64,000 nt of DNA, taken from Mastigias papua. Its lineage: Eukaryota > Cnidaria > Scyphozoa > Rhizostomeae > Mastigiidae. Both the position numbers and the translations under genes were made by a program. How positions within the stretch are numbered: position 1 is the stretch's first letter; the number at the start of each line of letters is the position of its first letter. The stretch spans positions 3,098,501-3,162,500 of the forward strand of contig OZ025271.1 in the NCBI GenBank assembly GCA_964019165.1, in the 5' to 3' direction. A model generated the notes under the pieces. That model had not been told where the DNA came from and made no database searches. It was given only the letters and a program-made list of their open reading frames with translations. Shown here piece after piece: positions 1 to 64,000 of the stretch.

Positions 1-176
1 GCAGATTAGTGAAAATCTGTATTATCTGACGAAAGGAAGCTCTTGTCCATTGAATAAACATTAATAATCGTTCAAATCATGATATTCTTATCCCAAAATA
101 CAGTGAACTTGGTCAGCTGAAGCTTGTTAAATCTGTATCTCCACGTCCAGTACGGGAAAGACAGCAGTCTGCTGAT

Positions 177-1110
177 TTGTGGTTAGATCCTAGAGATACC
201 ACCTATCTTGTGCAGAAATGTTCCGTGACTGCAACTGACACTCAACATTTGTCAGCACTCAAATTTACATTAGGGAACAACCTTACTTATGAACAACATG
301 AAAAGGCATTGAAGATGCTTTCAGAAGAGGAAGATTCATTTTCAAAGGGAGACTCAGATATAGGGTGTGCAAGTGAATTACAGATGGAAATTTAGTTGCA
401 TGATCATACACCTGTTCAACACTCATACCAATCTATACCACACCTACTGTATACAGAAGTAAAACCATGCATTGAAGACCTACTAAACAGAGGATTCATC
501 ACCAAATCAAGGTCACCTTATTCCTCTAGTACGCAAAAAGGATAATAGCCTATGCCTTTGTATTGATTATCGACAGGCAAACAGTCCTACAATCCCTAAC
601 TGTCATTCTCTACCTCAGATCCAAGAAACATGTGAAAGCCTTGGTGGCAACCACTGGTTTAGTGTTTTAGACCAGGGAAGGGCATACCACCGGGGATTTG
701 TTCATGAAAAGTCAAGACACCTCACAGCTTTCATAACCCCCTGGGGATTATGGGAGTGGGTGCGGATACCTTTTGGGCTAACTACAGCTCCTGGTGTTTT
801 GTCAGCGTTATATGGAAGAGTGTGTTCCAGATTTGCAAGACAAGTATTGCGTTCCTTATTTAGATGACATAATCAGTCCTACTTTTGAGGAACATATTGA
901 GCGTGTCCGACAGGTATTGCCGAGGCTCCGCATGAAAGGTATCAGACTAAAAGCAAAGAAATGTCAGTTGTTTCAAAACAAGGTCAGTTATTTGGGCCAC
1001 CTTGTTTTGCCTGAAGGACATTGTATACTCTAAGAACACACAAGCTATTGAAGCACTACGAATGTGAATGAGGTACAAAATTATTAAACTTTCTGGGATA
1101 TTATAGATGC
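177..1110 (+). pseudogene. gypsy-1 reverse transcriptase, broken
   Basis: Around 390-520 the translation matches the approach to the gypsy RT palm (PCIEDLLNRGFITKS). After a frameshift near 530 it continues as VRKKDNSLCLCIDYRQAN and then WFSVLDQGRAYHRGF, the motif A region. After another shift near 795 it carries the catalytic VPYLDDII (about 851-874) and YLGHLV. A TAG at 393-395 and the shifts near 530, 795 and 1033 mean no RT could be made. The family role is copying the element RNA into DNA in cytoplasmic particles. Confidence 0.88.
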
Positions 1111-1158
1111 CACATTAAAGATTTTGCAAGGATAGCAAAACCACTCAGCGACCTCATA

Positions 1159-1700
1159 GTGAATAGTCCAGAACGTACAGGGAAGGCAAGATCAACTTCA
1201 GCCATAAAGAGATCTAGCAACGGATCAGTAAAGTCAAATCATATTATAACTTGGACGGAGACACAAACCAAATCCCTAAATGTTTTGATAGATTGTTTAT
1301 TAAAGCAAGCAGTTATGGCTTTTCCAGACTATCAATTACCCTATCTAGTTCACATTGATGCATCAGTTGAAGGTCTAGGTGCTGTTGTGCAACAGAAACA
1401 AGGGACAGACCTGAAAGTCATTGCATTTCCTCACGCACATTAACAAAAGCTGAGCAAAATTATCATTACCATGCAGGCAAATTGGAACTGCTAGCCTTAA
1501 AATGCGCAATTACGGAGCAATTCCAAGAGTATCTATAGTATGCCCACCGTTTACTGTTCTAACTGATAACAATCCATTGACCTACATCAATACTCAACGC
1601 CACAGCACATCGATGTGTCTCTGAACTTGCAGAATATCAATTTTCAAATCTTTATAGACCAGGGAAAATAAACAGACATGCTGATGTCTTGTCACGATTG
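1159..1700 (+). pseudogene. gypsy-1 RNase H region, broken
   Basis: An open stretch at 1159-1443 contains HIDASVEGLGAVVQQ, the first catalytic Asp segment of a Ty3/gypsy RNase H. A frameshift near 1440 moves the reading to EQNYHYHAGKLELLALK, the usual E-containing helix. The segment FQIFIDQGK/NRHADVLSRLP at about 1645-1700 is the normal junction to integrase. The order is conventional. The function, removal of RNA from the hybrid, is lost through stops and shifts. Confidence 0.8.
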
Positions 1701-3366
1701 CCTACGGAGTTAAAATGTCAGCTTGATGAGTATACTGAAGAAGCCTCAGATCATGTTATTAAAGCCAGTATACAATGTGTTACCAATTTAAGTACTCTTG
1801 AGAATGCATGGGTTTTAGGTTTAGCTGCTGATGATACTATTCCTAATGAACACATATCCCATATGGGCAATTTACAGTTCAAACAAGTTTCTAATACTGA
1901 TTTCTTGAGGGCCCAGGACAATGACCCAATTATTGGCCGAGTAAAAACATACAAATCTCTGAGACAAGAAGTAACTAAGGAAGATAGACTTCATAAAAGT
2001 GCAGTTGTCAAACTGCTCATGAAAGACTGGAATCGCTTGATTGTGGGGGAAGATGGTGTATTGCGGAGAAACAATGGAGGAAATATACAGCTTGTCCTGG
2101 CCCAAGTTTATCATTCTCTAGTATTTAAGGAATGGCATCATGATCTTGGTCATCTTGGATCGGAAAGAGTTTCTTGTTTAGCACGAACACGGTTTTACTG
2201 GCCAAAAAAGCATCGTGATATTTATTACTATATTAGCAAGGTATGCCAATTTATTCTGCAAAATAAACCAACTCTACCAATGAGAGCACCATTACAGAGC
2301 ATCACAACTCTGCACCTTTTGAAATAATTTCCTTTGAGTTTGTACATCTGGAGCGATCATCATGTGGTTTTGAATATCTCCTAGTATTAATGGACCATTT
2401 TACTCTGTGGGCACAGATTTAGCCGACAAGAAACAAATCTGCTAAAACAGCTGCTCAGAAAATATTTGATGATTTCATTTTGCGCTTTGGCTTTCCACAC
2501 CGCCTCCACCATGACCAGGGAGGTGAGTTTGAAAATAGACTGTTCCACCATATTTAAGAATTATGCAAAATAACACGATCAAGGACTATCCCTTACCACC
2601 CTCAAGGATATGGATAGGTAGAAAGATTCAACCATACATTACTAGGGATGTTAAGAACACTTCCTGAAAGCGATAAGATACATTGGAAGGATCATGTTAA
2701 CAAGCTTATGTATGCAATGTAACCAAAAATGATGCAACAGGATACTTTCCTTGCTTCTTATTGTTTGGGCGTGATCTTATTCTTACAAATGATTTAATAT
2801 TTGAGGAAAGAAAAAGCTAAAGTTACAGTCTCACATAGTCAGTATGTTAAAGAATGGGAAGAAGCAATGAGAGAAGCATATTTAATTGCCAAAGACAAGA
2901 GTTTGAGAGCGGACTTCATGGAAGACGGCAATTTGATAACAGAGTCAAATGTACTGTTCTACAACCTGGAGATAAAGTACTGCTTCTTAACCTATCAACG
3001 AGAGGAGGAGGCCCAGGAAAACTACGTTCATACTGGAAGCAAGAGATCTACAAAGTGATTAAAAGGCACAGAGATGACAGCCCTGTCTATATCATAAAGC
3101 CTTTGCAAGGAGAGGGAAAGTTGAAAACAATTCATCGACATTTGTTACTGCCATGTCCATTTTTGCAATTGGAGAGTACAGCAAACAGATCACAAAAGGC
3201 AAAGGAGGGGAAACTAAAACAGAGAAGAAATAGAGTAAAAGAGCTGGAAGAGGTCTGTAGGAGTACTGATCAAGAGTCAGACAGTGAGAATGATATGCCG
3301 TCTCTAGAACCTAACAATTACTCTAACTATCTACAATCATTAGAACTCAACCAAGAAAGAGCATGA
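1689..3366 (+). pseudogene. gypsy-1 integrase, broken
   Basis: The first open part (1689-2327) holds the zinc-binding domain, HHDLGHLGSERV followed by [10 protein letters not shown]. The usual second Cys of the CxxC pair is Ile/Leu here. The core follows (about 2325-2760) with DHFTLWAQI, the second catalytic Asp in [10 protein letters not shown] and the Glu in VERFNHTLL. The first catalytic Asp appears as Glu (SFEFVHLE). Stops fall at about 2424, 2556 and 2618. The C-terminal segment LQPGDKVLLLNLS and GPGKLRSYW (about 2955-3035) is characteristic of this gypsy lineage; it lies in a frame shifted from 2801-3058. Confidence 0.85.
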
Positions 3367-3765
3367 AGAGTACATACATTGCCATTAGAGGATGAAGAAT
3401 TAGCAAAGGATGATTATATGATTGGAGAAGATGAAGCTCCTACTAATGCCAACGGTCCAGTTCAGCAACAAGGAGAAGTTGAAGTGAATGAAAAAGATAT
3501 GAATTTAAAGATGAAGTGAAAGCCCACCTAACGTCAGACACTATCCACGGCGAGTCAGAAACCAACGTCCAATATTCATGTATAACAGATTAGGAGAACC
3601 TTATTACTATGTGCACCAAGTACAGAATCCAATGCTCTAATGGAACCAAGTTGCGGTCCAAACTCCTGTGGTTATACAACCTGTACCTATACCGTACAAT
3701 CCCATGGATTGGAAAGGATTCGAGGAAGGTCAGCCTGTACAAGGAGTTCCAGTTCATTAATTGTG
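3367..3765 (+). pseudogene. gypsy-1 pol C-terminal tail
   Basis: After an in-frame TGA at 3364-3366 the reading continues with acidic text (LPLEDEELAKDDYMIG) and then RRVRNQRPIFMYNRLGEPYYYV near 3550-3610. The latter resembles the RRS..RPPxRFTYDxLGxP tail of this gypsy group. A Pro/Val-rich end runs to a stop near 3755. One shift near 3500 and a stop near 3640 interrupt it. Its function in the family is unknown to me. Confidence 0.5.
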
Positions 3766-4850
3766 AAGAGACTAACAAGAACTTTGAGTTTTGTTATTTC
3801 GTAGATCTTAACTTGTTTTGAAGTTACACTATTCGCTCGAATAGAAACTGTCGCTAAAACTGTTTAACAAAGTGACCGTTTGTGTTCGGAAGACATCGCA
3901 GTCATAACTGTCAATAGCTGAAAGGTTACTATGGGAACATAGTCTTAGTTTCTGTGATACGAACATTTTGTTTACTGACACTGTCAATTGGCTAGTTCTG
4001 TTCTAGTTGTGTTTTTAAGTTGTTGTTGAAGATTGTTGTTTACTTGTTACCGGAAAGTACTGCAGTACAAGATGCTTAAACTTTTATGCTGAAGATGTCA
4101 GACAGTCGAGAAGAACTATATTCAATCTTATATCAGGACGATATATTTCAAGTATGGGAAGATGTAGGACTTTATATAAGAATACTACTGTTTTGTTAGG
4201 AAACCATTTTGTACTTGAAATGAGGCTGCCTCGTGGTTTTCAGTTAGAGAGAGTCTGATAGTGAAAGGATTGTTTGTTCTGAATCTTTTTCAATTCTCTG
4301 GTTGATGGAAGATAACATACATATTTATCTCTGGACCTGAACAGTCCTTAATAGACACCCAGTGTGCTGCCTGGGTACCCATCGAAAAGTATTGCAGAAC
4401 GTAAACAGCTTTAGTTTTAACCTTAGGCCATAACTCATCACTAGAAAATCATGTCGTTAACAACTTTTGAGTTCCTCAGAGAAGACATGCATGATATATG
4501 AAAACTTGTACGTGCCCAGCTGTCTATATTACAGAGTCTTCATGTTTGGAATACAAACGTGAAATTGATATTTGCATCATCCAAACTTAAGCTTTCCTTC
4601 TACTTTCCAAGCTCTTTTTCACGTGGTGCTCTCTACAGCTTTGTTAGCTCCACAGCTCTTCAACTGGTTCTTTGTTTTCTGCAAAGATGCTATTTAGCAA
4701 TTTTGTCCGAGTATTTCATTAAAGTTAAGAGAACGATGCTTGCACAGGTAGCACAGAATGTTATGTGCCTACTTGGAAATGAACGGTAATGGCCAGAGCG
4801 TAACTACATTCACACTCTTCATGCTCCAATTTGAAAGAAATCCTATCAGA
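3766..4850. other. No recognisable gene
   Basis: This stretch follows the gypsy-1 tail and may include its 3' untranslated region or a decayed LTR, but I could not find LTR ends or a purine tract. The short open stretch at 4559-4789 has no recognisable motif and is treated as chance. Confidence 0.4.
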
Positions 4851-4853
4851 TTC

Positions 4854-5240
4854 GAGCAATAGTGGAACTTCATTTTCACTGGTTGATGCCAATTATTCAC
4901 AATCCACTAGTTCTTCTGCCAACATTGAGCACTAGTGTCTATCAAGTTTTCAAAGTCAGCCAGTGTTGCTGCCAGACTTATGCACTAGTGCCACTTATTT
5001 TTTCAGTATCCAATAGTGCTCCCACCAGACATGAGCACTAGTCCAACTTTATCATCATTGGATGATGCCAAATATTCGCAAGTTCAATAGTGCTTCCGCC
5101 AAAAGTGAGTGCTAGTGTCAATTAAGTTTTTGAAGCCCTCCATTGTTGCTTCCAGACTTTAGCACTAACGTCAATCATGTTTTTGAAATCCACCAATGCT
5201 CCCACCAAACCTGAGCAATAGTTTCATTCATGAAGTGAAA
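4854..5240 (+). repeat. Degenerate tandem repeat with 180-bp higher-order period
   Basis: Related units start near 4854, 4927, 4981, 5033, 5107, 5160 and 5213, each opening with a version of GAGCACTAGT and closing with TGCTYCCRCCARAC-like text. Unit lengths run about 73, 54, 53, 74, 53 and 53 bases. The array is therefore built from a triplet of one long and two short units repeated about 180 bases apart (4854 to 5033 to 5213). The long units share an extra GGATGATGCCAAATATTC-like segment. The array fades after 5240. Confidence 0.75.
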
Positions 5241-5728
5241 CAAGTTGATGGGTCTTGATGTTTAGAATCAAGGTGTTTCTTTGACCCAGTAGTCCTCACT
5301 AGTGCTTAGAATATTGAAACTGTGACAAATATATTTGTACAGCTTAAACAAAATGCTAGGATAGTATTAGGAAATAATTTGGCATAGTTTCACTAATACT
5401 GCATGTTACCGATTAATTTACTATCTATGTGTGAAATAGAGTGTGAAATGTATTTAATTGTTTTGTATTCGTGTAGCTATTTTATAGATGCTACACTATG
5501 AGGTACCACACTTAAACATTGTGCACGTGATATCACAACTAACATTCCTTACTGACGGACGAGCAAATATTGTTTCTTGTGCTACCCATAACTTCTTGTA
5601 TGTAAGATGAAGTTGGTACAACAACTGTGAATGAGTATTGTAAGATAGTTCAAATCTGCTTATCTTGCTCCCAAAATGTTTCTGCATTTATTCATTGTCT
5701 GTGTCACAATGACTCTTATCGTTCTCAG

Positions 5729-5785
5729 AATGGAGACATATACAATTGTTACAGAGTGTTCTTGACAGCAATCGTTTTGAGAAAG
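5729..5785 (+). CDS. Candidate micro-exon, type B (unit 1)
   Basis: 57 nt between a pyrimidine-rich acceptor (TTATCGTTCTCAG) and a donor (AAAG|GTAAGA). With phase-1 introns it reads WRHIQLLQSVLDSNRFEK and ends with the first base of a Gly-type codon. Length, phase and the pattern LL.S.LD.N..EK match exons at 11299, 31245, 35599, 38187 and 49400. The surrounding intron shares recognisable text with those units, such as ATGAGGTACCACAC before it. Its partner type A exon upstream was not found. Function unknown; helical repeat inferred. Confidence 0.55.
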
Positions 5786-5995
5786 GTAAGAATTGTCTTG
5801 ATGATAGTATTGTCTATTGAGTATATAAAGCATGCATGACTGAGGGTTATAGTTTTAGAGTGGAAGTTTTTCTTCAATGGTTGTATTCTGTTCTGGTACA
5901 TACAGTACAAGTATGCCCTTACTAATGTGTAGATTTACGTGTTTTATGTTAAATTAAGTGATTTAAATGAGCACAAATTTTGGCACAATTTTGAT

Positions 5996-6495
5996 TGTTT
6001 GAGCCCGATTTGCAACTGTGGAAAGGCAATTGAGCACTTTCTCCTGCACTATTCTGTGTATGGTGTTATATGGGCAAGATCTGTTTGGTCATCTCAAACA
6101 CATTCTTGATTTCAACGTTTTGGACATTGACTCCAAATCACTCTGTGATCTACTTCTTTTTGGAGAACCCGACTTAGATGTGAGTGTGAACAAAATGATT
6201 ATAGAGGAAAAAATCCATTTTATCAAAAATATGACACAATTGTAGACTAAGTACAATTAACTGAAATACATGAATATATTACTTGTATGTCTTCTATTTG
6301 TCAGTTGTAACTGTTATTTTCATATTTTTGTTTTCTTGTATATAGATAAATTTGTATTGCAAGTGCCTTTTGTGTTGTTTGCATATATAGACTAATTTAT
6401 ATTGTAAGTGCCAGTCATAGTGGAAACTCAATGACCTTGTGTCTTTTTGTGCTATGATTGGCATAGTTGAATTAAATAATTGTTGCTGTTCTTAG
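5996..6495 (+). mobile_element. LINE 3' fragment (5'-truncated non-LTR retrotransposon)
   Basis: The frame from 5996 gives CLSPICNCGKAIEHFLLHYS, a relic of the C-terminal Cys/His motif of LINE ORF2. After a shift near 6070 the last part reads VLDIDSKSLCDLLLFGEPDL and ends at 6245. The same ending (DLANMDSKALCELLPYGSP) occurs in the minus-strand LINE at 63.2 kb, so the two belong to one family. The rest to about 6495 (GATTGGCATAGTTGAATTAAATAATTG at its end region) resembles a LINE 3' UTR. Confidence 0.7.
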
Positions 6496-8850
6496 TTGTA
6501 GCTTTTAACATTTCATAGGAAAAAGCTACAATAGCCCGTAATCAATAATAGTTGCCATGCATAAACCACCTCCGACCATTGGCTCTGATTTACTTGAAAT
6601 TGATCTTGGCAACCCGCGCAAATGTATTCATTCTAGAAGTAACCTGAAAATGAACAACAACTATTAACAACTCACATGGACAATTTAGCGGAATTTACCA
6701 TTATTCACGGTACACATGTCACTAAGCAAACATTGTTACTGTATGATCGTGGAATTTCGTTGAAAATCTTTGCCAACTCTAACCAAAAGTCTATAACAGA
6801 GAGTGACCACATACTATAAGAACTCAACAACTATCTAAAGATGTCCTGCAATGTTTAGAACAACTTACCAGAACAGCCTGGCAGTAAAATCCCATTGATA
6901 ATCCAGGCCCTGCAATAATTATCTTTCAAAACTGACACCAAGAAACCCCTCAAAGCCATCCTAGAATTACAATGAAATCGGGAATTAATCACAGTTACAA
7001 CTCAGGAGAATACGTAAAAGCAGTAGGATCTTTTAGGTCAATGTACAGCGACTAATAGCACTAAAGGCTTACCATGTTAAGTAGCCGACCATACCATTGG
7101 TTTGTCATGGACTTTCAGTGAAGATCCGTAGTACCTGTTCCTAGAGTTCTACGAAGACACTCTGGAACACATAACAATAGAGTGACATGGTACCCATTTG
7201 TTTCAATTGATTAGAAAGACTTTCCACAGTTAAGGACATATTTTTATATCCCCAAAGATAATGTAAGGAATTTACGAAAAAGAAATGAAATCACGTTGAA
7301 ATAGTATCAAACTCACAGAGAAACCTCTTACTTGTCACGGCAAGCTTAGGATAATAATTACGTTACTTTCTAGTAGCAAACAACGGATTTTTAGGTAACA
7401 AAATCACAGCTGGGCCTCGAGGAATCTAGCATCACCAAATACCCTGGATGTGGTCTCGTGAGAATTCTCTTACATCATATAATGGAGCAATGGAAAAGGC
7501 ACCCAATCGACAAACAGTGGCTACATTGATTGATGCATTTAAGAGCAAAGTAAGTACTCTCCTGGCCCCATATGAAGACGAATTTAGAATACACAATAAT
7601 ACAGCATGCAAACATTCTCTAACCTGGTGGTGTTCCAGAGCTGGCAGCACATGGAAATCCAACATGGAATCTCATCATATTGCTTACAGGGAGCAGCTAC
7701 AGCAAGTAGATTGTGCAGAAACAAACTGATAGTAAGCTACTATTGAGCAGACATATATATCGCCTGAAGCACATCAGTGGCCTTGAGAAAGAAACATTTG
7801 TGGTGCATAACTTGCAGTTGAGAGACAAAGGGACCAACCGAGGAAACAAAGGGAACATACTATATGATGAAAACTGCACAGAAGCATGCCCAAACTGAGA
7901 GATTCTTAGAGAGATGAAAAATTTTACACCCTGTTAAAACAATAGCCGAAAAAGAAACCTAGAATATCTCGGCGAAAAATAGACATATCAGAAAAGACTC
8001 CTTATGGCAAATCATGACCAGTAGGCTATCCCATACAAACAGTTTGCATGGGATCCATCAGCTGGTCTGGGCTGTGGCCTGCTAAATACCGATGTCCATC
8101 ATGCGGTACATTCCAAGGACGTTGATTGTTCCTGCATAAATTATTATATAGGCATCTTAGTATATGGAGACTTAAACTTCCCCTCTACAAGAGTAGCATG
8201 TTGGTTGTTCAATTTACAATCGACTAACATTTACTACTGTGTCCTGCTTTCAAGTGGTACCTCTCTGTCATGCGTGATCCTTGACTAAAGGCACATTTAT
8301 CTGTCCCTCATAGTGCTTATGTACTGTATTCACTGCAGTATATTGACTACATTTTCATGTGTGTAGTGTTTTCTTTCTTGGGGTGGAAATTCTTTTTCTG
8401 ATATTGCTCTGTGTAGAAGGAGCTTTGGGCATTGATTTCATTTATGTAGTTCATTTCTGATTTCGTGGTAGAATTTCTTTGTTTTTGTTGTTTCTATAAA
8501 TGATTAACTTTGTATGTGATCTGCTTTTGGACGCAAATTTATGCTTGTATCCCTTTAAGATTTATCGCTATAAAAACGTTCAGCATGCTTGACTTGTGGT
8601 GTCGGGTCAGAAGATATGATGATCAGAAGATTACACGAGAACTTTTCATTCAAGTTCTGTTGTGTTTTCTTGTGAATATACAGTATTTTCCTAATTATGC
8701 CAAGTGACATTGGTAGCCACGAGGGTGTATAAATAGTACGTTTTCGCTTCTTTTTCATGTATTGTGTGATTTATCGTTTAGTTTCTATATAATTTATTTG
8801 AATATCTTAGTATTTCGTTAGTGAACTTCTTGCCTTGTCTTGTCTTCTTG
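6496..8850. other. No recognisable gene; intronic or intergenic
   Basis: Several short open stretches occur here (7448-7729, 7713-7898, 8510-8707) but none shows a family motif or homologous partner within the window. The text at 7448-7900 reads like a decayed coding relic (Lys/Arg-rich, open in two frames) but I cannot assign it. If the micro-exon model is right, this is part of the intron between exons 5729-5785 and 9446-9499. Confidence 0.4.
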
Positions 8851-8854
8851 CTTT

Positions 8855-9071
8855 GTAAGAAATGCTCCAGCTGTGCAATATTGTAGTGAGTATATGACAT
8901 ACACATCACCGAGGCTCATAGTTTTAGCTTGGAGCCTTTGATTCAAAGATTGTGTTATGTCCTTGTACATGCGCTACAACAACATAAGTAGTAGTGTTAT
9001 AATGTCCTTTGGTTGCTAACTGATGATGGCTTGTGCCGAAACATTTTAGAAGTTTTACTTTTTCTTCTTGA
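8855..9071 (+). repeat. Duplicated segment, copy 1 (with hammerhead-like motif)
   Basis: This matches 11357-11576 closely over its length: both carry GCTCCAGCTGTGC-like text, GTAGTGAGTATATGACATAC, then GGCTTGTGCCGAAACATTTTA and a (TA)n tract. Copy 2 lies immediately after exon 11299-11355. The first copy has lost a recognisable exon at the matching place (CTTGCTTTGTAAGAAATGCTCC). It ends in the microsatellite at 9072. Confidence 0.7.
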
Positions 9072-9181
<110 letters not shown>

Positions 9182-9445
9182 ATTTCTGTCTTTATCGATA
9201 TCATGGACCAGTTTCAAAGTCTGTGTTGATATGTTGATATATTTAGTTAGCTTTCTCATTTGCGTTTATTGATATCAAAAATTGAATTATTCAGTGTAAA
9301 TAACATCATTTTCTTTTTGCGTTGTTTCTGCTAGGTTTCTGCTCTGTTACACTTGTTTTTCGTATCCCTCTGTAGCAGATGTATTGAAGCTACACTATAT
9401 TTTAATATCTGATATTGGTCTGAGGGCATTCCTTAAATTTGACAG

Positions 9446-9499
9446 AGACCTTTACAGGGATTATAGAGAAGATTTGTTGTGCAGATTGGACTGGTTCAG
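9446..9499 (+). CDS. Candidate micro-exon, type A (unit 2)
   Basis: 54 nt between the acceptor TTAAATTTGACAG and the donor TTCAG|GTAAGT. With phase-1 introns it reads TFTGIIEKICCADWTGS. The block GIIEKI..xDW.xS is shared with exons at 34728 and 37256, although the surrounding introns are only patchily similar. Intron text at 9750-9830 (TTGTCTTCATAAAATC) recurs at 30310-30370, tying this unit to the one at 30 kb. Function unknown. Confidence 0.6.
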
Positions 9500-11298
9500 G
9501 TAAGTGTTAGTTTGATACACAGTTGTATATTGATTATTCTTGCAACTTTATAGAAAACATATGTGTTACTAGTTTCATGGTACTGATGTATGATATTGTA
9601 ATTCCAACTGTATGATATTGTAATTCCAACTGTTTGAGATAACATGTAAGCACTTTCCAATATAAATATATACATAAAACCATTCAGTGTCAAAGAAGTG
9701 TGATTCCAGTTATGGGGTAAAGAATGGACGAAAATGTGTTTACTGAATATTTAAATCAAATATATGGCATTTCTTTTATCTAACTTGTCTTCATAAAATC
9801 GACATTCTATTCTTGTTAGATTTACAAGTCTAAAGAACTAATCTATCCTATCAATTTGCATGGTTATAAGGAGAAACTAGCTGTATGTGATACTCTGGTC
9901 AGCATTCCGCAATTGTTCTACTGTCTCTTTATTACTGTTTACTTTATTACCTTTATTGTTATTATGAAAAGTATGTAGAGTTGTTCCTATTGACCTAACA
10001 AAGTGTGTCCAACCATCAACATTGGATTCATAAGCACCACAATACCGAATTACTTTGTCAATTGTGAAAGTACCCAAAACACCTGTGAGGTAATGGAACT
10101 GTGGCATGTGTCGTACCCTGAATTATGTACAATCATGCATTTCATTGAGTATCGTACATCCTGCTCTAAGTTAGAATCACTCTGGTAATTTGATTGATAT
10201 AAATTGATTGTAGAATGTGTAGGTCAGTAATCAATTGTAGATGATACATCAAATCTTCCTATTCCTTATATGTACCCAGCTGTCAGCACTCATTTTAGAA
10301 GCCACTTCCAATGATTTAGACACTAATAGCACTTTTCTTTAAGTACTCCACTACAATTGCTTGACGTATGACTGAACAGCTTTGTAGACAACAGCTGATT
10401 ATCTGTGCAGTAGACTACCATATAGAACAATTACCTTTGTTATAAGCTGGTTACTAAAACTGAAATCTGGTTTGTCCGGAAGCAGTTAATGGGCATTTTA
10501 CATTGCATGTTAACTAGATATGTATTTTCTGTATGAAAATGTGGCGTTTGAAGCATCTTGGGCTATTATATACTCCTTCAATATCATGGTATTATATCCT
10601 GCTCTAACATATAATGGATTTTGAAATTTGATTTGAGTAGATTGAGTATATAATAATCATTATACTTGTTAGACCTTTGATTATATTATTAGAACGTACT
10701 ACATTTAATCCTTCTATTCACTATATCTGTCAAACTCATTTTATCACTTATGAATGGGATGTGAGCTGATATAGAAACTGGTAGCATTTTCTTTGATTTC
10801 ATTAGAATAATGAAATGGTAGAATCACACAACAGTTGTGTGGCGTAATATAATAGACAAGAGTTGATTAGTGTCATTGCAAGTGACTGTATTATACAGAA
10901 CCTACCTTAGAGATATGATGGAGCCTTAACTTCCAATCCGTTTCTCCAGTGACAGTTGATTTGTATGTGAACCTACGTGTTATCTGCTGACATACTGAAT
11001 ATGTGTGATACATCTGATGCTTAAAGAGTATTTTTGCAAGCAAGTAGCTATTGTCTTAACCTACACTATGAGATACCACTCTCATACATCGTGTACAGGA
11101 TGTAACAACTAGCCTTCTTTATTGACAGGCAATGACATGTTGTTTCCTGTGGTATAGAGAGCTCTTTGCAATTAAGATTAAGTCTGTACAACATTTGTAA
11201 CAGAGTACCATTAGAAATTTTAAATCTTCTTAACTTGCTCCTAACATTTTTCTACAGTTATCCACAGTCTGTATGACAATTATTCTTATCATTCTTAG
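9500..11298. other. Intron-like sequence between exons A and B of unit 2
   Basis: No gene recognised. The stretch carries diverged versions of text found in the other units: TACACTATGAGATACCACTC near 11062, and GTGACTGTATTATACAGAACC near 10880 beside the position of CTGCTATATAGAGAAGACACC in unit 4. These support common descent of the units. Confidence 0.5.
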
Positions 11299-11355
11299 GA
11301 TTCAAATTTGTATGGTTGTTGGAGGACATCCTTAACAACAATCAGCTTCCCAAAG
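11299..11355 (+). CDS. Candidate micro-exon, type B (unit 2)
   Basis: 57 nt from the acceptor TTATCATTCTTAG to the donor CAAAG|GTAAGA. In phase 1 it reads FKFVWLLEDILNNNQLPK. It keeps the type B spacing (LL.DIL.N.QL.K) with low nucleotide identity to exon 35599, so the frame has survived while the DNA diverged. The next candidate exon downstream is at 29991, giving a very long intron (about 18.6 kb) filled with transposons. Confidence 0.55.
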
Positions 11356-11356
11356 G

Positions 11357-11576
11357 TAAGAGATACTCCAGCTGTGCTATATTGTAGTGAGTATATGACA
11401 TACACATCACCAAGGCTCGTAGCTTTAGCTTGGAGCCTTCGATTCAAAGATTGTGTTGTGTAAGTAGTAGTAAGTAGTAGTAAGTAACAACATAAGTAGT
11501 AGTATTATAATGTCCTTTAGTTAGTAACTGATGATGGCTTGTGCCGAAACATTTTATAAGTTTTACTTTTTCTTGA
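11357..11576 (+). repeat. Duplicated segment, copy 2
   Basis: Partner of 8855-9071. Compared with that copy it has a small expansion of GTAAGTAGTA units near 11460-11486 and a better preserved inverted pair flanking the hammerhead-like core. It starts directly at the donor of exon 11299-11355, so the duplicated piece is intron sequence. Confidence 0.7.
11523..11567 (+). ncRNA. Possible type I hammerhead ribozyme-like motif
   Basis: AGTAA (11523-11527) can pair with TTACT (11563-11567) as stem I. The core CTGATGA lies at 11528-11534. A GGC/GCC stem II with loop TTGT follows, then GAAA (11546-11549), and an AC/GT stem III that ends in GTT, where cleavage would be expected. There is one extra T between the core and stem II, and stem III is only two pairs, so activity is doubtful. 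Hammerheads with short stem III are known from Penelope-like elements. The copy at 9015-9059 has a weaker stem I. Confidence 0.3.
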
Positions 11577-11693
<117 letters not shown>

Positions 11694-11699
11694 CTATAA

Positions 11700-13848
11700 A
11701 CATAGCATGCTGCTAGTAGTTTAATAAGCTCGTCCCACAAGTTGGGTAAACAAAATGAGTGACATTCTTACCTCCAATATTAGTCTAATAGTTATATATT
11801 CTCGTCAATTTGAACTTACTTTCCTTTTTCCAATTTCAACTTTATCTTTCCCGCCTCCATAATAAATATAATGATGTGCAACTTCTGTGAAATAGTCGTG
11901 CAAAGATGAATACCTGCTGATGCAAATAGGCATTGCACATTTTACATTCACTGTAGCCACATGTAGTTTAATTCACTGGATGGAATAATTCTGGTTCACC
12001 ACATAGAACTATACAGCTCCGTTTCTCTCAGTAATAATTTTTTTGTGAAAGATACTGCTATGATAACACAACTTTATGTTAAAGAAGGATTTTAGCGTTC
12101 TTTGTCTTCCTTCTCTTGGCAGTTTTTTTTCGCGGGAAAATATGCAAATCATTACCTTATTTTCTGGGGTAGGAAGAGACACTTACAGTTACAATTCAAC
12201 AATGCTATTCAGAGTATATTCTCTTGAGGAATTTTACGGCATTGATGGTAAATTATAAACAGTTCTTTTAGGGTTGAGAGTTACTTTCCCTGGGTGTTGG
12301 GAAGGATTAAATTTGAATGTCACAGTAGAAAAATTTCATTGAGTTATTGCTTAGGCCATGAGGACTGTATAGCTTATTACCATAGAAAAATGCTATCATG
12401 AAATGCCAGGGTTTCAAGCAAGTATGTATTGATGATGGCCTCTTTTGTGCAGATATATTTTACCATTGCAAGAGGGGGTGGCAGGCAAACTGTAAACAAA
12501 TAACATCACCATTCAGGTTTCTGATTGGTCATTGAGGATTGCCTTTGATTGGCTGTTACAAACTTTGCCTCTGTTCATCATACATAAATAAATATTTGTT
12601 ATATGAATACAACTATATAACGTATGGAATGCTTGATAGTTGTAAATATATAGGATAGTTCAACTGGATGATCCGATCCAACTCGATACACATTATAAAT
12701 TCTATATCTCAATACATAGTTTGAATATGACAACATATGGAAGAAAGTCCATCCTAGTCTTAATAGCAACACAGTTAGATATTCAAGTGATACAGGCATG
12801 AGATGGACAACACTCACATTCATAAGAGGGAACTATACACACTCTTATATTAGATTTGTTGAAGATAATGTGTAAAAGAACAGTGATTCAAAAACGACTC
12901 ATTAAATTGACTTTAGAGGATATGTGCTGCTTTAACAGTTATTAGCAGATGTGGATCTAGGGACAAATCTAACTGCCTTACAAATAGATGTGGCTCATAA
13001 ATAACACATGCGCAATAAAAAATTCTTACTGTTTAAGTATGTATGAGCAATCTCTGTAATTTCCATTAAAAAATGAAGTATCTTTCTAATCAAAACATCA
13101 AACAAGTAGAAATATCAAGGGGAATTATTTGAAAAATTTTAAATGAAATACTCCAATACCTCCCCAGCCATATAGTGGTACTTATCTAAGTGGTACTTAT
13201 TCACTACACAACCTATGATGTTATCAGAGAGTGCTGAGTACAGCAGGTATTTGCTCTTTATTTGAGCAGATTGTGACTTCATCAGAGAATTTGGAAAAGT
13301 GCTTTGAAAGTTTTATTTCAGAACTTATTTTTTTGCACTATTCCATCACAACAAGATATAACATCCTGGGTTCTCATTTATCTGTAAGTGGCAATTTTGG
13401 GGATGTATCAAAATGTTCTTTGAAAATTGCATCACTACTTTCAACTCTGAAATTAAGGAGAGATTGAAAGCTTCCAAAGTCTATCATCTCATAGCATTTG
13501 GAATCATCCCTATGACCATTCAATGGTATATAGTTTCTCTTGCAACATAATAGAGAACAGATTTGACGATGGGACAACTAGTCTTGCATATAGTATCATT
13601 TAGTACTATATAATGGAATATCTATCGAAATTAATTTCAATCTACAGAAGGTTTGCATGGTTCATAATGCAGTTTGATAGTTTGATGGGTGCTTGATTTG
13701 ATATGCATATTGAACCTTGCTACTGCATAGGACCAGTCTATGAAAGGACCTCCAACTAGATTGTCTATGTTAATTGAACTGACGCCAATATTGTGACTAA
13801 ACATTAACAAGGAAAAGCTCAGGGCACCACCAAGGAGCTTAGAATATT
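11700..13848. other. No recognisable gene
   Basis: Only short open stretches without motifs (12076-12258, 13231-13467 and minus-strand ones). Under the micro-exon model this is intron. Confidence 0.4.
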
Positions 13849-14389
13849 GACTAGCTTAGTACTGATAGCCCGCTACACGCGGGCTTCTCTAGCCCCAGTT
13901 CAAAAGTTGCATATTAGCCTTAGAAAGACTATCGCTGTGCCCCCATGAAAGTTGCTTGGTCTGGTCGCATAGGATCACGAGAAGATGACTTCATGGGCCT
14001 CTGCGATGGAGCACGTGACTTTTGGCCTTGCATTGTGCAAATCGAAGAAACTTGCGAGAAACATTTGTGCACAAAATGCTCAGATAACTGCGCTAGGCTA
14101 CGGGGCAGTAAAGGGAAAGGAAGACAATCAAGAAGCCCTGTAGCCTAGCGCAGGTACCTGAGCATTTTGTGCGCAATTTTTTCTTGTAATTTACTTCGAT
14201 TTGCACAATGCAAGGCCGAAAGTCACATGCTCCATCGCAGAGGCCCATAACGTCACCTCTTGATCCTATGCGACCAGACCAAGCAACTTTCATGGGAGCA
14301 CAGCGTTAGTCTTTCCAAGGCTAATATGCAACTTCTGAACTAAGGCTAGAGAAGTCCGCATGTAGCGGGCTATCAGTAATACGCTAGTC
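13849..14389. mobile_element. Foldback (long inverted repeat) element, complete copy
   Basis: The left arm (13849 to about 14110) is the inverted, slightly diverged copy of the right arm (about 14125 to 14389). Both outer ends contain TACTGATAGCCCGCTA. The centre is a short AAAGGGAAAGGAAG spacer, so either strand could fold into a hairpin with arms near 255 bases. Each arm contains a homologous open frame of 66-67 codons starting MKVAWSGRIGSR, one on each strand (13945-14148 + and 14293-14093 -). There is no transposase, so it would be non-autonomous. Target duplication is uncertain; TA is possible. Confidence 0.75.
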
Positions 14390-15530
14390 TCTATTATACG
14401 AATTGTTGAATGCACAGAATTGTTTAAATGCTCTCTACGATGAGGCACTAATGAAACTACATGACATATTGTCTCCTGTTTCACTCAAATCTAACGTACG
14501 GAGTCTTGGATATAATTTTAAGATGTTATAACAGATACAATGTAGCACATGAATTGGCAGGTATGAGTGTTTCTGTTATCATGTAGGTGACCACTAATCC
14601 TGTCCACAGAGGTACACAATCAAGTCTGATCCATAAACGTAGGTGTTATACAACTGGAATCTGTGATAGGACTTGGTAGCTCAAGATGATAAAATAAAAT
14701 AATATTGCTTAGTATTCCTATATCACATCTTTATATAATATATACCAGAGTGTAAAACTATTGATTGAGCAGCATGAATCATATTAGATATCAGCCAAAG
14801 TTCTTGGGGGGAGTTCATAGGTTGTGGCTATACAAAACAAATAATGCAGCTATCCAGTACTAAATTATCTGTTACAACTATGTGAAATTCAGATTTCAAC
14901 CAATACTTGTAGTTGGATAGGGGAGAGTGGCCCCATAAATCAAATATTGCTATCTAGTACTAATTCATCCCTAAACAAGCTATAATATCATATGCAGAAT
15001 GATCTATGGAAGTCAGTAATTCTTTAAAATGAGTAATAATATATATCCTGTATCATCAACTCAGATGTCAAACGAAGGCATTACCTCAGTGGGGGCAAGG
15101 GGCTTCATAAATTAAGTCTAGGCAATATAAATGATGGTCATATCTAGTACTGATTCATCCCTTAAGAGTATACCATCATGTGCAGAATGATCTATGGAAT
15201 TCGGTTTGGCATTTATAACAAATGATCTCAGAAAGAAGGGGAACTGTGTCCCAACAGAGGAACATTCAGTATAGTGGAACCCCTTAAATTTCACTTGACC
15301 AGAATAACTCTACCATCTATAGTGGAAATAACTATGAAGCCTACTGTAGATACAGTGAAAACAACATAAAAAGAGAGTTACTGAGGTGAGAATAAAGTTG
15401 GTAACATCTTAGTGTTTGCCTGTAAAACGTGTATGATAAAATCAAGGAGTATATTAGACTGTAAGGGCAATATCTCAAATGTAAGCAAAGTGCCCAAACT
15501 CTTGAGACATCCTAGCATCCAACTCACGTC
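14390..15530. repeat. Segmental duplication, copy 1
   Basis: Matches 17060-18165 in the same orientation with scattered substitutions and small indels. Shared marker texts include AGATACAATGTAGCACATGAATTG (14533; ATATAGCACATG in copy 2), TTCTTGGGGGGAGTTCATAGG (14802, 17488), and a run of TATCTAGTACTAA-type phrases. The duplication includes the right part of the foldback element, so the foldback was present before the segment doubled. No gene recognised. Confidence 0.8.
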
Positions 15531-15549
15531 TCTATATACTCAGATGCCT

Positions 15550-16150
15550 ATATGCTAATTTATGCCAGACCAATCAGATTGCTTGAAATTGTACCACGTG
15601 ACCTGATATCGCGCACACGATCTCCTCCCAGTGCATTTGTCCAATGGCCCCCATATTTCTGTCTAGGGTGGCCATTTGGGTCTACTACTTACATCAGGAG
15701 AGATCTGATTTTAATCAATTTTTTGCCGAGTTATTCACCTTTCTTCCCATCGCCATTCACAGGAATACTGTTACTGCTCCCTGCTGGACCGCATGTTGTC
15801 AGTTTTGCAAGCGGTCATGTAGGACTAAGTAGCTGTATGTGTTATCGCAAGGAGACTTTTGTTGCTGTTCTTCCTGGTAAGCCTGCTCTATTTTCCTGAA
15901 ATGGGTTTGATTTACGATTTCCTGTATCTCCTTTGTCCATTTCATCCGTATTCTACAGTTGCGAACCATTACTACCATAAAGTTGCTGTGTGACTTGGAG
16001 GAGAATTTTGTCGATCTGCTTCCAGTTTACTGCTGTTTTCGCTTGATTTCATTTGCCAAGGAATCCTACTTTTCGAGACTGATATCGCTATGACAGATCT
16101 TCCCGAGCCGTTTCATCCTCTCTGCTAAACCATAGTGCTTTTGCCGGTAA
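15550..16150 (+). promoter_or_regulatory. Promoter-like, CpG-richer island with possible first exon(s)
   Basis: Against the AT-rich background this stretch has two CCAAT boxes (15570-15574 and 15641-15645), an E-box CACGTG (15595-15600) and several CG dinucleotides. Two strong donor-like sites follow, CCTG|GTAAGC (15876/15877) and GCCG|GTAAGT (about 16149/16150). It lies between the two copies of the segmental duplication and belongs to neither. It could be a transcription start and 5' exons of a gene, but no coding exon follows that I can recognise. The open frame at 15552-15899 has no known motif. Confidence 0.3.
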
Positions 16151-16744
16151 GTTGTGATAAACCATATAGAAGATATTTTCATGTTGTATTTTGTGGTACA
16201 TTATGGTGTATTTCGCTTATTTCTTACGCTTTGTTACCTGACATGGGATAACATTCGGGAAGCTTTCAGTTTGGGTTGTTTTTGCATGATGTTAAGTCCC
16301 AGTTTTATTTTGCAGAAAATAAAGTAAGGCGTGATAAAATATCAACCAGTAGCATACTGAAATTGGTTTCTCTAACTTCCAAAGTTTTTCCGTGTTTTAC
16401 CTGTATGAGGTTGTTCGTTGTGTTATCTATTATAACTCTGAAAGGTTTGTAGCCCTCCCCCCGTATGCGTTAAGCAATGAATAGGCTGCTGTTCGTCGTT
16501 CATGTCAAGTGTGATTACAAGCAAACTACATGACTTGCTAGGTTTCTTGAGTGTTAGCCATATAGCGTTTAGGTATTCTTCAATCTTCATTCTGGTGTAG
16601 TTTCTCTAGAGACACGCGAGGGGATTCCCTAGTTCATCTTGCAATCGCAGATACATTTGATCCTTTGTTTCCGAACAACTACATTATAGATTTGTGACTG
16701 CAAAGGGTTCTGGAAGTTGTTCGGCAGCTTCCTACTGGACTATT

Positions 16745-17060
16745 TAACAATGTCGGATACCTGCGCTAGGCTACGGGGTAGTAAAGGGACAGGAAGAAAG
16801 TCAAGAAGCCCCGTAGCCTAGCCCAGGTATCCGACCACTTTTTGCACAATTGTTTCTCGCAATTTTCTTCAATTTGCACAATGCAAGGCCGAAAGTCACG
16901 TGCTCCATCACAGAGTCCCATAACGTCACCTTCTCGTGATCCTATGCGACCAGACCCTGCAACTTTCATGGGGGCACAGCGTTAGTCTTTCCAAGGCTAA
17001 TATGCAACTTTTCAACTGGGGCTAGGGGAGCCCACGGTCTAGCGGGCTATCAGTACTAAG
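16745..17060. mobile_element. Foldback element, copy 2 (left arm mostly missing)
   Basis: The short central palindrome and the complete right arm are present, ending in GCGGGCTATCAGTACTAAGC. Only the last few dozen bases of the left arm remain (ACCTGCGCTAGGCTACGGGG near 16760). The minus-strand frame 16969-16766 is the third homologue of the MKVA..SGRIGSR open frame. Flanking sequence on the right is the second copy of the segmental duplication. Confidence 0.7.
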
Positions 17061-18165
17061 CTAGTCTATATTATATGAGTTATGCAAAGAATTGTTTTAA
17101 CTGCTCTCTACAATGAGGCGCTAATGACACTACATTACACATTGTCTCCTGCTTCACTCAATTCTAACTTAAGGAGTTTTGTAAAATCTAGTGATATAAT
17201 TTTAGGATGTCACAACAGATACAATATAGCACATGAATTGCCAGGTATGAGTGGTTCTGTTATCGTGTAGGTGACCACTAATCTTGTCTACAGAGGTAAA
17301 GGATCAAGTCTGACCCATAAATGTAGGTGTTATACAACTGGAATCTGTGATAGGACTGTGTAGTTCAAGGTGATAAATCAAAAGAATATTGCTTAGTATT
17401 CCTATATCACAGCTTTATATATATATAACAGAGTGTAAAGCCCATGATTGAGCAGCATGAATCATCATATTAGATTTCAACCAAAGTTCTTGGGGGGAGT
17501 TCATAGGTTATGGCTATACAAAACAAATAAAGCAGCTATCCAGTACTAACTTATCTGTTACAACCATGTGAAATTCAGATTTCAAACAATAATGGTAGTT
17601 GGATAGAAGAAAGTGGCTCCATAAATCAAAATGTTGCTATCTAGTACTAAGTTATTCCTAAAGAAACTATACTATCATATGCAGAGTGATCCATGGAAGT
17701 CAGTAATTCTTTGAATTGAGTCATAATATATATCCTGCATTACCAACTAAGATTTCAAATGAAGGTATTACTTGAGTGGGGGCAAGATAAATTTATCCCT
17801 TAAGGCTATATCATCACCTGCAGAATGATCTATGAAATTCAGTAATGGAATTTATATCAAGTGATCTGAGAAAGAAGGGCAACTGTGTCCCAACAAAAGA
17901 ATATTTAGTTTAATAGAACCCCTTTAATATGACTTCACCAAAATAACTCTTCCATCTATAGTGAAAATAACCATGAGGCCTACCGTAAATAGAGCGAAAA
18001 CAAAATGAAAAGAGAGTTACTGAGCTGAGAATAAAGTTGCTAACATCCTAGTGTTTGCCTGTACAATATGTATGATAAAATCAAGAGTAAATTCGAGTTG
18101 AAGGGCAATATCTCAAACGTAAACTAAATGGCCTAACTCTTGAGACATCCTAACATCCATCTTAT
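17061..18165. repeat. Segmental duplication, copy 2
   Basis: Partner of 14390-15530. The match ends near 18165 (AACATCCATCTTATAAGCATATACT against AGCATCCAACTCACGTCTCTATATACT in copy 1). A 41-nt exon-like stretch at about 17207-17247 is open in phase 1 here but not in copy 1, so it is not annotated. Confidence 0.8.
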
Positions 18166-19042
18166 AAGCATATACTAAGAATCAAGAGCAAGCTAAAAGC
18201 TCCTAGTACATAAGCAAATATTGCATTGAATGCCTCCTGAATATCATAATGATACTTCTGCAGTAACAAAACGGTAATTTAGAACAGAAAATCAAGCAAA
18301 ACCTTAGGGGAACTACCATGATCTTAATGCCCCTGAAGCAAAGTTATTTACATTTATTTACATTTACATTTATGAATTTAGACGATATTTATATGTAGGG
18401 ATATTCAGCAGATAGTGCTACGGATAAAGTGACCATTAGTAAAGTTACCAATTATAGATATAATGAGAAAATATATTTTGAGACTTTTAATCATCCCATA
18501 TTTATTATCCCTATTAGTCCTATTTATTACTTCAAAATGTTTTGTACAGAAATTATATTGAAGTTAATAGTACAAATCAAAATTGTTTTTTGTTCAAACT
18601 TCATCTCATACCATATTTGAGTCTACAAATTCATATCTCGCTAGTAGGTAATCAATATTTGGCTAGCTTACAATACTACAATACTAGATAATAGACAAGG
18701 CAGGTATGGAAAAGCACACTATATGTAGTACAGTGAAGAATCTGTTACCAGGAATAAGTTTATGTTCAATAACTGAGAAGCTCAGGGTTGCACCAGGATT
18801 TGTTTCTTGCACAAAATATACACCTGCGTTTGAAAAGTATTTCACCGCCTAGAACAAAATGGCTCCTAACAGCAGCAAGCATTTAAATTAGGCCACGAAA
18901 ATAGATTCATTGCAACCCTATCTAATAATTTTGAAGGCATTGTTTTGGCGGGAAAAATATCTCACGTCATCCTTTGACACATGTAGAAAATATAGGATAT
19001 GAATTCTTGCTCTAAGTTATGAAAACTATGTCAAAGTGAACA
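18166..19042. other. No recognisable gene; probable left part of the Tc1 element
   Basis: No motif found. The 5' region and left terminal repeat of the Tc1 element whose reading frame starts at 19043 should lie here, but I could not match a left end to any sequence after 23811. Confidence 0.35.
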
Positions 19043-19061
19043 ATGCCGAAAACATGAGAAT

Positions 19062-19290
19062 AGGCCATACCCTTAATTACGTCATATACCAGATAAGCGC
19101 AATGCATGCTGGTAGTTGTGGTAACGCGCCGAATTTTAATTTCATTGATTACCGGCATCACACTATCGATCATCCGTAGTTTATAAATATGGAAAACTTT
19201 CGTGATACTTTAGAAGAGAAGAATAGTACAAGCCCTAGTTTTATTGAAAACTCTTGCCCAGGTGAAGACAATTTTTGCAATACCAAAGGA
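19062..19290 (+). repeat. ISL2EU left terminal inverted repeat
   Basis: Pairs with 22600-22794. Identity is almost complete over the outer 100 bases (two differences seen: TTGTGG/TTGCGG and GCGCCG/GCGCGG). It declines inward and extends into the YqaJ reading frame to about 19264 (TAGTTTTATTGAAAACT). Confidence 0.85.
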
Positions 19291-20909
19291 AATAAAGCGA
19301 CGAAGAAGGAACGAGAAGGAAAGAAACCATCAGAGTTAGGCCCAGTTCTAAATGAAAGTGAAGGATTTACTAAATCTTTGGAAAACCTTCCAACGTTCTC
19401 GACCATCGTAATTGATAATCATTTACTTGGACCGAAATCCTCTATGCTTGTATCATCTACAAGATCAAAAGCATTTCGAAATAAAAGATGTGGTTATCAA
19501 CTATGGAAGGAAGGGTATGTAAGAAACATTTTGGTGAAACCAAATGTAATAGCAAGGAAGGTACTCTTCATAGCGAAAGCAAAAGTCCATGCTTCAATGA
19601 AAACCATCAGCTACACAACATATGTTCATGTTGATCAAACTATTGGCGATATTCTGGAAGCAAAGTGCAATTGCAAAGCAGGGCAAGGAGGTGTATGCAA
19701 GCATGTACTGCTCTCCTCTATTCATTGTTAGACTACCTTCATTTAGGACTGAAAGAAATACCACCTGATATTACTTGCACTCAAGTAGCACAGAAGTGGC
19801 ATGTTCCATCTTCAGCCAATCTTACTCTTACAAAAGCAGTCAAGTTTACCGACAATACTTTTGAAAAGGCAGAAGTTGGCAGGAAGCGAAAGCGTCCTAT
19901 TGTAAGTGGGGAGCGTCCATTCTGTGCCTTACCTAGTTATGCTCGTCAGATCACACCACAGCAAATTGAAGACCTTGCATCAGATCTGAGGAAGGCTGGA
20001 AAGGCACCACTTCTTTGCAGTGCATTGGCATTAAATGGCTATCAGCCTTGCAAACTGTTTATTACATCATGCAATGACACTGTTAGACTGAATCAGGATG
20101 TTGAAGCAATACTACATGACAGCCAGCACCCAATTATCAATGCCTTATTTATAAAAATGGAGGATGCTATTGACAATGTCATTCCTAGTAATACTGCAGA
20201 AGAACTTTCTGAAATAGTTGGAGTTTCAAAAGAGAAGGCAATTGAAATCTGTATCAATACTTTGAAACAAGCAGATTGTGCTGGCTGGTATCTGGAAAGG
20301 TCAAAAAGGATAACTGCTTCCATTTTTGGTAAAGTAATAAATAGAAGAAAGACATTGTTTCCTAAAGCATTATTGAAACAGATACTTGAGAAGCCCATGG
20401 CCAAAATGACGAATTATCCAGTTCCATTGAAATGGGGGGTTGAACATGAAAGTGTAGCCATAGAAGAATACTTGAGAAAGAAACAACTACCTTTAACAGC
20501 AATGACAAGCTGTGGTTTTGTTATAAATCCAAAATGGCCTTGGCTTGGTTGTAGCCCAGATGGTATTATTATTGGGAATGGGTCACCAGCTGGTTGTATT
20601 GAAGTAAAATGCCCTTACAGTAAAAGAGACTGCTCAATCAAGGAAGCTGCATTGACTGATAAGAGCTTTTTCATGAAAGTGCTAGAAAACAAATGTGAAT
20701 TAAAAGTTGGCCACTTTTATTATTATCAGTGTCAGGGGATAATGAATATTCTAGAATTACCCTGGGTTGATTTTGTTGTTTTCACAACCAGAGATATTCA
20801 TATTGAGAGAATCTTCAGGGATCAGACTCTTTGGATAAGGAAAATGCTACCAGAGTTAACTAGATTCTTCTCTCTATATATTTTGCCAAAGTTGTTGCCT
20901 TCATCTTAA
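19189..20909 (+). pseudogene. SWIM zinc finger plus YqaJ-type exonuclease (ISL2EU), one frameshift
   Basis: The first part (19189-19731) ends in a SWIM-type zinc finger, CNCKAGQGGVCKHV. One base appears to be missing near 19700, and the second part (19665-20909) continues in the +2 frame with LLYSLLDYLHLGLK. The YqaJ/lambda-exonuclease fold is marked by RITASIFGKVI, then WGVEHESVAIEEY, CSPDGIIIGN (metal-binding Asp), GCIEVKCPYS (Glu-x-Lys) and FYYYQCQGIMNI, all in normal order. About 570 codons in total. In the family the protein is thought to help process DNA ends during transposition; its exact job is unproven. The ATG at 19189 is the first in frame and lies inside the terminal repeat. Confidence 0.87.
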
Positions 20910-21031
20910 GCATATGAGTAGTCTGTAAGAAATGATACTATGCACTTGTTTTGTATTTATTTATTATAAATAGAGAACTTCTTCCTTACTTCAAGTAGCA
21001 CTATTATGACACCTAATAGGAATACAGTATC

Positions 21032-22531
21032 TTAATCAACATCTGCAATTAGTGGAGACATGAAGTTTGTAAGGTGACCACAAATAACCCATATTTTGTT
21101 CATTTCTGGAGCCATTGACAATGGAAATACTGTGCTCAAAATTCTAAATGTTTTTATTCTTCTAATTGTCCTTTCAACATGAATCCTCAGTGATGCAATT
21201 TTCCTTGTTGCTCTTTCATCATCAACACTTAGGAACTTATTGCTTCTTAGGAAGGGAGGGATATTGAGCTTGACTCCCTGGGGTAAGTCACAAGCTATAT
21301 AAAACCCTTTGTCAGCCATAATTGAGTCACCTTCTTCTAAAATGTCCAAAATACCACATTCCATAGTTATCTGTTTGTCACTACTTCTTCCAGCATATAA
21401 ATCAGACACAAAAGTGACTGCCCCACTTGGTGCTATTCCAATTAAGCCTTTGGCTGTATTATGGTGTTTATAGTTTGAGAATGTTACACTCTGTGATCTA
21501 GCAGAACTGGGCATTTCAAGAAAAAGTTCTGTACAGTCAACAATCACTCGTGTAGTTGGATATATTTCCCTGAAACATTTTGGCATAGTGTCATCAATGC
21601 ATGAACGTGAGGGCCAGATAGGTAGCATACGAAAATAATTGTGGAGGAAGTCAAACCAGGTGATACAAATTCTTGAAATATGAGACTGTGATAAATGGAA
21701 AAGGTAGGCAAGATCCTCTTCAAGCAATCCAAGTCTTAATCTCACAAGTACAAGGAAAAACTCATGCTCTGCTGTCAAGCATCTTTTTGGGCCTCTCTTC
21801 TTGTACTTGGCATCTGCAATTTTCTCATGGTTTGCACCAGAATCATGATACACCAGATTGTTTACAACAGGTCCAAAGGATCAGAGTAAAGCTTGAAATG
21901 TGGCATAATCCTGAAGCCCAGTGTAAAATGTAAAAATTTTATTATTTCCCTTGATTCTCTCCAGATTCAGTTCTGTATAATTCTCCTCTAGATTTCCTGT
22001 AGTTGAAGCATTCTGCTGGGCTCTTAATATTTGATTTTCTTCTAACAGGCAAGCAATTTGTGTTTTAAGTTGTTCATTGGTGTCATGATCAACTGCTCTG
22101 GTCTGTGCTACAACATTTGAGATTCCTGCATCTTGCTGGGGTGCAAAATCTGTAGCATTATCAGCAGGACTGCTACTTTGCACATCATTAATCACAGGCT
22201 CTTGTCTGTTTCGAGCTCTTTGAATCTTTCTTGGGCGAACAGGGGGCATATTTGTAGTCTTTGGTGTCCTTGTAGGTACATTGTTTAGATATGTTTTCTT
22301 ACCCACTTTAAAATGCTCTGAACAGACTCTGTGTCCTGATGTTGGCACAAAATCTTTTCTTGATATAAGGTTTATCCATTTTTTGCGCAGCAGCTTTTTC
22401 TCGTTGCTCTTGTCATTTGGAAATGTATGAAAAGACACATTTCTTTGCTTCTTGCTGTTATTGTAACAACCAGGTACACAACACGTGTACCCACCAACTC
22501 CACCAGATCTACTCTTCGTGGGCCTAGGCAT
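21032..22531 (-). pseudogene. THAP-domain DDE transposase of ISL2EU, one in-frame stop
   Basis: A single frame of about 499 codons. An N-terminal THAP zinc finger has CCVPGC, Trp in KKWI, and VCSEHF (C2CH). A Gln/Leu coiled segment (NEQLKTQIACLLEENQILRA) follows, then TGA at 21881-21879. The frame continues with the DDE_Tnp_4-type catalytic domain: helix-turn-helix near LLEEDLAYLFHLSQSHIS, first Asp in VIVDCTELFLE, second in IMADKGFYI, Glu in RIHVERTIRRIK. All three acidic residues and the THAP ligands are intact, so the stop is the only obvious lesion. The role is end recognition, excision and insertion. It converges on the YqaJ gene with about 120 bases between them. Confidence 0.9.
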
Positions 22532-22599
22532 ACACTCTTTGTAGATAAGTGATGTCTTTGCTCCATTTCCTTCGGTCTTGCTTAAACAGTTTTCACCTG

Positions 22600-22794
22600 G
22601 GCACTAGTTTTCAATAAAACTAGGGCTTGCACTGTTTTTCTCTTCGAAGGTATCAAGAAAGCTGTCCATTTTATAACTACAGATGGTCGATAGTGAGCTG
22701 CCGGTAATCAATGAAATTAAAATTCCGCGCGTTACCGCAACTACCAGCATGCATTGCGCTTATCTGGTATATGACGTAATTAAGGGTATGGCCT
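22600..22794 (-). repeat. ISL2EU right terminal inverted repeat
   Basis: Inverted partner of 19062-19290. On the minus strand it contains a second copy of the YqaJ start, MDSFLDTFEEKN...SPSFIEN, ending in a stop after about 21 codons. Confidence 0.85.
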
Positions 22795-23827
22795 ATTGTC
22801 CAACGAAGAAAGATTAGCCATAAAGTATCTAAGGGAAAGTGGACTATCATTTCGAAAAATTGGAGCTAAATTGTCATCATTCCACTGAGGTAAAACTTTG
22901 CAATCAGTTTGTTTCCAGTGGTTGTATTGCGAAAAAAATGAAGTTGGCGCCCAAGTAAAGTCAACAATAGGGGAGAGAGGATAGTTTGTCATGCGGCAAA
23001 ACAACTTAGGTTTGGAACTCTAGAAGCAATTGTTGAAGAAGTTCGCCAATCCGTTGTCTGCAAAGCTGCAACTAAATACATTGTTAGAAAGATATTGCAT
23101 AAATATAAGTTTTTAAGTCATAGAAGAAAACAAAATCCTTTTGTTTCAGCCAAAAACCGCCGGATCCGTCTTCAGTGGGTACGAGAACACAGTGAATGGT
23201 CCATTGATGACTGGAAAAATGTTATGTTCTCTGACGAGTGTCGTTTCTGTTTAGCAAATGACTCAAAAACATTAAGAGTATGGAGAACAACTTCCGAGGC
23301 AAACAATCCAAAGTTCTTTCAGCCTACTTTTAAGAATGCAGTATCTGTGATATTTTGGGGTTGCATTGGACCTAACAGCATAGGCAGACTTGAGCAATGC
23401 GATCAAAGAATGAACGCCACACGATATGTTTCTTTGCTTCAAGAAAATTTATTTGACAGCATCCGTAACATCCATGGCAATCAAGAAAAAGCTTTCTTTT
23501 TTCAATAAGATAACGCACCTCCTCACTGGGCACAGCTAACCCAAAATTTCTTCAGACAGGAGAACATCAGACTTCTCCAGTGGCCTGCTCAAAGCCCTGA
23601 TCTGAATATAATTGAAAATTTATGGCTATTTATCAAAATCAAGCTCAGCAATGATGCACGAGGCCCTCCAGTAGACAGAGATAATTTGATTCACCATGTT
23701 AATGAAGTTTGGGCTCAAACGCCAGAAGATTACATCCATCAAATTTATGCTTTCTTTCCAAGAAGGCTTGAGGCTGTCACAAAAATGAGCAACTACTCAT
23801 CAAACTATTGATTAACAATCTGTTTCA

Positions 23828-24512
23828 TCAAAATTTTTTCGTGACAAAGTTTAACTTTTTGAATCGTCGAATTGTACTTTTTTCATTGGCTGTATCTCGA
23901 CTTCCTGTTGTTTTTGATTTGCTGTTGCAATTTGCATATAATTTGCATAACTTAGATGAATTTGCTGATTGGAAGTTTGAGCTAGAAAACGTAGAGCTGA
24001 CTTGTGTTGCCAAGTAAAACGACCCTAGGTCTAGATGTGTTTTACAGCTCGCTACAATGTGGAGAAGTGATTCAGGCTGAAGACAAAAGGAACAGTCAGA
24101 ATTGTTTGAGAGGCCCCACAAATAAAGGCTCTTTCTGGTAGCAAGTGTATTATTAAGATATTTGATAGTGAAATTGAAGATATTGGCATTTAGCTTACTT
24201 TGTGCTCGAGACCAAAGAGAATTAAGATTTTTTAAAGAACGAACAAGAAGGAATGAGATATTAAATTCCTGTGATGGTAACTCAGTTTTCAGTCTTTCCG
24301 TATGTTCAGTGCGAATCGATTTCAAAATTTGTCTTGTATTTTATAAACATCTTATCAGCCCTCAAGTCATGTGTCTCCCTACTTTGTCCTGGAATAGTGA
24401 TCATATTCATGACCTCAGGAAACAGGTGTAATGCCCCAACATTTGCGCACAATTCTTTCATTAAATTAGGGTCAAAAGTCGGAATGTTTGTCATTAATGT
24501 AGGGCAGCCCAA
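23828..24512 (-). pseudogene. LINE ORF2 C-terminal fragment
   Basis: The minus-strand frames 24512-24306 and 24325-23828 together resemble the end of a non-LTR retrotransposon ORF2. They contain NMITIPGQSRETHDLRAD, then FTIKYLNNTLATRKSLYLWG and the Cys/His motif CSFCLQPESLLHIVASC. A frameshift lies near 24315. The gene abuts the Tc1 copy; which inserted first is unclear. It differs in sequence from the LINEs at 6.0 and 63.2 kb and from the GAA-tailed LINEs. Confidence 0.7.
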
Positions 24513-24599
24513 CTTTTTCCCGGATACTTTTGTAACATTTACAATTCACTCTATCGGTTTATTGGCTGTTTAATGTCCTGCCTGGACTGAATGGTCCCA

Positions 24600-26790
24600 T
24601 TATATGCTGCTGTGGTTGACATTTGTGTTTCAAAATCACCATCACAGCAAAGTTGTCGGAATGATATATGCATCTGTGGCTGCTGAATATAATAAAATGT
24701 TACCACTGTTTTGAACTTCTTTGAGGTCACAATACACCCGGCCTCTTTTGACGTTCTTTTTGGGGGTTCATTTTCATAACCTTTTAGTTCATTATTCTGG
24801 AAATAAAGATAAACTTTGAATAGCCCTTTAAGTATGTAGTACAATCTGTCATAGGCAGTTATAGTTAACAATATGAGAGTTTTAATTCTGATGCAATTTA
24901 AGATGTTTGGAGAAAGAGACAAATATAAATAATTGTTGCAGGGCTTTGGATTATTAGACAAATAGAAGTTGACAAAAAGTACAAGCTGTTGTCTACATCA
25001 TGACAACATGGTCTTGAGTCTTTTTAGTAACTCTTAAGGATTTTAGGAACTATTCACATCCTGGATATTTTTATCCATGATCCATAGTTTGTCGAACAAA
25101 CACGTCATCTTATCACAAATAGTTTACTCACTGCCAATATTTGGAAAACGGATGCCATTACAACTATGCACATTAGTCATTGTTGTTACTTGTTAGGAGG
25201 GAACAGAGATACACAGCACCTTATTTCCTGATCTTTTATCCAAAATCTCATTAGCCAAAGTCCATAATTTTCTTTGTGCTTCATTTTATTTAGCTGTACA
25301 TCGAGCTGCAAATTTCAATGCATTGTAAGGCATAGCAGAATGAGCCGAGAAACACAACATCATGCATTACTACTCATAGTTTGTTAATAATAACTCAAGT
25401 ATTGTTTGATTACACATATTAACCTAAGTTCGGAGTAAAGTTAGCAGTTCTATAGAAGCGAAAGCAATATAGTACTTTTTTATTTCTATGAGTATGGGAA
25501 TTAACAAAATTACAGTGAAATGCAAATTCTATAATACTTTAGAAGGTTGTTATGGTTTTTTGAGGAAACCTCAAACAGAATCCTGGTTAATTTTCCGAAT
25601 TTGTAGAAGCGGCTGTATCATTCTTGAGGAGAAATGACTGCAAAGCTAAGATAAGCCTAAGTCGCTCATTTACATCACCTTTTCAGAAGCAGCATCCAAT
25701 TTATCACTGTTTAGTGACAATAACTTAGTAGAGGAACACTTTCCCCTGCATTTCATAAGGCAGTCAAAACAAAAGACTGTGCCAATATCTACATTTCCTG
25801 GTCCCTTCATTCTCTGAACAGCATATATATATTATTTGAATCCTCCTTTTTTTAGCTAAATCCTTCAATACTGTACTTGAAGAATTCCATACATTATGAA
25901 AATGGTTGCAACATTTTTTCCTGAAATGGGGCCATGTTGAAAACATGTAACCATTGCGCAATGTTTTTTCAAGAGTGACAAACGCAGATTTTTCCCGCCA
26001 TAAGTAAGATGGTGGTCAGTGGATAGAATCTGAAAAAAATTAGGGCCTAACAATATTAAATTTATTTCTAAATGTCTTTTTAAATGTCCAATCGTACATG
26101 TTAATCTCTGAAAAGATCTCTAGAGACATCCTTGTCACCAGCAGCAAGCAAAAGCCGCAATGAGAGGAGGATCTGCTGAAATAGAATGTTCACTAGTTAT
26201 TTTTGTCTGCAGTCCTGGCCCACATCAGCTACTTGCCTGCTTGCACCATGCCCATGAAGCTTGAATGGATGAGCTGAAGCAGTTGTGCCTGTCCTTTCTT
26301 GAATAAAAATTACCATCAGTGATTGCAATGAGTGACAGCTTGTGCATGTGCTTAGGCCATAAATAATGCTTCATTTGAAACATGGTTTTCTTGTCATCAG
26401 AGTAAGTTATTCATAATCCAGCTGACAAATGTTTCCCCATACATGTGCAGATCGAATTCGAAGTTTGAATGTCGCTGAGCGATGTTCCGTGTGAATGCCC
26501 TGAAACAAATTAGCCCTGCATCCTATGGTCACAGTTTCTCCATTGACTTCTACTGGTGTAAAGCTAATTTGCATAAAATCAACAGGGAGAAAATTCAAAC
26601 AATTTCACCCAGTCAGAAGATTATTCCACTCTATTATGCTAACCATAATTAATATTTGTTACATTACAATATCTAGAATGAATTCACACATTAACGAACT
26701 AAACATAACCTAAATTTACAAAATAATTCTTGCATAATCTACAGTTGCATGTAATCCCCTCAATTGTTAATTGTGGTAGTACACTCACAA
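24600..26790. other. No recognisable gene
   Basis: Only short open stretches without motifs. Under the micro-exon model this is still the long intron between 11355 and 29991. Confidence 0.4.
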
Positions 26791-26794
26791 TGTA

Positions 26795-26985
<191 letters not shown>

Positions 26986-26989
26986 TACA

Positions 26990-27349
<360 letters not shown>

Positions 27350-27416
27350 TGATTGGAAATGTTTCATCAATATTTGAAAAATAAATTAGCACCATGCAGT
27401 TTGTAATACTAGGGTC

Positions 27417-28305
27417 ATGCTACCATCTGCTAAAAAAGATTGCCTTCCTACCACTCAAAACATTTGTGTAGTTTATGAATCTTTGTGCCGATGTGAAGCT
27501 TGGTACGTAGAATGCACCACACAGAGACTAGCAGGCAGAATAAAACAATATGTACCCATGAGCATCGGGATGAAAAGCACTACAATAAGAGAACAGCCAC
27601 CTTGTATGTGTAAAAATGCTATCTCTAAAATGAAAAGTGATTCGGCCATAGGACAACATCTTATTACAAATCCAGAGTGCGCCAATCAGAATGCTTTAGT
27701 CTCACAAAGACTCTAAAGACGAAAATTACTTCCTTTGAACTTTGGAGCTATAGAAGGATTCTAAAGATTACGTGGACTGATATGGTACCAAACACTGAAG
27801 TACTAAGTGGAATGAAGGTAGGAACCCCCATACTTTTAAAAAAGTTAATGTGTGGACAATGTCAATTTTTTGGTCATGTGGCCAGAGGATCAGCTGGAAA
27901 AGAACTCAGAGAGTGTATAAGATCAAGTGACAAAAAGATAGGAAGAGGAAGGAGAGAAATCAGGTGGATAGATACAGTTTCAGAGATGACTTGAGAAAAG
28001 GGACTAGAAAAGAACTTGAAATATCAGAAAACAGATTGGAATGGAGAAGAAAAATAAAAGATTTCGAATGCAACAACAATGAAACATAATTACCTAAATA
28101 AAAGCTTCCAACAACCGAATCGGTTTGGATTGAAAGAAGAAGAAGAAGAATGCGCCAAAACATATACAGACGCTAATTTTCGGATCATTGGGCAAGCAAG
28201 ATCGTCCTTTCATTTAGGTGTTTTGGAATCGGTTTACATTAAGACTCAAAACCCAGTCTTGTGTAAGCAAAAAGAGTTCGTCTTTTCACTTGGACTCTTC
28301 AAGTA
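27417..28305 (+). pseudogene. GIY-YIG endonuclease domain of a Penelope-like element, interrupted
   Basis: The frame opens with NICVVYESLCRCEAWYVECT, in which VVY and YVE stand where GIY and YIG are expected, then QRLAGRIKQYV, the conserved Arg region. It runs to NPECA at 27685. The frame resumes after the LINE with KTYTDANFRIIGQARSSFHL and ends at 28304. In the family this domain follows the RT and nicks target DNA. YVE in place of YVG/YIG, and the insertion, indicate a dead copy. RT is absent from the window. Confidence 0.75.
27686..28150 (+). mobile_element. 5'-truncated LINE with GAA-repeat tail
   Basis: Flanked by an 8-bp target duplication TGCGCCAA (27678-27685 and 28151-28158). The frame at about 27730-27990 reads ELWSYRRILKITWTDMV and then FFGHVARGSAGKELRECI, which is the C-terminal part of an RTE/CR1-like ORF2. 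It ends in GAAAGAAGAAGAAGAAGAA, a microsatellite-like 3' tail. About 465 bp. Its end resembles the LINE at 41.85-48.2 kb. Confidence 0.85.
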
Positions 28306-28532
28306 AACAATGGTGAATAGGTGCTAATTGGCCAATCATAGAGCCAAATAGACGCATTATTCATCATATCACGTGTACCCACATCTAGCTATACATTTTG
28401 GTTCACCTTTCAGTCGCTATCCAACATTTCATACTCTGACAAGTGTCGGACAAAAAAAGCTTTCAGTATGCTAAAAGAATGTGTCCCGCTTTGCCGTGCT
28501 ATAGTTAAATTTGTTAGTACCAACAGACTTTT

Positions 28533-28774
<242 letters not shown>

Positions 28775-28775
28775 G

Positions 28776-28881
28776 TAATAAGTGGACTGCCACAAATAGA
28801 TAATTTATTATAATTAATTCAAATAGATGATAATATAGCCAACAAACAATAATTTTTCCAATTGTGGTAGTCCACTTATGA
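28776..28881. repeat. Short inverted-repeat (hairpin) element
   Basis: ATAAGTGGACTGCCACAA (28779 onward) and TTGTGGTAGTCCACTTAT (28862-28879) are inverted copies with one mismatch, about 65 bases apart. Similar text, TTGTGGTAGTACACTCAC, occurs alone at 26771, also beside a TA tract. It may be a tiny non-autonomous element or the end of a larger one. Confidence 0.5.
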
Positions 28882-28924
28882 CATAATGTTTACATATGTT
28901 GGCCTTAATCGAATGAAGAGATTA

Positions 28925-29375
28925 AGTAGATACTCTTTAGTGTCTAATAGACGTGCCCCCCACCAATTGGTTTTCTCAAAGTTTTCCAGCCAGGACATTC
29001 TTATTCCAACCCCCCCCCTTCCCTGGCTATTAAATTTTGGGAAAAATTCCACCCAACATTTCATGTAATTACATGTAATTACATTGCTTATTCTTAGTTT
29101 CAAATTTGAGCTGACAAATCATAATATTTTGTAGAAATTCCAGTTTTGGAACTTTTTCACACCAGCTTTTATTGCTATTATTGGTTTCAGAAAATGTTGC
29201 ACTCCTTAGAGGCTTTTTCAATACCCTCACCCTTTATATTAAATTTAAGGCAAGTCTGGAAGCCCCCTTTTATTCCAATCTCCCTGCTTATTAGGTTTTG
29301 GGGATTTTTCCACCCCCTCCAGCTATTCCAACCCCCTTCTATTAGGCACCAAAGAGTACTGAAGGACAACCACCA
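28925..29375. repeat. Possible decayed inverted-repeat element
   Basis: ATACTCTTTAGTGTCTAATAG (28930 region) matches the complement of the text near 29341-29362 (CTATTAGGCACCAAAGAGTA). The interior has repeated C-rich phrases (TATTCCAACCCCC and TATTCCAATCTCCC with TTCCACCC). The structure is too decayed to classify. Confidence 0.35.
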
Positions 29376-29379
29376 GCTG

Positions 29380-29900
29380 TTAAAATGTTTTGACATAGAC
29401 CTGCATCTGTTTTCACACTCCAGGTACATACAGCACATATCTAATGATAAAACCAAGTTGTGATAATTATGACAATAGACCACTTTTACACAATGACACA
29501 GGACTACATTGGATAGCATTTAAAAGTGAAAGGGAAGGAAATTATTGTTAGCATAAAGAAGAGGGTCTTAGACAAGCAAATACCTACCATCCCACTGGGG
29601 TAGACTGAGAAGCATGCAAGAACAAAGGAAACCCAATATGACCTAGAATTGATCATATTGAGGAGAGGGAGCTATAATAAGACAAATGTCCATTTAATCG
29701 ACTGTACAGAGAAGCATAGCTAAATGAAAGTAAAACCCATAACGTATAATCGCCCTGTCTATACTCAATATTGCTAGCATGTTTGTTCACTTGTTATTCG
29801 TAATCTCCACAAGGCTGCTATGCATTTACATGCTCCCTGTGGTGTAGTCCTTTAATGTTTGTGTTGTATGAAAATTATATGCGAATAAAGAGAAGTATTT
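29380..29900. other. No recognisable gene
   Basis: Only short open stretches; the minus-strand frame 29519-29187 lies partly in the inverted-repeat region and has no motif. Confidence 0.4.
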
Positions 29901-29990
29901 GTTTCACTCTACGTTTGGTACTTTTGTAGATATCAACTACAAATGTACTGTACATATATTTGTTCTGAAGATAGTCCTTACATTTGACAG

Positions 29991-30044
29991 GTATCCTAAG
30001 AAGGATGATAGACAAGATTTGTGAGGTGGATTGGGAGTATTCAG
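29991..30044 (+). CDS. Candidate micro-exon, type A (unit 3)
   Basis: 54 nt after the acceptor CTTACATTTGACAG and before TTCAG|GTGAAA. In phase 1 it reads ILRRMIDKICEVDWEYS. Compared with unit 4 (VKEGIIEKISKEDWHST), the positions of I-I/M-I, the D/E-K-I triplet, DW and the final S are kept, while most codons differ. The acceptor text TTTGACAG is the same as in units 2 and 6. Confidence 0.6.
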
Positions 30045-31244
30045 GTGAAAGATACTGTGATACATTATATTATCTTGAGTACATCATGTCACTTTATTGC
30101 AGATATACGTATTAGAAATTACACAGTGATGATGTATTACTTGGTATGTAATACATCAGTACTATTCACCATTATGGTGATTAGAACCACTGTGATATCT
30201 TAATTGTAATGTAACCAATCAGTTTGAAATAGATATGCGCGCATTTATATGTTAACCTATGTGAGACAGTGTTTAGTGCGTAATGAATCGGCAACTCAAC
30301 TCTATGCTCTTGATATCATCTAATTTGTCTTCATAAAATCTGCGTTCTATTGTTGCCTGACTTCCAACTCTAATGGACAACATTCCCACCAACTGTATTA
30401 ATATTACAACTGCAATGCATTGTTATTAGAAGACGCTGCCTTTATGTGATATTCTGTTGAGTCTGACAAAGGTGCTGGAATGTTTCGTAATTACTGTATT
30501 ATGAGTATATGTTAATTGATAGACAACACAAAACCATAGTAATACCTTTGGAGAGCATACCATACGTTTTGTTGGACCTGTGACTTGTGTTTTATCCCTA
30601 CTTATATATGAATATGCATTTTTATCGTGAATTACACATCTTGCTTTAAGTTATATTCAGTTTTTTAATTTGATTTGAATAATATAATGGCAGAATGCCT
30701 AGGTCAATACTTATTGGAACATGATAGACCTAGTCTTTCTATTCATTATATGTAACAAATTCCCCATGTGACATGTTGGTGTGACTTGAAGTGAAAAGGA
30801 ATTTGATAGCACTTCAGTTGTTCTTCAACACTGACACAACTAACGTTTTAATTAAAAACCAGTATATTATAATCGAATAGAAAACAAATGATTGTCAATG
30901 CAACTCACTACTACATAGAGAAAATACCTTTGGTATCCGACGGTATACGAGAAATTGTTTGTCCAGAAACAATTCATGTACATTTCACACAACATTTTAT
31001 AGATGAAGGTACTCTATATATGCAGCTATTCTATAATATCACACTCACACAGTTTGCATATGATACCACAACTAATCTTCCTTATTGCCAGAGGAACACT
31101 ATTGTAGTCTAATTTAGATTAAGTGGACAACACTGTTGAAATTGAGGATCTTGACATGTTGTAATCCAGTCTATCTTACTCATACTGTCTTTATGTGTAT
31201 TTCCCTCTTGTCTTACATTGGTTCTTTTTCGTTCTCGGGCATAG

Positions 31245-31295
31245 ACATTGCAGAATGTTTACGATGGCTTCTTTGCAACAAATCGCTTAATCAAG
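31245..31295 (+). CDS. Candidate micro-exon, type B (unit 3)
   Basis: Using the acceptor GGGCATAG, 51 nt reading IAECLRWLLCNKSLNQ before the donor TCAAG|GTAAAA. In the other type B exons the acceptor lies 6 nt further upstream; here that place reads TTCTCGG instead of TTCTCAG. Either the acceptor moved by two codons or this exon is failing. The LRWLL.N.SLNQ pattern fits type B. The Harbinger-1 element begins 60 bases after the donor. Confidence 0.5.
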
Positions 31296-31546
31296 GTAAA
31301 ACTTTGATTCTACTAGATTTTATTGAGAATATGAACCACATATAACTCAGCGTTAGGGCCTGTTCACATGGAGCGAGCTTGCTCGGTAAAGCGGGCTGGC
31401 TCACCTAGGTGAGCTGTTTTGCAGCCCGCCTTCACATGGGAGTTATGCAGCCGAGCCAGCTCACTTGGCAGGCTTACACGTGATCATTTGGCGCCAACTG
31501 CCCATAACTAAAATTCAACATAGATGTCAAGAAGTGGCTGCTGATA

Positions 31547-32823
31547 ATGGACTGTTATACTTATCACATAATTTCTATAATCTCGTCGATTATACAGTTA
31601 AATAGTGCTTTACTACAATGTATAATGCATCATAGAAAAATAAATGGTACAATTTTGAAGTTGCTTTTGGCGAGGAAAAGGGGGTTTTCACGACGAATGA
31701 AGCTAGCTAAAAAGAGACGGATTACACAGAATCATAGATTATGGTATAAACCTGGAAGATCAGACTTGTGGTGGCAAAACCTTCTTTCAGGAGTTGCTCC
31801 GAAAGAATTTTGGAAGAAGAATCTCCGACTGACTGATACAATGTTTTTTGAACTTGTTGATTATCTTTACCCCTATATATTGCCAAAGCCAAGTTCACCA
31901 AACAAGAGAGCTATCTCTGCAGAAAAGAAGGTACCAATTGCACCATATTTCTTGAAGGACTCTGGATCTGTCAATATGACTGCAAATTCATTTGGCATTG
32001 CGATTAACACAGCATCAAGTATAATCTTTGAAGTTTGTTATGCCATAACAAAATACTTAGGCCCCAAGTTTTTGCATCTTCCAAAAACTGAGGATGAAAT
32101 GAAAAAGAAAATATCAGAGTTTGAGGCTAAATTTGGTATGACCCAAGCTTTTGGGTGTATAGATGGTACACATATTCCAATATCATGCCCTAGTAAACAC
32201 TCACAGGATTACTATAACTACAAACATTTCTACTCTTTAAATGTCTAAGCAGTATATGATTTTAAAGGCACTTTCATGAATGTTGAATGCATGTGGCTGG
32301 GTAGTGTTCATGATGCAAAAGTTTTTGCTAATTCATTTATTAACAAAGAACTCTGCAATAAAAATATACCAGTCATATATCAAGCAATAAGTCATAACCA
32401 TATTATGGTTCCTAATTATCTCATAGGTGACCCTACTTATCCTTTGATTCCATATTGTATGAAAGAGTATACTTACTGCAAAAATAATGAACAAGTAATT
32501 TTCAACGTAATGTTACGAAGTGCTCAAAATCCAATAGAATGTGCCTTTGGTCGCCTTAAGGCAAGATGGCAAATTCTGACAAAACCAATCACCTTGAAAA
32601 TATGTTCCTTTCATTATTTATGCTTGCTTTCTTGCATAACTTTTGTGAGCACAATAAAGTGAATATTGATGTTGAGCAAGTATCTTCACAAATTGAATGC
32701 ATAAGAGCAAATGAGGTAAATCACTATCAAAGACCAGATTCAATTTTCTCATGTAATGGTGGAGAAGGAGAAGTTATTCGCAGGGCACTTACACAATACA
32801 TATCAGAGAACATAGAACAGTAA
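31547..32823 (+). pseudogene. Harbinger-1 transposase (DDE), one stop and one frameshift
   Basis: A Lys/Arg-rich start, then FWKKNLRLTDTMFFELVDYL. The catalytic domain has the first Asp in FGCIDGTHIPISCPS, the second in YLIGDPTYPLI and the Glu in NPIECAFGRLKARW. A TAA at 32246-32248 interrupts the otherwise continuous frame between SLNV and AVYDFKG. A frameshift near 32595 moves the last part to the frame of 32566-32823 (MLAFLHNFCEHN). The total of about 420 codons fits the family. The real start could be the Met near 31697, since the text before it is not conserved-looking. Confidence 0.87.
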
Positions 32824-32829
32824 AATAGC

Positions 32830-33070
32830 TTAATAAAAAATTAATGTTGAAATTTTTTGAAAAAGAAAAACATTTTTGTTGATTGTTCTGTTAGTTTTAT
32901 GTCAACCTTAATATTCAAGTTTATGGAATTGTTACTTTTGTCTATGTGATAAAATGTTACATAAAGGCTTTATTTTTGTTGACTTGAATCTGCTTCACCT
33001 TGTTCTCTGCCTTGATTTAACATACTTGTATAATAACCAGGGATTTCTGGAATTCCAGCTGCTGGTACAT
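32830..33070. other. Spacer between convergent Harbinger-1 genes
   Basis: AT-rich and non-coding. It probably holds the polyadenylation signals of both genes (AATAAAAAATTAATG near 32831). Confidence 0.4.
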
Positions 33071-33071
33071 T

Positions 33072-34005
33072 CTAGTAAAACAGATTTTGGTGAAGAGGAA
33101 AAGGCTGCATCTGTGGTGCTGATTGATGGGACATAATTGCTCTAGATAAAATTTCCATCGAGCTAGTGAGGCCCCTGCTTAGATTTGACATTGATTGGCT
33201 TATTTCTTTTATTGAAGATGCAAAATATTCATTTGATTCCCTGATTGCCTTGCTTATATCTCTTCTGAAATCTGCATCAATCTGGGCCTCCTTCATTAGA
33301 ATTTGATCTCTTTGAGCAGCAGACAATGCTTTTTCCAAATGCTTTCTCTTATTGTTGATGAGTATGGGGACAGTAGATGAAGATTTTCTTTTTCTTTGAG
33401 GTTAAAGTTGTATCTTTGTCAGATGAATCATTAACAACAGCTATTTCATCATCATCACTGCTGCTTAAACTTTCCCCACCATTAATGCCAAATGAAAGTG
33501 GTTCTACATTGGCTGAGCCTCCCCAGATAGATACTAGCAGGTCATAATGCTCAAAAACTAACTTTCCACTTCCGCTTCTGCTACCTGAAATGACAGCTTT
33601 CGAAAACCTTTGACGGATCTCTTTGATTTTTTCCATTACTCTGCTCTTTCCTCTAGACCATAGTTTACTCTGTTGTTTGAACTCTTTGCTGTTAATCACA
33701 CGTTCCTTTTCAGATAGATCGTTGAGATCTTCTGGTAAGAATGGTGCATTGATGCGGCCAAACAATGAAGTATCGTCGGGGTACAAAGCAGCCATAGATT
33801 CCCGAATGCTGGAGTACTGTGCTGTTTTGTCAGCATCAAACTCCAGATTTTTAAACTGCATCATCGATTTAATAGAATTAAGACATTTAAGTAAATTTTC
33901 TATCATATCTGGCCTCCACTTAAATTGCTTGACTTTCATACTGTGATAAATGGCAACCATGTTGAAACATGTGTAGTTAAACATGCGCATTGCATACATT
34001 TTCAT
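33072..34005 (-). pseudogene. Harbinger-1 SANT/Myb-like DNA-binding protein, one frameshift
   Basis: The first part (34005-33349) contains KWRPDMIENLLKCLNSIKSM and LEFDADKTAQYSSIRESMAA, the trihelix/SANT-like fold that accompanies Harbinger transposases, followed by an acidic Ser/Asp stretch (SLSSSDDDEIAVVND). A frameshift near 33395 shifts to 33338-33072, where KALSAAQRDQILMKEAQIDA begins a helical C-terminal tail. In the family this protein helps bring the transposase into the nucleus and onto the element ends. The start Met is the first in the frame. Confidence 0.75.
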
Positions 34006-34727
34006 CCCGGTTGACTGGGCTGGCTCGCCTACATGTGTTCACATGGGAATTTTCTATCTCGGCTAGCCGAGATCTTGGCAGATCAAGGTGAGATCGCGGT
34101 CAGGCAGGCTGGCTCGTTTCTCATGTGAACACAAGTAGCATTTTAAGTACTGATCACTATGAAGCTGAGATCTCGCCTAGGTGAGCCAGCCCGCTATACC
34201 GAGCCAGCTCGCTCCATGTGAACAGGCCCTTAGTTTTAGCTTGGACATTTTCCTTCAATGTTGTATTGTGTCCTTGTACATGCAGTAGAAGGATACGTAA
34301 TGTGCTTTACTTTGTATTTATACATTAACTCGTGTACCATGTTCTCTCTATAGCACACTAACTGTAGTACATTTTCTCACAATGAATATTCAGTTTCTTC
34401 GAATTACCATCAACTAACATATATTACTGTCACATAGATAATGTGACCTGCTTTCAAAACATTATGCCTTTCGTGACAGATACTTGAATAAGCGTAAATT
34501 TCTTGGCTCATTATAATAATTATGATTCGTAAGGTGACACATATGATAATTATTGATATCAAACATTCTGTCTTATACTCTTGGAATATGATTAGTCATG
34601 AGATTGCCCTATATTTATTTCATGTAACATTTTGTTGGTTTGCACATGACGCTGATATATGTTATCTATTTACTACTATACTAGAGTATCTGATGTTGCC
34701 TTTGGCGATATTCCTTTCATTTCATAG

Positions 34728-34781
34728 TGGTCAAAGAAGGGATTATAGAGAAGATTTCTAAGGAGGACTGGCATTCTACAG
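34728..34781 (+). CDS. Candidate micro-exon, type A (unit 4)
   Basis: 54 nt after CCTTTCATTTCATAG and before CTACAG|GTAACC, reading VKEGIIEKISKEDWHST. From the sixth codon on, it is identical in protein to the type A exons at 37256 and (but for one Ile/Val) 48528. The first four codons differ in all three. A + frame through 34761 ending in a stop is only a shifted reading of this exon. Confidence 0.65.
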
Positions 34782-35598
34782 GTAACCGAGACGTTTCTAC
34801 ATATAGTATCTTAAGTAGCTCCTGCAGAGAAATTTATAAATATGTATAGTGATAGTTAAACAGTAATGACATGTGAGTTGATATCTCCTAATATTGGCTA
34901 TATTACATCCCCAATTTTAATTGTTCCTTGTTTTTAGAGTATATATGCGGTTACAACACTCTGCTCTAGGTTCTAGATATAAAATGAATATTGATGAGCT
35001 AGGCTTCCTGTACGAGCTTAACTGTCAATCTTCATCGGTTTTATACAGTTGAAATAAGAAGCAATCATACATCTGAGAGCACATTATTTGATGTAATCCA
35101 CTCGAATAGCTAAACATTTGAATCAAGAGAGGTGTATTATATCTGAAGATAGACGAAAATTGATTGTCAGTGTATTTTGCTGCTATATAGAGAAGACACC
35201 TTTGATGTACAAGGGATGCTAAACTTCCAAGCCATTTGTCACAAACCAGATGACTTACATTTCATACTACATGTTGCTGATTACATTAAAATCTATAGGT
35301 GAATTAGAATATGGGGTGCTTTAGTTATCTTTTGCAGCCACATTGCTAATATGTAATTCCTACACTATGACATAATACACTCCCACATTGTGCATATGGT
35401 GTCACAAGTAGCCTTCCTTATCGAAAGACTAGCACTATTGTTTTCTGTGCTATGCCAAAATTATTGTGCTTGGTATGAAGTAGTCACAGCTGATGTCATT
35501 GAGTATTGTGAACTATTTTCATTACTGCTTACCTTGCTCCTGCAGTGTTTCTGGGTTTATTTTTTATGTGTATCACAAAGCTTTTTCATCATTGTCAG

Positions 35599-35655
35599 AA
35601 AGTGAATTTCCAACATTGTTGCACAAGATTCTTGATTACGATCGACTAGAGAAAG
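35599..35655 (+). CDS. Candidate micro-exon, type B (unit 4)
   Basis: 57 nt after TTCATCATTGTCAG and before AGAAAG|GTAGGA, reading SEFPTLLHKILDYDRLEK. It differs from the unit 5 exon by only two amino acids (T/R and K/T). A pyrimidine run and CAG lie 27-40 bases upstream as well (TTGCTCCTGCAG), but that would add a stretch not conserved in length between units. Confidence 0.65.
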
Positions 35656-37255
35656 GTAGGACCTTGTCTAGTTAGACTATATATTATTGTGTATATCACA
35701 CTGACATGACCAAAGATCTATAGATTCTATCACTGCGCTTTAATTTCAATAGTTGTGTCATGTCGGTATACATGAATTACATCAATATTTTACTAGTATG
35801 TTAGTGTGCTATAGACTGTACAATGTCGTTCAATGCATGACCAGTTTCTCTCTTGCTACATTGGAACCATGGATTTAGTGCGTTTTCATCTAATAGTACG
35901 GGTGCGCTTGCATTTCCTTTTAAGTTTCTTTACATACTATAACATATATACTATGTTAGTATTGTGAAATATCATGATGTGTAGAACCTCATTGGAATTT
36001 ACATGCACTTTTTTACTGTGTATGAAGTATTCACTGTCTGAGGAGAGTTTGTACGGTATCCTTGACTGGCAACTAAATCTTAAGCCTAGCTTAAGGGAGT
36101 ACACTCCCCTATCTCCATTTCACACAATGTACACTGTATGAATTCCTTGGGCATTATTCCATTGGATTGTGTACATGCATTGTTGACAACTGTGTTTGCA
36201 TTGCGTCCGTTTGTTGGCTATATAATTCACAGTGTGAGATAAATATGTTGCCAGATCACAATGTTTAGGGTACTTGTTGAAAAGCAGCGAATACCCTGAT
36301 TACACAGATGTTTGATACACATCCAGCTGGTAATGTGTTGTAGCAATTGAAAATAAGATGTATATCAAATACAGTGCGTTATGTTTGGTCATCTCCATCA
36401 AAGTTAGATCAAAGGTCTATTATGTTCTGTTTATACAATGCTCCCTTTCCATGTATCACCATTGGAACATCCTTCAGAGTTATTTACAATATGATAATCT
36501 CAGCATTTTGCATGTGATTTTGCACTGTTTTGGCTTGATATGTCGCATGTACACTGTAGTGCATAAGTGTCATATTGCACAATCAATAGATATGTGAGTT
36601 ACCTCTTTGAGTGTGTTTCCACTACTATTGAGATGTAATGTCGTATACTACTTTTATAGTTATACAAGATCATTTTACTATAGTTTACTTTCTTTGTCAT
36701 CAATTAAACTTCTTTCGTTTTCATCAATTAAACATGGTTGATGTTCCAAGGATCCGATGCTTTTTCTATTGTAGCATTTCCCATAACTTAAGAGTGATTT
36801 GTTGTCTCAGTTCCATTTCTCCACACATCAACAGTGCGCTGCTTGCATTTATACAAGTGACATGTCATAATGGACTCTGTAGATTATGACTTAAGCTTCA
36901 TTTACTCAGGATGAATGTTCAGTTTCTTCGACTTAGCATCAATTAACATATATTTCTGTCACAGAAATACTGCTTCCTGCTGTCAAACAGTATGCCTTTT
37001 GTGGTAGATACTTGAATAGGCTTAAATTTATTGGCCCAGTATAATACTCATGATTCGTAAGGTGAAACATATGATAATGTTTGATATTAACACTTCTGTC
37101 TTATATTCTTGGATTATGACGTGTCTTGAGAATGTTCTTTATTTATTTCATGTAGCATTTTGTTGGTTTCCACCTAAAGCAGATATATGCTATCTATTTA
37201 CTACTATACTAGAGTATCTGATGTTGCCTTTGACGATATTCCTTTCATTTAACAG

Positions 37256-37309
37256 TGGCCGAGCAAGGAATTATAGAGAAGATTTCTAAGGAGGACTGGC
37301 ACTCTACAG
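37256..37309 (+). CDS. Candidate micro-exon, type A (unit 5)
   Basis: 54 nt after CCTTTCATTTAACAG and before CTACAG|GTAAAT, reading AEQGIIEKISKEDWHST. It differs from unit 4 almost only in the first four codons (plus one silent change at His). Confidence 0.65.
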
Positions 37310-38186
37310 GTAAATGAGACTTTGATAAATATAGTATCTTGAGTAGCTCCTGTATTGAGGTTTATAGATATATGTAGTGATAGTTAAACAGTAATGACGT
37401 ATGAGTTGATATCTGCTAATATTGGCTATAGTATGTGCTCAATTTCAAGTGTACTTGGTTTTTAGGGTATATATATGGTTGCAACACTCTGCCTAGGTTC
37501 TAACTATAATATGAATATTAAATGAGCTAGGCTTCCTGTACGAGCTTAACTGTCAATCTTCATTGGTTTTATACAGTTGAAATAAGAAGCAATCATACAT
37601 CTGAGAGCACTTTATTTGATGTACGTCACTCAAATAGCTACACATTTGAATCAACACAGTTTTATTGTATCTGAAGATAGGAGCTTATTGATTTTCATTG
37701 CAATTCTCTGCTATATAGAGAGGAACCCTTTGATGTACAATGGATCCTAAACTTCCCAGCCATTTGCCATAAACCAGATGACATACATTTCATTTTACAT
37801 GTTGCGGATTAGATATATATATATTTATATATATTTATATATATTTATATATATATATTGATATATATTTATGTATATTTACATATGTCCACTAGAATAT
37901 GGGGTGTTTTAACTATCTTTTGCAGTCACATTCCTAATGTGTAATTCCTACTCTATGACATAAAACACCCCCACATTGTGCATATGATGTCACAAGTAGC
38001 CTTCCTTATCGAAAGACAAGCACTATTGTTTTCTGTGCTATTCCAAGCTTATTGTGCTTGGGATGAAGTGGTCACAACTGCGTTGATTGAGTATTGTGAA
38101 CTATTTTCATTTTTGCTTTCCTTGCTCCTACATTCTTTCTGGATTTATTTTTGGTCTTTCTCAAAACGACTTTTCATCGTTATCAG

Positions 38187-38243
38187 AAAGTGAATTTCCA
38201 AGATTGTTGCACAAGATTCTTGATTACGATCGACTAGAGACAG
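38187..38243 (+). CDS. Candidate micro-exon, type B (unit 5)
   Basis: 57 nt after TTCATCGTTATCAG and before AGACAG|GTAGGA, reading SEFPRLLHKILDYDRLET. Partner of the type A exon 878 bases upstream; in units 4 and 6 the A-to-B intron is 817 and 818 bases. Confidence 0.65.
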
Positions 38244-39181
38244 GTAGGAAATTTTCTAGCGATTCTATGTATTATTGTGTATATGTTCCAACCGTGACCA
38301 AAGCTCATAGATTGTAGCACGGAGCTGTAGTTTCAATTGTTATGTCTTGTCAGTATGCATGACATACATCAGTACTTTTACTAGTAGGTTAGTGTGCTAT
38401 AGATTGTACAATGTCGTTCAATGCATGACCAGTTTTTCTCTGGCTACATTGAAACCATGGATTTAGTGCGAGTTTATCTAATAGTACGAGTGTGCTTGCA
38501 TTTCCTTTTCAGTTACTTTGAATTCTATAACATACATACTATGTTAGTATTGTGAAATGTCATGATGTGTAGAACCTCATTGGAATTTACATCCACATTG
38601 TTACTGTGTATGAAGTATTCACTATCTGCGGATAATTTGTACGATGTCCTTGACTGGCAACTAAATCTTAGGCCTAGCCCAAGAGAGTACACTCCCCTAT
38701 CTCCATTTCACACAATCTACACTGTATCTATCTCTTGTGCACTATGCCATTGGATTGTGTACATGCATTGTTGACAATTGTTTTTTGCATTGCGTCCGTT
38801 TGTTGGCTATATAATTCACAGTATGAGATAAATATGTTGCCAGAACACAATGTTTAGGGTACTTGTTGAAAAGCAGCGAATACCCTGATTACACAAATGT
38901 TTGATACACATCCATCTAGTAATATGTTGTAGCAATTGAAAATAAGATGTATATCAAATACAGTGCATTATGTTTGGTCATCTCCATCAAAGTTAGATCA
39001 AAGGTCTATTGTGTTCTGTTTATACAATGCTCCCTTTCCATGTATCACCATTGGAACATCCTTCAGAGTTATGTACAATATGATAATCTCAGCATTTTGC
39101 ATGTGATTTTGCACTGTGTTGGCTTGATATTTCGCATGTACACTGTAGTGCATAATTTTCATATTGCACAATTAATAGATA

Positions 39182-39378
39182 TGTGGAATTCATCAGGAGT
39201 CACTCGCAGCAGACACGTCAATTTGCTCTCAAATAGCACTCTAGCACCTAAGATTTTACCTCAACATTGTTTTAAGGGAGGAGGGGATCAGTAGCTGTCA
39301 CATTTGACTGCAAATTCACTATTGTCAAATAAACTTCATTGTTCAATAGGTGTTCCAAGGAATTATGGCAGAGATTGT
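39182..39378 (+). repeat. 197-bp direct repeat, left copy
   Basis: Direct copy of 41452-41648 with few differences; shared start TGTKGAATTYATCAGGAG and end TGGCAGAGATTGT. It could be a short LTR of a small retroelement (TRIM-like), but TG..CA ends, a primer site and a purine tract were not found. Confidence 0.8.
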
Positions 39379-41451
39379 CTGACACATATGGTTGTAAGGG
39401 GAATTGCATGATGGAATAAATATGTACCATAGGGTTTTTCGTGGTCCTGATTTCAATGGTTTTGTTGCCAACTCCATATCTGTAATGGTTTAGGAGGTGG
39501 ACATAGTGACATGCATCAATTTTGTTCTGTTTCTACCATGCCAGAAAGACTATCCGAGTCTGAAGGCACATGAGTTCATACTTCAAGTTAATAAGCAAAA
39601 CTGTGTTTTTTCCACTGAGAATAAAGTTACCGTCTGAATTGTGGGCTAGTAAATGGACGGTTCACGTAAGGCATAACTGTCATTTGCGCGATAGCTTATT
39701 ACTTATACGATCAAAATGGCAAAGTCTCAACTCGCTTATTTCTTGTATGACATAGACAACAACGATGTCGGAAGAGTTTATATAATTACTTATAGCAACA
39801 CAACCATTTAGATGTTTCTACTGAAGCAGCTTGATCTGGAGTCTATATATTGCATTAGCTGCATCCTCTGCTTACAAAAGTAATAAGTAACGCTATGTCG
39901 TCAAATCAAACAAAGGCAATCAAGTTCTGTAATATGCTCACCTGTTTAGAATATGGCGACCAATAAAAAGAAAAAGAGCACATTATGTTCAGTTGTAAAA
40001 GCAGGAGCTAAGAGAGTAGGTTTGGCCTTTAAAAGAAGGTCCTATTATTGGAGAATAGACCCAGTGGAGTTGGATAAGCAGATGCCCCCTTCAGGTGCTG
40101 GTGTTAGGCCTTGGCAAGGGTACTAATATTTGTTTCAACGGCCCTGTACACACTCCTGATACACAGCTAAAATGCCTGGCATAGAGTTATATTCACTTTA
40201 TCAATATGTATACCAAATCGCTCCCTTGTATTGCGACGGGCTGCAGAAATAACAGCTAATAGTGTGAAATGATTTATGTGCTTGCCCGCTTGCTTCCATG
40301 CTACAATAACATATTATAGCTTGCAGACAAAACTGTCCAATGCACTACACCAGAAAACGAGTCAAAACAAAGATATTGAAGGTACTCGCAACACACAAGT
40401 GTGTTGCTACAGTACGAGCACCAGTATCCCCTTTAAATTTTTGTAGGAGACAATCGGTTCGCTGATATTATCACTGTACAAAGGGCCTCCTGCTTTCTCA
40501 CCACTCTTTCAAGTTCTAAGACCAAGAATCTCTTACTATGTGCTTATTGTCTAGCTCTTTGTTGCAGCGGCCATTCACGTCACTTTTCGCAGTTCTTCCG
40601 TAATAGTGATGACCCGCAGTGCTTGTGCAATGGTAGTGAAACAGCGATTTGGCAACGATTTACCATTACATTTCCAGCTTGTGTGATTCAGTATTAGGCG
40701 ATATCGAAGAACTAGCTGCAGTAAAAGTGGTACATGGATAAGTACATTTGTAGGAATACAGAAAAGTACATTGGTATTATCGAGAGGAAAGTAAAATCGA
40801 GGAAATTGTCACGGTTTACCATTTTGTGCAGATAAACATGAATAGGATTAGAGTCATTTCTTGAAAAATTGTAAACCGTGCAGTTTTTCTCCTTTTTCTC
40901 AGAAAGGATACATCAATTTTGCACGTAACTTAATGTAACAGTAGTACTTACTTGTGTACCACTTTGTGCAAAATTGAGAAGTTATAGCATAATTCCCCGT
41001 AGTTTTATAAGCAATAATAAAATGGTAAACCGTGTGGTAAACCGTTGGAAACGAGTAGAGAAAAGCAATCCAATTCAATGCGATGATTATAAATGTGCTT
41101 GAAACCGCTCTTGTGGATAGAATCAATTGCCGATTCCAGAATACGTTGATTATTTCGTTGTGTTAGAAGTATAATAACTATATTTCCTTAGATTTGTTCA
41201 TTGATTCCACTTTTATACTTGGAATTGGTGAACACAATCGCCAGCCAAGAACAGAGCATCAGTACTACACCCCCTCAGTTGAGCCCTTACCCCGCCCAAT
41301 ATCAAATTTTCAATATGACCAATGAGATCAGCAGTTTCAAAATGTAGCCTCCTAACAGAATTGGCTCAGACAATAACTGCCAAAATTCTTGGAACACTTG
41401 CATTACTTTTTGACTCATAGAGCAATCTCTCCCTCTCCCACCTTAGAACAA
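39379..41451. mobile_element. Insertion of unknown class between 197-bp direct repeats
   Basis: About 2.07 kb inside unit 5 with no homologous counterpart in units 4 or 6. It has one clean short open frame (39953-40126) and an inverted pair CACGGTTTACCATTTT (40809) and AAAATGGTAAACCGTG (41019). No reverse transcriptase or transposase was seen. Confidence 0.45.
39953..40126 (+). CDS. Small basic hypothetical protein, 57 aa
   Basis: An ATG-initiated frame with a Lys run at the N-terminus (MATNKKKKSTLCSVV), a basic middle (KAGAKRVGLAFKRRSYYWRI) and a Pro/Gly-rich end (MPPSGAGVRPWQGY). The composition is more protein-like than neighbouring short frames, but there is no second copy to test conservation and I do not recognise a family. 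It sits within the direct-repeat-flanked insertion. Confidence 0.25.
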   Translation: MATNKKKKSTLCSVVKAGAKRVGLAFKRRSYYWRIDPVELDKQMPPSGAGVRPWQGY

Positions 41452-41648
41452 TGTTGAATTTATCAGGAGTTACTCGCAGCAGACACGTCAATTTGCTCTC
41501 AAATAGCACTCTAGCACCTAAGCTTTTACCTCAACATTGTTTTAAGGGGGGAGGGGATCAGTAGCTGTCAAATTTGATTGGAAATTCACTATTGTCAAAT
41601 AAACTTCATTGTTCAATAGGTGTTCCAAGGACTTTTGGCAGAGATTGT
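41452..41648 (+). repeat. 197-bp direct repeat, right copy
   Basis: Partner of 39182-39378. Unit 5 sequence (GTTGATGCTCCAAGGATCC) resumes right after it. Confidence 0.8.
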
Positions 41649-41846
41649 AGTTGATGCTCCAAGGATCCAATGCTTTCTCTTTGGTGGCATATCCCGTAAC
41701 TTAAGAGTGATGTGTTGTCTCAGTTCGGTTTTTCCCACATCAGAAATGTGTTGGTTCCATTTATACATGAAAAATGTCATAATTGTCTCTGTGGATTATG
41801 ACTTAAGCTTCATTTACTCAAGATGAATGTTCAGTTTCTTTGACTC
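41649..41846 (+). repeat. End of unit 5 and first bases of unit 6
   Basis: 41649-41822 matches the end of unit 4 (36730-36903). 41823-41846 (GATGAATGTTCAGTTTCTTTGACT) is the start of unit 6, which is then cut by the LINE. Confidence 0.75.
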
Positions 41847-42104
41847 ATTAATTATGCAGAAAATAATTATGGGTCATAACAAACAAATGCTCTCGTTATT
41901 AAGAATGCACCAGGTATGAATAGGCATTACCCTGAGAAACCTGCAGTATGTAAAGTTGATAACTTTGGTGCCTAGTACGCTCTCTTTAAAGCTGATTGTT
42001 GTTGTTATCCCTTCTCAAGTTAATTCTCGAATTCCTGTCTGTTATGACGTATGAGGTACCGAGAAGAGAGTAATAATCCATTGTATGATTCTAATCCTAA
42101 TATT

Positions 42105-42796
42105 TATTATATGCTGATGACACAGCCCTTTTATGTTTGTGCCCAAACGATTTATAAATGGTGTTACTTGCACGCAATAAAGCTGGAAATCCATCCGGCA
42201 TGGAAGTGAATATCAAGAAAACCAAAACAATTTTAGTCAGCAAGACATCGCCATCTCCTACAATAAGCAGTACCTTAGAAGGAAGTCCCTTTCAACAGAC
42301 TAGTTTGATACCATATTTAGGTTTATTCATTACAGAAGATGGACGGTGTGAGAAGCAGGTTAAAAAAAGAATTTAAATTACAAGGAGTGCCTTCGTAAAG
42401 ATGAATAAAATCTTAACATCAATGAAATTAAGTATTGACACCAGAAAAAGGCTGTGTGTATGTTACATTTGGTCAAAATTGCGTTATGGTTCAAAAAATT
42501 TGACATTAACAAAAATAACCACAAAAAAACTTACAAGCTTTTGACATGCGGATGCTGAGAAGAATGCTAGAGATACCATGGATTGTGCACAAAACAAAAA
42601 TTGAAGTTTTGCAATTGGCTAATGCAACATCAACACTCCTATCATCAATAGAGAAAAGAAGATGTAAGTATTTTTTGCACCTTACAAGAGAGAATAGCAT
42701 ACATAGAGTGCTTCTAGAAGGGAAGATAGAAGGAAAAAGAGGCAAGGGAAGTCTAAGGGTAAAGTGGATGCACAACATCAAAGATTGGATGAATCT
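42105..42796 (+). pseudogene. LINE reverse transcriptase C-terminal half, broken
   Basis: The YADD box, thumb and C-terminal region are recognisable, but with a frameshift between the YADD and GMEVNIKK parts (stop at 42157), a stop at 42376 and a shift near 42545. Codons from 42546 run in frame up to the gypsy-2 insertion point at AATCT. Confidence 0.8.
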
Positions 42797-43295
42797 TTAG
42801 TGATTCTTGATTGTAGTGTTTTTGATTTTAGAACTGATGCTTAAAGTTCTTATTATATTTAAAAGAACGATCTCACCGATGTACTTCTCTTTACTTTAAA
42901 CAAATGCACGTTGCAGGCTGGTAGACAGTAAGTCGTATTTGTGTGTGTAATCTTCACCACGATAGAAATCAACTGACTGCTTACAAATTATGATTTGGTA
43001 TGTACATTTGCTTTCCAAAATTACGTATAAAGATGAAGTAAATAAAATCTCTGTTGGAAAGGACGGGCTAGGTAAAGTATGGCAATGTGTTGAGGGAAAG
43101 TTAGCATAAGAATCGGCCTAACAAAAGGGCAAGATGTTATGACGCAATAGATTGTTACTGTGATGTTAGCTTAGTGTTAGCGTAGAGGAAGTGATGGGAA
43201 TGAACTGTAGAATAAACTCGTAATGAATGAATGAATGAGTGAATGAATGAGTGAATGTAGTGGAAGATAAAGTAACTACAAATGTGATTGCTACG
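42797..43295 (-). repeat. gypsy-2 3' LTR
   Basis: Outer + strand start TTAGTGATTCTTGATTG; inner end GTGATTGCTACG. It contains a TGAA/TGAG tetranucleotide tract at about 43222-43258. Confidence 0.9.
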
Positions 43296-43313
43296 AGGCT
43301 CCCCCCCCCCCCA
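43296..43313 (-). promoter_or_regulatory. gypsy-2 polypurine tract
   Basis: On the minus strand a run of twelve G followed by AGCCT stands directly before the 3' LTR, where plus-strand DNA priming is expected. Confidence 0.7.
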
Positions 43314-43414
43314 GAATACATGCAGAGTGTGACATTCGAAAAATATAAGAATACAAGATACAACAGTGAAATGAAGGAAAGAAAATACAATGTTCAAGCT
43401 CTATATTGTAATGG

Positions 43415-44420
43415 TCAAGCAGTCCCATATCTGTGCAGAAAATGTACTCTTTTTCCTGAGCAAGTGGTACGTGGCAAAATCTTGGATTTAGGAACATCCA
43501 AAGTTGGTGGATTGTTAAGGGTGGCAGGAGTGGTATTGACTGGAGCAGAATCAAGATATGCAGGTTTCAACCGACCAAGGGTGACAGAAATTTGCTTGCC
43601 CTGAATGTCAAGAAGAAAGTGTTTCTCATGGCGACGTATAATTTGGTAATGTCCATTGTAAGGTGGATCGAGAGGTTTGCGGATGGCATCATGGCAAACA
43701 AAAACATGAGTGCATGTAGAAAGATCGGGTGGTATATGTGATGGTGGAGATGGTAGGCATGGTTGAACTGGCCAATACTGGTGCATATAGGATGATAAAC
43801 GATCTGCATAGAGTGTAGGGTCGAGTGGCATGGTGGTAGGAGAGGGAAGAAAGAACTGTCCTGGTAAACAAAAGAGTAGTTCCGTAAACAAGTTGGGCAG
43901 GAGTGCATTGGAGATCTTGCATGAATGTTGTGCGAAGACAGAGAATGATGAGAGGAAGAAGTTCCGTCCACTTGGAGGAGTCGGAGGAGGCTTTGAGACA
44001 GGCTTTAAATTGACAGTGAAAACGCTCAACCATTCCATTGGCACATGGGTGGTATGCAGTTGTGCGTATCCGTTTGGTTCCGAGAAGGTTCATAAGGGCA
44101 GTGAAAAGGGATGATTCAAATTGTGTACCATGGTCAGTGGTAACACTGGATGGGACACCAAAGGTAGATATCCAATGAGTAACAAAAGTGCGAGCGACAG
44201 TTTCAGCAGTAATATCAGGAATGGGAATGGCATCTGGCCATCTGGTATAATGATTGACACATGTGAGGAGATAGCAATAACCTTGTGATGGTGGAAAGGG
44301 ACCGACAATATCAAGATGAATATGGTCAAAGCGGGCATCTGGAGTGGTGAAAGTGCCAAGGGGCATAGCAGTGTGACGTTGTACTTTGACACATTGACAA
44401 GGAAGGCAGGATTTATCCAT
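43415..44420 (-). pseudogene. gypsy-2 integrase, one frameshift
   Basis: 44420-43870 holds the end of the zinc-binding domain (KSCLPCQCVK) and the core with all three acidic residues: HLDIVGPFPPSQG, TTDHGTQFES and GMVERFHCQFK. After a shift near 43865 the frame of 44044-43415 continues with FVCHDAIRKPLDPPYNGHY and LGRLKPAYLD, the C-terminal domain of this lineage. The HHCC His part just upstream (44425-44510) is in poor shape. The family role is insertion of the DNA copy. Confidence 0.87.
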
Positions 44421-44512
44421 TGGCCGATATCCCTATTGATACAAGGCCAGACAAAGTGTTCCGTAATTAGGCGTTGTGTGGCGCGGATTCCAAGATGCGA
44501 AGGGCTATGGAA

Positions 44513-46519
44513 CTAGTCAAATACAAGATGGCAGACAGGTGCAGGAATGTATGGGGGTGGTGAGGCAGTGGTCATATCGCAGAGGATGGTGCTTGTGGAA
44601 AATGGTAATGGCAGAGCTTGGAAGTGCAAGGATGCTGAACAGAGCTGAGAGAGATCTGGATCATTCTGTTGGGCTTGTGCGATGAGTGTATACTCAAGAG
44701 AAGGTGTGAGAGCAGTAAGTGCATTGATATCCATGCATGAAAGGGCATCAACGACTGAGTTGTCTTTTCCTTGAACATGACGGATGTCAGAGGTAAATTG
44801 TGAGATGAAATCAAGGTGTTGAGTTTCTCCTGAAGAATAATGGGATGGTGGGGAAGATAAGGCATGTGTAAATGGCTAGTGGTCAGTGAGAACATAGAAT
44901 TCACATCCTTCTAAAAAATGGCGAAGATGACGAATGGAAGGGTAAATGGAGAGTAACTCGTGTCTGAAAGTACTATATCTAGTTTCAGCAGGCTGCAAAC
45001 ACTTGGAGAAAAAGGAAATGGGTTACCAGGTATGACTGATGCGCTGTTGAAGAACTCCACCCACGGCGACATTAGAAGCATCAACCATAAGGCAGTATGG
45101 TGCAGAAGGATCAGGATGAGTGAGTAGAGTGGCTTTGGCAAGAGTGGTTTTCACAGCTTGACAGGCAGACAGTGCACCCTCGGAGAGGTGAAATGATTCG
45201 GTACTGGTTTGCTTTGGTGACAGGAGATCAGTGAGCGGTTGGACAAGTGAGGCACAGTGCGGGATTAATCGATGATAGAAGTTAACCAAACCAAGGATTT
45301 CGCATAGCTTGCATAAGGAGGATGGAGCAGGAAAGTCTTGAATAGCTTGCACTTTGTATGGAAGAGGAGAGATACCATGAACTGAAATCTCGTGGCCTAA
45401 GAACTCAAGAAATGCAGCACCAAATATGCACTTGGAAGGATTTATGACAATTCTGCATTCCGAAAGATGATTGAAAAGGATATCCAGGTGTGCCAGGTGC
45501 TCAGCTTCTGAAGAACTGGCAATCAGGACATCATCGATGCACGCATGCACAAAATTGAGGCCACTGAGAACTTCATCAATGAAATGTTGAAAAGTTTGAG
45601 CAGCATTACGGAAACCAAACGGCATGCACAGAAACTCGAACAAGCCAAGAGGAGTGCGAATGGCGGTCTTAGGAACATCATCTGAGTGGACAGGAATCTG
45701 ATGATATGCGCGGACAAGATCAATCTTGTAGAAAATGGATTTGCCTTGTAGTGAAGAGGAAAAGTCATGGATGTGTGGTATGGGATAACAGTCTGGCAGA
45801 GTGACTTTGTTCAAAGCGCAATAATCACCGCAAGGACGCCAATCACCAGGAGTAGGTTTGGGGATCATATGAAGTGGAGAAGACCACGAACTGTCAGAAG
45901 CACAAATGATGCTAAGCTAGAGCATGTGATCAAATTCAGATTTAGCAATCTTGGGACAATCAGGAGCAAGGCGGCGAGGATGGCAGAAGACAGAAGGTCC
46001 AGTAGTGCGAATCTGATGGGTGACAGAATGTTTAACAGACGATTCGTTGTAGCATGGACTGGAAATGTTTGGAAATTTGCACAATAAATCTTTGTAAGGA
46101 GTAGAAGCAGGGAAATGAAAAACAGGACGTGGTGAGATTGCAGTAGATTGAATACCATTAAGACTGAGGCCGGTAGTAGTGTCAATGAGCGTGCGATGTT
46201 GAACATCGACTCTAAGTCCGAAATGGGCGAGAAAATCGGCTCCCAGAATAGGGAAGGGAAGGTCAGCAATTATGAATATCCATCGGAAACTACAGCGAAG
46301 TCTGATGTCTAAGGTCATGGATTTTTCACCACAAATAGAGATGGCAGATTTTTTGACAGCCTGGAGAATCATGGAGGCAGGTTTACGTTTTTCAGCAGCA
46401 GAAGAGGGAATAACACTGACATCAGCACCGGTATCAACGAGGAAACAAGTACCAATAGTATGGTAGGTGATGTAAAATAGGCGACTTGTGGTTGAAGAGC
46501 CTGCTGGACTGGTCGCCAC
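44513..46519 (-). pseudogene. gypsy-2 protease, reverse transcriptase and RNase H, in-frame stops
   Basis: One continuous frame broken only by stops (TAG about 45917, TAA about 45022, TAG about 44880). The protease active site is FLVDTGADVSVIP near 46440. The RT has [47 protein letters not shown] and the catalytic [13 protein letters not shown], where Cys replaces the usual Tyr of YxDD. The RNase H starts at [17 protein letters not shown] and ends near RHVQGKDNSVVDALS. All domains are in family order. Confidence 0.9.
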
Positions 46520-46699
46520 TAGTGGCTAGTGGTGATGTTTTCCGACTGTTCTGGTGTTGCAGTGTGAGAGACTGGAGTATGTGCATCAGAGAGAAAAGTG
46601 CATTGAGGGTTGCATTTGTGGGTAGCAATACCACAACGCTCATGATACCAACAGTAGGGAGACAGACAAGTGCGGCTAGGTGAACAGGACAATGAAGGT

Positions 46700-47445
46700 C
46701 TAGAAAAGCGACAACAGGAGCGACTTCATCCACGAAAACGAGGCTGATCACGTGAATCAAGTTGAGTAGAGAGGGCCTGAAGTTGGGCAGTTGACTGATT
46801 AATCTGGCCTTGCAAAGCAGCGATTTGTTGGTTATGTTCGTGCATGGTTGGTGGTAGGATGCATTGAGTAAGAGCAGCAACAGATGGATGAGGCGATGCA
46901 ACTTCGAGGATTTTGTCAGCGAGCAAAGAAAGGTCTTCAAGGGAGACAGTCTGAGGTGTCGATGCAAGAATAAGCTGAATGTTCTGAGGTAAACGTTGCA
47001 ACAATGATTGTCTTAAAATACCATCCTCGAGGACATTGTTACCAAGGAGCTGACGCATTTTGCAAAGGAGTTGAGAGGGCTGGTGGTCTCTGTGTTCTTT
47101 GGCGATGAGCAATTGATGTAGGCGTTTTTGTTCAGTAGCAGAAGTACATCGGATGAGTGTAGCTTTCATTACATCGTAGGGAGTTTCAGTTGGGGGAGAA
47201 ATCAAAACGTCTCAAATTTCTTGGGCAATTTCGGGTTGTAATGAGGCAATTACATACGAAAATTGTGTGGATTGAGAGGTAATACCACAAGTGAGAAACT
47301 GGGCTTCAACTTGCGCAAACCAGACAACAGGATCGTTAGGCCACAAAGGTGGTAATTTCAGAGATACGGCATGGACAGCTTGAGGATGTGAGAGGACGAC
47401 AGGATCAGCAGAGGATGAACTAGGGGTGGTCAGTGGATCAAGCAT
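46700..47445 (-). pseudogene. gypsy-2 gag, one in-frame stop
   Basis: The frame from 47445 opens [20 protein letters not shown] and [20 protein letters not shown], the typical capsid start of CsRn1-like gags. A TGA at 47212-47214 interrupts it, and it continues in the same frame to 46726. The capsid part has LLIAKEHRDHQPSQLLCKM and a Gln-rich end. A Cys/His stretch follows in frame (near 46640-46660, CWYHERCGIATHKC), like the zinc segment of this lineage. It forms the particle core. Confidence 0.85.
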
Positions 47446-47548
47446 GATGAGGTGGAAATGGCAATAGTGTAAGATGGCAAGTACGAATACAAACAGTAAT
47501 ATACAAGCAAAACAAGCAGTGAATAAACAATGAAACTTGCATAGTAGT

Positions 47549-47566
47549 TCGTATGTTCGGTCACCA
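47549..47566 (-). promoter_or_regulatory. gypsy-2 primer binding site
   Basis: Two bases inside the 5' LTR the minus strand reads TGGTGACCGAACATACGA. TGG matches the tRNA CCA end. The first eight bases, TGGTGACC, are as in the tRNA-Trp-type site reported for CsRn1-like elements; the rest does not obviously match, so the tRNA is not assigned. Confidence 0.6.
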
Positions 47567-47568
47567 CT

Positions 47569-48105
47569 TTAATGATTCTTGATTGTAGTGTTTTTGATTT
47601 TAGAACTGATGCTTAAAGTGCTTATTATAATTAAAAGAACGATCTCACCACTGTACTTCTCTTTACTTTACACCAATGCACATTGCAGGCTGGTAGACAG
47701 TAAGTTGTATTTGTGTGTAATCTTCACCACGATAGAAATCAACTGACTATTTACAAATTATGATTTGGTATGTACATTTGCTCCCCGAAATTACGTATAA
47801 AGATGAAGTAAATAAAATCTCTGTTGGAAAGGACGGGCTAGGTAAAGTTTGGCAATGTGTTGAGGGAAAGTTAGCATAAAAATAGGCCTAACAAATGGGC
47901 AAGATTTTATGACGCAATAGAATGTTAATGTGATGTTTGCTTAGTGTTAGCATAGAGGAAGTGATGGCAATGAGCTGTAGAATAAACACGTAATGAATGA
48001 ATGAATAAATGAATGAATGACTGAATGAATGAATGAACGAATGAGTGAATGAATGAATGACTGAATGGAGTGGGAGATAAAGTAACTAGAAATGTGATTG
48101 CTACA
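47569..48105 (-). repeat. gypsy-2 5' LTR
   Basis: Longer than the 3' LTR (537 against 499 bases) because of a larger TGAA-type tract at about 47992-48067. In element orientation it starts TGTAGCAATCACATTTC. The promoter should lie within it. Confidence 0.9.
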
Positions 48106-48527
48106 AATCTAGATTATTGTGATTGTGTGTGATTCTCAAACATCAGAGAAGATTGAATGTCTATGACTGTCAACCTGCTAGGAGCAGACAACACATGAAG
48201 AAGAAGACCATATATTACTGTCACAGAGATACTGTGTCCAGCTTTCACGCAGTATGCCTTTCGTTGCAGATACTTGAATAGGCGTAAATTACTTAGCCCA
48301 TTATAATAATTATGATTCGTAAGGTGAAACATATGATAATGTTTGATATTAAAACTTCTGCCTTATACCCCTGGAATATGATTTGTGATGAGAATGTCCT
48401 TTATTTATTTCATGTAACATTTTGTTGGTATGCACATAAAGATGATATATGTTAGCTATTCACTACTACACTAGAGTATCTGATGTTACCTTTGACGATG
48501 TTCTTTTCATTTGACAGTGGCCCTAAA

Positions 48528-48581
48528 AAGGATTGTGGAGAAGATTTCTAAGGAGGACTGGCATTCTACAGGTAAACGAGA
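48528..48581 (+). CDS. Candidate micro-exon, type A (unit 6)
   Basis: 54 nt after TCTTTTCATTTGACAG and before CTACAG|GTAAAC, reading ALKRIVEKISKEDWHST. The last eleven codons are the same in DNA as in unit 4. Confidence 0.65.
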
Positions 48582-49399
48582 TTTTGATAGATATAGGATC
48601 TTAAGTAGCTCCTGTGAAGTGGTTTATAGATATGTGTAGTGATAGTTAAACAGTAATGACATGTGAGTTGATATCTCCTAATATTGGCTATATTATGCCC
48701 CCAATTTTAATTGTACTTAGTTTTTAGAGTGTATGTACAGTTACAACACTCTGCTCTAGGTTCTAGCTATAACATGAATATTGATGAGCTAGGCTTCCTG
48801 TATGAGCTTAACTGTCAATCTTCATTAGTTTTATACAGTTGATGTAATAAGAAACAATCATACATCTGATAGCACTTTATTTGATGTTATCCACTGGAAT
48901 AGCTAATTCTTTGAATCAATACAGTTGCACTGTATCTTAGGATAGACGAAAATTGATTGTCAGTGCATTTGGCTGCTATGTAGATATGAAGCCTTTGATG
49001 TACAAAGGATCCTAAACTTCCAAGCCATTTGTCACAAACCAGATGACATACATTTCATACTACATGTTGCCGATTAGTTTAATATCTATATATCTTTATG
49101 TGAATTGGAATATGGGGAGTTTTAGTTCTCTTTTGCAGTCACATTGCTAATATGTAAGTCCCACACTATGACATAATACACCCCCACATTGTGCATATGG
49201 TGTCACAAGTAGCCTTCCTTATTGACAGACGAGCACTATTGTTTTCTGTGCTATGCCAAGCTTATTGTGCTTGGTATGAAGTAGTCACAGCTGATTTCAT
49301 TGAGTATCTTGAACTATTTTCATTTCTGCTTTCCTTGCTCCTACATTCTTTCTGGATTTATTTTTGGTCTTTCTCAAAACGAGTTTTCATCGTTATCAG

Positions 49400-49456
49400 A
49401 AAGTGAATTTCCAAGATTGTTGCACAAGATTCTTGATGACAATCAGTTAGAGAAAG
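49400..49456 (+). CDS. Candidate micro-exon, type B (unit 6)
   Basis: 57 nt after TTCATCGTTATCAG and before AGAAAG|GTAGGG, reading SEFPRLLHKILDDNQLEK. It is the last exon of the alternating series that I can find; no terminal exon or polyadenylation signal was assigned downstream. Confidence 0.65.
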
Positions 49457-49678
49457 GTAGGGAATTTTCTAGCTAGACTATGTTTTTTTGTGTATATGAC
49501 CCAATCATGACCAAAGCTCGTAGATTGTAGCACAGAGCTGTAGTTTCAATTGTTGTGTCTTGTCAGTATACATGAAATACATCAATGCTTTTACTAATAC
49601 CTTAGTGTGCTATAGATTGTACAATGTTGTTCAATGCATGACCATTTCCTCTGTGGCTACATAGAAACCATGGAATAA

Positions 49679-51019
49679 AGGCTGGTTTTCATATGTTGTT
49701 ATTCATCGGCGACAGTAGCAGACACATGTATTCCAAATGAACGCCGATTGTCTGCGACCATCGCAGATTGTCTGCGATTATTACATGCTGTACTTGTTTT
49801 TCACTCTCAGTTTTGGCACGTAAACTAACATTTACAGGGACCAAAGCAAAATTCAGCAGCTGCTAGTAACAGTCCTGTTAGAGGTCAGTCAGCTATAACT
49901 CTAGGTAGTAGGGTGGGCTAGAAGTGGGCAGGGCATGAAAACGTTTTCGAGGATACTTTGGGGTATGAAACTTTGTGAATAATTTTTGTGGAATATGAAA
50001 TCGTTCAGAGACAAAATCTGAAGAAAATCAACTCAATAACTGGCAGAAGTCTAGTGACCTTTGTAAGTATACATATCTAGTTGCCTGAGTTTATCCAATA
50101 GCAATTTTTCTTTGATTCAAGTTTTCTCTGGTACACCAAGTTATTGTAGTGCTCTTATTAGCATTCATCACGGCTGTTTGTTCAAATGAATTTTCAGATA
50201 TAAATCAACTTTTTCATGAACATTTATGTATGCCTCATGCAAAGAAATCTCACAAATAATGATATTTACAACATTGTGTACAAAGGTTTTATATGCAATA
50301 TTTCCCAGCAATTAATTTGGCAGAACACATTTTCTATATGTGATCTTTCAAGTAGATCATAGTGGAAATTGTGACTTTGAATGTAGCAATGAAGAAATCT
50401 CCCCTAAATCCTGACAGGGTAGATAGCAAGTTGGGTGTGAAACTTATTACTTATTTCTTAATAGGGTGTAAAAACTTTTAGACAAAAATTGAAGGGGCAT
50501 AAAACTTTTAACCATTTTGTAAATTTTAACCCGCCCCAGTACCCAGAGTTATAAAGGACTCACCCCTTAATAAAGGAAAGAAGGCTATTAAGAAGAAAAC
50601 CCTATCGAAAGGAATGATTTTAGATAAGGAAGGTATCGCAGCACGACTATATACTGCAGGATATTCCCTTATGATCTCCATGAACGAAGCATCCTCGTCT
50701 CGTGCATCTTTATCGGCCATTTTGTTCTGGACATGAGACAATGGAAAAGGATGCAAACTTTGTACTTCCTGTGCAGATTCTCTGTGACAGTCGGCGATTG
50801 AGTGTTTTCATTCATTTTTCCATCATAGATCATCGCAGACAATCTGCGATGATCGGAAAATTCAACCTGTTTTTTAAATCGTCAAATGATCTGTGATGGT
50901 CTGTGATGGTCTGCGACTGTTGTAAAATCTGGTTTTCATATGTTGTACTTTATCGGCGACAGTCGCAGACCCAGGTCTGTGACCATCGCCGACGAATTAC
51001 AACATATGAAAACCAGCGT
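49679..51019. mobile_element. Non-autonomous PIF/Harbinger element with MADF gene remnant
   Basis: Ends AGGCTGGTTTTCATATG and the complement of CATATGAAAACCAGCGT, with TAA on both sides (49676-49678 and 51020-51022). Subterminal blocks repeat GATTGTCTGCGA-type words in both orientations. The interior of 1.3 kb lacks a transposase. Terminal text resembles that of Harbinger-2 (AGCCTGGTTTCCATAT), so a related element could have mobilised it. It interrupts unit 6. Confidence 0.82.
50526..50756 (-). pseudogene. MADF-domain protein start (fragment)
   Basis: The frame contains MADKDARDEDASFMEIIREYPAVYSRAAI, whose EYP..Y segment is the first helix of a MADF (Myb/SANT-like) domain, the DNA-binding partner of some Harbinger transposases. 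The homology ends after about 30 residues; the rest is unrelated, as expected for an internally deleted element. Confidence 0.5.
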
Positions 51020-51489
51020 TAAGTGCATTTTCATCTAATAGTACACTGTATCGATCTCTTGTGCATTATGCCATTGGATTGTGTACTTGCATTGTTGACA
51101 ATATTTTTTTGCATTGCGTCCGTTTGTTGGCTATATAATTCACAGTATGAGATAAATATGTTGCCAGAACACAATGTTTAGGGTACTTGTTGAAAAGCAG
51201 CGAATACCCTGATTACACAAATGTTTGATACACATCCATCTAGTAATGTGTTGTAGCAATTGAAAATAAGATGTATATCAAATACAGTGCATTATGGTTG
51301 GTCATCTCCATCAAAGTTAGATCAAACATCTATTATGTTCTGTTTATACAATGCTCCCTTTGCATGTATCACCGTTGGAACATCCTTCAGAGTTATTTAC
51401 AATATCATATTCTCAGCGTTTTGCATGTGATTTTGCACTGTGGAGGCTTGATATCTCACATGTACACTGTAGTGCATAATAGTAATATG
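51020..51489 (+). repeat. Unit 6, third segment
   Basis: Continues unit 4/5 text from GTGCATTTTCATCTAATAGTAC to GTAGTGCATAATAG. Compared with unit 4 about 110 bases near 51045 are missing (ACACTGTATCGATC follows directly). It ends at the TAATATG target site of the Penelope-like copy. Confidence 0.8.
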
Positions 51490-52144
51490 CACAAGAGGCG
51501 TGCGGTTTATACCACTAGGGCCATGCTACTATCTGCTAAAAGATATAGCATTCCTACCACTCAAAAAAGTTGTGTAGTGTATGACTTTTCGTGCCGATGT
51601 GAAGCTCGGTACATAGGGCACACCATGTAGAGACTAGCAAACAGAATAAAACAACATGTCCCCACGAGCAGAAGGACGAAAAACACAACAACAAGAGAAC
51701 AGCCACCTCGTATGTGTAAAAACTTTATTTCTAAAATGAAAAGTGATTCAGCCATAGGACAACAGCTTATTACAAATCCAGAATGCGCCAAAACATATAC
51801 AGATGATAATTTTCGGATCATTGGTCAAGCAAGATCGTCCTTTCATTTAGGTGTTTTGAAATCGGTTTACATCAAGATTCAAAGCCCAGTCTTGCGTAAA
51901 CGAACAGAGTTCGTGTTTGTATTTGGACTCTTCTAGTAAACAATGGTGAATATGTGCTAATTGGCCAATCATAGGGCCAAATAGATGCATTATTCATCAT
52001 ATCACGTGTACCCGCATCTGGCTATATATTTTGTTTCACCTTTCGGTTGCTATCTGACATTTCATACTCTGACAAGTGTCGGACGAGAAAAGCTTTCAGT
52101 ATGCTAAAGCAATGTTCCCACTTTTTCGTGCTATAGTGAAATAT
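51490..52144 (+). mobile_element. Penelope-like GIY-YIG 3' fragment, copy 2
   Basis: Flanked by TAATATG (51483-51489 and 52145-52151), a 7-bp target duplication, and inserted in unit 6. It shares about 650 bases with copy 1 at 27.4-28.5 kb. It is 5'-truncated, keeping only the end of the endonuclease domain and the 3' untranslated region. Confidence 0.85.
51520..51936 (+). pseudogene. GIY-YIG endonuclease domain, one in-frame stop
   Basis: The frame reads SCVVYDFSCRCEARYIGHTM, TAG at 51628-51630, then RLANRIKQHVP, DSAIGQQLITNPECAK and FRIIGQARSSFHLGVL to the stop at 51934-51936. The YIG motif is intact here, unlike copy 1. The Cys pair in SCRCEA is shared with copy 1 and may be part of a zinc-binding insert seen in some Penelope-like proteins. 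Confidence 0.78.
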
Positions 52145-52151
52145 TAATATG

Positions 52152-52430
52152 GCACAATCAATAGATATGTGAGTTACCTCTTGGAGTGTGTTTCCACTGC
52201 TATTGAAATGTAATGGCGTATGCTACTTTCATAGTTATACAAAAGTACTTTACTTTAATGTCCTTTCTTGCCATCAATTAAACATGGTTGAGGTTCCAAG
52301 CATCCAATGCTTTTTCTATGGTAGCATTTCCCGTAACTTAAGAGTGATACGTTGCCTCAGTTCCATTTCTCCACACGTCAGAAGTGTGATGGTTGCATTT
52401 ATACATGAGAAGTGCCATAATAGACTCTCT
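52152..52430 (+). repeat. Unit 6, last segment
   Basis: Matches the end of unit 4 (36577-36870) and stops near CCATAATAGACTCTCTAG. The following text has no counterpart, marking the right limit of the unit array. Confidence 0.8.
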
Positions 52431-52800
52431 AGAATTGAGCTGATTCAGACTGCTATTGATTACACAGCAATGTGGAGGTATACTTGGAAACACGTTAGGA
52501 TTGCTGAGGTGTTATGTTTTGAGCTTAAATTAGTGTAGAAAATAGTTGGACTGTTTAGCTAATTGAACTGTTACGTTATAGCTTATTTGGTTTTAGTAGT
52601 GATGTAGTGATGTAGTGTATTTATTTGGTTTATGTAGTGATACTTAAGTTAATTGATACTTTGACTATGAATACAGGCATGGATATAGTTTAAGCAGTCG
52701 GCTACATATCGAGTGTATAATTATTCAGGCACATTTAGGCTATAGCTGGCCTGCATTAATATTTTGATTCACATGGGAATCATTTTCTGCTGGCAGAGGG
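52431..52800. other. Unique sequence between unit array and BEL element
   Basis: Contains a short open end, RIELIQTAIDYTAMWRYTW, to a TAG at 52538 that faintly resembles the repeat pattern. Its splice phase does not fit the phase-1 rule, so it is not called as a terminal exon. Confidence 0.35.
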
Positions 52801-52809
52801 TAGTTAAAT

Positions 52810-54594
52810 ACTACAAATGTGAGCCATTGATCAAGATAGGCATGTCAAAGAAGAAATTGAAAAGTACATTCCAGTTTGGAGGAGGGAGATGTTAACAGGA
52901 AGATCCCACCTGAAAGTGGATGAAAATATCGAAAAGTGAAAGCAAGAATAGATTAAAGTTAAGAGTGTGTTCACCAAGTCACACAACTATTTAAAAAAGT
53001 TGATGGATGACTACATGCCTAGCCATCGAAAATAAAGAGCATGCATGAAGACAGTATGCACAAAGCAAGAGAAGTTGTTTGATGCATTGATGGAGCTCTA
53101 CAACAGCTATAAAATGGTAGGCAATCGCAGAAAGATGAAACAGATGACTAAAGAAATGGAAACGGTTGAAAGCGATCTGGATGAACCAAGAGAAGCAGAG
53201 AAAGGATGCTTAGAGTCAAGAAAAGTTGATGCACTCAGTGTAACAACAAATTTCTCAATCAAAATTGGCAAATGCATAATGAACAATAACAGAAGGAAGA
53301 TAAGAATATTGGGACTACAGAGGGAGCTGGAGCTGGAAGAAATGGAGCACAATAAAGTGAAAACAAATTTTGAGAGGAAATTGGAGTTGATAAGGCAATC
53401 AATCCTAGATGCCAAACAAAATGCTGAGCATGATGAAGAAGAGGATGAACAAATGCCGAATTTGACACCTCAAGTCAAACTGTATGTGGAAAAAGATAAG
53501 AGCATCTCCTATTTTCAAAGAGAAGTTGGCCAAGATATTTGGAAGCAGATGACAAGAGTGTTGATTCCAGTATTTTTTGGCAACAAGCAAAATCACGAGA
53601 ATTTGAAGGCTGCATTCTCCGCTTGTATTGACAAGGCCCGGCCACTTTTGATTATAAACGTTTACAATTGTGCCGATGCCTTTCTGAAGCAGCTTTGAAG
53701 GTGCTTGCAAATGTGAGACATTCAGCACCGGATTATGAAGCAGCAAAGTCTAGGCTGGAGGGGAAGTTTTTTGGAAAAATGTGACAATTAGCATATTGGA
53801 TGTTGCAATCATCAAATTTATGAAAGCTGGAATGAAAAGGAGTTCGGGCATGCATCATTGTGCATTAAACTGCAACAGAAAATGACAGAATCCATGGTTA
53901 CACAGTTTCACAGATGGATCCATGAGCACAACACGCAAGAAGGGGTTGAAGCTTACATAAATGGGCCATTCAAGAAGGAAGACTTCCAACCTTGGCTTCA
54001 GAAGCACTACATGGACTGGCACCAGGTGGAATCTACAAGAAGAAAGGTATTCATCAAACTTACTTTTAAGAAAACAGCAAAGACAATTCAACTGTTGTAG
54101 GAAGCTTCAAACGTGATGAAAGCAGCAGTGGAGTGGTATGTCCTGTGTGCAACCACAATCATCCAATTGTGATGTCAGATGTCAGAGCTTCATGGATATG
54201 GGTATTGATCAAAGGTGGCACAGAGCAAAATTATTCAAGTTGTGTTACGTTGTCTTAGTGGAGGCCATCTTGGCCAAACTTGCTCATGGATGAGAATGTG
54301 CGGCATTGATGGATGTCGTGATCACATAACAGATTTCTACATGGAAGCTCTGCTGAAAAGAACATTGCTAGAGGATGGAAAACAAATGTTGCTCAGAAAG
54401 AGTATGGTGCCAATTCAACCGAGTCTGGCATGGAGTAGGAGAAGACTAGAACTGATGATCCTTGTGAAAAAGACAGTACCTAAGCATCATGTGGCTATGA
54501 CTGGTTTTACAAGGGGAGAGGTTGTGATAGAAAGTGACCATCACATACCTCTGAGAACCGTGACTGTTGTTTTGCAACATGGAAAAAGCGAATA
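52810..54594 (+). pseudogene. BEL gag-like region, broken
   Basis: The open part 53045-53698 is rich in Lys/Glu helices (QMTKEMETVESDLDEPREAE) and includes ISYFQREVGQDIWKQM and HENLKAAFSACIDKARP, as in BEL capsid proteins. Further pieces follow in other frames (53858-54100, 54215-54595). CLSGGHLGQTCSWMRMCGID near 54245 matches the Cys-rich knuckle C..CL..GHLGQ.C of BEL elements. At least four frame changes are present. Confidence 0.68.
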
Positions 54595-54874
54595 ATGGTG
54601 AATGCATTGCTTGATGATGGCAGCACAATTACACATCTAAACAGATATGCAGCTGTGGGTCTTCAAGAAGAAACTAAGCAGGTAAAAGTCAATGTCCTGA
54701 ATAATCAATCTTATACCTTTGAAGCAATGCCTGTTGACATTGGATTAGGAAGTCTAGATGTGAGGATTGATACAAAGATTTCAGCATTTACTGGCAACAA
54801 ATTAGCTTAATTGGCAACAAAATAACTTAAAAGAGTAGTTAATTGGCAAGGGCTAGAGGATAAATGGAGTGACC
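54595..54874 (+). pseudogene. BEL/Pao aspartic protease (A17-like), broken
   Basis: The reading VNALLDDGSTITHLNRYAAV carries the DDGS active-site form typical of this family in place of DTGA. VNVLNNQSYTFEAMPVDIGL follows. The stop at 54808-54810 and others break the link to RT; WQGLEDKWSDLK just before the Harbinger-2 insertion continues after it. Confidence 0.75.
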
Positions 54875-55084
54875 TAAAGCCTGGTTTCCATATATTCGCC
54901 GAGGATTGCTGAGGATCGGTGTGGATTGCTGGTGTTCAGGATTGCTGAGGATCGCTGAGGATCGTTATATTTTCTGACAGCGTTTTGGCCCGCATTAGGA
55001 TGAATCTTTTCACGTTGCAAAGGCGCCAATTGATGAATAGTTTATACTGCAAGTAAGTTTCTTCGTGATACTTTCTCTAAAGAA

Positions 55085-56699
<1,615 letters not shown>

Positions 56700-57165
56700 A
56701 GAATACCACTTTGAGTTTGCTTTGTTGTGACATACCTTATTGACCTTCTAAATGACAGCTGATATTTGATATGTTGTTCTTATGTTCTGTTGTTAATACC
56801 TTTGTGAGGTTACTATTGCAACTACAATTGCATGTTGAAATCTAGTTAATATATATATAATTATAGTTTTACCAAAAATGCATTATAATTGACATTGAAC
56901 AACTAATAGGCTCTCACTGACTCTGAGTAGCATTCCTGGACTTGCAAAAACAAAAAAATTTATACTGCTTGGATCTAGACTGTTCTAATATCAAAAGTAC
57001 AGATAGCAGAATTAACTAATAACCAGCTTTAGTTCAAATTGCTATCATCTTATACTACTTCCTAAATTTTTACATTAAACAAACAAAATTAGATATGCTA
57101 GAAAAGTAGCAAAATGTTTTATAGAAGATATTAGAAATATTAAGCCTTTTAGATTTAAGCATATG
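56700..57165. other. Spacer between convergent Harbinger-2 genes
   Basis: AT-rich, non-coding, no motif apart from possible polyadenylation text. Confidence 0.4.
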
Positions 57166-58498
57166 TTATTTGTCCCTTCCCATTCTGGGATGTTGATTCA
57201 GGGGCAAGTGAAAAAGATTCATCAGAACTCTGCTACTGAGAAAATTTAGGTGAGAAGGCACCTTGCTGTACAAAACTTTGAGGAGCACTAGGGTTAAATG
57301 GCTGACCATTAAATCGAGGATAACTGCATAAAGTTTCCTTCTGTGGTTGCACATTCATTTCAGCATGGAACATGAGCTGCTCCACCTGGAGCCTGAAAAG
57401 TGCTTTGGTTTGTTTTGGTAACTGCTTCATTCTTGGGAAGAGGCTCCTGCAAAATAGGCTCTCTTCTCCCTCATCCTCGCTGTCATCCTTTGAATCACCA
57501 GTAACGGTTTTTCTGCAAATATGCTGAAAGAGAAGTGGCAGTTCTTACCAAGGCACTTTTTATTGCATTTTGAGGATTGACTGTAGAGTTAGCCCATGAC
57601 CTTCTCGTTATATGTGGGGGGGGGGCATTTTTTCGGTGGTCTAGCAATCTCATCTTCTGATAAGGCCTCATGGCCTTTTCTTTTAGCACTTTCATCATGA
57701 TAAATATCATCTTCAACATCAGAAACATTATCCTGATGATGTTCATGTAGGGAACCATCATCCACCAATTCATCTTGTTCATCAAGGAAACTTTGGCTGA
57801 AGCTACTCTGGCTTGATGATGTATTTATGATGCTACTAAACTTCTTTGGTAAATTATCACTGGTTTTCCTATGTTCTATAAAACCTGACAGCCATTCCAA
57901 ATTGCCAAATTCTGGTGGAACTGGAATATCGGAACGTCCTGACCCAGAAAGGATGTTTTTTCTACACTTTAAAAATCGTCCGTAGCGGTTCAGCTTGCTT
58001 CCGTTTACTCAAAATAAAGTAAACAACAACAACAACATACAACAATAAATGTAGGAGTGCAATGTACTATTAGTTCAAGCATCGTGATAATACCTTCCCT
58101 CACCCCTTGACGTAATAGCTGACGAACTTTCCATACTGCAAAGGTAGGTTTGTGTTTGTCTCAAGTGAACGGGGTGAGCTGCTTGACATTGCAATAGGCC
58201 TATATAGCCATAGACTATATAGTCTCTACTTCCATCCCTTCACAGATGATCACTCATGATTGAGTCGAAACGTCTGATTATATCTAAAGTCTTTCTTAAT
58301 GATTATATTTTTTAACACGAGCCCGGCTTCTTGGGGTCCTATGTTGTGTTTCTCCCCCAATGCTGCCCAGCAATTCATCTTTTTATATTTGTCTTTAAAA
58401 TCTCTGCTAAATATGTTATAAAGACAATCGTACTGCTGCAAATCCTCCATAAACCACTCCTTGTCCAGCTTCATATCTTGATTTTGATCTCGATTCAT
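57166..58498 (-). pseudogene. MADF-BESS-like DNA-binding protein of Harbinger-2
   Basis: 58498-58250 encodes a MADF domain (WFMEDLQQYDCLYNIFSRDF, then KDKYKKMNCWAALGEKHNI). After a likely intron the text resumes near 57965 (GRFLKCRKNILSGSG, EFGNLEWLSGF). An acidic linker (57900-57589) and a C-terminal segment follow (KQLPKQTKALFRLQVEQLMF, 57430-57340) that resembles a BESS motif. A frame change lies between 57589 and 57430. A G8 run near 57617 is a likely slippage site. This partner class differs from the SANT/trihelix partner in Harbinger-1. Confidence 0.75.
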
Positions 58499-58836
58499 AT
58501 CTTCATATCTTCATATCTTGATCCAATGCTTGATTTTCTCTTGTCAATTCAACTGTATCATGGGATATTTGGGTCGCTGAGGATCGCTCATGATCGCTGG
58601 TGTGTTTCCATTAATTTTTCAGGATCAGTCATGATCTTTATGGGTCGTTCACGATCGCTAGAATAGAACTCACTTCTATTCTAGCAATCCCCAGGGATCC
58701 GATCTTTCATGATCACTGAGGATTGCTGGGCTTTTTAAGTGCGGTTTCCACATGATCGTTGACGATTGCTACAGACCTTCAGGGATCCTCAAGAATCCTC
58801 AGAGATCCTCAGCAATCATATGGAAACCAGGTTTAA

Positions 58837-59150
58837 AGGACATAGAGTTTCAAAGAATTGGGCCAATACCAATTATCAACATTCTAGTTTGGATTGACTA
58901 TGCAGATCTTCACTTTTCATATCAAGATATTAGAGGAGGAGCCAGGCAACCTATGCCAAGATTAATGCCACTTGTCTGGACTTGTCAGTCAACGTTGGTA
59001 CATACGTATGTCATAAAACCCATACATAAAGGTTCTCAATAGGATACCAATGAAGTGCCTTACCGATTTTGGGAGATAGAGAAAGTGTGGAACAAGGAGG
59101 GATGTCAAATGAGCATGAAGGAAAAGACTGCGATGAAGCTGTTAGAAGAG
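58837..59150 (+). pseudogene. BEL/Pao reverse transcriptase, N-terminal part
   Basis: 58837-58990 reads DIEFQRIGPIPIINILVWID, then YADLHFSYQDIRGG and LMPLVWTC, the conserved linker between BEL protease and RT. About 59060-59150 reads YRFWEIEKVWNKEGCQMSMK, also BEL-like. The palm domain that should follow is missing. Confidence 0.75.
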
Positions 59151-60640
59151 TCATTGGTTTACAAGGATATTTAGGCCATATAATTGAAAAGGGCCAGATT
59201 TCTGTTGACCTAGCACGCATCCAGTGTATCAGAGATTTTCCAGTCCCAACAACTGCCAAAGCCTTGAAAGAGTTCTTAGGCATGTCCCAGTTCTGTGATC
59301 GCTTTATCCCCAATTTTTCTGTCATCGCAGCTCCTCTACATGAACTTGCCAAGCCACACTCCTCATTTTCTTGGTCATCTGATGCCCAAATAGCTTTTGA
59401 GACCATAAAGCAGCTTCTCACTTCTGCTCCAGTTTTACGTGCCCCTACTAGTGACAACTCTTTCATCCTGGAAGTTGATCCCTCAGATAAGGGTGAAGGT
59501 GCGTGCCCGAAAGCCTGCAATTCAAGTGATGGCAAAGCCTACATTGTTGCTTTTGCCGGTACAAAGTGGAACATTGTAGAGAAAGACACCCATGCTATTG
59601 TCTTTGCTACCGAGAAATTTCGCCACTATCTCTTGGGTAGACCTTTTTTCCTACGTACTGATAATTGTGTAACATCATTCCTCTAGTGCAAACGCAGCCT
59701 GAAGAGTTGCAAGTTATTGAACTGGGCATTGCAGCTTTCCAAGTTTTCCTATCACATATAACACATTCCATCTAAGAATAATGCTATCAGTGACCACCTC
59801 AGTAGCCTAAACAATGTCAGCTTACCAGAGAAACTGCATGCCGATGTTTCAATAGCCTGACTCAGAGCTCTACAGTCCCAGGATCCCCAAATCCAAGCTG
59901 CCACCTAGGCTCTTTAAGACAATATCACCATCACCTTTTACTGTCTCCAGATGGCACCTTGAAGTGGCACAACTGCACAGTTGTACCAATAGCAATACGT
60001 GGACGTGTCCTACAGCTTTGCTATGATCACCAATCTGCTGGTCACTTTGCTATTGACCACACATAGACCCGCCTTTGTACTCATTATTTCTGGCCCAATT
60101 CTAAGGAAGATGTGTCAAACTGGGTCAAAAGTTGTACCACCTGTGCATATTTCGATCCACCCCCTCAGGGATATCACAAGGACCAGCTACAACCAATTCA
60201 GTCCTCAGACTGCTTTGAACTTGTTTGCTTTGACTTAGCTGGCCCCTTTATGCTTATTTCTTGCAATGGCTTTCGGTACACCTTCATCCTTGTTTACCAC
60301 TTTACCAAATGGCCTGAAGTTGTCCCACTCAAAGAGACATCTGCTCACATCATTGCCAGAGCAATTCATGACCAATGGATCTGTCGATATGGTATCATGA
60401 CACATTTGCACAGTGATGGTGCCTCCAATGTCCATGGTAGTGTTATGCAGGAGGTTGCTGAGATCTTTGGCATTGGTAAGTCTAAATCTTCACGCCTTCA
60501 CACACAAGGTAATGGCCTTTCTGAGGCCTTGGTAAAACAAATGAAATCCTGTGTACAGAAACTGGTTGACCAGTATGGATACAATTGGGACTTATACCTG
60601 CAGTCCGCAGGTATACATACCTGCACTATGTTCAAGTGTT
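59150..60640 (+). pseudogene. gypsy-3 RT end, RNase H and integrase, broken
   Basis: Open part to 59686: LKEFLGMSQFCDRFIPNFS and SFILEVDPSDKGEGACPKAC (RNase H start, with D-P-S in place of D-A-S), then HAIVFATEKFRHYLLGRPFF. Stops follow near 59686, 59860 and 59909. The integrase zinc region is SAGHFAIDHT, a stop, then CTTCAYFDPPPQG. The core is open at 60112-60642 with CFDLAGPFMLISCNGFRY, HLHSDGASNVHG and GNGLSEALVKQMKS, giving D, D and E. Confidence 0.82.
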
Positions 60641-61300
60641 AATAATAGCACTAAAGTTTCAGCTGCTGAACTGCTTCTTGGTGCCAAACTTTCTTTACCT
60701 ACCGAATTATTATGCACTGCTTCACCAAGACTGCTTCATCAACCATTTGCTGCACATCATGTGAGACAAGCATAAGCATTTGCTTTTGACCTTGGCCTAC
60801 ACCTTAAATGCTCTTTTGCTGATGTTTGTTGTACCCTTGCTGTGAGCAGGGACAGAATGAAACAACAATTTGATAAGACAGCCTCTAAGCACCATTACAA
60901 AGTCTAAATTGCATCCTTGTCAACCAACATGGCCAGGTCAGCTCCACTGTTCATGTCAATCAGCTAAAGTATATGCCTCCCAGGTCTGATCACCTGGTAA
61001 GTCAATCATATGCTCCTACCCCTGGATCAGCAACTACCCATGCTAGCACATGTGATATCTTTGTCGACTTACCTGGTGTTATGAAACGCCAGTGCTTTCA
61101 CCCTCCTACCCACATTGAAAACAGCCAAAGGGGGAGGAAATGCAACAGACACTGCAGACACTACTGAGCAACAAAATACTGATGGTGCACCAGCAGGAAG
61201 TACAGTTGATATCAAAGGGGACTTATTAGGAGTAAATTAGTGTAAAGTAGACATTTCCAATATATTGAGAGCAGATCTAGATCAGCATCACAAAGAGGAA
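60641..61300 (+). pseudogene. gypsy-3 integrase C-terminus and tail
   Basis: Pieces such as STKVSAAELLLGAKLSLPTE (60625-60685 region) and SSTVHVNQLKYMPPRSDHLV near 60935-60995 fit the end of gypsy pol. Several frame changes. Acid and Ser-rich text to 61166 and an untranslated region with the purine tract follow. Confidence 0.55.
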
Positions 61301-61400
61301 GAGCTAGGGAGGGGGATAGTGTTGTCCCCTAGACAATAAAGACCCAATAAATGTAGCTTACTCTCAATCTAAGTTTGATTGATTTCATACAGGCCTTGTA

Positions 61401-61442
61401 AAAGATCGATGTTATTGAGCTACTAGTTATTCCATTATCTGT
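61401..61442. other. Junction gypsy-3 / helicase remnant
   Basis: Short AT-rich stretch; the end of the LTR could not be placed. Confidence 0.3.
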
Positions 61443-62735
61443 TTAATACAGGTAAACAACAACATACCTCAATGACTGACGCTGTGCTTTGTTGATTGTA
61501 AGGCAGTATGCAAGTCTGACAGGAAATTGGCACCTGACAATGTTGACTAGCAGAGCAGAATCTTGTGATGACAGTGCTATCTTTGGTAGCATGACATACT
61601 GGCCTCTGTGCTCACTGGTGATGATTTCTGCACATATGACATGGCGTTGCAGGTCCCGTACAATGAGACGGGTGCCATTGCAGAGTCCCTTTTTTGGGTT
61701 GATGTTCTGTAACAAAATGACGGTAGCACCAACCTATAGGGAGGTAACTGAATTTAAATAAGAGATTAGATATGAAATGGTTATGCATGTCTAACTACAA
61801 GTGTAGCATATATGATTGAAATATGGTAGTCAGATATGTATAAGGGCTATGACTATTCCGAATATTTGCACCTGTGAAAATAAGTAGACTGTTTACGCTA
61901 TATGTCATGTACCAAAATATCGTGTATGTCATGTAGGGAAAGTATGGATAGCATGAAAAGGGAGCAGTTCCTATGAAAGATATCTAGAAAGAGGTAGAAA
62001 CTGTGTAGAATTCATAAACTGAATACAACAACGGGTGTACCTTGAGTTCCAGTTTATGCTTTGGTAGTCCACTGGGTGTCTGTGCATTTAGGAACTCTAT
62101 TGGATATGCTGGTGCTTCCTCTGGATTATCACTGACAACTCTGTCTGTACTCAGGTATGTGTGCACTGGTCCTTGGAGTCGGCGTAGAATGAGATCATTG
62201 ATTTTATGTGAGTTCTCATCCAGTGGTGTTAAGCAGCAACACTCTGACATGTATGTAGGATCTTGCTTACGATCTGCATCACCAGGCTCAGTTGGTGGGT
62301 AAACAAAGTTGATCATTTCTTGCATTGATTCTGTCATGATCTCGTCTGGAAGGGTGACGTGATCATTTGCATCATGTGCTTCAGCACTTGTGCCAATTCT
62401 AAGGAGCCATTCAGAGAATTCTCTGTATGTGTCATTTCAAGCAGCCCTCATGTTTGTCACCAGTTGGAATTGGTGAAAATGATGCCACAGGTGTGAATTG
62501 ATAATTCATTAGCGGACAGTCTGTTCTCTACCTGCTCTGGGAACAACTGGGAGAACCTGTATAAAATCACCTCCAAGAAACATGAGTTTACCCACATATG
62601 GTCTATCAGCCTGGGAAATATTTCTGAGAAAGACATCAACAACCTTTAATGCATTTCCTGGGTTCATTGATGCTTCATCCCAGATAAAGATTGTTGTGTC
62701 TCTCAGAATTTGAGCTCTGGCACTTTGCTTTTAGT
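61443..62735 (-). pseudogene. Pif1-type helicase remnant (Helitron-like)
   Basis: Near 62720-62640 the minus strand reads ARAQILRDTTIFIWDEASMN (motif II). At 62640-62520 VDVFLRNISQADRPYVGKLM and FLGGDFIQVLPVVPRAGRE (motif III) follow. 62337-61984 has NFVYPPTEPGD and DENSHKINDLILRRLQG, VHTYLSTDRVV and LNAQTPSGLPKHKLELKV. 61715-61443 has NINPKKGLCNGTRLIVRDLQ and FPVRLAYCLTINKAQRQSL (motifs V-VI). The Walker A motif is absent. Such helicases unwind DNA; the GTRL and TINKAQ spacing fits the Helitron family, but no RepHel or terminal hairpin was seen. Gaps near 62000 and 62460 may be introns or shifts. Confidence 0.75.
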
Positions 62736-62739
62736 GTTA

Positions 62740-63180
62740 CATGTAGAATTAGGCAATAGAGCAATAGGTATTTGAAATGTGGAGTTTGCAATTTCTTCTT
62801 ATAACTTAAAAAGATAACTATAATACAATAAGCTGAGCCAATCACAGTGGGAAAAGACACTTGGTCATCTAGTTCTCACTATGAGTGGCTCTCACAATTA
62901 AGTTTAACAATAATCCAAAAAACAACTAAGATAAGAACACAATATAATATTACACCATTCTTTTCCCAGGGCCTTTGATGATGTTGGGGGGGAGGGAGGG
63001 TGGGGATCATAAGTCCCCCATTTTAGACAAATTTTACCTTTAAAAGGCAGGTCATTGCGTTTGACCTCTCCCCCTTTTTCGGTCTCATCGGGGGCCCTGT
63101 TAGCAATAAACACTACGCTACAGGACAGTACGATAATCTCACACATTACACTACAGACAACACGGGATTGCTGCTAATGT
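62740..63180. other. No recognisable gene
   Basis: Short frames only. The G-rich phrase GTTGGGGGGGAGGGAGGGTGGGG at about 62982-63004 could fold into a quadruplex, with no gene context to support a role. Confidence 0.4.
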
Positions 63181-63183
63181 TGG

Positions 63184-64000
63184 TATTTAGTCCAACCGCA
63201 TTGATCTATCAATAAATGATAAAGTTGCTTCTAGGATCATTCTATTGTCAATTATAGTGAGCTGAGGGCTACCGTAAGGAAGCAACTCGCACAATGCTTT
63301 TGAGTCCATATTTGCAAGATCGAGACCAGGGATTTCAGAAAGTCGATTAAGGAGATCACAACGCATCTCATGACACCGATGGCAGTGCAGGAGGAAGTGT
63401 GCATTGTCTTCATTGCACAATCCACACAAGCACAGTGGGCTGACAGAGTCAAAGTTATGACAGAATCTGTGTTCATTGAGCACACTAAGTTCTACACAAA
63501 GTTTCATCAAACGCTTGACACCTTATATATCACTTATACCATACATGGTTCTTTTCAACGGTCGTATGATGGACAGTAGGTTACTTTTAAATGCTGCAAG
63601 AGATCTGGCATGTTTTATATCATCAGCCTGCAGATTTCATTCAGACAGCATGTTCTGAAAGTATGTGTTCGAAAAATGAACTGTTCTGCCTACACTTTGG
63701 TCAAAAGACCATATGTTTCGGAGGTTGTAAGATAGCTGGCACTCACATGGAATTTCAGCAAATAAGTATTCCGTAGAAAGTATCTGTCTTACATCGTGGA
63801 AATGGCACAATCTCCTGTACCGTCGCCTTCTATAGAGATCCTCCCAATCCAATTCATTGTTGCCTACTTGTACCTCTCCCAGTACCTGTAACTGCTAGAG
63901 CCGCATAGTACTGGGTCTGTTCAAGCTTATTAGTTACAGCTAGTTTCTTTTCGGGATCGTACTTGTGATAGACAATATCACCATAGTCGAGATGGGACCT
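63184..64000 (-). pseudogene. LINE ORF2 C-terminal half, runs off the window
   Basis: From the window edge the minus strand reads RSHLDYGDIVYHKYDPEKKL and LEQTQYYAALAVTGTGRGTS, the thumb region of a non-LTR RT. After a frame change 63852-63637 gives RRRRYRRLCHFHDVRQILST and NIWSFDQSVGRTVHFSNTYF. The last frame, 63510-63187, has the C-terminal zinc motif LCLCGLCNEDNAHFLLHCHR and NMDSKALCELLPYGSP, ending in RSMRLD. The order is conventional and at least two frame breaks are present. Same family as the 6.0-kb fragment. Confidence 0.88.

Follow-up and report, generated by a model that had tools for sequence, protein, structure and literature searches.

In the window, the whole stretch of 64,000 nucleotides of DNA analysed here, eleven short segments of the plus strand have the anatomy of phase-1 exons. 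They belong to A-B pairs of tandem origin, have retained splice sites and reading frame beyond a neutral model, and show a dN/dS near 1 in their old copies. Judged from the letters of the DNA, there is about an even chance that these segments serve, or served until recently, as genuine internal exons of one animal gene on the plus strand, with two of them in each unit. The best reading is that of a single gene that evolves rapidly and has its mini-exons in phase 1; it would be built like the schistosome MEGs or the aphid bicycle genes, with no sequence kinship to them in the searches run. If real, such a gene would have been missed by ordinary gene finding, its exons being below open reading frame thresholds and its sequence too fast for homology.

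Form of the Segments

All eleven segments of an earlier note on this DNA were recovered, with one correction of position: A6 occupies 48518-48571 and does not start at 48528 (Table 1). Each is preceded by AG, followed by GT, ends in G and is open with phase-1 introns, its first base being codon position 2 and its last base codon position 1. The length is 54 nt in all five A segments and 57 nt in five of the six B segments. The sixth, B3 (51 nt), has GG at the place of the AG of the other B exons, its own AG lying 6 nt further on. The further statement that no frame but phase 1 is open is true of seven of them, one other frame being open as well in B1, A2, B2 and B3; phase 1 is the sole frame open across all eleven. 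With codon position 2 at the start of each exon and lengths that are all multiples of three, pairs could be added, lost or skipped without a shift of frame.

Table 1. Candidate mini-exon segments, units and conserved blocks, in positions of the window.
Feature	Position	Strand	Length	Sequence	Remarks	Splice rank
Exon B1	5729..5785	+	57 nt	WRHIQLLQSVLDSNRFEK	donor GTAAGA	4/719
Exon A2	9446..9499	+	54 nt	TFTGIIEKICCADWTGS	donor GTAAGT	2/719
Exon B2	11299..11355	+	57 nt	FKFVWLLEDILNNNQLPK	donor GTAAGA	1/719
Exon A3	29991..30044	+	54 nt	ILRRMIDKICEVDWEYS	donor GTGAAA	12/719
Exon B3	31245..31295	+	51 nt	IAECLRWLLCNKSLNQ	acceptor displaced 6 nt relative to other B	15/719
Exon A4	34728..34781	+	54 nt	VKEGIIEKISKEDWHST		10/719
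Exon B4	35599..35655	+	57 nt	SEFPTLLHKILDYDRLEK		7/719
Exon A5	37256..37309	+	54 nt	AEQGIIEKISKEDWHST		6/719
Exon B5	38187..38243	+	57 nt	SEFPRLLHKILDYDRLET		5/719
Exon A6	48518..48571	+	54 nt	ALKRIVEKISKEDWHST	corrected start	9/719
Exon B6	49400..49456	+	57 nt	SEFPRLLHKILDDNQLEK		8/719
Unit u4 (A4, B4, tail)	34370..36898	+			u5 adjoins at 36899	
Unit u5	36899..41854	+			parts 36899-39185 and 41650-41854	
Unit u6	48209..52433	+			parts 48209-49692, 51041-51494 and 52147-52433, other repeats in between	
Orphan copy of post-B2 sequence	8855..9180	+			88.7% to 11356-11692	
Block upstream of B	5499..5578	.			about 150-230 nt 5' of B; identity 0.71-0.76 in old units	
Block X in u4 tail	36129..36582	.			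further copies at 38718-39171 and 51041-51494; without coding signal	

Repeat Units and Transposons

The segments sit in an old tandem unit made up of A, intron, B and tail. It is present six times, once without A, and its copies are now kept apart by transposons. The older copies are the lone B1, u2 (about 9.4-11.7 kb) and u3, which spans 29.9-31.35 kb and has part of its tail further on, at 34.22-34.29 kb. An insertion of about 2.5 kb, ending on both sides in 198-base direct repeats, divides unit u5. The orphan copy at 8855 lacks a B exon and opens with the donor position. DNA profiles derived from the repeat copies gave strong matches to five A, six B and one tail without exon sequence, and to no further decayed copy of A or B. 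The A-B exon pair and its introns would have been duplicated in tandem at least five times, and transposons would have separated the copies afterwards.

A minus-strand retroelement of the Gypsy type is bounded by LTRs at 42795-43257 and 47567-48027 (93% alike) and carries a reverse transcriptase at 45026-45916. A second element has 59-base inverted ends at 31355 and 34230 and a DDE_Tnp_4 match below the cut-off (20.7 bits vs 24.8). A transposon-like protein with a YqaJ domain has one relative matching at 97%; the jellyfish Rhopilema esculentum, with four rows, is the only species named among its 64 relatives. Rfam and tRNA scans of the whole window gave no match in either case.

The introns of the old units are 0.61-0.75 identical (200-base flanks) and the old exons 0.56-0.74, so the introns are no worse conserved. 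A single ancient tandem duplication took in exons and introns, which have since diverged together, and exon similarity alone is therefore no evidence of coding. The main rival to the exon reading, somewhat doubtful in our estimate, starts from this match between exon and intron divergence: the array would be a neutral non-coding tandem repeat in which A and B are exon-like by ancestral luck, or are relics of a pair that was dead before the duplications. Against it stands the lack of decayed A or B copies among the matches to the DNA profiles.

Splice Strength

A test blind to homology was made with generic splice weights on the 719 phase-1 candidates of 45-66 nt. The eleven segments took ranks 1, 2, 4-10, 12 and 15. 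A score of 6 was reached by 14 of the 719 candidates, ten of which are the listed exons. In the other two plus-strand readings, where the same sites can recur, this score was reached by 9 of 675 and 4 of 710 candidates; the minus strand gave 3 of 475, 2 of 612 and none of 578.

In a leave-one-out comparison of peptides, the top eleven rows among 129 plus-strand candidates were ten of the eleven exons and a shorter reading of A2, a result that in part repeats the tandem duplication. The lowest score of these rows was 33, against 15 for the best other candidate of the plus strand and 21 for the best of 77 on the minus strand; B3 came at rank 27 with a score of 8. No other exon of the gene stood out when 28 strong splice pairs of the plus strand, 24-300 nt long, were reviewed as a set.

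Retention of Splice Sites and Frame

Neutral decay was simulated from an ancestor taken as the consensus of the surviving copies along three deep lineages; B3, which would make a fourth B lineage and whose acceptor has moved, was excluded. At 18% divergence, the chance per lineage of an open frame together with a splice score no lower than the weakest one observed was 0.056 for A and 0.100 for B. Over three lineages P comes to about 1.8e-4 for A and 1.0e-3 for B; with divergence per lineage varied within 15-21%, the values span 5.6e-5 to 5.8e-4 and 2.7e-4 to 3.4e-3, respectively. They are optimistic because the splice weights were generic, the ancestor was the consensus of survivors and the initial choice of segments was made by eye. 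With the looser criterion of AG, GT and frame alone, again without B3, the three-lineage P was 0.016 for A and 0.027 for B.

Retention was also followed in the alignment of u2, u3 and u4, which excludes B1. Among the 171 AG..GT open segments of u4, A alone persists in u2 as well as in u3, and u5 and u6 have it too; of the 138 such segments on the minus strand none was kept in u2 and u3. B fails this strict test because the acceptor of B3 is shifted, so that B3 fails here as well as in the leave-one-out peptide comparison. A neutral repeat would offer hundreds of candidate segments, some of which would persist by luck; however, splice strength and frame are retained in the deep lineages, and, besides A, no open segment of AG..GT form persists in all three aligned units. 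The proposal of phase-1 symmetric mini-exons in A-B pairs is supported, and from the splice ranks and the simulation their splice sites and frame outlast the neutral expectation.

Constraint on the Peptides

It had been proposed that the old units keep frame, splice signals and a residue pattern in spite of diverged introns; frame and splice signals are indeed kept, whereas the residue pattern finds no support. The check named in advance, dN/dS of the old pairs, gave 1.02 when pooled over six pairs (dS 0.50, dN 0.52), with a range of 0.63-1.93, and indicates no purifying selection on the peptide. Replacements in the old pairs were not more conservative than randomly placed ones (BLOSUM, P 0.11-0.61 with the frame required to be open). 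Owing to its length, B3 is absent from the dN/dS and BLOSUM comparisons. Conservation of a residue pattern in the old units was dropped as evidence, similarity not being above random, dN/dS being about 1 and exon identity not exceeding that of the flanks. Both the dN/dS near 1 and a residue pattern not above chance are as a neutral repeat would have them.

In an ungapped scan of windows on either strand, 57 of 420 combinations were open in u2, u3 and u4, with a mean z of 0.19 (SD 0.51). Windows in the A/B reading frame gave z values of -0.02 to 1.15, and the two top windows (z 1.91 and 1.39) lie in another frame, across the A donor.

Three young comparisons, which contain few changes, gave dN/dS values of 0.39, 1.00 and 0.36; the two low values are a hint in the direction opposite to that of the old pairs.

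The suggestion of possibly helical repeats finds weak support, the amphipathic-helix moment exceeding that of shuffles at P<0.02 in four of the eleven peptides (A3, B5, A6 and B6), with P of 0.08-0.34 in the other seven.

That A and B are copies of each other was not established: none of the 20 pairs tested (30 possible) beat shuffles at P<0.05. Their best local alignments had the exact donor register in 5 of the 20 pairs, with A3-B3 one base off, a register biased by the splice consensus common to both.

On the exon reading, selection would keep the segments as in-frame exons and, over deep divergences, would not keep the peptide sequence. Such a pattern would be expected of a fast-evolving protein, as in defence or secretion, or of in-frame cassettes tolerated by a host gene, for which a stop or frameshift would be harmful and an amino-acid change harmless. 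Both versions require the segments to be exons. Transcription, the joining of all pairs in one gene and the role of the protein are what we infer beyond this.

Conserved Non-Coding Blocks

The block upstream of B and block X both lack a coding signal and exceed the exons in conservation; that the best conserved parts are non-coding again agrees with a neutral repeat. By mean identity in 40-base windows, the former is the best conserved part of the B region among the old units. As a coding exon of the minus strand it was rejected, its changes being mostly nonsynonymous; five of its six copies are open on that strand to a shared stop, B3 being misregistered in that count. Its RNA fold showed no convincing conserved pairing, with one compensatory-change pair per strand and weak energies.

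Block X was found in the three young units only. Its core (36204-36503) is 92-100% identical among them, against 78-95% for most other 100-base windows of these units. It was rejected as coding, nonsynonymous changes dominating and dN exceeding dS in all three pairs.

Variable modules spliced to constant exons are known from the UGT1 and protocadherin clusters. By analogy, the array could consist of separate small genes or alternative starts, in which each unit has its own promoter and the A-B pairs are the variable part, spliced to constant exons that lie outside the window. Block X would suit this: it holds the best conserved sequence of the young units, shows no coding signal, lies 5' of the next A and contains a TATATAA-like stretch noted by eye. 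This reading is nevertheless unlikely, since block X is confined to the young units, a conserved first coding exon was not recognised and the TATA reading rests on the eye.

Homology Searches

The joined chains had no Pfam match above the cut-off; matches to Colicin_Pyocin, Imm8, Cse1 and other families all lay below theirs and were read as chance. The whole joined chain gave a weak match to Death_3 (E 0.042), and a likeness to death folds was noticed by eye. The units might on this ground be what is left of a duplicated fragment from a known helical domain, a CARD/DED-like death fold of which A and B would each be one helix. This we consider very improbable: the match reaches 14.4 bits against a cut-off of 27, the four single A-B units tested (u2, u3, u4 and u6) match nothing in Pfam at E up to 10, PDB searches gave no relative (best E 0.92 with a single sequence, 5.2 with a profile), and exons for the remaining helices were not seen.

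In a database of 5.8 billion proteins, searched within a protein-length range each time, none of 448 and none of 644 candidates matched with an E value of 10 or less. Neither viral_contigs nor genome_contigs contained the DNA patterns made from exon A, zeros that say little since these are not collections of animal genomes. No matching report was recognised among the papers listed by a wording search of the literature, at the level of titles and abstract openings.

Comparison with Known Systems

The Dscam clusters are arrays of tandem exon duplications. The candidate mini-exons described here resemble them as repeated exons with introns, all of the same phase, and differ in that the unit is an exon pair and that no convincing conserved RNA pairing is seen in the block upstream of B.

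A closer likeness in build is found in the schistosome MEGs, whose coding region consists mostly of very small symmetric exons, as would the part of the gene visible here. The exons of the MEGs are small, symmetric and of 3-81 bp (PMC10526429), and three MEGs have a dN/dS of 1.10-1.14 in the mature region (PMC4350168). Small symmetric exons with long introns between them, and some dN/dS values above 1, would be shared (PMC4350168, PMC10526429). The MEGs have no sequence link with the present array and are described as apparently restricted to platyhelminths; their products are secreted, with a signal peptide (PMC4350168, PMC10526429).

The aphid bicycle genes have internal exons that nearly all begin at codon position 2 (PMC9168663), as do eleven of eleven segments here. 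The same text describes many small internal exons of similar size, fast divergence of the protein with a lasting exon structure, and at least five exons per gene, about 17 on average, compared with eleven here if all belong to one gene. Unlike in the bicycle genes, the CYC motif is absent by eye from the eleven peptides and the joined chain, and a two-exon A/B unit alternates. There is no sequence link, and nothing in the window points to a hemipteran host, a transposon protein in it having relatives in a jellyfish.

It is possible, and we suggest it tentatively, that the plan of the MEGs and bicycle genes arose once more and independently in a cnidarian-like animal, growing by the copying of a two-mini-exon unit, with selection keeping only what is spliceable and in frame and leaving the peptides free. 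If the exons are real, their architecture would outlive the drift of the peptides, and fast effector or defence genes could be found by structure alone.

Conserved blocks and repeats

The most conserved part of the region around the B mini-exons is a block lying upstream of the exon, together with its counterparts in the other B units, and in none of these was a coding signal or an RNA-fold signal found. Block X, carried in the tails of the young tandem units u4, u5 and u6, has a core of 92-100% identity across the three, most of the remainder of the units being 78-95% identical; a coding signal was absent from all three copies, and a TATATAA-like stretch was spotted by eye within it. Block X is possibly a promoter, or possibly the product of gene conversion.

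The copy of the sequence following exon B2 begins at the donor position, the place of the exon being taken by unrelated sequence. The insert splitting u5 is flanked by direct repeats. A further repeat region comprises two long blocks (14075-15524 and 16749-18162, 83% alike) and an inverted part (13840-14106 against 17075-16808, 90%).

Positions of the blocks, repeats and transposon-like genes
Feature	Position	Strand	Remark
Block upstream of B exon	5499-5578		also at equivalent position in other B units
Copy of post-B2 sequence	8855-9180		88.7% identity
Repeat region	13840-18162		two long similar blocks
YqaJ-domain protein gene	19180-20909		transposon-like
THAP-domain and DDE_Tnp_4 transposase ORFs	21032-22603	minus	paired
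Block X	36129-36582, 38718-39171, 51041-51494		one copy per young unit
Direct repeats	39181-39378, 41451-41648		198 bases, 95% alike

Transposon-like genes

The YqaJ-domain gene is split over two overlapping frames in the window; a public record matches its protein at 97% over 94% of the searched part, and relatives of the protein occur in Rhopilema esculentum.
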